Shown: positions 1 through 41,468 of the stretch, in pieces
Layout of the letters: every line of letters starts with the position of its first letter
How positions within the stretch are numbered: position 1 is the stretch's first letter
From: Haloferax sp. Q22
Lineage (GTDB): Archaea; Halobacteriota; Halobacteria; Halobacteriales; Haloferacaceae
Assembly (NCBI RefSeq): GCF_001482285.1
Contig: NZ_LOEP01000020.1
Location: 1-41,468 of the forward strand
Length of the DNA stretch: 41,468 nucleotides
Direction of reading: 5' to 3'
The notes under the pieces: model-generated
Databases searched by the model: none
Told to the model about the DNA's origin: nothing
The model's input: the letters and a program-made list of their open reading frames with translations, nothing else
Made by a program: the position numbers and the translations under genes

Positions 1-1
1 A

Positions 2-151
2 GCTACGTCTTGCAGGGCGTTGGAGCTGGTGGACACAGTTTCCAAACCCTGCGGCCTCCCTTGGGAGGCTTTCTATGACACGCTCCCAATGGCTGGTGGA
101 TATTCTAATGAGAGAACTCAGACTGCCTCGAGGATTCTGTGGGAAACCTAG
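2..151 (+). CDS. 3' end of an unrecognised gene (partial)
   Basis: An open frame runs in from the left edge of the window and ends at TAG 149-151 (49 codons). The peptide has a sensible, non-shadow composition, for example PWEAFYDTLPMAGGYSNE in its middle. I do not recognise the family. It ends only 14 bp before the left copy of a 22-bp inverted repeat, so it may be an intact gene end or a gene cut by insertion of the module to its right. No other frame here is better. Confidence 0.4.
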   Translation, partial: ATSCRALELVDTVSKPCGLPWEAFYDTLPMAGGYSNERTQTASRILWET

Positions 152-164
152 TGCTGCACGATAT

Positions 165-186
165 TAATCTTATTCTTAAGATTAAG
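165..186. repeat. Left copy of 22-bp inverted repeat (pairs with 2252-2273)
   Basis: TAATCTTATTCTTAAGATTA followed by AG matches the reverse complement of 2252-2273 at 21 of 22 positions. It is strikingly AT-rich in GC-rich DNA and lies 14 bp beyond the stop codon of the phosphoesterase gene. The two copies enclose exactly the phosphoesterase and ADP-ribosylglycohydrolase genes. Confidence 0.8.
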
Positions 187-200
187 CTTCACACTGGGGG

Positions 201-1217
201 TCACAAGACATGACGTTGACGGCGGATCTCTCCCCGCTCGACAGTGATGGTTTCTACACTTGGCTCAAGGTCGCTGGTCAGTCGTTCTGTTGCCCCACCA
301 CAAAATGCAGAGCAGCCATTCAGGGTTTTCTCAGCGTTCGTATGAAGATGCCCGAGAGCAAGCCCGTCAATCGAAATCGTGCTCTCTTCGAGTACTTCCT
401 GTAAGTGGCAATCAGGATTCGGACTTCCCGTAAGCGGTGCAACCGACTGATGCATACAGAGGAGAGTCGCGACCCCGCTTGGTGGACGCTCAAAGCCTAG
501 CTGACCGTGGTCCCACGATTTCTGATAGTCGACTCCATAGAGTGCGACAGCATCACCGATCACGGCGGGACGGGAGCGAAGATGGGTAGCTAATCCTGCA
601 TCACAGAACTGTTCGAGACACACGCGCCCCTTCTTCCGCGCATGGTTGCCGTAGATGAAGTAGAACGGAATCTCGGCGTTCGCCAACTCAGTGAGACCAT
701 CATGGCATGCTTCTTCGATCGAACTCGGAATCCCGTTCCTGGTATTGTTATGGAAGACGTCGCCAGTGTGAACAACGGCATCGACACGATGCTCGATCGC
801 GAGATCAATCGCAGCGTTGAATCCAGCGACGGTGTCGATCTTCCAGGAATTGTTTTTGTGACCGCCTGTTTGCTTCCCCAGGTGCGTATCAGTCAGATAG
901 AGAAGCTTCGCACGGCGGTCGGTCGGGCGAACGCCTTTGTGTTCAATCTCGAGTTTGCCCGTCCCATGCAGCTCTCGGCCAGCTGGCCACACCTCGCCGT
1001 ATGCAGAGTGAAGCCGATACCAGTGACCCTCCTGCCAGGGGTAGTCCCGCCCATTCGAGCTTTTCGCCCATACTGTAAATGAAAATGAGGTCCCATCAAC
1101 GTCCTCGACAGTCATCTCGAAGGCGCGTCGAGAACCTGAACCCGGTCTGCACGTCACAACCTTGACTGTAATATCGAGATGCTGCTTTTTTCGAATATCA
1201 GCATACGTATTCTCCAT
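201..1217 (-). CDS. OB-fold calcineurin-like metallophosphoesterase
   Basis: Predicted metal-dependent phosphoesterase or nuclease of the Mre11/SbcD-like calcineurin superfamily, 338 aa. The catalytic motifs are all visible: DTH at residues 110-112, GDVFHN at 152-157, GNH at 190-192, a histidine in MHQ near 256 and GHLH at 289-292. Residues about 14-95 look like an OB-fold (a WAKSSNGRDYPWQEGHWYRL-type strand pattern resembling RPA-like domains, including the one at 30201-31097), which suggests nucleic-acid binding. It is divergent from the ADP-ribosylglycohydrolase gene with only 66 bp between starts, so the two promoters overlap. No Rad50 partner is present, so it is not a standard Mre11. 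Substrate unknown; a nucleic-acid end or nucleotide is inferred from the fusion. Confidence 0.85.
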   Translation of the reverse strand: MENTYADIRKKQHLDITVKVVTCRPGSGSRRAFEMTVEDVDGTSFSFTVWAKSSNGRDYPWQEGHWYRLHSAYGEVWPAGRELHGTGKLEIEHKGVRPTDRRAKLLYLTDTHLGKQTGGHKNNSWKIDTVAGFNAAIDLAIEHRVDAVVHTGDVFHNNTRNGIPSSIEEACHDGLTELANAEIPFYFIYGNHARKKGRVCLEQFCDAGLATHLRSRPAVIGDAVALYGVDYQKSWDHGQLGFERPPSGVATLLCMHQSVAPLTGSPNPDCHLQEVLEESTISIDGLALGHLHTNAEKTLNGCSAFCGGATERLTSDLEPSVETITVERGEIRRQRHVL

Positions 1218-1245
1218 AGCGACTGCTCATACCACTGCTGTCACT

Positions 1246-1260
1246 GATTAATAGTTTTAT
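1246..1260. promoter_or_regulatory. Overlapping divergent promoters
   Basis: The 66-bp gap between the two divergent starts contains the AT-rich run TTAATAGTTTTATC. Read rightward, the TTTTATC box lies about 28 bp before ATG 1284. Read leftward, ATTAAT lies about 32 bp before ATG 1217. Both distances fit leaderless or near-leaderless haloarchaeal transcripts, so the two genes probably share control. Confidence 0.5.
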
Positions 1261-1283
1261 CACCGACTCTCAAAGAGAGGGAT

Positions 1284-2222
1284 ATGTCGTCAATAGATGC
1301 TGAAGCCGGTGTTCTTCTTGGACTTGCTTGTGGCGACGCCCTCGGACGGCCCATCGAATTCCGTTCCTCACACCAGATTTCGCAGACGCACGGAACGGTT
1401 ACCGAGATGCTGGGTCACGGGACGCACAATCAGCCTGCAGGGACCATTACTGACGATACCGAAATGGCGCTCTGTATTGCCCGAAGCCTCGCCGACCATC
1501 ACGCGTTCAGGCCGGACGAGATCACTGAGCGTTTTGTCGCCTGGTACGACAGTGGTCCGTTCGACATTGGCCTGATGACCAGCGATGCCCTCCAGAACAT
1601 CAAACACGGAGCTTCCTGGCGTGATGCTGGCCAGCAGGTGTGGGAGTCCCGCGCCGAAGGGAGCAATGCTGGGAATGGGAGCGTAATGCGCTGTGCGCCG
1701 TATTCGATCGCCTTTCGGGACGAGTGGAGTGACCTTGCACGTGTGAGTGCGACGTCTTCAGCGATCACGCACGCGGATCCGCGCTGCACGTATGGCTGTA
1801 TCGTGCTCAATCTCACTTTGGCAGGGTTACTTACCCAGCGACCAACCCCTCTCAGAGACGCTCTCGACCATATCGAAGCCGATGCCCCCGAAGAACTCCT
1901 CACAGCGTTACGCTCGGTTCCGGACGGTATCAATCCCCACACGCTCAGTGCAAGCGGCTACGTGGTCGATACGCTGCAAACATCACTGTATCACGGACTT
2001 ACAGCGGACACGGCGGAGGATGCCATCGTCGCTGCTGTAAATATGGGAGATGACACCGACACCGTCGGTGCAGTTACGGGAGCTATCGCGGGAGCTCGAT
2101 TCGGAGCAGATGCACTCCCCGATCGATGGATCGGCGAGTTGGAGTGTGCCGATGAAATCGCGCGCCTCGAGTCGGTACTTATGACTGCAGAATTCACCGT
2201 GGATGAGAGTTCCGTTAGCTAG
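1284..2222 (+). CDS. ADP-ribosylglycohydrolase (DraG/ARH family)
   Basis: Hydrolase expected to remove ADP-ribose from proteins, nucleic acids or small molecules, 312 aa, normal length for the family. It has the ARH metal-binding signatures: GLACGDALGRPIEF at residues 13-26, TDDTE at 56-60, GNGSVMRCAP near 130, and the C-terminal MGDDTDTVGAVTGAIAGA near 255, where the aspartates coordinate the two magnesium ions. ATG at 1284 is preceded by a GAGGG-like purine run. It is divergent from the OB-fold phosphoesterase and both lie inside the 22-bp inverted repeat. Pairing with a predicted nucleic-acid enzyme hints that the target could be ADP-ribosylated nucleic acid, but that is inference. No ADP-ribosyltransferase such as DarT is visible nearby. 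Confidence 0.92.
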   Translation: MSSIDAEAGVLLGLACGDALGRPIEFRSSHQISQTHGTVTEMLGHGTHNQPAGTITDDTEMALCIARSLADHHAFRPDEITERFVAWYDSGPFDIGLMTSDALQNIKHGASWRDAGQQVWESRAEGSNAGNGSVMRCAPYSIAFRDEWSDLARVSATSSAITHADPRCTYGCIVLNLTLAGLLTQRPTPLRDALDHIEADAPEELLTALRSVPDGINPHTLSASGYVVDTLQTSLYHGLTADTAEDAIVAAVNMGDDTDTVGAVTGAIAGARFGADALPDRWIGELECADEIARLESVLMTAEFTVDESSVS

Positions 2223-2251
2223 CTTCCCAGGGCTTGGTCTAGCCCATTCTT

Positions 2252-2273
2252 AATATTAAGAATAAGATTAGGT
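2252..2273. repeat. Right copy of 22-bp inverted repeat (pairs with 165-186)
   Basis: This AT-rich segment, including CTTAATATTAAG (a perfect 12-bp palindrome), is the reverse complement of 165-186 with one mismatch. It starts 30 bp after the stop codon of the ADP-ribosylglycohydrolase gene and ends 20 bp before the SWIM remnant. Confidence 0.8.
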
Positions 2274-2292
2274 CTAGGTGGCTGCTGACAGC

Positions 2293-2481
2293 CTACAGTG
2301 TCGAATTTGGCTGCTGTTCCGATTCTGTGCGAGGGAGGCGTCCGTCTGGTCGGGGAACGTTCCCTGCATCGATTTCGATATCGACGCGGCGCATATGTTT
2401 ACAGCCCCCTTCAGGTTCGCGTCGCTGCCAGTCGAGACATGTACACGTCTCAGCGGCGACATCGACATCGTGAACGGCCTC
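2293..2481 (-). pseudogene. SWIM zinc-finger protein, C-terminal remnant
   Basis: The frame reads AVHDVDVAAETCTCLDWQRR, then a GGCKHMRRV stretch: the CxCx(n)CxH pattern of the SWIM zinc finger, in the form used by haloarchaeal SWIM proteins. Only about 60 C-terminal residues remain. Upstream the frame merges into the 3' end of the TnpB element, so the N-terminal part is missing. The simplest reading is that the TnpB element (about 2475-3830) inserted in or recombined into the gene. An ATG at 2535 in the same frame lies inside the TnpB coding region and is not a credible start. Confidence 0.65.
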
Positions 2482-2510
2482 AGGGTCACGTCCCGAGGCT
2501 TCCCGTGGGT
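2477..2510 (-). ncRNA. Probable TnpB element right end / omega-RNA hairpin
   Basis: Just after the tnpB stop, the minus strand folds as GCCTCGGG-loop-CCCTGAGGC (arms 2492-2499 and 2477-2485, one bulged base). IS200/IS605-family elements carry such hairpins at the right end, where the guide RNA of TnpB is made. The exact element boundary cannot be fixed by eye. Confidence 0.45.
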
Positions 2511-3787
2511 TAGTCGGACACTCCCATCTGACCATCGGCAGAGGAGCCTCGAACGGTCGGGTGGGTCACGGTCGGGGCGTCCACGGCCCCCGATGCCTGC
2601 CGTCGCACCTTCCTTACTGTGGGAAGGCTGTTGAGAGCAGACACATTCCAATCTTGATGCTTCTTGGTGCCTTTCACGGCGATGTTGACGCTTGCACCTC
2701 GGTCGCTGTGGTCTTGGTGCGCACAGTCTTTGCACTTGAACCGCTTCTTGTTACGGTTCGCTCGCTCCGTGTGCCCACATAGCGGACACTGCTGGCTGGT
2801 GTATTCAGGGTTAATCCAGCCAGTCGGGATGCCCTCGAATGACGCCTTGTACGACGTATAGAACTGGAGGGCGCGGAACGGGAGGTGGTGCAAGCGTCGG
2901 TTCATCCGCGTGCCGTAGTCGATACTGTCGCGCATCTCTTTGAGGTCTTCAAAGACGATGCACGGCTTCTCGAACTGACGGCTCCACTCCACGATGTGCC
3001 GAGATACCTTGTGGAGTCGGTCGCGGACAAACCGTTCTTCGCGCCCGTCCAGCGTATCGTGGATGCTGTCCTTCCCCGCGTTCTGGACGCGCTTGCGCAT
3101 CGTGAAGTAGCGGTGGCGCTCGAACTTGATTTCGGGGAAGTCAATGACCAACGTATCTTCGACACCGCTCTCGGAGAGTGCGGTCAACGCCACGTTGTCC
3201 TCGTTTACGTCCACGCCGACGACCGTCTGCGAGTCCTGCTTGTTTCGAACGGTCTGCTCAGTGTTAGTGACGGTGACGTGCAACTCGGGGTTGTCGTTGT
3301 GGAACAGGGCTTCCGCCGTCCCAATTTCCCACTGGCCGCTTTCGAGTGCAGTCGTAAGAATATCGAGATGACCATCACTCCCTTTGAGGACGCCCGTGAC
3401 GTGCTTGTACGGTTTCGCGCTGATGCGGAATGCCACGTTACTGTCGTCGGTGAGCGACAGGTTGTACCCCTCCTCGTAGTTCGCACGAAGCGGGTATGCA
3501 CCGTCCTTGGTGTGACTGGGTTGGCCAAAGTCGTCATACTCGTAGTAGTTCTCCATCGCGCCGAGGGCTTTGGCGACGACACGCTGCGTCGTGTTCTTCA
3601 CGAGGTTGGCGTCGTCGGCCATACGGTCGGGAATCGCGTCCCAGTCCTCATCTTCTTTGGCGAGTCGGATGGTTTCGTTGTACACCGAGCGCGATTCGAG
3701 ACAAGCATCATGGAGCAGGCTCTCGTTGTCACTCCGGATGTCGAGTTGGAAGTCCAGCGTCTTGATGAGTGCCTGTTCGTCGGTCAT
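2510..3787 (-). CDS. tnpB: TnpB-type RNA-guided nuclease of a solo IS1341-like element
   Basis: 425 aa, full length for haloarchaeal TnpB. The RuvC-like active site is intact: Asp in VGVDVNEDN (about residue 190), Glu in VFEDLKEM (about 273) and Asp in DHSDRGASVNIA (about 363). A zinc finger CPLCGH...CKDCAH lies between the last two (about 332-355). TnpB proteins are guide-RNA-directed endonucleases that help IS200/IS605 elements persist. No tnpA transposase is adjacent, so it is a solo (IS1341-type) copy that cannot move alone. Its 5' side touches the end of the small gene 3833-4201 and its 3' side touches the SWIM remnant. It is clearly different in sequence from the TnpB at 16909. Confidence 0.93.
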   Translation of the reverse strand: MTDEQALIKTLDFQLDIRSDNESLLHDACLESRSVYNETIRLAKEDEDWDAIPDRMADDANLVKNTTQRVVAKALGAMENYYEYDDFGQPSHTKDGAYPLRANYEEGYNLSLTDDSNVAFRISAKPYKHVTGVLKGSDGHLDILTTALESGQWEIGTAEALFHNDNPELHVTVTNTEQTVRNKQDSQTVVGVDVNEDNVALTALSESGVEDTLVIDFPEIKFERHRYFTMRKRVQNAGKDSIHDTLDGREERFVRDRLHKVSRHIVEWSRQFEKPCIVFEDLKEMRDSIDYGTRMNRRLHHLPFRALQFYTSYKASFEGIPTGWINPEYTSQQCPLCGHTERANRNKKRFKCKDCAHQDHSDRGASVNIAVKGTKKHQDWNVSALNSLPTVRKVRRQASGAVDAPTVTHPTVRGSSADGQMGVSD

Positions 3788-3832
3788 CTTCTACACGAAT
3801 TCTGATGTGTCGTCCTCGTTCATAAGCTCATG

Positions 3833-4201
3833 CTACGGAGGGTGAAAGTAAAGACTCGTGTCGGCTCCACTCTCGGGGTTGAGCCCCGAGACACTTGCCT
3901 TAGTTCCTCTGTAGAAGATGCGAAACCGAGTACAGTGCTCTTGCGGTTCGATGTCGGTCCACCACTCAACCTCGTCTCTCCAGTGATCGAACATCGCCGC
4001 ATCGTTCCCGTACCCGACCGTGATCCCTGGAACACGTGATTCGCCCGTATGGGTGTCTTCAGCCTCGTTCTCCAGCAGCCGGAGTACCGCGAAACGCAGG
4101 TGTTCGTGGAGTGGATGTTCGGTTCCATAGCCGACTTGCGGATGGCTCTCGATTGTCTGGCGGGCTTCGTCGAGAACTGTCGTGAGGTACTGTTCAGTCA
4201 T
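3833..4201 (-). CDS. Unknown protein, 122 aa
   Basis: Small acidic protein with aromatic-rich middle (FDHWRDEVEWWTDIEP) and no cysteine cluster, signal peptide or membrane segment. I do not recognise a family. ATG 4201 is 36 bp downstream of a GC-rich hairpin (4237-4259) of the leader type that recurs in this region, which supports this start. Its C-terminus ends 46 bp from the tnpB start, and the last residues could have been altered by the TnpB insertion. Confidence 0.7.
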   Translation of the reverse strand: MTEQYLTTVLDEARQTIESHPQVGYGTEHPLHEHLRFAVLRLLENEAEDTHTGESRVPGITVGYGNDAAMFDHWRDEVEWWTDIEPQEHCTRFRIFYRGTKASVSGLNPESGADTSLYFHPP

Positions 4202-4236
4202 GGATTCGTTCTATCCCGGTCGACGCACGATCACGC

Positions 4237-4271
4237 GCGCCGCCACCCTTCCGCGGCGCAATAGAAACTCA
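4237..4271 (-). promoter_or_regulatory. Leader hairpin upstream of 4201 gene
   Basis: Stem GCGCCGC 4237-4243 with GCGGCGC 4253-4259, loop CACCCTTCC, followed on the + strand by an A-rich run (T-rich and upstream of the hairpin in the transcript). Confidence 0.55.
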
Positions 4272-4311
4272 CGGCGACGTGGAGAGCTGTTCATCGACGC
4301 GCTACACTGAC

Positions 4312-5238
4312 CTACCCATCGATCACGTCGATGATCTCCTCTGCGGTGCTGCTAATCCGTCCGAAACGATCTTGGATCGACTCTGGTTCGTCATCCTGCC
4401 ACGCGGCGAGATAGAACGCTGGGCCGCTCGTTTCAAGGCCGCAATACCGACCGACGATGTACGCGACGGCTTCCGCTTCGACTTCGCGCTTTGACCGTTC
4501 GGCCTTGTCATCGACGTCGAAATGGAGCAGCGCGTGCGCGAACTCGTGAATTAGCGTAACTGCGAGGTCGGCCTGGTTCGTCCGTGCTTTCGCCTCCACG
4601 ATCGGCGTGAAATCATGGATATCTCGCTGTTTGCAGACGCCCTTTGCGTCGCCGTGCTCCCACTCGTCAGCGTCGACGATGCGAACCGTCACGCCGAGCT
4701 CATCCGCTGCCTCTGTGAGTGCGGGTACGAGGCCCTCAGCGTCACCTGTCGCCTCCGTTTCTAGCTCGGGAAGCGGTTCTCCCTCGGTCTGAGAGACGTC
4801 GAAGACAGCGGCCGGTTTGAATCCCACGAGCCCTTTCGACCACTCTTCGGGTGGTGTCTCGTCGTACTCACAGTCACATTGCTCGTGGTAGCTCGGCGAG
4901 TTCTCGCACTCCGGGCACTGCTTCGTGATGATCGGTGCCCAGATCCAGATCGCCTGTTCGCCCTCCTGGACGTGCCGGTCGAACTCATTCCGCCAAGTGT
5001 TGAAGCCAGCCACCTTCGTCGCCTCGGGACACTGGAGTTTGATGAGCAGCGTGTTGCGATGGGAGTAGTCATGGAACCGACTCTGGACGTCGAGCCACCC
5101 CTGGAACTCATCGCTGGCCTGCGCCGCATCAACGTCGCCAACGAGTTCGTCGATCCATGCTTCAATCGTACTGTGCATTTCGTCTGTTCGTGTGTCGGTC
5201 TCCTCGAAGGAGGCCGACGAGTCACTAGTCGTAGCCAT
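4312..5238 (-). CDS. ArdC-like antirestriction protein with zinc metallopeptidase domain
   Basis: 308 aa. The N-terminal part (about 20-150) fits the ArdC ssDNA-binding domain: HDYSHRNTLLIKLQCPEATK, then GFNTWRNEFDRHVQEGEQAIWI and FKPAAVFDVSQTEGEPLP. The C-terminal part has the zinc-protease motif HEFAH at 231-235 with a downstream acidic EVEAEAVAY helix near 253-261. A four-cysteine insert (C108, C111, C121, C123) may bind a further zinc and is unusual. ArdC proteins travel on conjugative elements and protect incoming single-stranded DNA from host restriction. This supports a mobile origin for the window. It is the last gene of a minus-strand series and is preceded by a leader hairpin at 5283-5315. 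Confidence 0.85.
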   Translation of the reverse strand: MATTSDSSASFEETDTRTDEMHSTIEAWIDELVGDVDAAQASDEFQGWLDVQSRFHDYSHRNTLLIKLQCPEATKVAGFNTWRNEFDRHVQEGEQAIWIWAPIITKQCPECENSPSYHEQCDCEYDETPPEEWSKGLVGFKPAAVFDVSQTEGEPLPELETEATGDAEGLVPALTEAADELGVTVRIVDADEWEHGDAKGVCKQRDIHDFTPIVEAKARTNQADLAVTLIHEFAHALLHFDVDDKAERSKREVEAEAVAYIVGRYCGLETSGPAFYLAAWQDDEPESIQDRFGRISSTAEEIIDVIDG

Positions 5239-5282
5239 GATGTTCTGAAATTCGCCTTACTGCGATCGCTTCAATTCAGCCC

Positions 5283-5315
5283 GCGCCGCACCCCTGACGG
5301 CGCATAAAAAACTCG
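5283..5315 (-). promoter_or_regulatory. Leader hairpin upstream of ardC-like gene
   Basis: Stem GCGCCG 5283-5288 with CGGCGC 5298-5303, loop CACCCCTGA, then ATAAAAAACTC on the + strand. In the transcript the T-run lies just after the preceding stop codon and the hairpin follows it. Confidence 0.6.
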
Positions 5316-5324
5316 TGACGGCGG

Positions 5325-5684
5325 TTAGCGGAGGGCTTGTTTCGCATCAGCGAAGCCGACTGTGACGAGGTAGTCGAGGAACTCGTCGAACTGGTCGACG
5401 TCGCTGGGCCTGTCGGTCGCGAGGTGCCGCGTCCACTCGATGGCCCACTGAAACACCGGATCAGTGCCGCCCTTCCCGTGGATATACCACCAGCGGGCGG
5501 CCTTCAGCGCGACGAGCGGATTCGTCGGTGGCTGCTCGGATGCGAGCGCTTGCGTAATCGACCGGATTTCCTCGGGGACATCTTCTGGTTCGACCCCGGT
5601 TGATTGGCTGTTCGCTACGTCGACTGGAATTGCATCGATCGAGACGTCGTTCGACTGCTGTTGTTGGCTCACGGAAATCACCAT
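5325..5684 (-). CDS. Unknown protein, 119 aa
   Basis: The start is ATG 5684 (MVISVSQQQQSND). The much longer open frame upstream would overlap the well-supported 5749-6759 gene and the leader hairpin, so it was rejected. The C-terminal half contains PLVALKAARWWYIHGKGGTD and FDEFLDYLVTVGFADAKQAL, which read as a helical globular domain. The N-terminus is Gln/Ser/Asp-rich and probably disordered. No recognised family. Its position in a train of similarly led genes suggests co-function with the mobile element, which is inference. Confidence 0.75.
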   Translation of the reverse strand: MVISVSQQQQSNDVSIDAIPVDVANSQSTGVEPEDVPEEIRSITQALASEQPPTNPLVALKAARWWYIHGKGGTDPVFQWAIEWTRHLATDRPSDVDQFDEFLDYLVTVGFADAKQALR

Positions 5685-5705
5685 CTTGGAGGGCCTGATC
5701 CAGCA

Positions 5706-5739
5706 CGCCCTCGTCCTCTCCGGAGGGCGCGAAAAACAG
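5706..5739 (-). promoter_or_regulatory. Leader hairpin upstream of 5684 gene
   Basis: Stem CGCCCTC 5706-5712 with GAGGGCG 5723-5729, then CGAAAAACAG on the + strand. It lies between the stop of the 5749-6759 gene and ATG 5684. Confidence 0.65.
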
Positions 5740-5748
5740 GACGCTGCG

Positions 5749-6759
5749 TCACGCCGGCGGGATGTAGACGCTCCGATCGCCGGCAATCTCCTCAAGGTTG
5801 TTCCGATGCCGGTGCGAGAAGTAGCACTCATAGCAGCAGTACCCACAGACCGCTCCCGTGTCGTACTCGGCGACGTACGGGCCACGATCGGTCGTCCACA
5901 CGTTGGCGCGGCACTCGGTACACGCCGCGCTCTCGATATCGCCTGGCGTGGGCCTGGAATAGGTGAGTTCGGTCTCGTCCGCCTGGGGTGTCGAATCGGG
6001 CCAGACGCCGTGGTCCTGCCAGAATTCTTTGAGCCGGCTGAGACTATGCCGGACCGTCTTCCGGACCGTGACGTGGTCGGCGTCGCGACCACTGTCGTCC
6101 CAGCCGTCGGCCGTCCAGAACTCGCCGAACTGCGCGCCGCGATGTAGACCATTCCAGTCGAGGCCGACGATGTCGGCCGGCGGGTCACCCGTCAGCGTTG
6201 GTTGGGTGAGCTGCTCCACGACTTCGAGTTGCTTGGGTGGACTGCCACCAAGGATGTGGACGCGACGGCCCCGCCAATCGACGGGGTCGGAGAACTCGTG
6301 TGCAAGTCTGTCCGCATACCCTCGCGAGTAGCCGAGCACGATATCGTCGGGAATTGCCTCGATGGCGGCCCGGCATTTTGGGACGATAATGAACTCCGTT
6401 TCGGGCAGTCTCTTCTGGACTTCTCGAATCTTAGCGACGTACGACTGTGCTTCTGCAGCGTCGTAGGCGTCACCGATGATACCCACGTCGGGCTCGTACT
6501 CGAGCGCCCGATTGACGTACCGATCAAGATCGGGATTTCGAAAATCGTTATCGAGCATTCCGACCGGGCACTCGAGGGTATCGAATTGCAACTGCTGATA
6601 CGTGCAATCCTCGCGAAACCCAGGGAGGAAGCCGAGGGTCAGCGCATCGATCGCAAACGGAACCCGATGGAGGAACGCCACGTACGCCGCTTGCCGGGCG
6701 TCAGAGTGTGTCTCAGTAGAACTGTTGCTAACTGGGTCTGCGCTGTCGTGAATGGCCAT
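5749..6759 (-). CDS. Unknown protein with TGT-like barrel features and zinc-ribbon tail
   Basis: 336 aa. From memory it resembles a haloarchaeal family annotated as DUF6610; that label is not certain. The strand pattern looks like a TIM barrel: VGMLDNDFRNPD, DVGIIGDAYDAAEA, EFIIVPKCRAAIEAIP, IVLGYSRGYADR, RVHILGGSPPKQLEVV and ADIVGLDWNGLHRGAQFG. The last two segments are reminiscent of the end of tRNA-guanine transglycosylases and DpdA, where a Gly-rich HxxG loop is followed by a catalytic-type Asp. The C-terminus has CTEC...CGYCCYEC, a likely zinc site. Function is not established: a base-exchange enzyme acting on DNA or RNA is a hypothesis. A leader hairpin and a TTAACCAAC inverted repeat lie just upstream. 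Confidence 0.75.
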   Translation of the reverse strand: MAIHDSADPVSNSSTETHSDARQAAYVAFLHRVPFAIDALTLGFLPGFREDCTYQQLQFDTLECPVGMLDNDFRNPDLDRYVNRALEYEPDVGIIGDAYDAAEAQSYVAKIREVQKRLPETEFIIVPKCRAAIEAIPDDIVLGYSRGYADRLAHEFSDPVDWRGRRVHILGGSPPKQLEVVEQLTQPTLTGDPPADIVGLDWNGLHRGAQFGEFWTADGWDDSGRDADHVTVRKTVRHSLSRLKEFWQDHGVWPDSTPQADETELTYSRPTPGDIESAACTECRANVWTTDRGPYVAEYDTGAVCGYCCYECYFSHRHRNNLEEIAGDRSVYIPPA

Positions 6760-6769
6760 GAGGAGTCTC

Positions 6770-6806
6770 CTGCGGGACTCCGTCGCCCCGCAGGGCTCTC
6801 TGGGGC
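6770..6806 (-). promoter_or_regulatory. Leader hairpins upstream of 6759 gene
   Basis: Two alternative stems are visible: CTGCGGG 6770-6776 with the CCCCGCAG end 6785-6792, and GCCCC 6785-6789 with GGGGC 6102-type arm at 6802-6806. Because the same C-run can pair either way, the leader could switch between two folds. Confidence 0.45.
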
Positions 6807-6824
6807 AAGATAGACCTCGCTAGT

Positions 6825-6867
6825 ATTAACCAACGAAAGTAGAAACTGGGGCTGCGTGTTGGTTAAT
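6825..6867. repeat. TTAACCAAC inverted repeat, copy 1
   Basis: ATTAACCAAC 6825-6834 and GTTGGTTAAT 6858-6867, spacer 23 bp. The right arm contains the TAA stop codon of the gene at 6863-7162. Confidence 0.85.
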
Positions 6868-7162
6868 CCCCGAAAAGGCACTGCATCGCTGCCTCGTCAC
6901 CGGTGAGCGTCTGTTGGTCGGCGTCAGTATCCGCGAAGAGCGTCGACTGATCTCCTGTTGAGGACTGCGCTACTTCTGGCCGGTCGTCGACGCCGAACTC
7001 ACTAGCCTCGGGGCGATCGAGCCGCGAGTCTCGGTCGCGATGATCGACGTCTGCACCGAAGTCCTCGAGCGAGGTCTCGACGCTCGTCTCGGCCAGTTCG
7101 AGCTGGCCGTTCTCACCGAACGCAGTCTGTCGCTGAATCTCAATCTCGGGTCGGTCGCTCAT
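6863..7162 (-). CDS. Unknown acidic protein, 99 aa
   Basis: Low-complexity, Asp/Glu/Gln-rich small protein (start MSDRPEIEIQ), probably disordered, with no recognisable domain. It is placed in the same minus-strand series and has its own short leader hairpin at 7173-7199. Its TAA stop codon lies inside the right arm of inverted-repeat copy 1, so the repeat is transcribed with it unless termination occurs there. Confidence 0.6.
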   Translation of the reverse strand: MSDRPEIEIQRQTAFGENGQLELAETSVETSLEDFGADVDHRDRDSRLDRPEASEFGVDDRPEVAQSSTGDQSTLFADTDADQQTLTGDEAAMQCLFGD

Positions 7163-7172
7163 CTAGTTCGAA

Positions 7173-7199
7173 GCCTCCACCCATGGTGGCGTCGACAAA
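7173..7199 (-). promoter_or_regulatory. Leader hairpin upstream of 7162 gene
   Basis: GCCTCCACCCATGGTGGC forms a short stem around CATG and is followed by GTCGACAAAC, the same A-rich tail as the other leaders. Confidence 0.5.
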
Positions 7200-7217
7200 C
7201 AGCCCGCGAGCGTCCAT

Positions 7218-7439
7218 TCAGGTATCTTCTGACCGAAGCTCGCTGGCTCGGTCATCGAGCCGGCGAAGGATCTGGACGCGTTGCTGGTGGGTGTTCTCGT
7301 AGGCGACGCACGCTCGCAGCGTCTCCATGTCGTTGATCGTCGCGATGCCGGCGTTGATAAGTCGCGTATTCGGTGGGTCGAGACGCTGTTCTGGGGACAG
7401 TTCGCTCGAATCTGGATCGTGCTCTTCTGTATCGCTCAC
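7218..7439 (-). CDS. Unknown small protein, 73 aa
   Basis: Starts MSDTEEHDPD. The second half (RLINAGIATINDMETLRACVAYENTH...) reads as a helical segment resembling short haloarchaeal proteins of plasmid-type regions. No family assignment. A clear leader hairpin lies upstream at 7455-7479. Confidence 0.6.
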   Translation of the reverse strand: MSDTEEHDPDSSELSPEQRLDPPNTRLINAGIATINDMETLRACVAYENTHQQRVQILRRLDDRASELRSEDT

Positions 7440-7454
7440 TCCTGGTCGCCTCCA

Positions 7455-7479
7455 CGCCTCCTGAGGCGACGAAAAACAG
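7455..7479 (-). promoter_or_regulatory. Leader hairpin upstream of 7439 gene
   Basis: CGCCTC 7455-7460 pairs with GAGGCG 7463-7468 across a 2-nt loop, then ACGAAAAACAG. It lies between the stop of the 7490-7765 gene and ATG 7439. Confidence 0.6.
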
Positions 7480-7489
7480 CACCCGCCCG

Positions 7490-7765
7490 CTACTCGTCGT
7501 CTCCTGGTTGGATCTGGCGAGCGTCCTCGGCGAGGTCGTGGATGTACTCCCGAAGCGTCTCCATGTCCTCACGGGCGTCTTCGAGCGTTTTCGCCTTCAC
7601 TTTCGCTGTGACCTTATCCTGATCGCGGGTGCCAGTGCCGCGAGTGAGCTTCACGGTGAGGGAGACCCCGACATCGCTTCGCTCGACGTACTCAGTAGGA
7701 GTCTGTTGCGCACTGTTGTCGGTCGATTCTGCGTTCGTACGGGACTGCTGTGTGTGTTCTGGCAT
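7490..7765 (-). CDS. Unknown conserved-type haloarchaeal protein (DUF7389-like), 91 aa
   Basis: Contains YVERSDVGVSLTVKLTRGTG followed by TRDQDKVTAKVKAKTLEDAR and a C-terminal helix. From memory this matches a small haloarchaeal family annotated as DUF7389. The first 30 residues are Ser/Thr/Gln-rich. Only 17 bp separate it from the stop of the upstream gene, with no hairpin between, so it is probably co-transcribed with 7783-8187. Confidence 0.7.
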   Translation of the reverse strand: MPEHTQQSRTNAESTDNSAQQTPTEYVERSDVGVSLTVKLTRGTGTRDQDKVTAKVKAKTLEDAREDMETLREYIHDLAEDARQIQPGDDE

Positions 7766-7782
7766 GGATTGCTCTCTGAACG

Positions 7783-8187
7783 TTAGTTGACGGATGGTGC
7801 GACTGGTTCGTCGACTGTCTCACGAAGGGCTGCATCGATCTCACGCCCGGTGAGTCGCCAGCAGCCGTCTGGTTCTGTACACTCCAGCTGGCTCACGACC
7901 TTGGTCTTGAATTCCATGTACTCCTCGAGGGCGACGTCCTTGTCGTCAGTGTAGTCGAGGAGGAGCGCGAGCGCGAGCTGGGCTGGCCCGCTGCCAGCGT
8001 ATCCCCAGCTGAATCCGCTCGGACTGTGATTCGCCAACTCGAGACTTCGATCGAGTGTGAGCTGTTCCTGGTCAGGCTGTTTCTCGACGATGGTGCGGCC
8101 TCGACGACGGTAGCCGACATAGACGACATCGGCGTTACCCGAGGCCCGTGACTGTTCGAGCGAGTTTGAGTTCGTGAATCCACTCAT
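7783..8187 (-). CDS. DUF6166-like unknown protein, 134 aa
   Basis: The start is ATG 8187 (MSGFTNSNSLEQ). The motif set DVVYVGYRRRGRTIVEKQ, ELANHSPSGFSWGYAGSGPA and QLALALLLDYTDD matches from memory the DUF6166 family, common in haloarchaeal plasmids and proviruses. No known activity. The upstream in-frame ATG at 8226 would place the start inside the leader hairpin and was rejected. It is the first gene of a short operon with 7490-7765. Confidence 0.75.
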   Translation of the reverse strand: MSGFTNSNSLEQSRASGNADVVYVGYRRRGRTIVEKQPDQEQLTLDRSLELANHSPSGFSWGYAGSGPAQLALALLLDYTDDKDVALEEYMEFKTKVVSQLECTEPDGCWRLTGREIDAALRETVDEPVAPSVN

Positions 8188-8214
8188 AGGTCTGTTCGCG
8201 GGTTGCTCGTTCGA

Positions 8215-8245
8215 GCACCCCCGCACCCCTCTGGGGGCGACAAAC
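8215..8245 (-). promoter_or_regulatory. Leader hairpin upstream of 8187 gene
   Basis: Two C-runs (8218-8222 and 8226-8229) can each pair with one G-run at 8233-8237, followed by CGACAAAC. This two-against-one arrangement recurs at 28055-28083. Confidence 0.55.
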
Positions 8246-8311
8246 CTCTCTCTGCGGTCGCTGAATCGTCGAGTGCAGACCTATACCGAACTCAGCACAA
8301 GGAGACCGAGA

Positions 8312-8680
8312 TCAGGTACACGACGTCTCTTGGAGATAGTCTTCGCCCCAGGCATCCATCGCTTTGATGACGGGTTCAAGTGAGGCACCTTGATCGGTCA
8401 GGGAGTACTCCACCCGGAACGGTTTCTCGCTCACGATCGCTCGATTCACGAGACCATTGTCTTCCAGATCCTCAAGACTGCTCGAAAGCACGGTACTGGA
8501 GATCGACTCGATTTCGTCTTTGAGCGCATTGAACCCGAGCGGGCCGTGTGCAAGCAGCCGGTGGACGATGACCGGATGCCACTTCTTCCCGATGAGGTGG
8601 GCTGTACACGTCACCGTACACCAGTCGTCGTCAGCACACCACGACGCAACGCACTCTTCGTCTTCGATGGCTCTACTCAT
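8312..8680 (-). CDS. HxlR-family winged-helix regulator
   Basis: 122 aa. The HxlR signature is clear: HLIGKKWHPVIVHRLLAHGP, GFNALKDEIESISSTVLSSS and a wing with YSLTDQGASLEPVI. Cysteines near the N-terminus (C10, C15, C21, C25) could sense redox state or metals, as in thiol-responsive HxlR proteins. It is divergent from the DoxX gene; an AT-rich stretch TAATAATAGG near 8704-8713 lies about 28 bp before ATG 8680 and is a plausible TATA box. It probably controls the redox island to the right, which is inferred from position only. Confidence 0.88.
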   Translation of the reverse strand: MSRAIEDEECVASWCADDDWCTVTCTAHLIGKKWHPVIVHRLLAHGPLGFNALKDEIESISSTVLSSSLEDLEDNGLVNRAIVSEKPFRVEYSLTDQGASLEPVIKAMDAWGEDYLQETSCT

Positions 8681-8833
8681 TCGTTACTCGCGATAGTGAA
8701 TGTGGACCTATTATTACTATGTTACTAAGTCACCATACCAGAGTAGGTACGTTTCCCTAAGCCAATCAGGAAACAGTACCTCCTCAGTGCGAGCTTCGCT
8801 GACGCTTATTCGGGTTCTGGGACACTGCCAACT

Positions 8834-9241
8834 ATGGAAAGCGCATCCGTCGATCGTATCGAGTCGGTACGGCAGTCAGTCCCGGAGTGGGTTCACACCG
8901 GGCTTCGGCTCGTCCTCGTCGCGCTCGTCGCGAAACCGGCGCTGAGTAAGGTCGTTACCTACGGGAGTTCAGTCTCGTTTTTCGACGCCATCGGCATGCC
9001 TGCTCCTGCACTGATGGTCGTCGTCGCCGGATTCATCGAAGTGGCAGCGGTGGTACTCCTCCTCGTCGGCATTGGGGAACGAGTCGCGGCTGTTTCCCTG
9101 GTTCCGGTGATGCTCGTCGCGATTCTGTACGTTGGGCCCGACTGGAAGAACCTTGGCGTCCTCTTCGGAGCGATGGGACTCCTTGTCTTGGTGACTGATT
9201 TCGACGCCATCTGGCACTCCGTTGATCGCAGACCTGGTTAG
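8834..9241 (+). CDS. DoxX-family membrane protein
   Basis: 135 aa with four hydrophobic helices and the DoxX pattern (LRLVLVALVAKPALSKVVTY, then FIEVAAVVLLLVGIGERVAA). DoxX proteins are small membrane proteins linked to quinone or thiol redox reactions. GCTTATTCGG at about 8805-8814 lies about 26 bp before ATG 8834, fitting a leaderless transcript. It heads a plus-strand run of redox and transport genes and is divergent from an HxlR regulator. Confidence 0.85.
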   Translation: MESASVDRIESVRQSVPEWVHTGLRLVLVALVAKPALSKVVTYGSSVSFFDAIGMPAPALMVVVAGFIEVAAVVLLLVGIGERVAAVSLVPVMLVAILYVGPDWKNLGVLFGAMGLLVLVTDFDAIWHSVDRRPG

Positions 9242-9281
9242 GTCGCGCTCACTCAGTGCGGATTGTTGAGTTCGTCAGGCA

Positions 9282-9302
9282 GGGCTTGTCTTAGCCTTAT
9301 TT
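9282..9302 (+). promoter_or_regulatory. Shared-type promoter, CTTGTCTTAGC box (copy 1)
   Basis: GGCTTGTCTTAGCCTTATTT lies about 25-30 bp before GTG 9326. The same CTTGTCTTAGC-(C/T)TTA core recurs at 9833-9850, before the Rdx gene, suggesting common regulation. Confidence 0.5.
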
Positions 9303-9325
9303 GGTCGCTTACGGTCTCTTCGAGT

Positions 9326-9793
9326 GTGACACAACATAGACTCCGAGCGGGGTTTGGCTACGGTGTCGTCGCGACGATCGCGATGTCCATCCTCATGCTC
9401 CTCGCGCTGATCTCCGGGAACTCTCCGATGCCCCAGCCAATTCCAAAAGCGGTGGTCGCCCACCTCTTCGGAAGCGGCCTCTCGAAACCGCTACTGATGG
9501 TACTCGCTGTGGGCCTCCATCTCGGCTATGGTGGCGTCTTCGGCGCGCTTCTCGCACGAATTGCACGGCCCGTGACGATTGGGAAGGGCCTCGCGCTCGG
9601 CATCGGGCTCTGGGTCCTGATGCAGGTCACGTTCCTGCCGTTCCTCGGCTGGGGACTATTCGGAACGGCGATCACGCCGAAGATCGCGGTTGCCACGCTC
9701 GTCCTGCATCTCGTGTACGGCGGCGTTCTCGGCTGGGCGCTGGACCGCGACGGAGCGTCGATGAGTGGAGACTCGGTCACGACCGCTGACTGA
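9326..9793 (+). CDS. Four-helix membrane protein (DUF6789-like)
   Basis: 155 aa from GTG 9326 (VTQHRLRAGFGYGV). An ATG-type start upstream at 9263 would precede the promoter and adds an unrelated sequence, so the GTG is preferred. Four hydrophobic segments are visible (GVVATIAMSILMLLALISG, LLMVLAVGLHLGYGGVFGAL, LALGIGLWVLMQVTFLPFLG, IAVATLVLHLVYGGVLGWAL). From memory it resembles the haloarchaeal DUF6789 family. Function unknown; it lies in a redox gene run. Confidence 0.75.
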   Translation: MTQHRLRAGFGYGVVATIAMSILMLLALISGNSPMPQPIPKAVVAHLFGSGLSKPLLMVLAVGLHLGYGGVFGALLARIARPVTIGKGLALGIGLWVLMQVTFLPFLGWGLFGTAITPKIAVATLVLHLVYGGVLGWALDRDGASMSGDSVTTAD

Positions 9794-9802
9794 GGTGAGC
9801 CG

Positions 9803-9820
9803 GGTTAGCTCGCGCTAACC
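9803..9820. promoter_or_regulatory. Palindrome GGTTAGC-TCGC-GCTAACC
   Basis: A perfect 7-bp inverted repeat with a 4-nt spacer between the DUF6789-like gene and the Rdx promoter. It could be an operator for one of the two HxlR regulators or a 3' hairpin. Confidence 0.5.
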
Positions 9821-9832
9821 GGGTAAGGAAAC

Positions 9833-9850
9833 CCTTGTCTTAGCTTTACG
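9833..9850 (+). promoter_or_regulatory. Shared-type promoter, CTTGTCTTAGC box (copy 2)
   Basis: CCCTTGTCTTAGCTTTAC repeats the core of 9282-9302 and lies about 30 bp before ATG 9879. Confidence 0.5.
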
Positions 9851-9878
9851 GCGATTGCAGCCCGAGTCGTGAGTAGGT

Positions 9879-10127
9879 ATGACCACCGTCGACATCGAAT
9901 ACTGTGTTCCGTGTGGATTGCTCGAGCCTGCGATTGAAACCCAGACGCGGCTGCTGACCGAGTTCGGCCAGGATCTGGACGGGGTCACACTCACCCCTGG
10001 CCACGGTGGCGTCTTCGTCGTGACCGCCGATGACGAGACGATCTGGGACAAAGAGGTACACGGGGCTGACCTCGACCTGGACCTCATCGTCGAGGCGATC
10101 GATGACCGACTCCCGGCAGAAGCCTGA
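9879..10127 (+). CDS. Rdx/SelT-SelW-SelH-like thiol redox protein
   Basis: 82 aa, small thioredoxin-fold protein of the Rdx family. The signature is IEYCVPCGLLEPA near the N-terminus (CxxC at residues 9-12) followed by a GGVFVVTADDETIWDKE-type strand pair, as in SelW-like proteins. It is expected to be cytosolic and to use the CxxC pair in thiol-disulfide exchange. The next gene starts 17 bp downstream, forming an operon with a glutaredoxin/GST-N protein. Confidence 0.85.
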   Translation: MTTVDIEYCVPCGLLEPAIETQTRLLTEFGQDLDGVTLTPGHGGVFVVTADDETIWDKEVHGADLDLDLIVEAIDDRLPAEA

Positions 10128-10143
10128 TCACTTCCTATACAAA

Positions 10144-10398
10144 ATGCTCGAACTCTATCAGGCAGAGGGCTGTGGGTATTCGCAGACGGTTCGCGAGGCG
10201 CTGACCGATCTCGGCGTCTCGTACGTCATCCACAATCCGCGAACCGCTGCGGGCGAGACGCGGAACGACCAGACGCACGACGAACTCGTCACCCTCGGCG
10301 GTCAGGACCAGATTCCGTTCCTCGTGGACCACCAGCGCGGCGTCACGATGTACGAAAGCGACGACATCGTCGACTACCTGAACACGCATTATGGGTAA
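10144..10398 (+). CDS. Glutaredoxin / GST N-terminal-like protein
   Basis: 84 aa from ATG 10144, preceded by TACAAA and lying 16 bp after the Rdx stop. It has the thioredoxin-fold features of the GST N-terminal domain: LYQAEGCGYSQTVREALTDL with a single active-site-like cysteine, a cis-Pro DQIPFLVD segment and YESDDIVDYLNTHY. The second cysteine of classical glutaredoxins is missing, so a monothiol mechanism is likely. It probably acts with the adjacent Rdx protein. The frame extends upstream to 10030, but that part overlaps the Rdx gene and is not used. Confidence 0.85.
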   Translation: MLELYQAEGCGYSQTVREALTDLGVSYVIHNPRTAAGETRNDQTHDELVTLGGQDQIPFLVDHQRGVTMYESDDIVDYLNTHYG

Positions 10399-10607
10399 CG
10401 CAACACCAGTAACCGAGTATCTTTGTCAGTCTCCATGAGTGGGGCCAGCTTGCTCAAGAGACGCTGCTGGTAGCATCCGACGAGACTCCCCCTCAACGTC
10501 GCATAACTCTCTCGGCCGGCAGTCTGTAACTACTGCCCATTTCAGGAATCCAGTCGCAATGCAGAATACAAACGACCAAACCACGGATGGGCGAACTGCC
10601 TTCATTG

Positions 10608-11531
10608 ATGTCGGATAGCGTCGTGACTCGTGCTGCGGCTCTCGTCGACGAGTATCTACTGCTCTGGGTGCTGCTCTCGGTTGTCGTCGGGCTAGTCGTT
10701 CCGTCAGTGGCCGTCCTCACGCCGCTGTCGACGCCGATTCTCGCCATCATGATTGGCGCAGTTTCGCTGACGCTCGCGCCCGAACGATTCCGACAGCTCC
10801 GTGGACGAGCGCTGCTCGTGATTCTCGTCGTCCAGACCGGGATGCCGCTGCTCGCGTTTGCCATCGCCCGGATACTTGGTCTCAGTCCTGCGCTCACAGC
10901 CGGCTTCGTGGTCCTCGGCGCGGTGACGCCCGAGCTTGTGACGCCGACGATGACCGAACTCAGCGGCGGCGATACCGCGCTCTCGACGGTAGTTCTCGTC
11001 GTCGTCGGCCTCGGTACGCTCGTGATCGTCCCGGGCGTCGTCACCGTATTCCTGGGAGAATCAGTCACAGTTGAGCCGGTGCTTATCGTCGAACAGCTGT
11101 TGCTCGCGGTGGTCATCCCGATGAGTCTCGCTGTTGCGGCCCGGTATCGGTGGCCCGACCGCATCGGCCGATACGACGAGCTCTATCCATCCGTGTCGGG
11201 GCTCATGGTGATCCTCATTATCGGCATCGTCGCGGCGGCGAACGCCTCACTCGTTCGCGACGGCGGGAGCGTCCTTCTCCTCGTCGCGGCCGCTGCGGTC
11301 GTTCTCAACTGTAGTGGCTACGTTGCTGGCTGGCTCGTCAGCTGGAACTTCACGCGGGGCGAACGCATCGCCGCAACGCTATCGATTGGAATGCGCGACT
11401 TCGCTGTCGCAGCCGCCCTCCTCGTTGGTGCGGGCTTTCCCACTGCAGCTACACTTCCTGCCGTTGTCTTCGGCATCGTCGAGATGACAACGAGTGCCGG
11501 ACTCGCGAAGTGGTTTCGTCGCTCGCGGTAG
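10608..11531 (+). CDS. BASS/arsenite-permease-like transporter (BART superfamily)
   Basis: About 307 aa from ATG 10608; an in-frame ATG at 10587 is also possible. It has nine or ten hydrophobic helices and the BASS-family patterns GAVTPELVTPTMTELSGGDTA and IAATLSIGMRDFAVAAALLV near the C-terminus, where substrate-binding re-entrant segments lie. The transported solute is unknown; sulfur compounds, organic anions or metalloids are options. Position after thiol-redox genes and before a Cys-Cys protein makes a sulfur or metalloid role plausible, but that is inference. Confidence 0.8.
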   Translation: MSDSVVTRAAALVDEYLLLWVLLSVVVGLVVPSVAVLTPLSTPILAIMIGAVSLTLAPERFRQLRGRALLVILVVQTGMPLLAFAIARILGLSPALTAGFVVLGAVTPELVTPTMTELSGGDTALSTVVLVVVGLGTLVIVPGVVTVFLGESVTVEPVLIVEQLLLAVVIPMSLAVAARYRWPDRIGRYDELYPSVSGLMVILIIGIVAAANASLVRDGGSVLLLVAAAAVVLNCSGYVAGWLVSWNFTRGERIAATLSIGMRDFAVAAALLVGAGFPTAATLPAVVFGIVEMTTSAGLAKWFRRSR

Positions 11532-11534
11532 GCC

Positions 11535-11900
11535 TTAGCTGCAGTCGTCCTGTGTCTCTGCCCATTCGAGGAGTGGATCGAGTCGCTCACGAAGTTCGTC
11601 ACCTTTCTCGGTGAGCTCGTATTCGACGCGGGGTGGAATCTCTGCATACTGTTCTCGAGAGAGCAGCCCTGCCTCGACGAGGTCATCGAGACGGGTGGAT
11701 AGTGTCGAACTGCTCACCTCGCCGAAGGTCTCCGCGATTGCGCCATATCTCGCTGGGCCGATCGCGCCGACGACGCAGATCACCTGCATCGCGTACCGCC
11801 GACTGAGCAGATCCATCACGCCGCCCAACGGGCAGTAGCAAGTAGTCTCTGTGTTCTGTATCTCTGGGACGTCAGGTGACGAATCTGGTGTTTCTGCCAT
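11535..11900 (-). CDS. HxlR-family winged-helix regulator (second)
   Basis: 121 aa from ATG 11900 (MAETPDSSPDVPE). Features: TTCYCPLGGVMDLLSRRYAM, GEVSSSTLSTRLDDLVEAGL and wing VEYELTEKGDELRERL. It has N-terminal cysteines in CYCP, typical of thiol or metal sensing. The longer frame to 12077 overlaps the divergent gene and was rejected. Its 3' end faces the BASS gene with 3 bp between stops, so the two transcripts converge. The 79-bp divergent space to 11980 should contain operators for both. Confidence 0.85.
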   Translation of the reverse strand: MAETPDSSPDVPEIQNTETTCYCPLGGVMDLLSRRYAMQVICVVGAIGPARYGAIAETFGEVSSSTLSTRLDDLVEAGLLSREQYAEIPPRVEYELTEKGDELRERLDPLLEWAETQDDCS

Positions 11901-11935
11901 AGCTTTCGTTCGCCGCACTTGGTCCAATGATTCGG

Positions 11936-11966
11936 ACTTGACAGTATAAACACTGCCGTGTTCAAA
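11936..11966. promoter_or_regulatory. Divergent promoter with imperfect dyad
   Basis: ACTTGACAGTATAAACACTG followed by CCGTGTTCAAAGT forms an imperfect dyad around the GTATAAAC TATA-like box, about 30 bp before ATG 11980. A candidate HxlR operator. Confidence 0.4.
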
Positions 11967-11979
11967 GTAATTGTGTGTC

Positions 11980-12318
11980 ATGAGCCAAAACGACTCGTCA
12001 CGAGAGGTTGCATGTACGCTCACCGACGAACAGGAGCGAGAGCGAAGTGAGAAGGTTCGGTCGCGTCTCATCACCACCTATCTCGGGTTTGAGGAGTGCG
12101 AAAACGGCGTGACAATTCGGTTCGACGGAGCTGACGAGGCGCTCATCGCAGCTGCGCAATTCATCTCGGCAGAGTTGCAGTGTTGTGCGTTTGCCGAGTA
12201 CGAGCTCACAGTGTCGCCACCGTACGAGGAGACGGTGCTGACCATCACCGGCCCCGACGGAACGCGACAGCTGTTCCGCGACGGACTGATTGATCGACTC
12301 GAGGGCGAGACAGCATAG
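11980..12318 (+). CDS. Unknown protein with Cys-Cys motif, 112 aa
   Basis: From ATG 11980 (MSQNDSSREVACTL). The middle holds AAAQFISAELQCCAFAEYEL followed by TVSPPYEETVLTITGPDGTR. The CC-x-F and TGP-(D/E)-G pattern is shared, from memory, with small bacterial proteins encoded next to heavy-metal regulators such as MerR-type loci. A metal or thiol-related role is possible. It is divergent from the second HxlR regulator and belongs with the redox/transport island. Confidence 0.65.
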   Translation: MSQNDSSREVACTLTDEQERERSEKVRSRLITTYLGFEECENGVTIRFDGADEALIAAAQFISAELQCCAFAEYELTVSPPYEETVLTITGPDGTRQLFRDGLIDRLEGETA

Positions 12319-12337
12319 GCGACTACTCTACAACGAA

Positions 12338-12360
12338 CCACTCGATCGACTACCGAGTGG
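12338..12360. terminator. Hairpin between convergent genes
   Basis: CCACTCG 12338-12344 pairs with CGAGTGG 12354-12360 between two convergent genes. A bidirectional 3'-end hairpin is plausible; no long T-tract follows. Confidence 0.35.
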
Positions 12361-12375
12361 ATTCTTCGGGAGTGC

Positions 12376-12771
12376 CTACGCGAGGTGAGACACCTCAGCA
12401 GGTTCTTCGATGTCGTCGAACTCACCGCGCTCGACCGGTTCCCAGTCCTCTCCGGGTGCTGGACTCCACCAGTCGACCTCGTAGGCACCTGGTGCGCCGA
12501 AAATTTTCACCCTCGACGACCCGTCAGGCAGGTCACGACGATGTTTTTCGTCGACGTGGAGATTCCAGGTCGTGTCGGTATCGAAGCAGGCGAGGACGGC
12601 CTCTTCGTAGCCACGGTCCTCATGTGATTCTTGGAGTTCAACCTGCGTGTTGCAGTGCTTGCAGAACACCCCCTCGAAGGGGATGTGGCTGAACACCTCG
12701 TGCCCACAGACGGGACACCAGAGGAACTCGAACAGTGCTTCGCAGTGGCGGTCGATGACATCCAGACTCAT
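12376..12771 (-). CDS. Zinc-ribbon protein (DUF7567-like), 131 aa
   Basis: From ATG 12771 (MSLDVIDRHCEALFEF). Zinc ribbon: CPVCGHEVF...FCKHCNTQVE at about residues 19-42. The C-terminal half is Trp-rich (VDWWSPAPGEDWEPVERGEF). From memory this corresponds to a haloarchaeal family annotated DUF7567 that is usually found beside the family of the next upstream gene. Function unknown. A leader hairpin lies upstream. Confidence 0.75.
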   Translation of the reverse strand: MSLDVIDRHCEALFEFLWCPVCGHEVFSHIPFEGVFCKHCNTQVELQESHEDRGYEEAVLACFDTDTTWNLHVDEKHRRDLPDGSSRVKIFGAPGAYEVDWWSPAPGEDWEPVERGEFDDIEEPAEVSHLA

Positions 12772-12795
12772 TTGTGGATCTGGCCGTGTGACTCG

Positions 12796-12823
12796 GGCCA
12801 CCCCTTCCTGCCCCAGAAAAACA
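12796..12823 (-). promoter_or_regulatory. Leader hairpin upstream of 12771 gene
   Basis: GGGC 12796-12799 with GCCC 12810-12813 and an AGAAAAACAC tail. The stem is weaker than in most copies, but the tail matches. Confidence 0.4.
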
Positions 12824-12846
12824 CCCCCGCTGGACGTTCAGTGACC

Positions 12847-13212
12847 TCAGCGTTCAGCGTCGTAGACGACCTCCGAGCGAGCTTCGTAGCCACAATCGGG
12901 ACAGTCGAACCAGCGCTGTACCTTCGCCCCGTCAGCTGCCTTCTCACCGACGAGAACGTCGTCGTTCGGGCACTCAGGGCAGCTCAACTCGGGGAGTGGT
13001 CTGTCTCGAAGAGCGTCCCGAAAGACTGTCGCCTGCTTCGTCTCGAAGCCACGTGACCAGACCGGGTAGCCGTCGACGAGGATTGCTGTCCGCCACTTGT
13101 ACCGGTAGGAGTCCGGTGCACGATGGAGAACCGCTCGGGCTCCAGTCTCGGTGTTTCGATACACGAGCGACGGCGTTCGACTCTCCCGTGTCCAGTTGGT
13201 GATTCGGGGCAT
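12847..13212 (-). CDS. Zinc-ribbon protein (DUF7568-like), 121 aa
   Basis: Starts MPRITNWTRESRTPS. N-terminal half is a beta-rich domain (GARAVLHRAPDSYRYKWRTA, then VDGYPVWSRGFETKQ). The C-terminal half carries CPECPNDDVLV...FDCPDCGYEA, a four-Cys zinc ribbon. From memory similar proteins are annotated DUF7568. It starts 3 bp after the stop of 13216-13665, so both form one operon. Confidence 0.75.
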   Translation of the reverse strand: MPRITNWTRESRTPSLVYRNTETGARAVLHRAPDSYRYKWRTAILVDGYPVWSRGFETKQATVFRDALRDRPLPELSCPECPNDDVLVGEKAADGAKVQRWFDCPDCGYEARSEVVYDAER

Positions 13213-13215
13213 CGG

Positions 13216-13665
13216 TTAGAAGTGGACGTCGGCGGGGACGATCCAGAGGTCTTCACTCTCTTCGAGGAGTCGATCCAGCTGTCCGCGATGCCGGATGCCG
13301 GTCGCGTGCTGGTCGTACAGGAACACCGACGGCCCGTCGTACGCACCGACTTGGTGGAACGCGTGCCGAGAGAGGTTCTCATCGCGCATGATTTCCTCGT
13401 CGGAGAGTTCGTTGATGGCTTCCTTTACGCGTTCGAGATTGCGCTCGAACTCTTCTTTCGTCGCTTCCCACCCTTGGTCGAGTAGGTCCTGCCCATCGTC
13501 CGAGTCAACGGGGGCTGCGGTCGGTAACTCACCCCATCGAGCCTTGCCCGCAACCGTCGTGTTCTCCTCGTCGAAGGACACATAGTAGTCGAACACCGTC
13601 TTCCCAGTGGCCAACGCGTCGTTCTGTGTCGATGCCTCTACCAGTGCGTAAATGACCATGTGCAT
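13216..13665 (-). CDS. Unknown conserved-type haloarchaeal protein, 149 aa
   Basis: Start MHMVIYALVEASTQND; the third-codon ATG at 13659 is equally possible. Sequence features: YALVEASTQNDALATGKTVF, then FDYYVSFDEENTTVAGKARW and a C-terminal DLWIVPADVHF. No catalytic motif recognised; similar proteins occur in haloarchaeal mobile regions (memory). It heads an operon with 12847-13212 and is preceded by a strong 8-bp leader hairpin. Confidence 0.75.
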   Translation of the reverse strand: MHMVIYALVEASTQNDALATGKTVFDYYVSFDEENTTVAGKARWGELPTAAPVDSDDGQDLLDQGWEATKEEFERNLERVKEAINELSDEEIMRDENLSRHAFHQVGAYDGPSVFLYDQHATGIRHRGQLDRLLEESEDLWIVPADVHF

Positions 13666-13721
13666 CGGTTTTCACCTTCGTCTGCCGACGCACGCGACTG
13701 CACACTGCCTCGCTACGTGAT

Positions 13722-13755
13722 GCGCCGGCACCCATCGCCGGCGCTCAAAAAATAG
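13722..13755 (-). promoter_or_regulatory. Leader hairpin upstream of 13665 gene
   Basis: Perfect stem GCGCCGGC 13722-13729 with GCCGGCGC 13737-13744, then TCAAAAAATAG. The best copy of the leader family. Confidence 0.7.
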
Positions 13756-13770
13756 TACTGACGATGCTGG

Positions 13771-14211
13771 CTAGACGTTCTCGAACTCCGACTGGCGGTC
13801 CTCCTCCTCGACGCTGATCGTCAGGTCTCCGCTCTCGTAGTCGGCCTCGAACTCAACTGAGAACGTATCCGAGTTATAGGCGGCGTGGTATGCACGATGT
13901 CGCTTGAGCGACCCGGTCGCCTTGAAGTGGAAGAAGGCAGCAGCTGTGTACGGCTTGCTTGCTGTTTCGACCTGTGCTTCGACTGACGCCGGGAGTGCGA
14001 TGTGCGGTGTGTCACTGTCGATTCCGGCGGCGAAGGCTCGAGCTTCGTCGACGCTTGCTTGCGAATGTGCTGGCGTCTCACCGTTCAACACATTCACGGG
14101 TGTTTCCGTCTCGTCTGTGAATAGTACGTCTTCGAAGGTGTGAGTGCCAAGAATCGCGTCTGGGCTCAGCTCACACTCCTCAAACGGATCGTTCGATGGT
14201 TGTTCAGACAT
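13771..14211 (-). CDS. Unknown acidic protein, 146 aa
   Basis: From ATG 14211 (MSEQPSNDPFEECEL). Contains ARAFAAGIDSDTPHIALPAS and YTAAAFFHFKATGSLKRHRA, then a strand-rich acidic tail (FSVEFEADYESGDLTISVEE). No recognised family, signal or metal motif. The in-frame ATG at 14241 lies in the leader hairpin. Two leader stems lie just upstream. Confidence 0.7.
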   Translation of the reverse strand: MSEQPSNDPFEECELSPDAILGTHTFEDVLFTDETETPVNVLNGETPAHSQASVDEARAFAAGIDSDTPHIALPASVEAQVETASKPYTAAAFFHFKATGSLKRHRAYHAAYNSDTFSVEFEADYESGDLTISVEEEDRQSEFENV

Positions 14212-14221
14212 TGAATCACGA

Positions 14222-14260
14222 AGCCCTGAGGGCTCAGTCATTCAGCCCTCGAAAAACAGG
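14222..14260 (-). promoter_or_regulatory. Leader hairpins upstream of 14211 gene
   Basis: GAGGGCT at 14228-14234 can pair with AGCCCT at 14222-14227 or AGCCCTC at 14244-14250, followed by GAAAAACAGG. Mutually exclusive folds again. Confidence 0.55.
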
Positions 14261-14293
14261 ATCTTCGCATCTCGCGGGGAGATTGATTTTCAG

Positions 14294-14674
14294 CTACTCC
14301 TCTATCGGATTGAGAGTGCTGAGGTCCGCGTGGAGGACCTCACCGTCGCGAACCACGTATCGCTTTGCCAGTACCGGGAACCGGCATTTCGTGTACCCCG
14401 CGGTCTGGATGTCGAGTTCTTCACCGGGTTCGAGATAGTTGGCCAGCTTTCGGAGGAACTCGTGAGTGACGAGACCACCTTCGTAGTCCGGAAGTCCACC
14501 CTCACGAGTTTCGTAGATCTCGAAGGCGTCGTAGCCCCAGATGATGAGCTCTCCTTCTTCGTCTACTTCCCAATTCAGGGTCCCGAAGCAATGTGCTTCG
14601 CAGAGCTGGCGGACTGCCTGTGCATCGGTTACGGTCGCGCCGGTTGACGTCGTCGCTGCTTGGAGTGTTGCCAT
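14294..14674 (-). CDS. Unknown protein, 126 aa
   Basis: From ATG 14674 (MATLQAATTSTGATV). Features QLCEAHCFGTLNWEVDEEGE, IWGYDAFEIYETREG and RKLANYLEPGEELDIQTAGY, then KCRFPVLAKRYVVRDGE near the C-terminus. It reads as a compact alpha/beta protein; similar haloarchaeal plasmid proteins exist (memory), function unknown. An ATG 18 bp upstream is less likely. A GTGTTCGGTTAA half-site lies 20 bp upstream of the start. Confidence 0.7.
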   Translation of the reverse strand: MATLQAATTSTGATVTDAQAVRQLCEAHCFGTLNWEVDEEGELIIWGYDAFEIYETREGGLPDYEGGLVTHEFLRKLANYLEPGEELDIQTAGYTKCRFPVLAKRYVVRDGEVLHADLSTLNPIEE

Positions 14675-14694
14675 TGTTAGTCTTCGAGGCATCC

Positions 14695-14817
14695 GTGTTC
14701 GGTTAATACCCTCAGTAATATTCTGTATGGTTCAAGTCTGCCTGAGTCGGGCGTACGCGGTGGAATCGACCGATTCTCAAACCCCTCAGAACCGTCGGTT
14801 TGAGCTTAACCGAACAC
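14695..14817. repeat. Perfect 12-bp inverted repeat, outward-facing variant half-sites
   Basis: GTGTTCGGTTAA 14695-14706 and TTAACCGAACAC 14806-14817, 99 bp apart. The sequence is a near relative of GTTGGTTAA / TTAACCAAC, but the two arms face the opposite way. The enclosed 99 bp shows no gene. Confidence 0.6.
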
Positions 14818-15160
14818 CAATGGTCTTCGAGGGCATTTTCCTGCCCCCGCACCCCTTCTGGGGGAACAAAACCGACTGCGAAGCTCTGTTGAAATAGACC
14901 TTTGATGACCGTTCGTTGAGGCGGTGCTGAATAGAGCGCTCGTGTCGGGAATGTCACACTTGTGCCTTCCACATATTGTACTCCTTCCAGCACTGCGAGC
15001 GCTCTCTAGCTCTTTGCTTTCCTCGTTGCTGTCGAAGAGCAGCGAAGCGAACTTGGCACGTCCATCCCCTGAACGCGTCGGAATCACCATTTCTCCTGAC
15101 GTTTCGATCCAGACAAAGCTCGTGTGCGATGCTGACGGACTCGCTGTTGCGAGACCCGGC
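14818..15160. other. Gene-free stretch with a stray leader-like hairpin
   Basis: No credible gene. At 14843-14871 there is a leader-type structure (two C-runs, one G-run, then AACAAAACC) with no gene following it. 14880-14940 contains GAAATAGACC and similar sequence that may be the end of an old insertion sequence; I cannot name it. Confidence 0.35.
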
Positions 15161-16411
15161 TCAGTTGGCCAGTGCCACTAGTGTCCCGCCGCTCTCTCTG
15201 TCGAGGGTGAAGTCCCAAAGGACCGGAATGTAGAGCCGTCCGCCCGCTGCGACCGCGTCGTAGCCGATGTTCCCGGGTTGTTCGCGTCGCCAGCGGACCT
15301 CCCCGTTCCGACGGTCGACGGCGAACGTGTTCGCCGACTCATCAACTCCCGGCTTCTCAGTAGTGACGATGACAGACCGTTCGGTCACGAGCGGGCGCGT
15401 CCGGAGGAAGATGCCCTCCTCGGAGGCAAGGGAGACACGCCAGCGCTCGGTGCCATCCGCGGTGTCGAGCGCCACCAGCGCCCCGTCATCGGTCGGGAGG
15501 TAGAGCCGGTCCCCGTCGGTCGAGACGCCGGCTGTTGATCGTACGGGGGCCGTCCAGCGAACTTTCCCGGTCGCGGCCGACAGTGCGTGGAGCCGGTCGC
15601 CAGGGATGTATGCGTCGCCATTGACCACGGTTGGGGTCTCGAAGTCGGTCTCTCCGGGTGCGTACCGCCACTCCGTCAGCGGGTCCCCAACAGTGCCGGG
15701 CTGGATCGCGACGACGCTCCCAAGCACCCGTGTCGTGTAGAGGACGTAGCCGCTGCCAGCCGCGGGGACGGCCGTCGAGAACCGGTCGTCGCCGGTGGTG
15801 TAGGTCCAGCCCTCTTGGCCGCGCGTGTCGAGCGCCAGCAGCGTCTCGCCCGTAGAGGCGAATACCCGACCATCGCGGCCGAGGACTCCCTCGTTCACCG
15901 ATCCGGAAGTTTCCCGACTCCACCGTGGACTCCCGTCGCGGGCGTCGAGCGCGTACACCCCATCTAGGCCACCGACGTACACAGAGCCACGGTGGACGAC
16001 CGGGGGACACCCAGATGACCCGCCGCCTCCACCCGGCAGCGTCCGCCGCCAGCGTTCTTCGCCGCCCCCGTCGAGGGCGAGCACCGTGCCAGATTCGCCC
16101 GACTCCGGGGCCGGCCCGGCGTGAACGAACACTCGATCCTCGACCACGGCCGGGGAGGTCAGGCCACCCTCGAAGCTGACCGACCAGACCGGGTCGGGGT
16201 CATCGACCCGGACCTCGGGGGCGAACCCCGCATGACCGGGCGTGCGTCCGAACTGCGCCCATCCGCGTTCCTCACCGGGAAGTGGGTCGGTTGTCGTCTC
16301 AGTAGTTCGGGGCCAGCCTCCGCCGAACCGCTCGGTTGAGCAGCCGGCGAGGGCGGCGCCACCGGCGACCCCGATGGCCGCAAGTAGTCGGCGTCTCGTA
16401 TGGAGGGACAC
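15161..16411 (-). CDS. PQQ-repeat beta-propeller lipoprotein (BamB-like)
   Basis: 416 aa from GTG 16411. The N-terminus TRRRLLAAIGVAGGAALAGC has a twin-arginine motif and a lipobox, so it is a Tat-exported lipoprotein anchored outside the membrane. The rest contains about seven repeats of the form (V)YALDARDGSPRWS, typical of PQQ-like propellers; most serve as protein-binding scaffolds, not quinoprotein enzymes. An ATG 57 bp upstream is less likely because an ATTATTTT box at about 16433-16440 lies 25 bp before the GTG, fitting a leaderless start. The gene lacks the leader hairpin seen in its neighbours and may be a separate insertion. Confidence 0.88.
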   Translation of the reverse strand: MSLHTRRRLLAAIGVAGGAALAGCSTERFGGGWPRTTETTTDPLPGEERGWAQFGRTPGHAGFAPEVRVDDPDPVWSVSFEGGLTSPAVVEDRVFVHAGPAPESGESGTVLALDGGGEERWRRTLPGGGGGSSGCPPVVHRGSVYVGGLDGVYALDARDGSPRWSRETSGSVNEGVLGRDGRVFASTGETLLALDTRGQEGWTYTTGDDRFSTAVPAAGSGYVLYTTRVLGSVVAIQPGTVGDPLTEWRYAPGETDFETPTVVNGDAYIPGDRLHALSAATGKVRWTAPVRSTAGVSTDGDRLYLPTDDGALVALDTADGTERWRVSLASEEGIFLRTRPLVTERSVIVTTEKPGVDESANTFAVDRRNGEVRWRREQPGNIGYDAVAAGGRLYIPVLWDFTLDRESGGTLVALAN

Positions 16412-16432
16412 TGTCACTACTGCTGTAGCCGA

Positions 16433-16440
16433 GAAAATAA
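16433..16440 (-). promoter_or_regulatory. TATA-like box of PQQ lipoprotein gene
   Basis: ATTATTTT on the minus strand, about 25 bp before GTG 16411, supporting a leaderless transcript and the chosen start. Confidence 0.5.
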
Positions 16441-16520
16441 TGCTGTCGACAAAGTCAGAGGATTCCAACAGAACCGATCGAGAGAGAGGCTAAATCGGTG
16501 CTGCTCAACCGACCCTTTCC

Positions 16521-16709
16521 TCAGGATTCGGCCTTGGTGTTTGCTTTCTCCGAAGCACCTGGCCGAGTGAGCAGTCCTACTTGTTCCAGAAGCGTGGTGG
16601 CCTCAACGATTCGCTCTCGGTCGGGTGAGTCCAGTTGCTCGATGTCGATGCTGTTGAGGTTGCTGAGTGCGCGATGCAGTCGGTATCCTGGTGTGTCTCG
16701 TGGGTCCAT
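16521..16709 (-). CDS. Small unknown protein, 62 aa
   Basis: Reads MDPRDTPGYRLHRALSNLNS then IDIEQLDSPDRERIVEATTL and a helical end. It is compact, helical and without known motif. A leader hairpin with its AGAAAAAC tail directly upstream (16722-16746) supports a real gene. Confidence 0.6.
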   Translation of the reverse strand: MDPRDTPGYRLHRALSNLNSIDIEQLDSPDRERIVEATTLLEQVGLLTRPGASEKANTKAES

Positions 16710-16721
16710 GATGTACGCCTC

Positions 16722-16746
16722 CGCCGACTTCTGGCGCAGAAAAACA
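16722..16746 (-). promoter_or_regulatory. Leader hairpin upstream of 16709 gene
   Basis: CGCC 16722-16725 pairs with GGCG 16733-16736, followed by CAGAAAAACAT. Short stem but the same layout. Confidence 0.45.
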
Positions 16747-16779
16747 TCGCCGGGTCGTCAGCGTAATTCAAGGTGGAGC

Positions 16780-16822
16780 CTCCGACCTCAAGGAGCGAGC
16801 GAAGGGAGCGAGTAGGTCGGAG
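16780..16822 (+). repeat. TnpB element left-end hairpin
   Basis: CTCCGACCT 16780-16788 pairs with AGGTCGGAG 16814-16822. The loop CTCAAGGAGCGAGCGAAGGG resembles the right-end motif CTCAAGGACCGAG, as expected for paired subterminal hairpins of IS200/IS605-type elements. Confidence 0.65.
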
Positions 16823-16908
16823 AGGAAACCGACATGGTACGACACAACCGGGATACTACGACCGACTGACTCCCGGACCTACAAGTACCGCCGGGTACTC
16901 TCTGAAGT

Positions 16909-18159
16909 ATGGACGTGCGTCGAACCGCCGTCGTGAAACTCGACCTTTCCGACGAGCAACGTGACGTACTCCACCGAACCGCCGAGCAATACCTGTACTG
17001 CGCGAACCGAACCGCCGACTACTGTTGGTCCGATACCTCATACACCGAGTGCAAGACCAACAAACGGCAGGTGCGGGACGCGCTCTACGCCGACCTTCGA
17101 GAGGAGACGGACCTACAGGCACAACTCGTCCAAGCCGCCATCAAACGCGCCGTCGAAGCCATCAAAGGCGTTATCGAACGATGGAAGAAGGGACAGCGAG
17201 TCTCTTGCCCCACGTTCACCGCCGAAACGATGGACTACGACGCACGGAGCGCGACATTCTCCCGCAACAAGGTGTCGCTGGCGACTGTTGAGGGGCGGGT
17301 CGAACCGTCGTTCGTTCTTCCGGCAGACAGCCCGACGCCCTACGAGCGGCACGTACTCTCCGAGGATTACGAGTTCCGCGAGAGTACGGTTCGATACGAT
17401 GCGGTGGACGACGAGTTCTACATTCAAATCTCGACTCGGCGGATAGACGGCGACGACGACGAGGTTCCGGCAGATATCGGGCACCCCGACCAAACGGTCC
17501 TCGGTATCGACCTCGGCGTCAACTCGCTCGCCGTCTCCTCGACCGGCACGTTCTGGCAGGGAGACGACTACGACCATTGGTGCCGCGAGTTCGAGAAGCG
17601 ACGCGGTGAGATGCAACAGCGCGGGACGCAAGCCGCGCACAACGCGCTCCTACGGCTCGGAAAGCGCGAAGAAGCGTGGCGGAAACAGTACATCCACAGA
17701 GTCGCCAACGAACTCGTCACGGAAGCCGTCGAACACGACTGCGACGTAATCGTGTTCGAGGAGTTGACCGACATTCGAGAGCGGCTTCCGCAGGCAAAGT
17801 GGCACCACGTTTGGGCGTTTCGACGTCTGTCCGAGTACGTCAAGTACAAGGCCCCCGAGCAGGGTGTCTCTGTGGAGCAGGTTGAGCCGAACCACACGTC
17901 CCAACGCTGTTCTCGGACGGACTGTGGGTTCACGCACGAGGACAACCGTCACGGGGAACACTTCTGTTGCCAGAAGTGCGGGTACGAGGTGAACGCGGAC
18001 TACAACGGCGCGAAGAACATCGGGCTACGGTATGTCCGGAAGCGAACACACAGACTCCGGTCCTCGCCCACGTCGGGGAGCGGAGACGCACCAGTAGACG
18101 TGCGTGTGAATGGTGGGACGTTGAACGGTAAGAGTCACCAGCAGATTGCTGGCGACTGA
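16909..18159 (+). CDS. tnpB: TnpB-type RNA-guided nuclease of a second solo element
   Basis: 416 aa with intact RuvC residues: Asp in GIDLGVNSLAVSS (about 200), Glu in VFEELTDIRERL (about 282) and Asp in NADYNGAKNIG (about 364). Zinc finger: CSRTDCGF...CCQKCGY. The N-terminal VVKLDLSDEQRDVLHRTAEQ and NKRQVRDALYADLR segments are typical of haloarchaeal ISH-type TnpB. No tnpA is present. Both ends are defined by hairpins (16780-16822 and 18182-18231), giving an element of about 1.46 kb. The left end directly follows the leader of the 62-aa gene. It is only distantly related to the TnpB at 2510. Confidence 0.93.
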   Translation: MDVRRTAVVKLDLSDEQRDVLHRTAEQYLYCANRTADYCWSDTSYTECKTNKRQVRDALYADLREETDLQAQLVQAAIKRAVEAIKGVIERWKKGQRVSCPTFTAETMDYDARSATFSRNKVSLATVEGRVEPSFVLPADSPTPYERHVLSEDYEFRESTVRYDAVDDEFYIQISTRRIDGDDDEVPADIGHPDQTVLGIDLGVNSLAVSSTGTFWQGDDYDHWCREFEKRRGEMQQRGTQAAHNALLRLGKREEAWRKQYIHRVANELVTEAVEHDCDVIVFEELTDIRERLPQAKWHHVWAFRRLSEYVKYKAPEQGVSVEQVEPNHTSQRCSRTDCGFTHEDNRHGEHFCCQKCGYEVNADYNGAKNIGLRYVRKRTHRLRSSPTSGSGDAPVDVRVNGGTLNGKSHQQIAGD

Positions 18160-18236
18160 TTGCTGGGAGTCCACATCAAAGCCCCACACTCAAGGACCGA
18201 GGCGCGTCTGCGCCGAGGGAGTAAGGTGGGGGTAGT
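18160..18236 (+). ncRNA. Probable omega-RNA scaffold / right end of second TnpB element
   Basis: Immediately after the tnpB stop. Outer stem CCCCAC 18182-18187 with GTGGGG 18226-18231 and inner stem GGCGC 18201-18205 with GCGCC 18210-18214. This is where TnpB guide RNAs are encoded; the guide would read the flank beyond about 18235. Confidence 0.6.
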
Positions 18237-18258
18237 TTACCAGAGCATCTATAGCCTG

Positions 18259-18375
18259 ACGAGGATCACGATTGAGTCACCCAGCACAGATCGATTCGTT
18301 ATCGAAGGAGGATGGATACGTTTCTTTGGTTACAGCGAAGGGGATGAGGCACAGTATGATGGGTACATATCATAG
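18259..18375 (+). pseudogene. Possible C-terminal remnant beyond the TnpB element
   Basis: Frame reads ITIESPSTDRFVIEGGWIRF then FGYSEGDEAQYDGYIS and a TAG stop. The composition is gene-like, but there is no start outside the TnpB element, so it may be the tail of a gene cut by the insertion. Not recognised. The rest of 18376-18551 shows no gene. Confidence 0.3.
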
Positions 18376-18551
18376 AATCGCCCCCAACGAATTGATTGCA
18401 CCCCGACCTTCAGCGGATTGGCTGTTAGATAGCTTTGTACATCTATCGAGCTATTTTTCGTGGGATCACTCATAGTCAGAGAGTCGGATTTCGTTCAAAC
18501 GTCTCTTTCACTCTCGGGGAGCTTTATGTCCAGAGCGGGGAAGAGCTAGTT

Positions 18552-19070
18552 ATGAACAGACGAGACCTCCTCTCTGCGTCGGTACCACTTCTCGTCTTTG
18601 GGGCAGGGTGTCTCGGCCAACTGGATGGCACGACTGACGGTGGCTCCGGACAGAGCGGCTCGGGTGCGGGGGTCAACGACGCGAAGCTCAAACTGGAGAA
18701 ATACAAGGACCACGAGAAGGCGATGAACGATGGCTATCGAAACATCGGCACCTGTATCGAGGGGCTGGGTACCCCATTCGTGAAAGAAGATGTTCCCCAG
18801 GTTTCCTACGATATGCCAAACGTGCTCCTCTATGAACAAACAGACACCGACCAGTACGAGCTGAGGGGTGCTGAATGGTTCGTCCCCACGAGTGATGTCG
18901 AGGAACCTCCAGCACTTTTTGCTGGTGATGACCGGCGAACCTTCCGTGGACCGATGGAGGGCCATTATTCAGACCAGCCCAGACACTATGGACTCCATGT
19001 CTGGTTATTCACTGAGAATCCAAACGGTCAGTTCGCCGAGTCCAATCCAAACCCCACTTGTTCGGACTGA
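18552..19070 (+). CDS. Secreted lipoprotein of unknown function, 172 aa
   Basis: From ATG 18552: MNRRDLLSASVPLLVFGAGC has an arginine pair, hydrophobic core and lipobox cysteine, so it is a Tat-type lipoprotein. A Gly/Ser-rich linker (GGSGQSGSGAG) follows, then a globular domain with DGYRNIGTCIEGLGTPFVKE, VSYDMPNVLLYEQTDTDQYE and HYGLHVWLFTENPNGQFAES. I do not recognise the domain; the YE...GAEWF and PNP pattern resembles extracellular halophile proteins. The TTG-started longer frame was rejected. Confidence 0.7.
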   Translation: MNRRDLLSASVPLLVFGAGCLGQLDGTTDGGSGQSGSGAGVNDAKLKLEKYKDHEKAMNDGYRNIGTCIEGLGTPFVKEDVPQVSYDMPNVLLYEQTDTDQYELRGAEWFVPTSDVEEPPALFAGDDRRTFRGPMEGHYSDQPRHYGLHVWLFTENPNGQFAESNPNPTCSD

Positions 19071-19210
19071 ATGCGATAGCATTCTGTTACAGATATCCTC
19101 TATATCCCTCACGTCGGTCACTTCGAAGTGGACGGGGAGAATTCTATGACACGCTGTGATGGTGCAATCGAGTCCACGGATTCAAGGTTTCTCTGCGCGA
19201 ATCGTCAGCT

Positions 19211-19570
19211 ATGACCGATGATTCAGAATCCTCCCCATCGTTTCTCTCGTCGCTTCCGAGCCACCCCATTACCGACGGCATCGTGAAGCAGATTGGTGAG
19301 AGCGACAACCCAAAAATTCGCGGAGCCATGGGTTTTCCAGGCTCATCCCCCGGCACGATCGAAGCGTTCCTGCTGAATATGGAAGCCAAGACGCACGTAA
19401 TCGTCTTTGATCCAGGCGCGGAACAATGGCGCGTCTACAAATCCTTCAAAACCGAGGGGATGAGCCATCAAGAGATGGTCAATCGTGCGAGCGAACTCGC
19501 TAACGAGTGGTTCGCTGAAAGCCTCTCGGACCGCATCGCGGCCGCAGAAGAGACGGAGTCAGACACTTGA
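19211..19570 (+). CDS. Unknown protein, 119 aa
   Basis: Small acidic protein with IRGAMGFPGSSPGTIEAFLL, MEAKTHVIVFDPGAEQWRVY and a C-terminal helical region. No family recognised. The stop TGA overlaps the TTG start of the next gene, so the two are translationally coupled. Confidence 0.65.
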   Translation: MTDDSESSPSFLSSLPSHPITDGIVKQIGESDNPKIRGAMGFPGSSPGTIEAFLLNMEAKTHVIVFDPGAEQWRVYKSFKTEGMSHQEMVNRASELANEWFAESLSDRIAAAEETESDT

Positions 19571-20061
19571 TCCTCCGCTACTACGCTGATGCGGACATCC
19601 GCGAGTGGCACGACCACGCGCTCCGGCTCTTGCGAACGCTGCACGACGAGCACGGCATCGCAGTCGAGATCGACCGGATCGACGAGCAGCACGGGCCGAT
19701 CACGGATTTCCCCGGCGACGTACGATACCCGACGCCCGAGGAGGTCTACGAGCGCGACCTCAAACGCAACCGTGCTCTGAACCAGACCATCGACCAGACA
19801 CCGTCAGCGGCGTTCAAACGCTACGGGAAACTCGACATCGCTGGGAACGTCGCGGTCGTCGATGATGAGGGGATTGTCCAATGGGCTTCGACACTGCCGG
19901 GCTATGCTGACGGCTATCGGCCGGGTGCTGCGTCACAGACCGCGATGGACTTTCTGGAGGATATCGCAACCGCTCCGAGCAACCGTATCTGCGTCGAATG
20001 CTTCTCTCTGCTGGATGGCGACGAAAATTTCTGTCCGAACTGTGGCTACGAATTTCCATAG
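19567..20061 (+). CDS. Unknown zinc-ribbon protein, 164 aa
   Basis: Starts at TTG 19567, overlapping the previous stop (TTGA). N-terminal part ILRYYADADIREWHDHALRL reads like a thioredoxin-type or nuclease-like alpha/beta domain, but no motif is decisive. The middle has NVAVVDDEGIVQWASTLPGY. The C-terminus is a zinc ribbon, CVECFSLLDGDENFCPNCGY. Its partner is the coupled upstream gene. Copy 2 of the TTAACCAAC repeat lies 145 bp downstream. Confidence 0.7.
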   Translation: MILRYYADADIREWHDHALRLLRTLHDEHGIAVEIDRIDEQHGPITDFPGDVRYPTPEEVYERDLKRNRALNQTIDQTPSAAFKRYGKLDIAGNVAVVDDEGIVQWASTLPGYADGYRPGAASQTAMDFLEDIATAPSNRICVECFSLLDGDENFCPNCGYEFP

Positions 20062-20205
20062 CGAAGTGCGCTATTGGACCGACGACATTCAATGCCGACT
20101 GGCTGATGTCACACGTCCTGGGCACACGAGAATAGGTAGCCTCTATCAGCTGGTTTCACGCCGTGAGAGGCCTCTCCACGTCATCACACATCTCCGCCCC
20201 ATCGA

Positions 20206-20248
20206 ATTAACCAACAATGAACGGCTTTGACACGCCTTGTTGGTTAAT
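20206..20248. repeat. TTAACCAAC inverted repeat, copy 2
   Basis: ATTAACCAAC 20206-20215 and GTTGGTTAAT 20239-20248, spacer 23 bp; the arms extend to 11 bp. It marks the left edge of the CcbP/XPB/Bax1 block. Confidence 0.85.
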
Positions 20249-20359
20249 CTTGTCCGGCGACTCAGTCCAGGACTTCTGCGGTCACAATCGAGCAAGCTTA
20301 CGATTGGTCGATGGGTGGATCCGGCTGTCCAGCGTATCTTACGAACAGAGTGCGTACTG

Positions 20360-20722
20360 ATGGGTATGCCACGAGTCGAGAGAGACGAAGAACGAGACGA
20401 ACGCATCGAGATGCGGATTATCGTCGATACGTACAGTGCTGAAGAGCAGGCGATGGGCTGGCACGCGTATCTGGGCGACACGATGGACTTTCCCTTCGAA
20501 GCACGGTGTGTCATCGAGCGAGCGGAATCACCCCTGAATGTGGGCGAAACGGTACGCGTTATCGAAATGTCCCCGACTGAGCCAACGCTCAGCCAGATGT
20601 TCGTAACGGTGGAGTGGATGGACAGAACACTTGGCGTGCCGCTGGAACAATTAGAGCCCGTTGACGCCAGCAGTGACACGAAACAGGCGATCGCAGACTG
20701 GCAGTACTGGCTCGACCGCTGA
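20360..20722 (+). CDS. CcbP-like calcium-binding domain protein, 120 aa
   Basis: From ATG 20360 (or 20366). The core pattern RIIVDTYSAEEQAMGWHAYL, MDFPFEARCVIERAESPLNV, VRVIEMSPTEP and IADWQYWLD matches, from memory, the calcium-binding CcbP family of cyanobacteria and other microbes. The role here is unknown. It precedes the XPB-Bax1 operon by 115 bp on the same strand and lies inside the same inverted-repeat bracket. The frame upstream to 20237 overlaps the repeat and is not needed. Confidence 0.65.
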   Translation: MGMPRVERDEERDERIEMRIIVDTYSAEEQAMGWHAYLGDTMDFPFEARCVIERAESPLNVGETVRVIEMSPTEPTLSQMFVTVEWMDRTLGVPLEQLEPVDASSDTKQAIADWQYWLDR

Positions 20723-20837
20723 GAGCCGTGTGTCCGTCCTCGAACCACCCTCTCCAGAGACAGAAAGCGCCACGTCTCACCGACCCCCGGCCAATCCACA
20801 GATTGAATCCGTCCGAACTCATCCATCTTGATACTGA

Positions 20838-22238
20838 ATGCGACTCGAATTCGACGACGGAACCCTCCTGCTCCATGATGCCTCCGATGACACTCCGTAT
20901 GCGGAGTGGGACGACCGCGTCGACGAGTACCGCGCCCAGGCGTATCGGTATCGACCTCTCCTCGAATGGGCGGGTGCTTGGACAGACGGAAACGAGCAAT
21001 CTACGCTGCAGGACGGCTTCGCCCACGCTCTCGAAGACGCCGCACGGGCGTATCCTGCCCTCGATCTCACGCCAGCGCTCCACATCGAACCGCGCGACTA
21101 CCAGCAGGCCGCCCTCGACGCGTGGGTCGACCACGGCCGCCGGGGGAGTGTCGTGCTCCCCACGGGCAGCGGGAAGACGTTCCTCGGGCTGCAGGCCATC
21201 GCCAACGCCGGCGTCAGTGCGCTGGTCGTAACGCCGACGATTGACCTGATGAACCAGTGGCACGCCACGCTCACCAACGCCTTCGGCGACCAGCTCGCAC
21301 AGCCAATCGGCGTTCTCGGCGGCGGCAGCCACGAGGTCACCGCGATAACGGTCACGACCTACGACAGCGCCTATCGCTACGTCAACGAGTACGGCGACCA
21401 GTTCGGCCTCCTCGTCGTCGACGAGGAACACCACTTGCCAGCTCCGACCTACCAGCAGATCCCCGAGATGATGATCGCGCCGTATCGCCTCGGCCTCACA
21501 GCGACCTACGAGCGACCCGATGGCAAGCACGAACTCCTCGAGGACCTTCTCGGGCCGGTCGTCTATCGGGAGCACGTCGACGAACTCGCCGGCGAGTATC
21601 TCAGCGAGTACGAGACGATTCACATGTCGGTCGACCTCACAGCCGACGAACGCGAGACGTATGACGAGGAGTATCAGATCTATCGTGACTACGTCGACAG
21701 CCACGACTTCGAGCTCTGGAAGGAACGCGGCTACGCAGAGTTCCTCAAGCGCACGTCCTACGACCCGCAGGGACGGCGGGCGCTCATCGCCAAACAACGG
21801 GCCGAGCGACTCGCCCGGACGGCGACGAAGAAACTCGACACGCTCGACACGCTCATCAAACGCCATCACGACGACCGCGCCATCATCTTCACTGCGAACA
21901 ACGACTTCGCCTACGAGATCTCCCAGGAGTTCATCGTCCCCTGCATCACCCATCAGACCAAGACCGACGAACGCACCGAGATCCTGGAACGGTTCCGCAC
22001 GGGCGAGTATTCGATGCTCGCGACCTCCCAAGTTCTCGACGAAGGGATTGACGTCCCGGCGGCGAACGTCGGCATCATCCTCTCGGGAAGCGCCTCGAAA
22101 CGCCAGTACGCTCAGCGGCTCGGACGAATCCTCCGGCCGACGGACGACCGTCTGCCAGCACGTCTGTACGAGATTATTGCTGCGGACACGATGGAGACGT
22201 ACGTCTCCCAACGCCGTCGAGAGGGGGTGAATGCGTAA
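20838..22238 (+). CDS. XPB/Rad25-type SF2 DNA helicase
   Basis: 466 aa. Motifs: I PTGSGKT at 108-114, Ia VTPTIDLMNQW, II VDEEHH at 194-199, III LTAT at 220-223, V/VI DEGIDVPAAN and QYAQRLGRILRP near 430. The N-terminal damage-recognition-like region and the RED-type region are in the usual places for archaeal XPB, which unwinds DNA 3'-5'. The next gene begins within its stop codon (TAATG) and encodes Bax1, the known nuclease partner. The pair forms a helicase-nuclease complex. This accessory copy is probably additional to a chromosomal pair, which is inference. Confidence 0.88.
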   Translation: MRLEFDDGTLLLHDASDDTPYAEWDDRVDEYRAQAYRYRPLLEWAGAWTDGNEQSTLQDGFAHALEDAARAYPALDLTPALHIEPRDYQQAALDAWVDHGRRGSVVLPTGSGKTFLGLQAIANAGVSALVVTPTIDLMNQWHATLTNAFGDQLAQPIGVLGGGSHEVTAITVTTYDSAYRYVNEYGDQFGLLVVDEEHHLPAPTYQQIPEMMIAPYRLGLTATYERPDGKHELLEDLLGPVVYREHVDELAGEYLSEYETIHMSVDLTADERETYDEEYQIYRDYVDSHDFELWKERGYAEFLKRTSYDPQGRRALIAKQRAERLARTATKKLDTLDTLIKRHHDDRAIIFTANNDFAYEISQEFIVPCITHQTKTDERTEILERFRTGEYSMLATSQVLDEGIDVPAANVGIILSGSASKRQYAQRLGRILRPTDDRLPARLYEIIAADTMETYVSQRRREGVNA

Positions 22239-23590
22239 TGCTGACCGCAAACCTCGCGCGGTCACGCACGACCGACGAGACGATTACACCGCTGTTCATC
22301 GATCCATCTGAAGCGCGCTATCGTGAGACGGCACGGGAACTCCTCCAACTGTTCGAAGCCCACCTCAATGAGCCGAAAGGCGACCTCGAAGCCGAGATTG
22401 ACGAGCTGACTGTCGCGAATACCGACTACAAGATCGTCCAAGGATTCGCGAAACTCCTGAAAGACGAGTGTGAGTTCGAGGTCGTTGCTCCGGTTGACCC
22501 GCATACGATCCGCCAGCGGTTGTTCGAGAAAGCCAACGAGCGATACCCGATTGTCCGCCAGCCCACCCTTGGAGAGGACACGCAGAAATTGGAGGTGTAC
22601 AGTGCAGTGGCCGACGAACTGGGGATCTCGCTCGAAGACTGCTATCGTGGGATGTACGCCGATCTCGAGGACAACAAGCGGCTCGTTCGAATCGGCACGC
22701 GGACGGCCGAGCAGTACGCCAGTGATGCGTCGCCGTCGACGACGAATTTGACCGGAAACAGTGCCGAGGAATACGAACACACCGACCTCACCGTAGACTG
22801 GCTGCTGACCCGGTACAATCTCGCGCTGGCTCAGGCAGTCCTCTACGATGCGACTGAGATGCGGATTCGCGTCTGGGATCACTTCGGGACGGTGTTCAGC
22901 TACATGAAGCTGTTCGGCCTGATGCACCGCATCTATCCGATCGACGGCGACGGCGAGCGCGTTCCGAGTACGGACCAGGCCACAGGGTATGAGGCCGTGC
23001 TGGATGGACCAGCGTCACTCTTCTCGAAATCACAGAAGTACGGGATTCGCATGGCAAACTTCCTGCCGGCGTTACCTCTCTGTGACCGGTGGGAGCTGAC
23101 TGCCGAGATCCTCACTGATGAGACGATAGACGAGACGCGGCAGTTCAGACTTGACCACACCGAGACCCTTGATTCGCATTACAGTGCTGGCGATCAGTTC
23201 GATAGCGATGTTGAGCGGACGCTCGCCCAGAAATGGGCGCGAGCGAATACCGAGTGGGAGCTCGTACGTGAGGACGATGTCTTCGACCTCGGGGCCGAGG
23301 TGATGATCCCCGACTTCGCAGTCGAACACCCCGATGGTCGGCGGGCGATCCTCGAGATCGTTGGCTTCTGGACGCCCGAGTATTTAGAGTCAAAGCTAGC
23401 GAAGATCCGGCAGGTGGAGGCTGACAACTTCATACTGGCTGTCTCAGAGCGACTGGATTGTGCAAATGAGGACTTCGGACGGACGGCCGACCGAGTACTC
23501 TGGTTCAAAACCGGCATTCACGTCTATGATATGGTCGAATTGGTTGAAACAGTTGCTGCCTCGTCCGATACAACACCTGCTTCTAAGTGA
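22238..23590 (+). CDS. Bax1-type nuclease (DUF790), XPB partner
   Basis: 450 aa, Bax1/DUF790 family. The DNA-cleaving PD-(D/E)xK-like motif is visible as MIPDFAVEHPDGRRAILEIV followed by GFWTPEYLESKLAKI. Upstream there is LTVDWLLTRYNLALAQAVLY, typical of the family. Known Bax1 cuts DNA bubbles opened by XPB on the 3' side. The start codon overlaps the helicase stop by one base, so expression is coupled. It ends 140 bp before inverted-repeat copy 3. Confidence 0.88.
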   Translation: MLTANLARSRTTDETITPLFIDPSEARYRETARELLQLFEAHLNEPKGDLEAEIDELTVANTDYKIVQGFAKLLKDECEFEVVAPVDPHTIRQRLFEKANERYPIVRQPTLGEDTQKLEVYSAVADELGISLEDCYRGMYADLEDNKRLVRIGTRTAEQYASDASPSTTNLTGNSAEEYEHTDLTVDWLLTRYNLALAQAVLYDATEMRIRVWDHFGTVFSYMKLFGLMHRIYPIDGDGERVPSTDQATGYEAVLDGPASLFSKSQKYGIRMANFLPALPLCDRWELTAEILTDETIDETRQFRLDHTETLDSHYSAGDQFDSDVERTLAQKWARANTEWELVREDDVFDLGAEVMIPDFAVEHPDGRRAILEIVGFWTPEYLESKLAKIRQVEADNFILAVSERLDCANEDFGRTADRVLWFKTGIHVYDMVELVETVAASSDTTPASK

Positions 23591-23730
23591 GAATGCTCGG
23601 TGGATTGGCGTCCCACAGTGCATTCCATAGATGCGCTTGCGTGCGAATTTTCACTTGTGACATCAGAAGGACGTGGCTTTCTTCTCGAACTTCCGTAACG
23701 AGGGGTGCTTACTGGCAACGGTGGTGTGTT

Positions 23731-23771
23731 CTTAACCAACGACGCGGGGAAAGACACCAGCGTTGGTTAAG
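23731..23771. repeat. TTAACCAAC inverted repeat, copy 3
   Basis: CTTAACCAAC 23731-23740 and GTTGGTTAAG 23762-23771, spacer 21 bp. The outer base pair is C-G here but A-T in copies 1, 2 and 4, so both arms changed together. It lies between two convergent gene ends. Confidence 0.85.
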
Positions 23772-23802
23772 GAGAAGTTGAAGTCCGATTCGGCCACTGT
23801 CG

Positions 23803-24795
23803 TTATGACCGCGACCCGACCTCGGTGCCGGGTTTGAACTCGGTCAACTCCTCGATGCGCTGTTCGAGTTCGTCGACTTCCTGGCGGAGTTCCTCGGCGT
23901 CGGGATCGTCGCTCAGCGCGAGCTGGTCCTTCAGCCCTTGCAGCCGTGTTTCCTTGCGCTCTACGTCGACGTCGGCCTTGCGCACATACTCGCTTTCTTC
24001 GATCTCGTAGACCTCAGTCTCTGGGAGATCGGTCACGTCCAGGGCTTCGTCGACTTTCTTGCGATCGACGGCCATGATGCGCTCGCGAGGAATCCCCGCC
24101 GTTTCGAGCACGCCGATGACCTCGTCGTCGTCTTTCAGCGAGCGATTGCGGCGGCTTGTCCGCTGGACCGACCCGTATTGGCCGTGGACCGGCTGGTCGT
24201 GGTGGAGTCGCCCAAGGAGCACCTCACGCACGTCCTGTCGGAGGTCGCCGGCGTTTCGCTGGACGTCCGAGAGTAGCGTATAGAGGTTGATGAGCGCCGG
24301 CGTCTCACCGTCCTCGAGCGCCGTTGGGTCGTGGCGTTCGAGCGCGTCGATCAAGAGGAGCATGTCGGCATAGATGGGAAGATCGGGTTCCGTGCGGTCT
24401 GCCGCATCGTCTTGGTCATCAGGTGACTGACCGGATGCCCCGGTGATGAGCTGGGAGGTCGTCGGCTCGTCGGTTTCGGTGAGCGTGCCTGCTCGGTTGT
24501 TGATCTCGTAGCGGGGATGGAGACTGAGCACGGCCGCGTACGGCTCCGCGTCCGGGGGCAGGCGTTGGAGATCGAAGGTGCCGCCAGCGTCGGTAATGCG
24601 CTCGGCCAGGGTTTCGAACTGCTCGCGGTGGAGCGGCTGTGCGTTACCTGAATCGCCGAACTCGATGACGATGCGGTACTCCTGAATGTCGGTGAGGTGG
24701 AACCGCGTTTCCGACAGTGGCGTGATGAGTGTCGCATCCGCAGCGAGTGCGTCACACTCGTCAAGGAGCGTCCGCCAGCTTGCGGTAAAGGGCAT
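23803..24795 (-). CDS. Unknown protein with C-terminal coiled coil, 330 aa
   Basis: Start MPFTASWRTLLDECDALA. N-terminal alpha/beta domain (about 1-115) with HLTDIQEYRIVIEFGDSGNA and YAAVLSLHPRYEINNRAG; an acidic low-complexity linker (about 118-140); a helical domain with YADMLLLIDALERHDPTALE; then VIGVLETAGIPRERIMAVDR; and a coiled coil with heptads in the last 60 residues (LKDQLALSDDPDAEELRQEV). No catalytic motif. The composition and coiled coil suggest a structural or nucleic-acid adaptor role, but that is not supported further. Confidence 0.75.
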   Translation of the reverse strand: MPFTASWRTLLDECDALAADATLITPLSETRFHLTDIQEYRIVIEFGDSGNAQPLHREQFETLAERITDAGGTFDLQRLPPDAEPYAAVLSLHPRYEINNRAGTLTETDEPTTSQLITGASGQSPDDQDDAADRTEPDLPIYADMLLLIDALERHDPTALEDGETPALINLYTLLSDVQRNAGDLRQDVREVLLGRLHHDQPVHGQYGSVQRTSRRNRSLKDDDEVIGVLETAGIPRERIMAVDRKKVDEALDVTDLPETEVYEIEESEYVRKADVDVERKETRLQGLKDQLALSDDPDAEELRQEVDELEQRIEELTEFKPGTEVGSRS

Positions 24796-24924
24796 AGTAG
24801 CTCTTGGTCGTATCGCGGGAAAACTGCTCGGCCCTGTTCGTGCTCGACACCGGTCTTCTGGAACGCTTTGACTCGCTGCTGGCAGTTACCCAACAACAGC
24901 CCAATGCGCAGGTGGCGTTGGTTA

Positions 24925-25815
24925 CTAATCTGCTTTCGGATCCGGCCCGTATCGGGGTGTTCCGCACCACTGACACTCCCACATGGACTGTTCGGCCCAC
25001 TCGTCGTCAGGGACGGCTTCGAATTTCAGGAATCGATGCGCAGTCTCCTCACCGCAGTCCCGACACACGAGCTGTTTCCTGTTCGAACTCTCGCGTCGTG
25101 GGCTCTCGCTACTGATTTCTTCGACGGATTGTTGGACCGCAATCGCTGGCACGAGCCAGACACCGTCGTCTGCGTCCGTGAGGAGGGTCGCAAGGCGAGT
25201 CTCATCACGAATCCCACTCCCGGTTTCGTCGTAGAGGAACGTCGCGTGCTCACCGTCGTGAGGCGACTGCGTCGTGTCTGTCCATGTCGTCCGCTCCCGC
25301 GCCGCCGCGAGCACCTGTGCGCCGCTCTCTGATGTTACCTGTACCGCTGGGGGGAGCGAGGGCCACTGATCGGTTAGCTGTGCGGCGGGCTCTGCATTGA
25401 GGTCGTAGAGCAGCTGGCAGTCGTCAACTACTGGATCTCTGTCAGCCTTCGGGAGGAGCGTGGCTGCAGCAGCACCCTTCGCGACGGCGGCGTAGAACGT
25501 CGACGCCTCGACGAGCAGATGGACGACGTGGAGTAGTGTCCATTCAGTATCCGGGGCGCGACTATCGTCGCTAGCTCCATCGAGATGGTTTGAGAGGCAG
25601 AACCGACACTTGGTACGGTTCGCAGGAATCGACGAACTGCACGAGGAACATTCGCTCCGTGTCGATTTCGTTCGATCTGGATACGAATCCGGCCCCTCTC
25701 TTCGCTGTCCCTCTGATCGCCCAGCGTTCCCTCGTCCAGAAAGCTCGTCGTCGGGAACGCGAGTCGCTTCACCAAGTGGTCGTAGTTCCTCAAAATCAGA
25801 GTAGTGGTTCGTCAT
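24925..25815 (-). CDS. Unknown protein with two zinc ribbons, 296 aa
   Basis: N-terminal ribbon CSSCSSSIPANRTKCRFC (about residues 56-73), a helical middle with WTLLHVVHLLVEASTFYAAV, and a C-terminal ribbon CRDCGEETAHRFLKFE...CQWCGTPRYGP. Both ribbons are typical of a set of haloarchaeal proteins in mobile regions (memory). The middle part has HATFLYDETGSGIRDE and GVWLVPAIAV, which resemble the C-terminus of the protein at 13216-13665 (YDQHATGIRHRGQL, then LWIVPADV), so the two may share a domain. Function unknown. Confidence 0.75.
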   Translation of the reverse strand: MTNHYSDFEELRPLGEATRVPDDELSGRGNAGRSEGQRREGPDSYPDRTKSTRSECSSCSSSIPANRTKCRFCLSNHLDGASDDSRAPDTEWTLLHVVHLLVEASTFYAAVAKGAAAATLLPKADRDPVVDDCQLLYDLNAEPAAQLTDQWPSLPPAVQVTSESGAQVLAAARERTTWTDTTQSPHDGEHATFLYDETGSGIRDETRLATLLTDADDGVWLVPAIAVQQSVEEISSESPRRESSNRKQLVCRDCGEETAHRFLKFEAVPDDEWAEQSMWECQWCGTPRYGPDPKAD

Positions 25816-25878
25816 CTCTTGTGAATGGCTTCCCTCGTAATGGTATTTGAACTCATGCTCCCCTTCTTCACGAAATCA

Positions 25879-26325
25879 CTATGACGACCATAGTGTCTCT
25901 ATGCGTTGCTCTATCGCCCTGAGGATGGTGGAGTATACTTCGAGTGGATGGAGCGACGGGAGTTCGAGGTCGGTAATTTCGGTAGCAGACGGTGGCTTGT
26001 GGAAGTGCAACCGTGTGTTGTGCGCGTTCGGGTGCCGGTCCCAGCGACATTCCCAGCGTTTCCCGTCCTCGTGCTCTTCGACGTAGTGGACTGAGAAATC
26101 ACCAGTCGTGAACCATCGGATATCGAGACGGGCTGCTGTTACTGTGTCAGGATATCGTCCAGCGTCGAGCAGTCCACGAAGCAGTCGAGGTTCGTATGAA
26201 TCCGGGTCGAACGCAGTCTCGGCGATGAGCGAATCCGACGACAGGTGTCGCTCCAGCAGACGCAGTGTTTGTCGATCCGGTGGGCCTGTCGAGTGGGGGT
26301 CCGAATCCTCCGGTGGCTGGCTCAT
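25879..26325 (-). CDS. TumE-like toxin candidate, 148 aa
   Basis: The region DIRWFTTGDFSVHYVEEHED then WECRWDRHPNAHNTRLHFHK and ELPSLHPLEVYSTILRAIEQ resembles the TumE (DUF6516) fold, in which a W/R-rich strand and an RWDxxPHxxxxxFHxH-type segment recur. Such toxins pair with an HTH antitoxin. Here ATG 26325 directly follows the stop of an HTH gene with no gap, as expected for a toxin-antitoxin operon. The acidic N-terminus is variable. Toxicity is inferred from similarity and gene order only. Confidence 0.6.
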   Translation of the reverse strand: MSQPPEDSDPHSTGPPDRQTLRLLERHLSSDSLIAETAFDPDSYEPRLLRGLLDAGRYPDTVTAARLDIRWFTTGDFSVHYVEEHEDGKRWECRWDRHPNAHNTRLHFHKPPSATEITDLELPSLHPLEVYSTILRAIEQRIETLWSS

Positions 26326-26853
26326 TTAGGCCGGAATCAGATGCCCGTCGTTCTGGGAGAGCTGGCGAGCAAGTTCGTACAGCCTGATATCCCGAATCAC
26401 GCCCTGCCACTCGCTGATGGCGGTCATCCGATCGTGGATGGTTTCGTGACTATCGTGATCAAACACGTTGACAGCCGTTGGGTCTGTCGTCTCGAACTGC
26501 GCTTCGTATTCCGTTCGCTGGGCTTCAAGCGCCTCCACGCGGTCGATGATCGCTTCGATAGAGAGCTCGGTTGCGATTCGACTGGCGTCCTGCCATTCGA
26601 GATACCCCTCGTTACGTTCGTATGTCGCCGGGCGGCTGTCTCTCTCGGCTCGAGCGATGCCCATCTCAGCCAAGCGATCGAGGTGCTTTTTCGCGGCATT
26701 CGGAGAGCAGTCCGCAAGCTCAGCGATATCGGTGTAGGCAGTTGGAGAGGTAACGCCGAGGACAACGTCGTAGACGCGACCAAACGTGTCTGTCCCCGTC
26801 TGCCACCGGCGCTGAGTATCGTCGGACGTGGGGGCCGGATCGAACTCGGTCAT
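26326..26853 (-). CDS. HTH protein (DUF7342-like), probable antitoxin partner
   Basis: 175 aa. Winged-helix pattern at about 30-75: AYTDIAELADCSPNAAKKHL then DRLAEMGIARAERDSRPATY. A long helical C-terminal half (IIDRVEALEAQRTEYEAQFE and HDRMTAISEWQGVIRDIRLY) follows. This layout matches, from memory, the haloarchaeal family annotated DUF7342. It is followed with 0 bp gap by the TumE-like gene, so it is the likely antitoxin and autorepressor. AT-rich TATATTTGAA-type sequence near 26880-26895 upstream is a possible promoter. Confidence 0.72.
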   Translation of the reverse strand: MTEFDPAPTSDDTQRRWQTGTDTFGRVYDVVLGVTSPTAYTDIAELADCSPNAAKKHLDRLAEMGIARAERDSRPATYERNEGYLEWQDASRIATELSIEAIIDRVEALEAQRTEYEAQFETTDPTAVNVFDHDSHETIHDRMTAISEWQGVIRDIRLYELARQLSQNDGHLIPA

Positions 26854-26952
26854 ACCTATCTGTAGGCGGCTACTCTCAATATATCTTTGGATTCTTCAAA
26901 TATATGCGAATGGGTGCTGTGTTGAGTTACTGGGAAGGCAGGGCCAGTGTTG

Positions 26953-27072
26953 TTAATCACGTAGTCTTGCGACTGCCTTTCCGACCTGTCGGACGTGTTG
27001 ACTCCGTTCCAGATCTAACTCCTCGGCGAGATAATCGACCGTCTCTGTGAGCGTCATGGTTGAGTAACTCAT
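26953..27072 (-). CDS. Possible small protein, 39 aa
   Basis: MSYSTMTLTETVDYLAEELD continuing to a KAVARLRD end. Helical, amphipathic, charged, and open for its whole length between the TFB gene and the HTH gene. A start at the second Met (27057) is also possible. It resembles a short DNA-binding or adaptor peptide. No family known; it could be a chance frame. Confidence 0.4.
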   Translation of the reverse strand: MSYSTMTLTETVDYLAEELDLERSQHVRQVGKAVARLRD

Positions 27073-27109
27073 CTCTCAGCGTATGAAGTTGATGCCGTTG
27101 CAAGCCGGC

Positions 27110-28027
27110 TCACGCCGCGTTGAGTTCGTCTCTTCTCGCACGAACTGTTACAGCTGACATCCCTGCAGCATCCGCAACTCTCTGCTGTGTGAGTGACCTT
27201 CCGTGTTCCTGTGCAGCTTTGTATATGCAGGCCGCCGCGACACCACTCGGACGACACCCGTTTGAAATAGTGGTTTCTTGGTGGTGCTTCGAGAGTGCCA
27301 CTGCTCGACGCCGGATGGCGTCTGAAATGCCAAGATCTGACGCGAGACGGGGGATGAATTCACTCGGGCGAACCGGCTGGGTCGGGAGCCCAAGTTCTGT
27401 ATTCAGCGTCTTGTACGCATTCGCGACTCTCGATTGTTCGACGCGTGCTGTGTCGACGATGTCGTCGAGTAACCGTGTGTGGCCGTTACAGCGACAGGCC
27501 CCGTGGACGCTTGCTGCCGCAATTGCCTCGATTGATCGGCCTCGAAGCAGGTCTTCGTTCTGAGCGCTCCGGAATAGCTGACACGCCTGGTCACGGACCG
27601 AATCTGTAAACTCGAGGGCACTGGCGATTCTTCGTACTTCACCCAGCCCGTGTGCGAGGTTTCGCTCGGCTTTCGACTGGAACCGACCACGATTCTGTTC
27701 CCGGCGCATTCGGGACAGTCGCTGGCGCTTTCGTCCATTGAGTTCGTTCCCGTTCGCATCTTTCCTGCGACCGATCTCCGTCGACAACCCTCGGTCGTGA
27801 CGCGCCGCAGTCAGTGGAGCGCCCGTTCGCTTTCGCTGGTCCTGATCGTGAGTTCTCCATTCCGGACCGCGGTCGATTCGTTGTTCGTCAATAACGAGTC
27901 CACAGTCCTCACAGATGGTTTCAACGCTGTTCATCCTCACTTCGCCCTTACACTCGGGACACGGCGTGGTTCCGTCGTTTGGTACGTCCTCGTCGAATCC
28001 GTTCTGGTAGATGTCTCTCGTCGCCAT
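27110..28027 (-). CDS. tfb: Transcription initiation factor IIB (TFB)
   Basis: 305 aa from ATG 28027 (MATRDIYQNGFDED). N-terminal zinc ribbon CPECKGEVRMNSVETICEDC; B-finger-like WRTHDQDQRKRTGAPLTAAR with LSTEIGRRKDANGN; two cyclin-like repeats, the first with FRSAQNEDLLRGRSIEAIAA and the second with KHHQETTISNGCRPSGVAAA ending in SLTQQRVADAAGMSAVTVRA. TFB recruits RNA polymerase to TBP-bound promoters. Haloarchaea have many TFBs; one on accessory DNA may direct transcription of the element. The extra 23 N-terminal residues of the longer frame overlap the leader hairpin. Confidence 0.92.
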   Translation of the reverse strand: MATRDIYQNGFDEDVPNDGTTPCPECKGEVRMNSVETICEDCGLVIDEQRIDRGPEWRTHDQDQRKRTGAPLTAARHDRGLSTEIGRRKDANGNELNGRKRQRLSRMRREQNRGRFQSKAERNLAHGLGEVRRIASALEFTDSVRDQACQLFRSAQNEDLLRGRSIEAIAAASVHGACRCNGHTRLLDDIVDTARVEQSRVANAYKTLNTELGLPTQPVRPSEFIPRLASDLGISDAIRRRAVALSKHHQETTISNGCRPSGVAAACIYKAAQEHGRSLTQQRVADAAGMSAVTVRARRDELNAA

Positions 28028-28052
28028 TGGTAGTTCGCGAGGTATCTTGTCT

Positions 28053-28085
28053 GCACCCCGCACCCCTCTCAGGGGGAAATAAACA
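28053..28085 (-). promoter_or_regulatory. Leader hairpin upstream of tfb
   Basis: Two C-runs (28055-28058 and 28062-28065) compete for the G-run at 28072-28076, then AAATAAAC. Same arrangement as at 8215-8245, so TFB seems to use the same leader type as the other genes. Confidence 0.55.
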
Positions 28086-28196
28086 GCCGCGGACATGGCG
28101 GTGTGTGGATGTCTGCTGAACCAATTGGGGAGCTTCGGCGACCGGCCTGTAACAGTCCCTGGCTTCGTACTGAGCGCTGGTTAGTTGCGTACTCCG

Positions 28197-29993
28197 TCAG
28201 GTCTCCGAGATGCCGAGCCGTCTCCGTACTTCGTCCAGCACCGCCCGCTCTCGCGCCTGGATGAAACTATCGAAATCGTCGTTCCAGAGTGCATCCACGC
28301 CATCCGCAGGGATGAGGTGCTCGGCGAGCCGTTCTTCGACCGACTCGTCCGCTGTCGCCTCGATGTCGCGGAGGTAGTCGCTCGGTTTTCGGTTACTGAT
28401 CTCCGTACGATTGGTCTCGTCGAGGATGAGCGCCCGATTGAGAATCGAGTGCTTGCGCTCGCCCGGGAGCGACAGCCCCTCCACGTTCTTCGGGAAGATG
28501 TGGTGGTCGTCTATCTGCGACGCATTGTACGTCCCCAGCCGCCGGCCTGTGTGGAAGTCCTTGGGGTTGTTGAGGCCAAACAGCCCGAGAATGGCCTTAT
28601 ATCGGCCACCCTGCGTGACGCTCTGGAGGTCGAGGGCGTTCGAGACAAAGTCCTCGTCCACCGTTCGGATACGTTCGGGCAAATCGCTGTCGTCCGCGAA
28701 CCAGGCGCGCATTTCGCGGTAGTCCTGCGACATGATGGTATCAGAGGAGCCACTGTAGTCCCGTGAGAGGGCCGCCGACCAGTACCATCGGACGAGGCGA
28801 TCGTTGAACGCCGGTTCCTCGAGCGTCTCGGTGAACCGTTCGTCGTACTCCCAGAGGAGCGCGGCCAGTACTGACAGGATGGTAGTGTTCGGAATGAATC
28901 CGTTCTTGATGGCGCCGAAGTCGTGCGTGCCGGTATTGATGATTCGCTGGCGGGCGGCCTCGCTGTACTCGATTGCGGTGTCCCACAACTGACGGAACTC
29001 GCCGACGGTCTCTACGGGCACCTCAACGCGACTGTCTCCTGGGGTGTCCCGACGTTCGACTTCGGTGCCGGGGATGAGCTGATAAATGTACTTCGAGGAG
29101 CAATACTCGCGCTGGCGCAGCGCAATGGTCTTCAGCACGTTCGTGCTCATCGAGTTGTCGACGGCCTTCAGCTGGTCATGGCCCGTGAGCTCGTCCCACT
29201 CCTTGCGGAGGGCGATGCCCTCCGGGTAGAGGAATGCGTTCATCAGGTCGAATGTCGACAGCGTCATGCCCTTCTTGTTGATCCGTGTGAAAATTTCGCA
29301 AACTTCCTCTAGCTTTGCCGTGTCGAGGATTTCGACGGAGAAGCGGTAGTTCAGAATACGATCGAAGATACCGTTGAACTCCCGGTAGAGGTTCATCTGA
29401 CTCATCTCGTTGACCGGGTGTCTTGGCTCGCTCCGCCGGTCGTGGTACTCCGTGAGACATTCCTCGAAGGTTTCCGAGTTCCGGAACTCGGCGTCCCGGA
29501 GTAGGCAGAGCGGGAACAGGCCCTGCTCGGGCAGCAGGTCGGGAAGCCGCTTCTTGAAATCTGCCGTGTCACGAGGATTGAGTCGGTACTCGTACTCGAC
29601 GGCCCCGTCGTACTCTTCCCGAAGACACGCGTCCATATCGAGGAAGAAGTAGTAGTACGACTTCCGGCTGGGGAAGGTCATCGCCGGTGAGTGAAGAGCG
29701 TAGTAGATCGACGAGAGCCGCTGTTGGCCGTCGAGAATGGCGTAGTTCGGGCTGTCGGCAAGCCGGTCTTCCGGGACGCCCTCGACGACGTCCCACATCT
29801 CGCCGCTCCCGTTGTAGTATTCCAAATCCCAGAGGAGCAGTGTCCCAGTGTAGTACTCGTCGAGGACGGAGGCGAAGAGGTCAGAGACCATCCCTGGGTC
29901 CCACTCGAAGCCACGCTGGAAGTGCGGGATAACGTAGTTCCCGTCGTCGATCTCGTCCAGCATTCGCTCCGTCGGTCGCTTGTCCTGTGTCAT
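28197..29993 (-). CDS. GmrSD-type modification-dependent restriction protein (DUF262 + HNH)
   Basis: 598 aa from ATG 29993 (MTQDKRPTERMLDEID). N-terminal DUF262 domain: IPHFQRGFEWDP (about 22-33), then AILDGQQRLSSIYYAL with the nucleotide-hydrolysis motif DGQQR at 88-92. C-terminal DUF1524-like HNH nuclease: IDDHHIFPKNVEGLS near 490, then HSILNRALILDETNRTEISN. Single-chain GmrSD proteins cut phage DNA with modified cytosines; related SspE-type proteins act with phosphorothioate systems, which are not visible here. The longer frame to 30170 is out of keeping with other starts. It lies beside McrBC. Confidence 0.88.
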   Translation of the reverse strand: MTQDKRPTERMLDEIDDGNYVIPHFQRGFEWDPGMVSDLFASVLDEYYTGTLLLWDLEYYNGSGEMWDVVEGVPEDRLADSPNYAILDGQQRLSSIYYALHSPAMTFPSRKSYYYFFLDMDACLREEYDGAVEYEYRLNPRDTADFKKRLPDLLPEQGLFPLCLLRDAEFRNSETFEECLTEYHDRRSEPRHPVNEMSQMNLYREFNGIFDRILNYRFSVEILDTAKLEEVCEIFTRINKKGMTLSTFDLMNAFLYPEGIALRKEWDELTGHDQLKAVDNSMSTNVLKTIALRQREYCSSKYIYQLIPGTEVERRDTPGDSRVEVPVETVGEFRQLWDTAIEYSEAARQRIINTGTHDFGAIKNGFIPNTTILSVLAALLWEYDERFTETLEEPAFNDRLVRWYWSAALSRDYSGSSDTIMSQDYREMRAWFADDSDLPERIRTVDEDFVSNALDLQSVTQGGRYKAILGLFGLNNPKDFHTGRRLGTYNASQIDDHHIFPKNVEGLSLPGERKHSILNRALILDETNRTEISNRKPSDYLRDIEATADESVEERLAEHLIPADGVDALWNDDFDSFIQARERAVLDEVRRRLGISET

Positions 29994-30200
29994 GTCATAC
30001 CCGCTCCGATCATATGATGCAGAGGTTCCGGTGGGAGCATAAACCTCGGCCTGGTTGGTCAGCAGACGATCGGGTACCGGTTGGCTTCCGAAGCGAGGTC
30101 GTGGCTGCGCGCGCAGCGCAGCGAGCACGGAGCGGAGGGTGGGGAGGTGGGGCCTGGGTCGGTCCGGCACGGAGCAAAAAAAGAAGACCGCGACGACCGG

Positions 30201-31097
30201 CTATTCCCACCACCGACCGCGCTCAGGGAAGTGAACGGTGCTCCACCCAGTCAGAGCCACGGAGACGCGTCCATTGTACCAGTTCTTCGCCGCTCCGTGA
30301 ATGCGAACCGTCTCACCCTCCTCGATCCAAGGTTGATTCGATTTCTCCCAGACAGTCACCTTCGTTCGCCCGCTTTCGTCCTCGATGAGTCCAACTTGCT
30401 GAATTGCCGGCGAGTCGCTTTCCCACAGCTGGGTCACAGTACCTTCGATGCTCACCTCTTTGCGATTGACGTCCTCGAGCTTTCCGATGGGAACCACCTG
30501 CCCCGGCGCCGTCTGCAACTCCTCAAACACCCCGACAACCGCGCTCATCAGGTCTTTCCCACCGACGACGGCTTCACCCAGCCGCCGACCAATCGCCGCT
30601 CGCGACCAGCCATCCAGTTTCTTTGCCAGCCGCATCGACTGCTTGTTCACCGCCGCCAACTGCTCCTGCGTGAGTTCTGCACGAGGATCACCTCGTTCCG
30701 GGTCAGCCATCGGGTTCACGCTCGCCGCCCGCTTCTGGAACTTAGCACGCCGCTCAGCGCTCCGCTTCGCCGCGATGTCTCGCGTCCGCTTCTCCCGACC
30801 TTCCTGCGTCCCCAGCTCTGCTTGGGCACTGATTCGCTCCAGCTCAGCCTCTCGCGCACGAATGCGCTCTTCCTGTTCGAGGGTCGCACCGTAGATCCGC
30901 TCGTCACTGGTGTCGACCATCCCGTCCGGGTGGTTCGCATCGACTTTTGCCTGCACCTCCATCTGCACCGTCGCCTGGAACTCAGGCGTCTCATCGACGA
31001 CCTCGAAGCCATCTTCGTCAACCGCCGATTTGTCCGCTTTTTCGAATGCCTGTTCATCGACCGAAACCTCATTACCAAAGACGTTCTTACTCGACAT
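30201..31097 (-). CDS. RPA-like OB-fold ssDNA-binding protein, 298 aa
   Basis: N-terminal acidic region (1-60), a basic helical middle (GREKRTRDIAAKRSAERRAK, about 98-125), a helix-rich part with WSRAAIGRRLGEAVVGGKDL, and a C-terminal OB-fold, VSIEGTVTQLWESDSPAIQQ, TKVTVWEKSNQPWIEEGETV and SVALTGWSTVHFPERGRWW. This looks like an RPA-family protein of plasmid type. It probably binds single-stranded DNA during transfer or replication of the element. It shares OB-fold style with the phosphoesterase at 201-1217. ATG at 31097. Confidence 0.75.
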   Translation of the reverse strand: MSSKNVFGNEVSVDEQAFEKADKSAVDEDGFEVVDETPEFQATVQMEVQAKVDANHPDGMVDTSDERIYGATLEQEERIRAREAELERISAQAELGTQEGREKRTRDIAAKRSAERRAKFQKRAASVNPMADPERGDPRAELTQEQLAAVNKQSMRLAKKLDGWSRAAIGRRLGEAVVGGKDLMSAVVGVFEELQTAPGQVVPIGKLEDVNRKEVSIEGTVTQLWESDSPAIQQVGLIEDESGRTKVTVWEKSNQPWIEEGETVRIHGAAKNWYNGRVSVALTGWSTVHFPERGRWWE

Positions 31098-31542
31098 TGG
31101 AGTTCAGCTCCTGAAGGCGCTCAGCGCCCGACACCGCGATGCTACTACATCGCGGTTCTTCGACGACACCGACCGACAGAACCATCTGCGCGCTCTCGCT
31201 CGCGCCTTCGCGAGCGCCCCCTGGGGCGCGAGCGAGAGCGCGCCATAGGGAGGCCACCCACCCAGCACCGCGCGCCGACCCGCCCGGAGCGAGCGTCCAG
31301 CGGAGTAAGCGTGGGGGGTGAGCAGCCACGCCGCGCAACCCCCCGCGGTTACCCGCTGGCGTCGAGACCAGATTCATTTTAGCCCGGAACGGACGCGGGC
31401 GGTGCGGAGAGCGCCCGCATGCCCGGAATGGTCGGTCGCGAGCGACGCGGAGGGCGGCAGCGGCGAGCGGGGCGGGCCATAGAGAACCACCGTTCAACCA
31501 CTCTCGACGCTCAGTAACCCAGCCGACATCCTGGCGGACTCA
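31098..31542. other. GC-rich gene-free stretch
   Basis: No credible gene in 31098-31542: frames are open only because of high GC. It holds a 19-bp perfect inverted repeat (31188-31243, annotated separately) and several GC-rich short palindromes around 31330-31480. Part of a roughly 0.9-kb non-coding region before McrBC. Confidence 0.6.
31188..31243. repeat. 19-bp perfect inverted repeat with 18-nt loop
   Basis: GCGCGCTCTCGCTCGCGCC 31188-31206 and its exact reverse complement at 31225-31243. A hairpin in RNA or a cruciform in DNA. No gene uses it; function unknown. Confidence 0.75.
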
Positions 31543-31642
31543 GAAAGGGCGAGGCCGTCTCGGTCGTCCCCCGGCCCCGCAAGCACCGCAGGCACGAGGA
31601 GCGCAGCGTGGGTCGCGGGATGCCGAGCGGCCGAGGGCTTTC
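31543..31642 (+). ncRNA. Candidate structured RNA (about 100 nt) ending in the 30-bp repeat
   Basis: Arms GAAAG...GGCC..CTCGG...TCCC (31543-31570) pair with GGGA..CCGAG.GGCC....CTTTC (31617-31642), giving about 18 base pairs in four blocks with internal loops. The last 30 bases are the direct repeat that recurs at 36885. It has no matching promoter in clear view. It could be an RNA gene used as an attachment site or a decayed inverted repeat. Confidence 0.45.
31613..31642. repeat. 30-bp direct repeat, left copy (flanks McrBC)
   Basis: Perfect 30-bp match to 36885-36914 (TCGCGGGATGCCGAGCGGCC, ending GAGGGCTTTC). The copies enclose the two-gene McrBC-like system, 5272 bp apart. This spacing and the match length suggest an attachment-site duplication. 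Confidence 0.85.
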
Positions 31643-31878
31643 GGAGATGATACTCTCGGTCAACGTTCCAATTTCTCCAGAGGCCAGCCGGCGGTCGTCC
31701 CGAAACAAACACTGTTGGCCGACACGCGAAAGGGGTTCTCAGAGATCGTATGGGACGCCGGCCCCAGTCCAGATTCAGTTGGTCATTCTTTCGTCGGTGC
31801 CTCGAGATAGGTCTCAAGCCTTCTGGCGCAGATAGACGTTCATTCGCCAATAACTCCGACTTGTGAACTGTTCCCCAG

Positions 31879-31921
31879 ATTAACCAACATTATTCCATAT
31901 TAGCTATTTGTGTTGGTTAAT
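31879..31921. repeat. TTAACCAAC inverted repeat, copy 4
   Basis: ATTAACCAAC 31879-31888 and GTTGGTTAAT 31912-31921, spacer 23 bp, 62 bp beyond the mcrC-like stop. The inner flanks extend the arms to 11 bp. Confidence 0.85.
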
Positions 31922-31982
31922 ACGGGATGTTCCAGCTGCATAGACAGAGAGCCAGTATCGTCGTGCCCGATCTCAAAGTGAA

Positions 31983-33368
31983 TTACAGTACTTGACCGAC
32001 CGAGTCAGAGTACTGGATAATCTTGATCTCATCCGGTGACTGTGCCTCCTGACCCAAATCGTCTGTAAACAGGAGTCCACGCACCGAGACAGAGTCAAGC
32101 ACGTCTTCCGGAGCTTCGACGTATGCCCCCGTCTGAGAGCGCTTGACGAACGCCATATACTCCAGTAATTCACGCAGTCCTGTCGCAACGTAGCCGATAT
32201 TTTGTGTGTACTTCACCTCGCCGACGAACACATGTGCAAGTTCGAACTCACCCGTCTCGTCCCGATCATAGCGTTCGAGCAGGATATCTGGGCGACCACC
32301 CCAGAGTGCATCGCTCCCGCTGTAATCGAGAAGGTCTTGCGAGAGCGACTTCCACCGCGTAAGTACTTGGTTCAGCCGGAAGAGATACCCATCCGGCTCC
32401 GCCGCATCTGGATCTAACGACTCTCGAAACGTAAGGGACTCACCAGTCGCGTCATGCGAGATCACAAACCGCGACCCGTCTTGTTCCCACGTCGCGACAG
32501 TCGAGGGATCGTTACGCCAGTGCGTCAGTACTCTGTACTCGACGGCATCATATGCGTCGAGGATACGGAAGATCCAGTAGAGTTCAAAGAGGGTCTCCGT
32601 TTCCTCCGGTGCGATGACCGTATGAGACAAGATGTCGTGAGCCTCGTCACTGTCGAGTTCTTGGTTCATCAGGCGGCGATAGCGATCCAAGAGGATGGCG
32701 GCATCACGGTAGAACGCCGACCGGGACCGCTTCACCGATTCGATTGTCCGGTCGGTCACGTCCTTATCGGCTTCTTCGATACGCTGGAGGTAGATATTCC
32801 GTTCATAGATTCGGTTGAGCTTGGCCGCTGCGGACTCCGGACTCCGGATCGCGGCATCAGTTGGTTTGACCCACTCTGACAGCCACTCGTAGCCATCTGG
32901 ATTCTCGACAGCCGGTTGCAAGTCGGTATGGACGATCTCGTGGACGATTCGCAGTAGTCGCTTCAGGACGAGGTTCTCGTCGACGTCGTAGCGTTCTTCG
33001 GACTGCCGGCAGACGAAAAGTGGTTCGTCGAAGCGGCCAGCTCGTGCCCGTCGCTTTGTCGTTCCCGGCCAGTCGATCCGGCCACGAATCTCACCTCGCT
33101 GTTCAACCGAGGTCGCTGAGACGGTCGTTTTCATCTGTCGGATACGGTCCTCTAACGTCCGCATGAAGTCGAGTACACCGACGGCCTCGTCGGTGTCACC
33201 AGTGTCCGTGAGGACGAAGTGAATCCGTAGCAGTGTCTCAATATCATCGACGTCGAGGTCCGGGTGGGCAGTGTCGATGACGCGGTCGAATCGAACGCCT
33301 TTCCTAAGGTACGTGTGGAAGTCATTAGCAATGTCCGCGAGGAGCGCCTGACTCGATGTTTTCGGCAT
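31983..33368 (-). CDS. McrC-like PD-(D/E)xK nuclease subunit
   Basis: 461 aa from ATG 33368, which lies 1 bp after the mcrB-like stop (TAGGATG). The catalytic core is near the C-terminus: ALWGGRPDILLERYD then HVFVGEVKYTQNIGYV, giving the PD...ExK signature. N-terminal helical region with LRIHFVLTDTGDTDEAVGVL and FRILDAYDAVEYRVLTHW. McrC proteins are recruited by the McrB GTPase ring and cut DNA. Operon order McrB then McrC is canonical. The longer frame to 33818 overlaps McrB and was rejected. It ends 62 bp before inverted-repeat copy 4. Confidence 0.82.
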   Translation of the reverse strand: MPKTSSQALLADIANDFHTYLRKGVRFDRVIDTAHPDLDVDDIETLLRIHFVLTDTGDTDEAVGVLDFMRTLEDRIRQMKTTVSATSVEQRGEIRGRIDWPGTTKRRARAGRFDEPLFVCRQSEERYDVDENLVLKRLLRIVHEIVHTDLQPAVENPDGYEWLSEWVKPTDAAIRSPESAAAKLNRIYERNIYLQRIEEADKDVTDRTIESVKRSRSAFYRDAAILLDRYRRLMNQELDSDEAHDILSHTVIAPEETETLFELYWIFRILDAYDAVEYRVLTHWRNDPSTVATWEQDGSRFVISHDATGESLTFRESLDPDAAEPDGYLFRLNQVLTRWKSLSQDLLDYSGSDALWGGRPDILLERYDRDETGEFELAHVFVGEVKYTQNIGYVATGLRELLEYMAFVKRSQTGAYVEAPEDVLDSVSVRGLLFTDDLGQEAQSPDEIKIIQYSDSVGQVL

Positions 33369-33369
33369 C

Positions 33370-36300
33370 CTACTCACTCCCTGACTCCAGGTCGACCTGG
33401 AAGAAATCGCTGGCAGTCGGCCAGAGTTCGTTCTGGTCATCGGCCACGATCGCGTCGAGCTCGTCGAGGACATCTTCGAGTTCGCCCCGTCGCAGCCCTT
33501 CCAACTGGGGGAACACGTACATGATGATGGGTGAGACGTAATCCGCATCCTCGACTGTCGGCGTCGAAGCGACGTACGTATAGATATCCTCGATGATGGC
33601 CGGTCCGATCGCACGTTGTTTGTTGACGGCATACCAGAGCCGACCGACCGGCTCAAAGTGTTGCTCAGCTTCGGGCACGTCCCCACCAGCCGACCAGACA
33701 GCGACGTATTCCCCGACGAGCTGTGCAAGCTTCGACTCACCGTCGGCAGTTTCCTCCTCGGGTGTTGGGAGGGTGGGAATCCCAATAGGGATAAATGCCC
33801 AGCGTCGCATGAATGCATAGCTCATCTCATACAGCGACGTCTTATCGAGCGTGTTCATCGTTGCGAGCATTCGCCAATCGTCCGGGATGTAGAATCGACT
33901 CGGACGGACGGTCGTGTCTGTCCTCGAAGAGTCAAGGATCTCAATCGGGTCGCCATTGGAGCCGTCGAATGGAAGGGTGACACTCTCGCCAGTGAGCGCG
34001 GAGAATAGCGAGCCGAACGCCTTGTCGATGTCCGCGCGATTGAGTTCGTCGATGATCAGCCACTCGTTTGCAGGTGTCCCATCAGTATCGGCCTGGAAGC
34101 GATCGAGCACGACACCGGGCTGGAATTCGAGCGTGTTCTCAGCGGTCGTCTGATAACCACCGACGGTGTCGAACGTCGACCAGTCAGCGGACGCAGTCAC
34201 TATCTCGTAGTCACTCTCGCCGACGGTCGCCTCACACACCTGCCGTGCTAGCTTCGTCTTCCCTGTCCCCGGTGGACCGAAGAACAGGACGTGATTCCCG
34301 CTCTCAAGAGCGCGCTGAACGCGCGACTCGATGGTATCCCACTCCTGCTCGGGGAAGTACAGTGGCCCCGAGTCGACAGTAACGCCCTCTGAGAGCGCCG
34401 CTATATCGTCGGTGTGATCGTCGAACGTGACCTGTGTCCCGAGTTCGAGGATTCGATCGTACTCCGCTTCGGTGAGTTCCGTGATTATCGAATTGTTTTT
34501 ACTCTGGATAATCTCGCTTTTTGCCAGTTGACGGTCGTCAACGACTTGCTCCCATGTTGCCCCATCGAGGGCCGAGTCCCATTCGATCGTAATGCCTTCG
34601 ATCTCTCTGCCGTGCTCTTCTGAGTACTCTTCGTGGAGGCCTTCGGAGACGTGGGCTTGTGCGACGATCGCCCTGGTCGGCGCCACCTGATAGAGGAGCA
34701 CCTTGTCACCCGGTCGGGCGAGCTTGTACGCCTCGAGATTTAGCCGTGGAGATCCGGAGGGACCAATCGTCGCATAGAATGCAGTGGCACCATCTTCATG
34801 GCGGAACATTTCCTCGTTCACCCAGAAGTATCGGGTCGACGAATCCGGTCGGTCGATGGGTGCCAACTCCTCAAGTGCTAAGATAGTCTCGTACTCGTGC
34901 GGAGAGAGTTCGAACAGGCTCCCTTGGGCCCGATTTCGGATCGGAGAGGCTTCTTCGAGGTCAGGAAGGTCGGTGAGCTGCTCCCATGTAATCGGTTCCA
35001 CTCGCCGATCGTACTGAATCGTGATTCCATCGATTGCCCCGCCATACTCCTCTTTCGTCTCTTCGTGCAATCCCTCGACGATCGTGCCTTCGGCAACGAT
35101 GGCCTTCACAGGATTCGACTCGTAGAAGACGACCCGGTCGCCCGGCGATACGGATTCGAATGCGCCGACGATACGCCGCTTGTTCCCGTTCGAGTTGGTG
35201 GCAGTGTAAAATATCTCACCACCGTGTGCGATACTGTCGACTGACCAGATATCGGGGTTCGCCGTAATCCAGTAGTAGTCCGGACCAGTCATGCCCCCAA
35301 GGAGATGCTCAGCTGCAGCGTCGGTCAAACGACTTAGATAGGTCTGCGTGACCTTGCCGTTGCTGTCGAGGGGGTAGTATTTCTCGCCGCGGACGTCGTC
35401 ACGCATCAAGTAGTCGCGTACCTCGTCGATCGACTGCGGTTCGTCGAACTGTTCGAAGTCAACGTCGACACGATAGCGGCTCTCTCCGTTTTGTTCGATT
35501 TCAGATACTTCTGAGGTGACGGTTGAATATCCGATGATCTCCGGGCGGTGATAGTGAATCATCGTGTCACCGACATCGAGTACGGTGAGGTCGTGGTGCC
35601 AGACATCGTCGACAGACGCCTCGAGATATTCGTTCTCAATCTCGTCACGGTTCGTCTGCGTCACCCAGTAGACCGACGACTCTCCATCTGTTGGTCGCTG
35701 TTTTATGTCGAGAATTCTCTCATACAGTTCAATTGCTGCATCAGACGGTTCGTCTTCGATACTCTGATCATCGACTTTATCGATGATATTGAACAGCTGG
35801 TCAACTTCAAATCGAATCGGGACGGTAACACCGTGGTCTGCGTCCCTCGTCGCGTAGCCGACGATCCGTTCGTACGTTGCGAGGAATTCGGTGAAATACT
35901 GCTCCCCTTCGGCGTACGAACGGGGATCCTCATAGCCGAAGAACGTAAGCCCGTTCGTCGATGCAGCGTTCAGTATTGGGTGGTCGTCAATGTGGAGAGA
36001 GCCGAAGAGTTCTCGGACGGTCGTCCTTCCGCCTAGAGAATCCTCCCATTTATCGTTGTACTGGTCGGCATTGCGTATCTCCTCGATAAGACTCGCGAGA
36101 TCATCGATAGATCCACTCCACTTATTCAGAATCTGGGTCGCTTGCCCTCCCTGGATGGCGGAATGCATCTGATTCCACATCGCTTTGAAACGCTCAGGCG
36201 TGGGGTTTGCAATGAACTTGTCTGCGCGTTTGGGGATCACATCCGTCCGGTTGTGTCCTTCTAGGTCAAATTCAGCACCTGATGGTATCGTTTGCACGAC

Positions 36301-36807
36301 ATCTCGCCACTGCTCAAGAATCGCTCGTTGCTCAGCAGTCAGTGACGGACCCAGAATCTCGTTCTGAACGATGGCAGTGTACACCCGGTCAAGATCGTCG
36401 TCGTCCGGGCCATCTGCTGAACTCACTGTGCGGGGCGGTGCGTAACTCGTGGGATAGTCTAAAGCGCGATTGACCGTCCCTCTATCATAGCCTTCGGTCG
36501 GATTGTACCATCGCTCCCAGTCAACCGAGACGTGATACTCCGTGCTTTCATCGCTGGGGACGACCTTCCGGTCGGGATCTGTGATCGCTGACTCGTCCCA
36601 TGGTTCGGTGACCGTCCCTGCAGCAATGTACTGTCCGGAGGGCTGATCGTACAAGAGAATGTGGTCACCAGCGTCAAGCGAACGGAGTTGTTCACCGTAT
36701 TCTTCAGGCCCATATGTGGCCACGACACCGAGCTCATTGAACAATCGAGAGAAGTCGACATCCGGCTCGTTCTGCCGATTCGAGTGGACCAAATATGTAT
36801 CAGGCAT
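33370..36807 (-). CDS. McrB-like GTPase with four EVE-like domains
   Basis: 1145 aa. C-terminal AAA+ GTPase of McrB type (about 830-1145): FGPPGTGKTKLARQV near 841, WLIIDELNRADIDKAFG and ATMNTLDKTSLYEMSYAFM, the McrB hallmark. The N-terminal 800 residues contain four segments of EVE/YTH-like pattern (aromatic-rich start, then GDxxxxYxxxxxxxxAxGxV): about 1-130 (DAGDHILLYDQPSGQYIAAG), 378-500 (VYWVTQTNRDEIENEYLEAS), 510-655 (YYWITANPDIWSVDSIAHGG, AIVAEGTIVEGL) and 658-790 (YFWVNEEMFRHEDGATAFYA, AIVAQAHVSEGL). EVE domains bind modified bases. EVE-McrB fusions are known; four copies in one chain is unusual. The gene is divergent from the 37003 regulator. Confidence 0.85.
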   Translation of the reverse strand: MPDTYLVHSNRQNEPDVDFSRLFNELGVVATYGPEEYGEQLRSLDAGDHILLYDQPSGQYIAAGTVTEPWDESAITDPDRKVVPSDESTEYHVSVDWERWYNPTEGYDRGTVNRALDYPTSYAPPRTVSSADGPDDDDLDRVYTAIVQNEILGPSLTAEQRAILEQWRDVVQTIPSGAEFDLEGHNRTDVIPKRADKFIANPTPERFKAMWNQMHSAIQGGQATQILNKWSGSIDDLASLIEEIRNADQYNDKWEDSLGGRTTVRELFGSLHIDDHPILNAASTNGLTFFGYEDPRSYAEGEQYFTEFLATYERIVGYATRDADHGVTVPIRFEVDQLFNIIDKVDDQSIEDEPSDAAIELYERILDIKQRPTDGESSVYWVTQTNRDEIENEYLEASVDDVWHHDLTVLDVGDTMIHYHRPEIIGYSTVTSEVSEIEQNGESRYRVDVDFEQFDEPQSIDEVRDYLMRDDVRGEKYYPLDSNGKVTQTYLSRLTDAAAEHLLGGMTGPDYYWITANPDIWSVDSIAHGGEIFYTATNSNGNKRRIVGAFESVSPGDRVVFYESNPVKAIVAEGTIVEGLHEETKEEYGGAIDGITIQYDRRVEPITWEQLTDLPDLEEASPIRNRAQGSLFELSPHEYETILALEELAPIDRPDSSTRYFWVNEEMFRHEDGATAFYATIGPSGSPRLNLEAYKLARPGDKVLLYQVAPTRAIVAQAHVSEGLHEEYSEEHGREIEGITIEWDSALDGATWEQVVDDRQLAKSEIIQSKNNSIITELTEAEYDRILELGTQVTFDDHTDDIAALSEGVTVDSGPLYFPEQEWDTIESRVQRALESGNHVLFFGPPGTGKTKLARQVCEATVGESDYEIVTASADWSTFDTVGGYQTTAENTLEFQPGVVLDRFQADTDGTPANEWLIIDELNRADIDKAFGSLFSALTGESVTLPFDGSNGDPIEILDSSRTDTTVRPSRFYIPDDWRMLATMNTLDKTSLYEMSYAFMRRWAFIPIGIPTLPTPEEETADGESKLAQLVGEYVAVWSAGGDVPEAEQHFEPVGRLWYAVNKQRAIGPAIIEDIYTYVASTPTVEDADYVSPIIMYVFPQLEGLRRGELEDVLDELDAIVADDQNELWPTASDFFQVDLESGSE

Positions 36808-36884
36808 CGCTGTTCTGTGAACAGTCGAATATCAGAAACTTAAAATCTACCACAAGGTGTTCTGTGCCAATCTCGGTTCGGTGA

Positions 36885-36914
36885 TCGCGGGATGCCGAGC
36901 GGCCGAGGGCTTTC
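36885..36914. repeat. 30-bp direct repeat, right copy
   Basis: Identical to 31613-31642. It lies between the divergent starts of the mcrB-like gene and the HTH regulator, about 78 bp upstream of ATG 36807. The flanking sequences of the two copies do not match beyond the 30 bp. Confidence 0.85.
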
Positions 36915-36971
36915 ATCCGTTATGCCTACGTCTCGACAGAACCGGGTCTGTGTTGCAAAACCCCGAAGTAA

Positions 36972-36979
36972 TTTATATA
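36972..36979 (+). promoter_or_regulatory. TATA box of the HTH regulator gene
   Basis: TTTATATA about 28 bp before ATG 37003 fits a leaderless haloarchaeal promoter. GAAGTAA just upstream could be the BRE. Confidence 0.6.
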
Positions 36980-37002
36980 TTGGTTCGCTAGTATGCAACA
37001 GT

Positions 37003-37926
37003 ATGCTCACAGAAGGTGAGGTTCGCGCCCTTACTGCCCTCCATGGTGAGCAAACGGTCTCTGACCTTGCAACGAATCTCGATCGGAGTCTCAGCTACAC
37101 GTCAGAACTCGTCGAGCGGCTCGAAACGGCTGGCCTCGTCGAGACACGTCGACAGGGGAAAACAAAGCGGATTCGACTGTCGGACGCAAAGGCCCTCGAG
37201 TTACTCACGGGCCTCACGCAACAGTATTCACACATCGACTGGCCGGAGCTGTTGTCAGGGTCTGCTCTCCGTGTGTGCTACTTCCTCGATACCCCGCGGA
37301 TCGCGACCGAACTCGCACGCCGCGCCGACGTCCACCGAAGCACCGTCCACCGTACACTTGCCCCGCTTCAGCATCGCGGACTCGTCTACCAAACCGACGA
37401 CGGGGCGTACGCACTGAACGATGGCTTCGAACCGCTGAGCGTATTCGCTCGTGAGCTTGCCCATCACGTCCACCGCCAGACTGTCGAAGCACAGACCGAC
37501 ACGTACTCGATTCTGTGGGAATCGCTTGATGAGTTCCTTGTACAGACGACGACTGAGATCGCCGACGAACACTTCATTCCGACAGGCCCAGACCAGTTTC
37601 AGCGATACGGCCTCCCGCTGTTGGCACGTGACCGTCGGTACTACCTCTATTCGGAGACGACAGGCGATCTCTCCCCGGAGATGTTGTGCTGCCATATGCT
37701 CGTGATTGATTCCGGCCCACGAACGCAGTCATACTGCCTGCTCCTGCTCAGTCACGTCGACATCGATCGCGACGAACTCCGGTCCCAAGCCATCAAGTAC
37801 GGCGTCGACGACGTCGTCGACGACCTCTACACGTATCTCGACACCAGCGGTGCCCAGCGGACGTCCCGACTTCCCGAGTGGGAGGACTTCCAGGAACTCG
37901 CTGACGAGTACGAGGTGACGCTATGA
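37003..37926 (+). CDS. Two-winged-helix transcription regulator, 307 aa
   Basis: Starts MLTEGEVRALTALHGEQT. First winged helix: SDLATNLDRSLSYTSELVER then ETAGLVETRRQGKTKRIRLS (about 15-65). Second: ATELARRADVHRSTVHRTLA then QHRGLVYQTDDGAYALNDGF (about 100-150). A C-terminal domain of about 150 residues with HFIPTGPDQFQRYGLPLLAR, RRYYLYSETTGDLSPEMLCC and SYCLLLLSHVDIDRDELRSQ may bind a ligand or partner. It is divergent from mcrB with the 30-bp repeat between; it might regulate that system, or be a TA-type antitoxin. The frame upstream to 36892 starts inside the repeat and was not used. Confidence 0.8.
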   Translation: MLTEGEVRALTALHGEQTVSDLATNLDRSLSYTSELVERLETAGLVETRRQGKTKRIRLSDAKALELLTGLTQQYSHIDWPELLSGSALRVCYFLDTPRIATELARRADVHRSTVHRTLAPLQHRGLVYQTDDGAYALNDGFEPLSVFARELAHHVHRQTVEAQTDTYSILWESLDEFLVQTTTEIADEHFIPTGPDQFQRYGLPLLARDRRYYLYSETTGDLSPEMLCCHMLVIDSGPRTQSYCLLLLSHVDIDRDELRSQAIKYGVDDVVDDLYTYLDTSGAQRTSRLPEWEDFQELADEYEVTL

Positions 37927-38004
37927 GGGCGAGGTTTGATCGCTCATACGGGGATGTTGAGCGGTCACAAATCTCGTAAGACGCGTCTTCTTCTGTTCTA
38001 TCCC

Positions 38005-38514
38005 TCAGCTACGATTCGAAACCAGGTCTTCGATGAACCGGAACCCGTTCACGAACGTCACCGAGTCCCCGTAACCCTCGCTCGCGAGCACAGTTTCGGC
38101 CCCCTCGCCTGCCGCGATATCCGTCGTGTAGATGTAGACCTCAGTCACCACCCCTGCACTTAGCTGCTGGGCAGCCAGGGCCGCGAGTGCGGCGTCCGCT
38201 CGCTCGACGTCGTCGGCGGGCCGGTCGTCGGCGTTCGCGATGTACCGCTGGACTCCGTCCATGGCTCGCGAGACGATCGGCTCGGAGAACTCGAGCGGCG
38301 CTGCAACCGTCGCCCACCCCTCGTCGATTGCGTCGTCGACAGGCGGGGCTTCGATGTCGGGGTCGTCGACGGTCAGCTCCTCGTACACCCGTTCGGGGAG
38401 GACGAAGGTGACGTCGTTTCGGCGGGCGAATCGCCGAACAGCCCGGTAGCGACTGTTCGAGGGCTGGCCCATCGCGACGAACAGGCCGGTGTCGGCGATG
38501 TGGAGCCGGCTCAC
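38005..38514 (-). CDS. PIN-domain toxin-like RNase, 169 aa
   Basis: VapC-like PIN fold. Acidic residues in the right order: Asp in LHIADTGLFVAMG (about 8), Glu in LPERVYEEL (about 41-45), Asp/Glu in DDVERADAALAAL (about 102-107) and Asp in VYIYTTDIAAGEG (about 131). The start is GTG 38514, overlapping the HTH gene's TGA (GTGA), so the two are coupled. PIN toxins cut RNA. The partner HTH protein is longer than classical VapB antitoxins. Confidence 0.8.
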   Translation of the reverse strand: MSRLHIADTGLFVAMGQPSNSRYRAVRRFARRNDVTFVLPERVYEELTVDDPDIEAPPVDDAIDEGWATVAAPLEFSEPIVSRAMDGVQRYIANADDRPADDVERADAALAALAAQQLSAGVVTEVYIYTTDIAAGEGAETVLASEGYGDSVTFVNGFRFIEDLVSNRS

Positions 38515-39104
38515 GTGTCGTCAGTGCCGTCGTCGATGTCCAACTCACCGAGCCCTGCGCCAGCCTCCTCGATATCGTAGTGCTCGTGGACGACGGGCCG
38601 GAGTGCTTGCAGAATCATCTCCGCGGCCAGCGGGGATATGTCGAGGTCCTCCGCCATCAGTCGGTGGGTCACCTCGCCGCGTTCGCGGGCGACCGCATAG
38701 GTGAGCGCTGTCGCGAGTTCGGCGACGCCGTGACGGTCGATGTAGGTGTCGATATCTGCGTTCGTCTCCCGGCGGCCGACCGCGTCGATGAGCGCCGGCG
38801 TGATCGTGTACTCGTGGTCGCCGGCAGTCGTCGTCACGGTCAGGTCGATTGCGCGGGCGGCGTACTGCCGGGGCTGCTCGTCCTGTGTAACTTCGACGAC
38901 GCCGGTATCGACGAGCCGGTTCACGTAGCTGTAGGCCGTTCCCTGGGCGAGGTTGAGGTCCTCCATCACATCCTGGACGGTCGCCTCCCCCTCCTGGGCG
39001 AGATACGCGTACAGCTGAGCTAGCTGTGGCTCCTCCAGCAAGTCCGCGACCGAGAGGAAGTCACGGACGATGTCGCCGTCGGCGCGATTTGAGGTGCGTG
39101 ACAT
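38511..39104 (-). CDS. Winged-helix protein (DUF7437/TrmB-like), 197 aa; antitoxin candidate
   Basis: N-terminal HTH: LEEPQLAQLYAYLAQEGEAT, VQDVMEDLNLAQGTAYSYVN and RLVDTGVVEVTQDEQPRQYA (about 22-83). A C-terminal helical domain with VAELATALTYAVARERGEVT and PVVHEHYDIEEAGAG follows. From memory this matches haloarchaeal proteins annotated DUF7437. The stop codon overlaps the start of the PIN gene. It may repress its own operon and neutralise the PIN protein. Confidence 0.75.
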   Translation of the reverse strand: MSRTSNRADGDIVRDFLSVADLLEEPQLAQLYAYLAQEGEATVQDVMEDLNLAQGTAYSYVNRLVDTGVVEVTQDEQPRQYAARAIDLTVTTTAGDHEYTITPALIDAVGRRETNADIDTYIDRHGVAELATALTYAVARERGEVTHRLMAEDLDISPLAAEMILQALRPVVHEHYDIEEAGAGLGELDIDDGTDDT

Positions 39105-39154
39105 GGGCCGTTCTTGATTACAGTTTACAGCGAATCAGTAAAGAGTGTTTTGGG

Positions 39155-39493
39155 TCACTCTGCCGGCGGTGTGACGAGGTGTCCCTCGAGGTCACGCGTC
39201 CAGTACGTTGCGGGCCCATGGGGACTACATCTCGCACACAGCTGTAGTGGACCTTCCAGGTGGCCGAGCTCGACACGGAACCGGGTGAGGGCTGCAAGCG
39301 CATCGACGACGAGCCCGCACCCGTCGCAGGCGTAATGGTCACGCTCGTCGGGATCGAGACTCGACTGGATCGCGCAGTCGACGCAGATCGGGTGTGTGAC
39401 TCGTTCGTCTTTTCCCCAGGTATGTGCCTTCCCCACGTCTGTACCGGGAACCGCATCGCAGAAGGCACAGCCAGCAAGTGTCTGTTGCATCAC
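39155..39493 (-). CDS. Zinc-ribbon protein (DUF7558-like), 112 aa
   Basis: Four CxxC pairs: CAFC, CVDC, CDGC and CARC, giving two zinc sites. Start MMQQTLAGCAFCD (39493, or second Met 39490). It overlaps the end of 39490-39780 by 4 bp, so the two are coupled. Similar proteins are annotated DUF7558 in haloarchaea (memory). Function unknown. Confidence 0.75.
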   Translation of the reverse strand: MMQQTLAGCAFCDAVPGTDVGKAHTWGKDERVTHPICVDCAIQSSLDPDERDHYACDGCGLVVDALAALTRFRVELGHLEGPLQLCARCSPHGPATYWTRDLEGHLVTPPAE

Positions 39494-39780
39494 TTTCCTC
39501 CCTCGTCGGTGTCGCGAGCGGCGGTCCAGCCTCGATGGAAGACTGCGAGTTGGAGTATCGAGTCGAATGCCTCGTCGCTTGGCTCGTGGACGAGGACCCG
39601 TTCGTCGGGGATGGGGGTGACGACGTCGTCGTCGACGAGGTCATTGACCAGAGAATGGGCTCTCCTCTCGTCAATATCCGCTACTGAGACGCGGGCGGCA
39701 TCTTGATCCTGTGCAACGAGTTCCGCTTCAAACCGTTCGTGGTCGGCTGATGCATCGTCGAGTGCGTCTGTACCGGGCAT
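39490..39780 (-). CDS. Unknown acidic protein, 96 aa
   Basis: Start MPGTDALDDASADHERFE (39780); GTG 39789 is an alternative. Contains LVAQDQDAARVSVADIDERR and a VNDLVDDDVVTPIPDERVLV stretch. It is coupled to the following zinc-ribbon gene by overlap. A strong leader hairpin and inverted-repeat copy 5 lie upstream. Confidence 0.7.
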   Translation of the reverse strand: MPGTDALDDASADHERFEAELVAQDQDAARVSVADIDERRAHSLVNDLVDDDVVTPIPDERVLVHEPSDEAFDSILQLAVFHRGWTAARDTDEGGK

Positions 39781-39804
39781 GGGAATCACGTCGGCGCGTA
39801 TTGA

Positions 39805-39835
39805 CGCGCCTCGGCCTCTCAGGCGCGGACAAACT
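39805..39835 (-). promoter_or_regulatory. Leader hairpin upstream of 39780 gene
   Basis: CGCGCCT 39805-39811 pairs with AGGCGCG 39821-39827, then GACAAACTAC. Confidence 0.6.
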
Positions 39836-39850
39836 ACTCGCTGCCATATC

Positions 39851-39893
39851 GTTAACCAACACTGCGGAAGACTGCGGTTCTGTGTTGGTTAAA
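39851..39893. repeat. TTAACCAAC inverted repeat, copy 5
   Basis: GTTAACCAAC 39851-39860 and GTTGGTTAAA 39884-39893, core arms TTAACCAAC/GTTGGTTAA, spacer 23 bp. It begins 11 bp after the stop of the 39904-40326 gene. Confidence 0.85.
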
Positions 39894-39903
39894 TCGTGGG
39901 GAC

Positions 39904-40326
39904 TCAGAACTGATGAACGGGCTTCACGCGGAACGTATCTGGGTCAGTGTTCGGCATCTCACTGGTTCGATCCAAGGACGACCGTGAGAGTCGGTTGACC
40001 AACTCCTCACGAGTCGCTTCACGGCAGACTGTCGTTTCGTGCCAGCCGAGACGCTCGTCGAAATACCGCTTCTGGAATCGCTCGCCGACGTCGTCGACGG
40101 CGATGAACTGTGTCCGCTTCATGCCCGCTACACTCGTCGAGACGAACTCGGCTCCGACGTCTTCGTGAGTGAGTTCGACGAGTGCGCACTCGACAAATGA
40201 GACGATGCCAGTTGGACTTCTGCCGTGAGGGAGAGTCAGTTCGAGATCTGCCCACGGTTCTTCGCTCGGTTGCTCAGTGTGCTCGCTAGGGAGTCGTGAT
40301 TGCTGTTGCTCGTGTTCGGATGACAT
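39904..40326 (-). CDS. Unknown protein, 140 aa
   Basis: From ATG 40326 (MSSEHEQQQSRLPSEHTE). N-terminal Glu/Gln-rich, then SPTGIVSFVECALVELTHED and GMKRTQFIAVDDVGERFQKR, ending with EMPNTDPDTFRVKPVHQF. No family recognised. A 6-bp leader hairpin at 40352-40380 supports this start over the 40488 alternative. Confidence 0.7.
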   Translation of the reverse strand: MSSEHEQQQSRLPSEHTEQPSEEPWADLELTLPHGRSPTGIVSFVECALVELTHEDVGAEFVSTSVAGMKRTQFIAVDDVGERFQKRYFDERLGWHETTVCREATREELVNRLSRSSLDRTSEMPNTDPDTFRVKPVHQF

Positions 40327-40351
40327 GGTTGTTGAGTGGGTGCCTACGACA

Positions 40352-40380
40352 GCCCCCTCGTCCCTCTCGGGGGCGACAAA
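40352..40380 (-). promoter_or_regulatory. Leader hairpin upstream of 40326 gene
   Basis: GCCCCC 40352-40357 pairs with GGGGGC 40369-40374, then GACAAAC. Confidence 0.6.
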
Positions 40381-40608
40381 CTCCACCGCGGATCGCACTC
40401 TCATCCAGTGAGTGAATTCTGATATACCGGCTAGAGGAAGTCGTCGTTTGATGGCCCCTCGGCCGGAGAGAGCCAGCGGCGTTTGCACCGGTGTACCCTA
40501 GCCTTCCTTTGGATGATTCTGGAGGTGCAGAGAGTGATGAAACGGGCTTAGATTTGGCAAAAAGCCCGTCGGGCAGTTCTCTGCCGGTGAAAATGCTCCC
40601 GACGAACT
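40381..40608. other. Gene-free stretch
   Basis: No credible gene. Contains short frames only and no repeat of the types seen elsewhere. Confidence 0.4.
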
Positions 40609-40770
40609 TCAAGACACAGTTATCTGGAATAATTGTGCTTGACGAGGTGGTGAAACCCTTGAATTCGAAATAATCACCATCACATCTTGATCGTACTCGG
40701 CCACGACAAATTCCAGCAGTTGGGGATGGTCTGCTTCGACTCGTAGAGGGCTAGCCTGTTTCGGTCGAAT
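40609..40770 (-). pseudogene. Coding remnant, about 53 codons
   Basis: Open frame between stop codons with RPKQASPLRVEADHPQLLEF and VVAEYDQDVMVIISNSRVSP. Clearly protein-like but with no start. It could be the C-terminal piece of a lost gene. Not recognised. Confidence 0.35.
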
Positions 40771-40900
40771 TCAGACAGTATAGGGCTTGAAAAGTGCATG
40801 ACGGGGACAATGATCTCTCAGAACAGCCTATTCTGGACGATTGATAAAATAATTGGTGTTTCTACTATCGACGACGGAAAGAGGCGACTGGTCAAGCGGT

Positions 40901-41389
40901 CTAAAACAACGACCAGTCCTCCTCGAGATCTCCATCTGAAAAGAAGCCTTCCCCATCAGGAAACAAGGGGCTCGAATTATTTCTGGTATTCAAGCGGGGC
41001 AGACCTACCACTCCTTCGTGTGATTCCGCGAATCCATCCAGCCCGAACATCTCCTCACCGAACCCTGGTTCCACTGCCGGATCCTCAATCGATACACTAC
41101 CCTCCCAATCGAACGCTCCAAAACTGGATTCTGCCTGTTCACCAGCCTCGAACGCTGATTCCTTGGACTCGTCGAACCCCAGATCGAAATCGTCCATGCC
41201 AAAGCGATCGGCGTCCCACTGTGGCGGCTCCCACCGTGGCGGTGAATAATCGAGTCCAACGTCGGCTGTCGACTCACCGACTGCCTCCGAATCTTGCGTA
41301 CGGAATGCTTCTTCGGTGAGTGGATTCCTTCCAAGAGGGGTCAGGTCGTCGTAGGATTCCCTGCCAGTCGCAGCCCTGTTCTGAGGGTG
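40901..41389 (-). pseudogene. Acidic coding remnant, up to 162 codons
   Basis: Open from a TGA at 41390-41392 down to a stop at 40901. Reads DDLTPLGRNPLTEEAFRTQD, VGLDYSPPRWEPPQWDADRF and an acidic, Phe/Gly-rich C-terminus. The only ATG (41197) is too far in to be the natural start, so a frameshift near the right window edge or truncation is likely. Not recognised. Confidence 0.45.
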
Positions 41390-41468
41390 TCATAGAACGA
41401 TTAGCACACCAAAGAGCAGGGTGAATGCTGAGGTGGAATGAGCTCAGCGACCCTGCAAGATGATCCTT

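Follow-up and report, generated by a model that had tools for sequence, protein, structure and literature searches.

Dispersed inverted repeats in haloarchaeal plasmids and viruses are probable binding sites of a small element-encoded protein

The inverted repeats that recur in the window (the whole stretch of 41,468 nucleotides from Haloferax sp. Q22 analysed here) most likely represent dispersed, autoregulated binding sites for an uncharacterised protein of approximately 107 residues, which we term F1. This reading comes from sequence comparison, and is based on the co-occurrence of F1 and the sites, the presence of a site in the F1 promoter, and the finding that diverged F1 proteins are accompanied by diverged repeats. 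The complete proposal, in which F1 acts at dispersed sites, represses its own synthesis and marks operon boundaries, has in our estimate a probability of about 0.6. Its components differ in strength: the co-evolution of protein and repeat makes it very probable that F1 binds the sites, and a main function in boundary marking and coordination is put forward tentatively.

Five exact matches to TTAACCAAC-N21/23-GTTGGTTAA are present in the window, and a match occurred in none of 100 dinucleotide shuffles. The first-pass annotation had reported the same five copies, with coordinates that included one extra flanking base per side, and had correctly described near-invariant arms (the 9-bp arms are identical in 5/5 copies) and spacers of 23 bp in four copies and 21 bp in one. 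It had also placed every copy at the 3' end of a gene, which applies to copies 1, 3, 4 and 5. Copy 1 (6826-6866, N23) contains a TAA that is the stop codon of the ORF at 6863-7162 (-), and is located 67 bp before a DUF6610 gene (5749-6759, -; Pfam PF20314, E 5.8e-75). Copy 2 (20207-20247, N23) is the exception, being 146 bp past the nearest called stop in a region where ORF calls are uncertain; it lies upstream of two genes (20838-23590) with plasmid relatives that carry DEAD/DEAH helicase and DUF790 annotations. Copy 3 (23732-23770), which has the shortest spacer of the five (N21), is indeed located between convergent gene ends, 142 bp past the stop of 22238-23590 (+) and 33 bp past that of 23803-24795 (-). 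Copy 4 (31880-31920, N23) is found 63 bp past the stop of a minus-strand gene ending at 31983. Copy 5 (39852-39892, N23), whose flanking bases are non-complementary, is 12 bp past the stop of 39904-40488 (-), a member of a conserved family in which 9/11 loci have the site 3' of the gene, and 72 bp before the next minus-strand gene as called. A decayed sixth copy with two mismatches, TTACCCAAC-N22-GTTGGTTAC (24886-24925), which is absent from the first-pass annotation, adjoins the stop codon of 24925-25815 (-), which also belongs to a 3'-site family; the other 12 of 13 members possess an exact site at this position. No tRNA genes were found in the window. Gene calls were made ad hoc from codon-position GC and acidity, such that stops are sure and starts uncertain, and distances are coordinate differences unless stated otherwise.

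A chance origin of the repeats can be rejected, given the shuffles and a reversed-pattern control that returned a single match in 391 haloarchaeal genomes, in contrast to exact sites in 272 of the 391. The genome from which the window is derived contains 14 sites, on three of its 56 contigs. Sites were located in named plasmids, among the matched records of a contig scan (at least 120 stretches), in viral contigs including phage ChaoS9, and in one whole annotated plasmid. In five genomes assembled into 3-4 contigs, all of the sites listed are outside contig C1 except for two in one genome (G102). The expected clustering on mobile elements thus holds for plasmids and viral contigs, but at least one named chromosome (L142) also carries a site. 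Conservation in homologous elements had been set as a check, and the motif is retained there. The sequence is close to all-or-none: across 969 kb, with spacers of 21-26 allowed, we counted 65 exact sites, three with one mismatch, one with two and one with three (six sites on contig C3 of G340 are present twice and were kept both in this count and in the gene-context distances). Spacer lengths are mostly 22-25, with modes at 23 and 24, and spacers are unrelated between positions yet alike between orthologous positions. At orthologous gene ends the site keeps nearly the same position from genus to genus. The short inverted arms on mobile elements might be taken to suggest site-specific recombination or transposon ends, the former being an option raised in the first-pass annotation, but the behaviour of the spacers and the constancy of placement leave recombination without support, and we regard either origin as extremely improbable.

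F1 was identified by clustering the genes around 226 site loci. Strong F1 homologs (E <1e-28, a cut-off picked after the scores were seen) are encoded in 215/391 genomes, of which 214 contain exact sites, these being raw genome counts that ignore kinship; 118 of the 176 genomes without strong F1 also lack sites. The 58 of 272 site-bearing genomes without strong F1 comprise 37 with a weak homolog and 21 with none; a split F1 gene accounts for one of the 58 (G110), and as a group these genomes weigh against the proposal. So does G155, in which contig C3 carries two sites without F1, which is found on C2. The genome of the window has an F1 copy on contig C24 and none on the window contig. F1 was matched in 189 plasmid records, 158 of them with coverage of 80% or more of the protein. 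An exact site is present 13-14 bp before the F1 ATG in 30/30 genomes, these being the genomes that returned loci, each represented by its best F1 gene by protein score and thus its least diverged. In the five genomes of 3-4 contigs, all 15 strong F1 genes on the listed contigs have a site 13-16 bp upstream, and three weak homologs have no adjoining canonical site among those listed.

A promoter site alone would denote control of F1, not binding by F1, and another protein of the element could bind the repeats, F1 being simply the best conserved of the genes under its control. In many plasmids F1 has a divergently oriented neighbour, a MarR-annotated gene of 308 aa, and sites are often followed by DUF7342 winged-helix genes; the co-occurrence test covered the F1 family alone. 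We nevertheless consider a different binder improbable, as the class of repeat switches together with the class of F1 in both plasmids and viruses, and the ChaoS9 annotation shows no 308-aa gene next to F1. Diverged F1 genes have their own repeat beside the ATG: a class-2 repeat, TTACCCCAC..GTGGGGTAA, at six loci (L327-L329 and L331-L333) and a CTAACCAAC-type repeat at two (L312/L313). The class-2 repeat is present in 8/20 chosen genomes (1-12 copies) and in none of the other 12, with a control count of 0, and in G323, not previously known to have it, a class-2 protein begins right after a class-2 site. Seven weak homologs, all from genomes of a single family (f4; L317, L320, L322, L324-L326 and L337), showed no convincing repeat.

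Similar pairings are observed in haloviruses. phiCh1 contains four TTATCAAAC-N26-GTTTGATAA sites, one of them before its F1 homolog, and phiH1 has two exact sites; a third, imperfect site of phiH1 is located where the constitutive transcript T8 begins, ahead of PhiH1_245-250. The spacer is 26 in 6/6 exact sites of these two viruses, which also have in common a site 20-22 bp past the stop of ORF88/PhiH1_440 and another that separates repH from a convergent neighbouring gene. The canonical site is found just upstream of the F1 homolog ChaoS9_240. PhiH1_250, ChaoS9_240 and Nmag_4297, all F1 homologs, are given as uncharacterized proteins (PMC6210493, PMC6471424), and the excerpts of these papers do not mention such a site.

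F1 matches no family above cut-off in Pfam or NCBIfam. The ChaoS9 homolog has a match to phrog_22659 (1.1e-5), for which no function is known; the best hit among PDB sequences (E 0.042) is not useful. The structural model has middling confidence (pLDDT 75.7, pTM 0.42), which was not raised by a deeper alignment of 37 rows, and consists of helices at 14-21 and 25-57, an acidic low-confidence linker and a three-strand sheet at 73-100; 18 of the 28 invariant alignment columns fall within 71-103. Foldseek searches gave best E values of 0.44 against the PDB and 0.25 against viral models, and a second look a best Z of 3.9. The PDB hit ranked 31st, a P4-like integrase arm domain (E 2.9), is not evidence. 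With a model of this quality and no match among solved or predicted folds, we can only infer that the sheet reads DNA. The first-pass annotation had listed a dimeric protein-binding site among its options, which is the best fit and now has a candidate protein. F1 would be a small plasmid- or virus-encoded DNA-binding protein that dimerises via its N-terminal helices, each subunit reading one half-site (TTAACCAACA) through the conserved C-terminal sheet. The flexible acidic linker would enable F1 to reach half-sites on the same face of the DNA, about three turns apart, and to tolerate spacers of 21-26 bp. Binding 13-14 bp before its own ATG is predicted to result in self-repression, so that the level of F1 would be held constant.

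The positions of the sites relative to genes bear on their function. Of 272 sites entered into the context test, repeated gene pairs, sites inside ORFs and sites at edges were removed (the context listing places 17 within called ORFs and 22 at edges), and seven loci titled as bacterial (L042, L056, L073, L075, L082, L085 and L122) were dropped from both the context and the flank co-variation counts. Among the resulting 152 distinct contexts, 56 sites are at most 25 bp from a stop codon, compared with 23.1 (sd 4.3) in simulations. Divergent gaps are depleted (22 sites versus 33.9 expected, p 0.0035), start codons show no enrichment (22 sites within 25 bp versus 23.9) and convergent gene ends have 41 sites versus 33.3 expected (p 0.064). 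The stop-codon excess and the divergent-gap deficit indicate that the repeats are not ordinary promoter operators, which lends statistical weight to the earlier statement that they are not simple promoters. Other features would suit a classical operator network, in which F1 is a plasmid-wide repressor or activator and each site serves solely to control the promoter that follows it. In addition to the site in the F1 promoter, a site is present 64-82 bp upstream of 12/14 analysed members of the DUF6610 family, which have seven different upstream partners, 148-150 bp upstream of a 92-aa gene standing first in the VirB4 gene block (12 adjacent cases), and 50-53 bp upstream in 8/9 adjacent cases of a further family (fam2); in NZ_CP098416 sites occur both before and after the VirB4-containing block. 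These near-fixed distances to downstream starts are also compatible with plain promoter control and thus count against our preferred explanation. An operator network is however unlikely, considering the unenriched start codons, the depleted divergent gaps, the occupancy of convergent ends at or above the chance rate, and the recurrence of the convergent repH site in phiCh1 and phiH1.

The gene-end bias also raises the question of an RNA element, a hairpin at the 3' end of the mRNA, and a T5 run follows 13/90 stop-near sites (0.144) compared with 0.073 of 1293 other stops. The spacer length is, however, confined and dialect-specific, and the letters are invariant, not compensatory, the first inner position being complementary in 145 cases versus 144.0 expected. 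Since one copy resides in the F1 promoter as well, a hairpin seems very improbable. The 3'-end element listed as an option in the first-pass annotation has statistical support in the stop-codon bias, but action at 3' ends alone would be an incomplete account, since no copy is more constant than the one in the F1 promoter. That annotation had further taken the matched C/G change flanking copy 3 as proof of selected symmetry, which is weak: after removal of near-identical spacers, 71/191 sites have complementary bases at the first flanking position versus 59.7 expected (p ~0.04), one of the four other flanking positions tested has p <0.05, and copy 5 departs from the pattern. Overall its interpretation is partly supported. 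Returning to F1 as a boundary protein, its occupancy of the remaining sites, often just past stops between operons, may mark or block the boundaries of backbone transcription units, which could thereby be coordinated plasmid-wide, including transfer, anti-restriction, replication and regulatory genes.

Partition or origin sites, also listed previously, are not favoured. F1 could in principle act in partition or DNA bridging, drawing the dispersed sites together so that the DNA is segregated or compacted; the sites are spread over whole replicons, F1 genes are found near Orc1/Cdc6 genes and sometimes near ParA genes, a site precedes parA in phiCh1, and 5/24 analysed members of the ParA-type family have a site 18-181 bp upstream. 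A centromere-like role is nonetheless doubtful. The parA gene of NZ_CP098416 overlaps another small gene, with F1 elsewhere and no site near parA, and proximity to stop codons is not needed for partition. Moreover, several contigs of one genome each carry F1 and the same site (C2/C3 in G041, C2/C4 in G297, C3/C4 in G333 and C1/C2/C3 in G102), for which incompatibility would be expected if they are separate plasmids.

No description of the repeat/F1 system was found among the open-access PMC papers searched by arm sequence and topic, and we know of no archaeal precedent for a replicon-wide means of separating transcription units. If the boundary reading is true, archaeal plasmids would have a dedicated system of this kind. 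More speculatively still, F1 may represent an undescribed archaeal protein family that marks operon ends replicon-wide with two tethered reading heads, as an insulator or protein-dependent termination system common to coexisting plasmids, with parallel dialects in plasmids and head-tailed haloviruses. A testable function is now attached to an anonymous protein of many plasmids and of the long-studied haloviruses phiH1 and phiCh1, the three protein-site dialects provide material for working out a DNA-reading code, and the sites could serve to mark mobile DNA in haloarchaeal assemblies.

Several known systems invite comparison. ORB repeats, which carry a G-string, have been sought in the regions flanking haloarchaeal orc genes (PMC3528665, excerpt) and resemble the F1 sites in that both recur close to orc genes on haloarchaeal replicons. 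Identity with ORBs is rejected, as the F1 arms are invariant without a G-string and the sites are dispersed over replicons. KorB of the IncU plasmid RA3 binds several plasmid operators and controls stability functions and conjugation (PMC7414963, excerpt). KorB of RA3 resembles F1 in being plasmid-encoded and in having several operators, putative for F1, on the plasmid, but belongs to the ParB family and is in an operon with ParA, whereas F1 is outside the parA operon in NZ_CP098416. Searches of Pfam, NCBIfam and PHROGs at E up to 0.1 gave no ParB-type match for F1, and fold comparison, by which a distant relationship might be recognised, gave the low-scoring hits described above. The IncP site set of KorB is larger. 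The stoperators of mycobacteriophage L5 are scattered through small gaps between genes, close to where genes end; the phage's own repressor binds them and is believed to stop transcription there. Each stoperator is a lone asymmetric site, with a specificity that follows immunity type. The F1 sites are likewise dispersed in short gaps near gene ends, but are symmetric, with half-sites approximately 32 bp apart. As in dispersed-operator regulators of the KorB and L5-repressor type, F1 has a site at its own promoter and further dispersed sites on the same element; unlike those of KorB, the F1 sites are long, bipartite, biased towards stop codons and common to a whole class of archaea.

The five inverted repeats reported in the first-pass annotation at 6825-6867, 20206-20248, 23731-23771, 31879-31921 and 39851-39893 are real. 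All share the same 9-bp arms, their spacers measure 23, 23, 21, 23 and 23 bp, and no such repeat arose in 100 shuffles of the window. The gene calls next to the second copy are tentative. At 24886-24925 there is a sixth copy, decayed and carrying two mismatches; the other 12 of the 13 members of the family of its neighbouring gene have an intact site at the matching gene end. Within the 56 contigs of the host genome, 14 exact sites are found exclusively on C7 (six), the window contig C13 (five) and C24 (three). The window contig encodes no gene for F1, a small protein that is the putative reader of these sites. Two stretches of the window, 20838-23588 and 23822-24896, recur on C7 at 83-84% identity, and sites adjoin these copies. 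A 1145-residue protein with EVE and AAA_5 ATPase domains (33370-36807, minus strand) is a candidate defence gene, and the ORFs at 2510-3787 (minus strand) and 16909-18159 (plus strand) belong to one family. In one related plasmid a TnpB-family annotation underlies its match to the window; in several plasmids, the stretches matching 20000-41468 bear annotations for TFB and for a plasmid-borne peptide chain release factor, aRF-1.

Exact sites are represented in 10 of 15 genomes of the genus, and a pattern search of the kind proposed in the first-pass annotation recovered them in 272 of 391 genomes of the class, with up to 33 per genome, against a single place in one genome (G122) of the 391 for the reversed-pattern control. 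A scan of one genome per species (84,980 species) matched at least 120 stretches; among those listed 113 are archaeal by title, several being from named plasmids, and seven have bacterial titles. Five of the latter, with spacers of 26 bp (four) and 19 bp, look like chance matches; the others have spacers of 23 bp (L056) and, twice, 22 bp (L122). This last locus, from a Candidatus Tritonobacter MAG, has sites of haloarchaeal form at 5870 and 5948, within 80 bp, which can be read as mis-binning or as a wider range of the network. A viral collection contained 74 matching stretches, of which 14 with 27-bp spacers are a different sequence type with an extra C/G inside the arms, TTAACCAACC-N25-GGTTGGTTAA (L154, L163, L166, L185 and ten other viral contigs); this look-alike falls within a long ORF in 10 loci and is apparently no kin of the haloarchaeal network. 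On nine replicon contigs (969,270 bases), searched with spacers of 21-26 bp, there are 65 exact sites and three, one and one with one, two and three mismatches, respectively. Most spacers measure 23 or 24 bp, and in 84-91% the base after each arm is an A. Six sites recur at a constant offset of ~107.9 kb on one contig (G340:C3), which therefore contains a large repeat, duplicated either in the plasmid or in the assembly.

Clustering of the ORFs of 226 site loci and the window into families identified F1 (~107 residues) in 31 loci, with the site at the 5′ end in 22, inside the called ORF in seven and at the 3′ end in one; in our reading, the starts of those seven were probably drawn too far upstream. 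A profile built from 15 F1 proteins gave strong matches (E below 1e-28, a cut set once scores were seen) in 215 of the 391 genomes, 214 of which contain exact sites (raw genome counts that ignore kinship, F1 being the sole family tested). Sites also occur in 58 genomes lacking a strong match, namely 37 of the 97 with a weaker match only and 21 of the 79 with none. In every one of 30 genomes, the top-scoring F1 gene has an exact site 13-14 bp upstream of its ATG (spacer 23 bp in 29, 22 bp in one). In five genomes of 3-4 contigs, all 15 strong F1 genes among the matches listed have a site at 13-16 bp, and three weak homologues have no adjoining site among those listed; three further strong F1 genes, on G102:C3, fall outside the listed part, and one of them (L242) is among the 30 above, with its site. 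G123 is the only strong-F1 genome without an exact site; a relaxed pattern gives one there, adjoining a second F1 copy that contains a stop codon. G155:C3 has two sites and no F1 on the same contig.

Weaker F1 homologues (30 loci from 32 chosen genomes) are accompanied by variant repeats. Six loci (L327-L329 and L331-L333) have a class-2 repeat, AGTTACCCCAC..GTGGGGTAACT, ending at the ATG, L312 and L313 have CTAACCAAC..GTTGGTTAG 3-4 bp before it, and L310 has a TAACCAAG variant; seven weak homologues from genomes of family f4 show no convincing repeat beside the gene. The further diverged homologues L335 and L336 (G148, G076) have a shorter-spaced CCCACA..TGTGGG near the ATG, possibly a further dialect. 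The class-2 pattern, TTACCCCAC-N15-30-GTGGGGTAA, is present in eight of 20 chosen genomes (1 to 12 copies; control 0), six of these being class-2 carriers already known before the search, and is absent from the other 12. All 12 copies in G144 are on one contig, two weak homologues in G166 are ~20 bases from two class-2 sites, and one class-2 protein of G323, 79% identical to its L332 counterpart, begins directly after such a site. A relaxed form of the canonical (class-1) pattern occurs six, nine and eight times in G067, G181 and G274, the first two of which lack a canonical site, and has no copies in G166 and G126. Because protein and repeat change jointly, which is the strongest evidence on this point, we infer from sequence that F1 itself reads the sites.

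Placement was counted with ad hoc gene calls. On the nine replicons 66 of 68 sites (0-1 mismatch) are intergenic or on a gene edge, and the remaining two lie at a contig edge and in an ORF call; intergenic DNA makes up ~14.5% of the sequence. In a wider set 17 of 272 lie within an ORF call. The proposed association with gene ends is borne out across 152 distinct intergenic gene-pair contexts, where 56 sites lie no more than 25 bp from a stop codon; random placement in intergenic DNA predicts 23.1 (sd 4.3), and 0 of 2000 simulations gave as many. Start codons have 22 sites within 25 bp (23.9 expected), divergent gaps 22 (33.9 expected) and convergent gaps 41 (33.3 expected, p 0.064). Among 90 oriented cases no more than 60 bp from a stop, 18 have an arm overlapping the stop codon. 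Distances stay almost the same from genus to genus, both upstream and downstream of genes: 13-17 bp to most F1 genes, 64-82 to DUF6610 genes with seven different upstream partners, 148-150 to a 92-residue gene opening a VirB4 block (12 adjacent cases, 13 members), and 10 past a 73-residue gene in 11/11 adjacent cases (19 members), in which five different genes adjoin it. Plasmid NZ_CP098416, for example, has sites after xseB, at both ends of a VirB4-containing block, at the ArdC stop, after the gene next past TFB and before F1, among other places. Between site and start codon, several gaps with a site contain a run of T and then, close to the ATG, a GC-rich inverted repeat (for example near 61230, 63304 and 75501 on G020:C2 and 99319 on G131:C7); this may be a second control element, acting in the leader of the mRNA.

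Haloviruses have a similar arrangement. In ChaoS9, F1 is gp49 (ChaoS9_240) with a canonical site directly upstream, and two more sites overlap the ends of orc1 and of gp80, two genes past repH. There are four TTATCAAAC-N26-GTTTGATAA sites in phiCh1 and two in phiH1; sites 22 and 20 bp past a stop, respectively, follow the same gene-end rule as in plasmids. An imperfect phiH1 site is located where the constitutive transcript T8 starts, upstream of PhiH1_245 and of PhiH1_250, the F1 homologue. Aligned with one another, the half-sites read TTAACCAACA, TTACCCCACA and TTATCAAACA. The phiH1 and ChaoS9 homologues are termed uncharacterized in parts of the published accounts (PMC6210493, PMC6471424).

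The site in the F1 promoter predicts autorepression of F1. For the sites at gene ends, we tentatively prefer a boundary or coordinating role (probability roughly 0.45) to partition or to control of promoters alone. Sharing of the site by F1-encoding contigs of one genome (G041, G297, G333, G102) argues against incompatibility-prone partition, if these are separate plasmids. In the AlphaFold model of F1, two helices are followed by a stretch of low confidence and then a three-stranded sheet, and 18 of 28 invariant columns are at 71-103; fold comparison of the model gave no significant match, and family searches gave no ParB-type hit for F1. F1 may dimerise via its helices, each sheet taking one half-site; such a dimer would account for the symmetry of the site, for half-sites spaced by about three helical turns and for the tolerated spacer range of 21-26 bp.

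Literature searches by repeat strings and topics found no description of the sites or the F1 network. Stoperators of phage L5 provide one of the two nearest working models. The other is KorB, described as a plasmid-wide regulator with several operators (PMC7414963). Compared with KorB, the putative F1 network is distinguished by a site shared across the class, a long bipartite geometry and a bias towards gene ends.

Follow-up and report, generated by a model that had tools for sequence, protein, structure and literature searches.

The stretch of DNA analysed here (the window) comprises the 41,468 nucleotides of contig NZ_LOEP01000020.1 from Haloferax sp. Q22. It carries on the minus strand an mcrB-type gene, with an ATG start and free of internal stops, whose product shows the domain order E1, helical domain, E2, E3, E4 and GTPase. 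The open reading frame of a divergent McrC-type partner starts at 33368, one base past the mcrB stop. The features of both genes are collected in Table 1.

Table 1. Features of the mcrB-type gene and of the gene next to it (positions in the window)
Feature	Positions	Strand	Basis
mcrB-type gene, 1145 aa, four EVE-fold domains and GTPase	33370..36807	-	ORF, Pfam, PDB
E1, residues 1-125, divergent EVE/YTH-fold domain (predicted)	36433..36807	-	AF2, Foldseek, hhalign
Helical domain, residues 150-372, tentative HhH-GPD (DNA glycosylase) fold without catalytic residues	35692..36360	-	AF2, Foldseek, hhalign
E2, residues 376-506, VcaM4I-type EVE domain, pocket candidates E389, Q488, Y490	35290..35682	-	PDB profile, Foldseek, residue mapping
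E3, residues 508-648, EVE domain	34864..35286	-	Pfam EVE, tree
E4, residues 656-792, EVE domain of second clade	34432..34842	-	Pfam EVE, identity to E3, tree
McrB GTPase (AAA+), residues 816-1140, NxxD signature	33388..34362	-	Pfam, PDB, motifs
Divergent McrC-type partner, 461 aa, PD-(D/E)xK signature	31983..33368	-	position, motif

The C-terminal region of the McrB-type protein (around 330 residues) is a GTPase that matches Pfam AAA_5 (E=3e-16) and, in a PDB search, the structures of E. coli McrB (E about 1e-12). The three motifs by which an AAA+ protein is assigned to the McrB GTPase family are present, that is, Walker A (GPPGTGKT, residue 844), Walker B (LIIDELNRA, residue 917) and an NxxD-type motif (MNTLDKT, residue 984). 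The last one separates this protein from the CoCoNuT systems, whose definition (PMC11090510) includes an NxD motif that is not found in this GTPase. Fusions of EVE domains to McrB are a known and common kind of McrBC type IV system (Bell et al. 2020, PMC7641849). As in those fusions, the EVE domains of this protein lie ahead of the McrB GTPase and a McrC-type partner is encoded downstream, whereas the presence of four EVE-fold domains of different subfamilies together with a helical domain sets it apart. Related to this, the GTPase of the Thermococcus gammatolerans McrB is among the PDB matches; it is likewise an archaeal McrB with a reader of the EVE superfamily, but its only reader is YTH-like and is reported to bind m6A (cited in PMC7641849).

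The sequence-only reading had described four EVE-like domains before the GTPase. All four turned out to be of the EVE/YTH (PUA) fold by sequence, profile or fold comparison, and neither folds outside the EVE/PUA type nor a reduction to one or two domains, which would have spoken against that description, was found. E3 is recognised on its own by Pfam EVE (41.3 bits, cut-off 23). E4 alone stays under this curated cut-off (18.8 bits), but its homology to E3 is secure from the 36% identity of the two domains (z=35 over shuffles) and from the tree described below. As for E2, its score against Pfam EVE is only 0.019, but a PDB search with its family profile retrieves VcaM4I by its EVE domain (4.2e-9), and its AF2 model matches the VcaM4I structure at 1.3e-8 in Foldseek. 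E2-type domains were found in 48 of the 392 sampled genomes of the order.

E1 is the most divergent case: the domain alone has no match in a Pfam search, its profile gave only chance-level matches in the PDB, and the shuffle test of domain pairs is uninformative for E1 and E2, the pair E1-GTPase piece scoring about as well as E1-E2. Nevertheless, its AF2 model (pLDDT 90) has Foldseek matches that are almost all EVE, YTH or ASCH domains (best E 3.8e-4, probability near 1), with moderate TM-scores (0.4-0.6). In hhalign comparisons with the profiles kept apart, E1 reached 91-96% against EVE (95.6% for an EVE profile containing no E1 sequence) and about 95% against E2, and unrelated profiles stayed below 2%. 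A 100% match of the iterated E1 profile to EVE was discarded as circular, the profile having absorbed EVE sequences. E1 is accordingly counted as a predicted EVE/YTH fold, recognised only through fold and profile comparison. E1-type domains are present in 18 of the same 392 genomes, and some of the E1 relatives exist as small proteins of their own, in which motifs are conserved. Among them, L151-L156 (150-231 aa) carry the domain in small proteins, some of which have a short N-terminal segment resembling a ribbon-helix-helix. No E1 relatives were found in the viral contigs searched.

The helical domain (around 220 residues) separates E1 from E2. The AF2 model of the helical-E2 part has a mean pLDDT of 89, and the Foldseek matches of the helical domain to MutY, EndoIII and MagIII are weak (E about 0.1, probability 0.4-0.6); against the 8-oxoguanine glycosylase (OGG) chain a value of 0.05 was obtained, with unrelated Nop56 chains slightly better, and one member of the helical-domain family matches Ogg-HhH at 0.005. 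In hhalign, a plainer helix-hairpin-helix subgroup (L148, L150, L160 and L010) scored 51% with glycosylases and 97% with the group of this McrB, whereas the latter group on its own reached 1% against glycosylases. Should this weak alignment be correct, Asn and Thr stand in place of the Asp and Lys that glycosylases use for catalysis. An HhH-GPD DNA-glycosylase fold may thus be proposed only tentatively, with the balance of probability lying against it. A search of a viral fold library with the helical-E2 model gave no useful match. In one McrB (L148:4575-5570) the helical domain occurs twice in succession, and its second copy shows a plain helix-hairpin-helix motif; in another genome an E1-helical-E2 relative (L134:1004-3850) has its frame broken by a TGA stop. 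With regard to the layout, the count of four in the proposed tandem array of readers stands; on the other hand, the array is not unbroken, the helical domain splitting E1 from the E2-E3-E4 block.

The reference for the pockets is the EVE-HNH endonuclease VcaM4I (6YEX, 6YMG), in which P24, W82 and Y130 form the base-flipping pocket for 5mC and 5hmC, E15 lies at the Watson-Crick edge and the wedge is Q128 (PMC7897488). E2 is homologous to this EVE domain and keeps three pocket residues: E389 is the counterpart of E15 (Glu in 27 of 28 aligned rows), Y490 that of Y130 (28/28) and Q488 that of Q128 (22/28). In contrast, the W82 loop is missing in all 28 rows, P24 is replaced by S398, and E2 is fused to a GTPase where VcaM4I has an HNH nuclease. 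In E3 and E4 the aromatic residues Y534 and Y678, respectively, occupy the position of W26 in 2eve, as read from the alignment. Elsewhere E3 and E4 differ from each other (W521 versus F667; AQGSLF versus SKNNSII), and since pocket residues differ, the readers probably differ in ligand.

The two segments that had been quoted from the repeats were both located, AIVAEGTIVEGL in E3 and AIVAQAHVSEGL in E4. The duplication within the gene that they had been taken to indicate is, however, contradicted by maximum-likelihood trees, in which E3 and E4 fall into two clades split at 100/100, each together with EVE domains of other McrBs; a local duplication is thereby rejected, and the parts of the protein differ in origin. 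Identity to E3 reaches 70% among the single EVE domains of other McrBs; for E4 it reaches 51%, in a different set of McrB EVE domains. The remaining parts of the protein have relatives of their own. The GTPase is 72-76% identical to that of L001-L008, McrBs which have an E4-type EVE domain and neither E1 nor an E3-type one. Compared with L131-L135, E1 is 50-54% and the helical domain 60-62% identical, but the GTPase only 27-29%, and the McrC of these loci belongs to another family. L020, L028, L142 and L144 share 64-70% identity with E3 and 39-43% with the GTPase. The gene is thus a mosaic, in that E1-helical, E3 and E4-GTPase have their closest relatives in different McrB lineages, and the simplest reading is an exchange of modules among three or more such lineages. 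Among the McrB homologues these modules are found in other combinations as well, and no more than one EVE-type domain is detectable in most of them.

Pairs of EVE domains do occur elsewhere. Six haloarchaeal McrBs (L204-L209) have two of them immediately before the GTPase, so that the same two clades are adjacent there as well; unlike in this gene, the first copy lies on the E4 side of the tree and the second on the E3 side, and E1 and E2 were not detected. As the order is reversed, the pairing of the E3 and E4 clades was probably put together at least twice, and such a repeated assembly is suggestive of an advantage, short of proof.

The partner family has an invariant WGGRPD...GEVK pattern, which constitutes a PD-(D/E)xK signature, with D361, E384 and K386 invariant. 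Genes of this family lie next to most of the McrB relatives found, and it is conserved across haloarchaea, Bacilli and further groups; in one plasmid record a member is annotated as 'hypothetical protein'. Comparison with McrC and DUF2357 profiles or structures gave no match in Pfam, PADLOC or the PDB, and formal membership of McrC fails. An hhalign comparison with another McrC family is weak (3-11%), yet in register over the GxIDW...eN segment. By position and motif, the partner can be described as McrC-like and as a predicted nuclease.

Several other genes lie in the surroundings. Close to the McrBC pair there is a GmrSD-type DUF262 gene (28197-30170; Pfam 1.5e-30), whose product carries DDHHIFPK close to the C-terminus and which is possibly a second type IV-like system; a DUF262 gene is also found near the related McrB of L214. 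The window also includes two TnpB-type (Cas12f1-like) genes (2510-3787 and 16909-18159) and an XPB-type helicase gene (20838-23590) that overlaps a DUF790 gene. Just upstream of the related McrB of L214, on a Natronosalvus plasmid, queC, queE and a QueD-like gene for 7-deazaguanine synthesis are encoded (L214:2532-4609); this association may be due to chance, and from it 7-deazaguanine DNA marks can be named as a candidate ligand. The host genome contains one match to C5-type and one to N4/N6-type DNA methylases; therefore, the readers must tolerate those marks or be kept from them.

Taking these data together, the protein is best explained, with a probability somewhat above even, as a subunit of a modification-dependent (type IV) restriction system whose readers serve different modifications or bind one target jointly. 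Each EVE domain would flip a base out of the DNA and test it in its own pocket. Since the pockets differ, the complex would answer to several modifications, which is our first choice, or grip multiply modified DNA more tightly. The readers would then recruit or trigger the GTPase and, by analogy with characterised McrBC, GTP-driven translocation and cleavage by the McrC-type partner would follow. The GTPase, translocation and cleavage steps are established knowledge for McrBC. What weighs against this account is that the partner fails the formal McrC family tests and that some of the domains may not be base readers, as E2 is without the W82 loop, E4 lacks AQGSLF and has F667 for W521, and no pocket could be assigned in E1. 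A bolder version, which we regard as improbable, would make the protein a combinatorial reader: besides four pockets for different ligands, a dead glycosylase fold would probe bases as a fifth module. A single McrB complex would then sense several DNA modifications unrelated to each other, or a pattern of them, and haloarchaeal McrBs would evolve by swapping modules of this kind.

In the strongest of the alternatives, less likely than the multi-reader account by a clear distance, modified bases are truly read by just one or two domains (E2 and E3 being the likeliest), and E1, E4 and the helical domain serve as spacers or as clamps that bind DNA in general. Several residues of the characterised pocket are indeed kept in E2 only, E4 deviates from the conserved positions of E3, and the scarcity of EVE-type domains in the majority of McrBs found fits with a small number of readers. 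Nevertheless, the E1 relatives that exist as standalone small proteins with conserved motifs indicate that this domain works alone, and the recurrence of E3/E4-clade pairs in six other McrBs also speaks against this alternative.

The direct adjacency of E2, E3 and E4, together with the assembly of the E3/E4-clade pair in both orders, as if the presence of both mattered, would agree with AND logic, in which the readers act only jointly, on modified bases that are multiple or lie side by side, and not on alternative marks. This is rather unlikely, because the domain order is not conserved and the modules have been swapped singly between proteins, which fits better with independent modules. Modified RNA as the target, as proposed for CoCoNuT systems, is very improbable: RNA binding is common to YTH and many other domains of PUA fold, and there are many YTH RNA readers among the Foldseek matches of E1, but the GTPase has NxxD where CoCoNuTs have NxD, HEPN and cold-shock domains were not found with Pfam, the partner has a PD-(D/E)xK signature and VcaM4I, the characterised relative of E2, binds DNA.

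Within EVE-McrB the four-reader mosaic is new, and no second example turned up in the genomes searched. The four-reader set was seen in no other protein among 99 McrB homologues, examined with module profiles and an approximate motif scan, a search of limited sensitivity in which many N-terminal parts match no module, and at no locus in a pattern scan of 84,980 species, whose sensitivity is also limited. The searched text of Bell et al. 2020 (PMC7641849) makes no mention of multiple EVE domains in one McrB, nor were several EVE domains per McrB found in the open-licence literature searched, supplementary tables aside, so that an earlier listing is possible.

The characterised modification-dependent restriction enzymes cited here have one reader per protein and the mosaic has four. 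This mosaic and the EVE-EVE pair built in both orders suggest that the accumulation of readers answers the diversity of viral DNA modifications, and such readers could give new detectors of base modifications.
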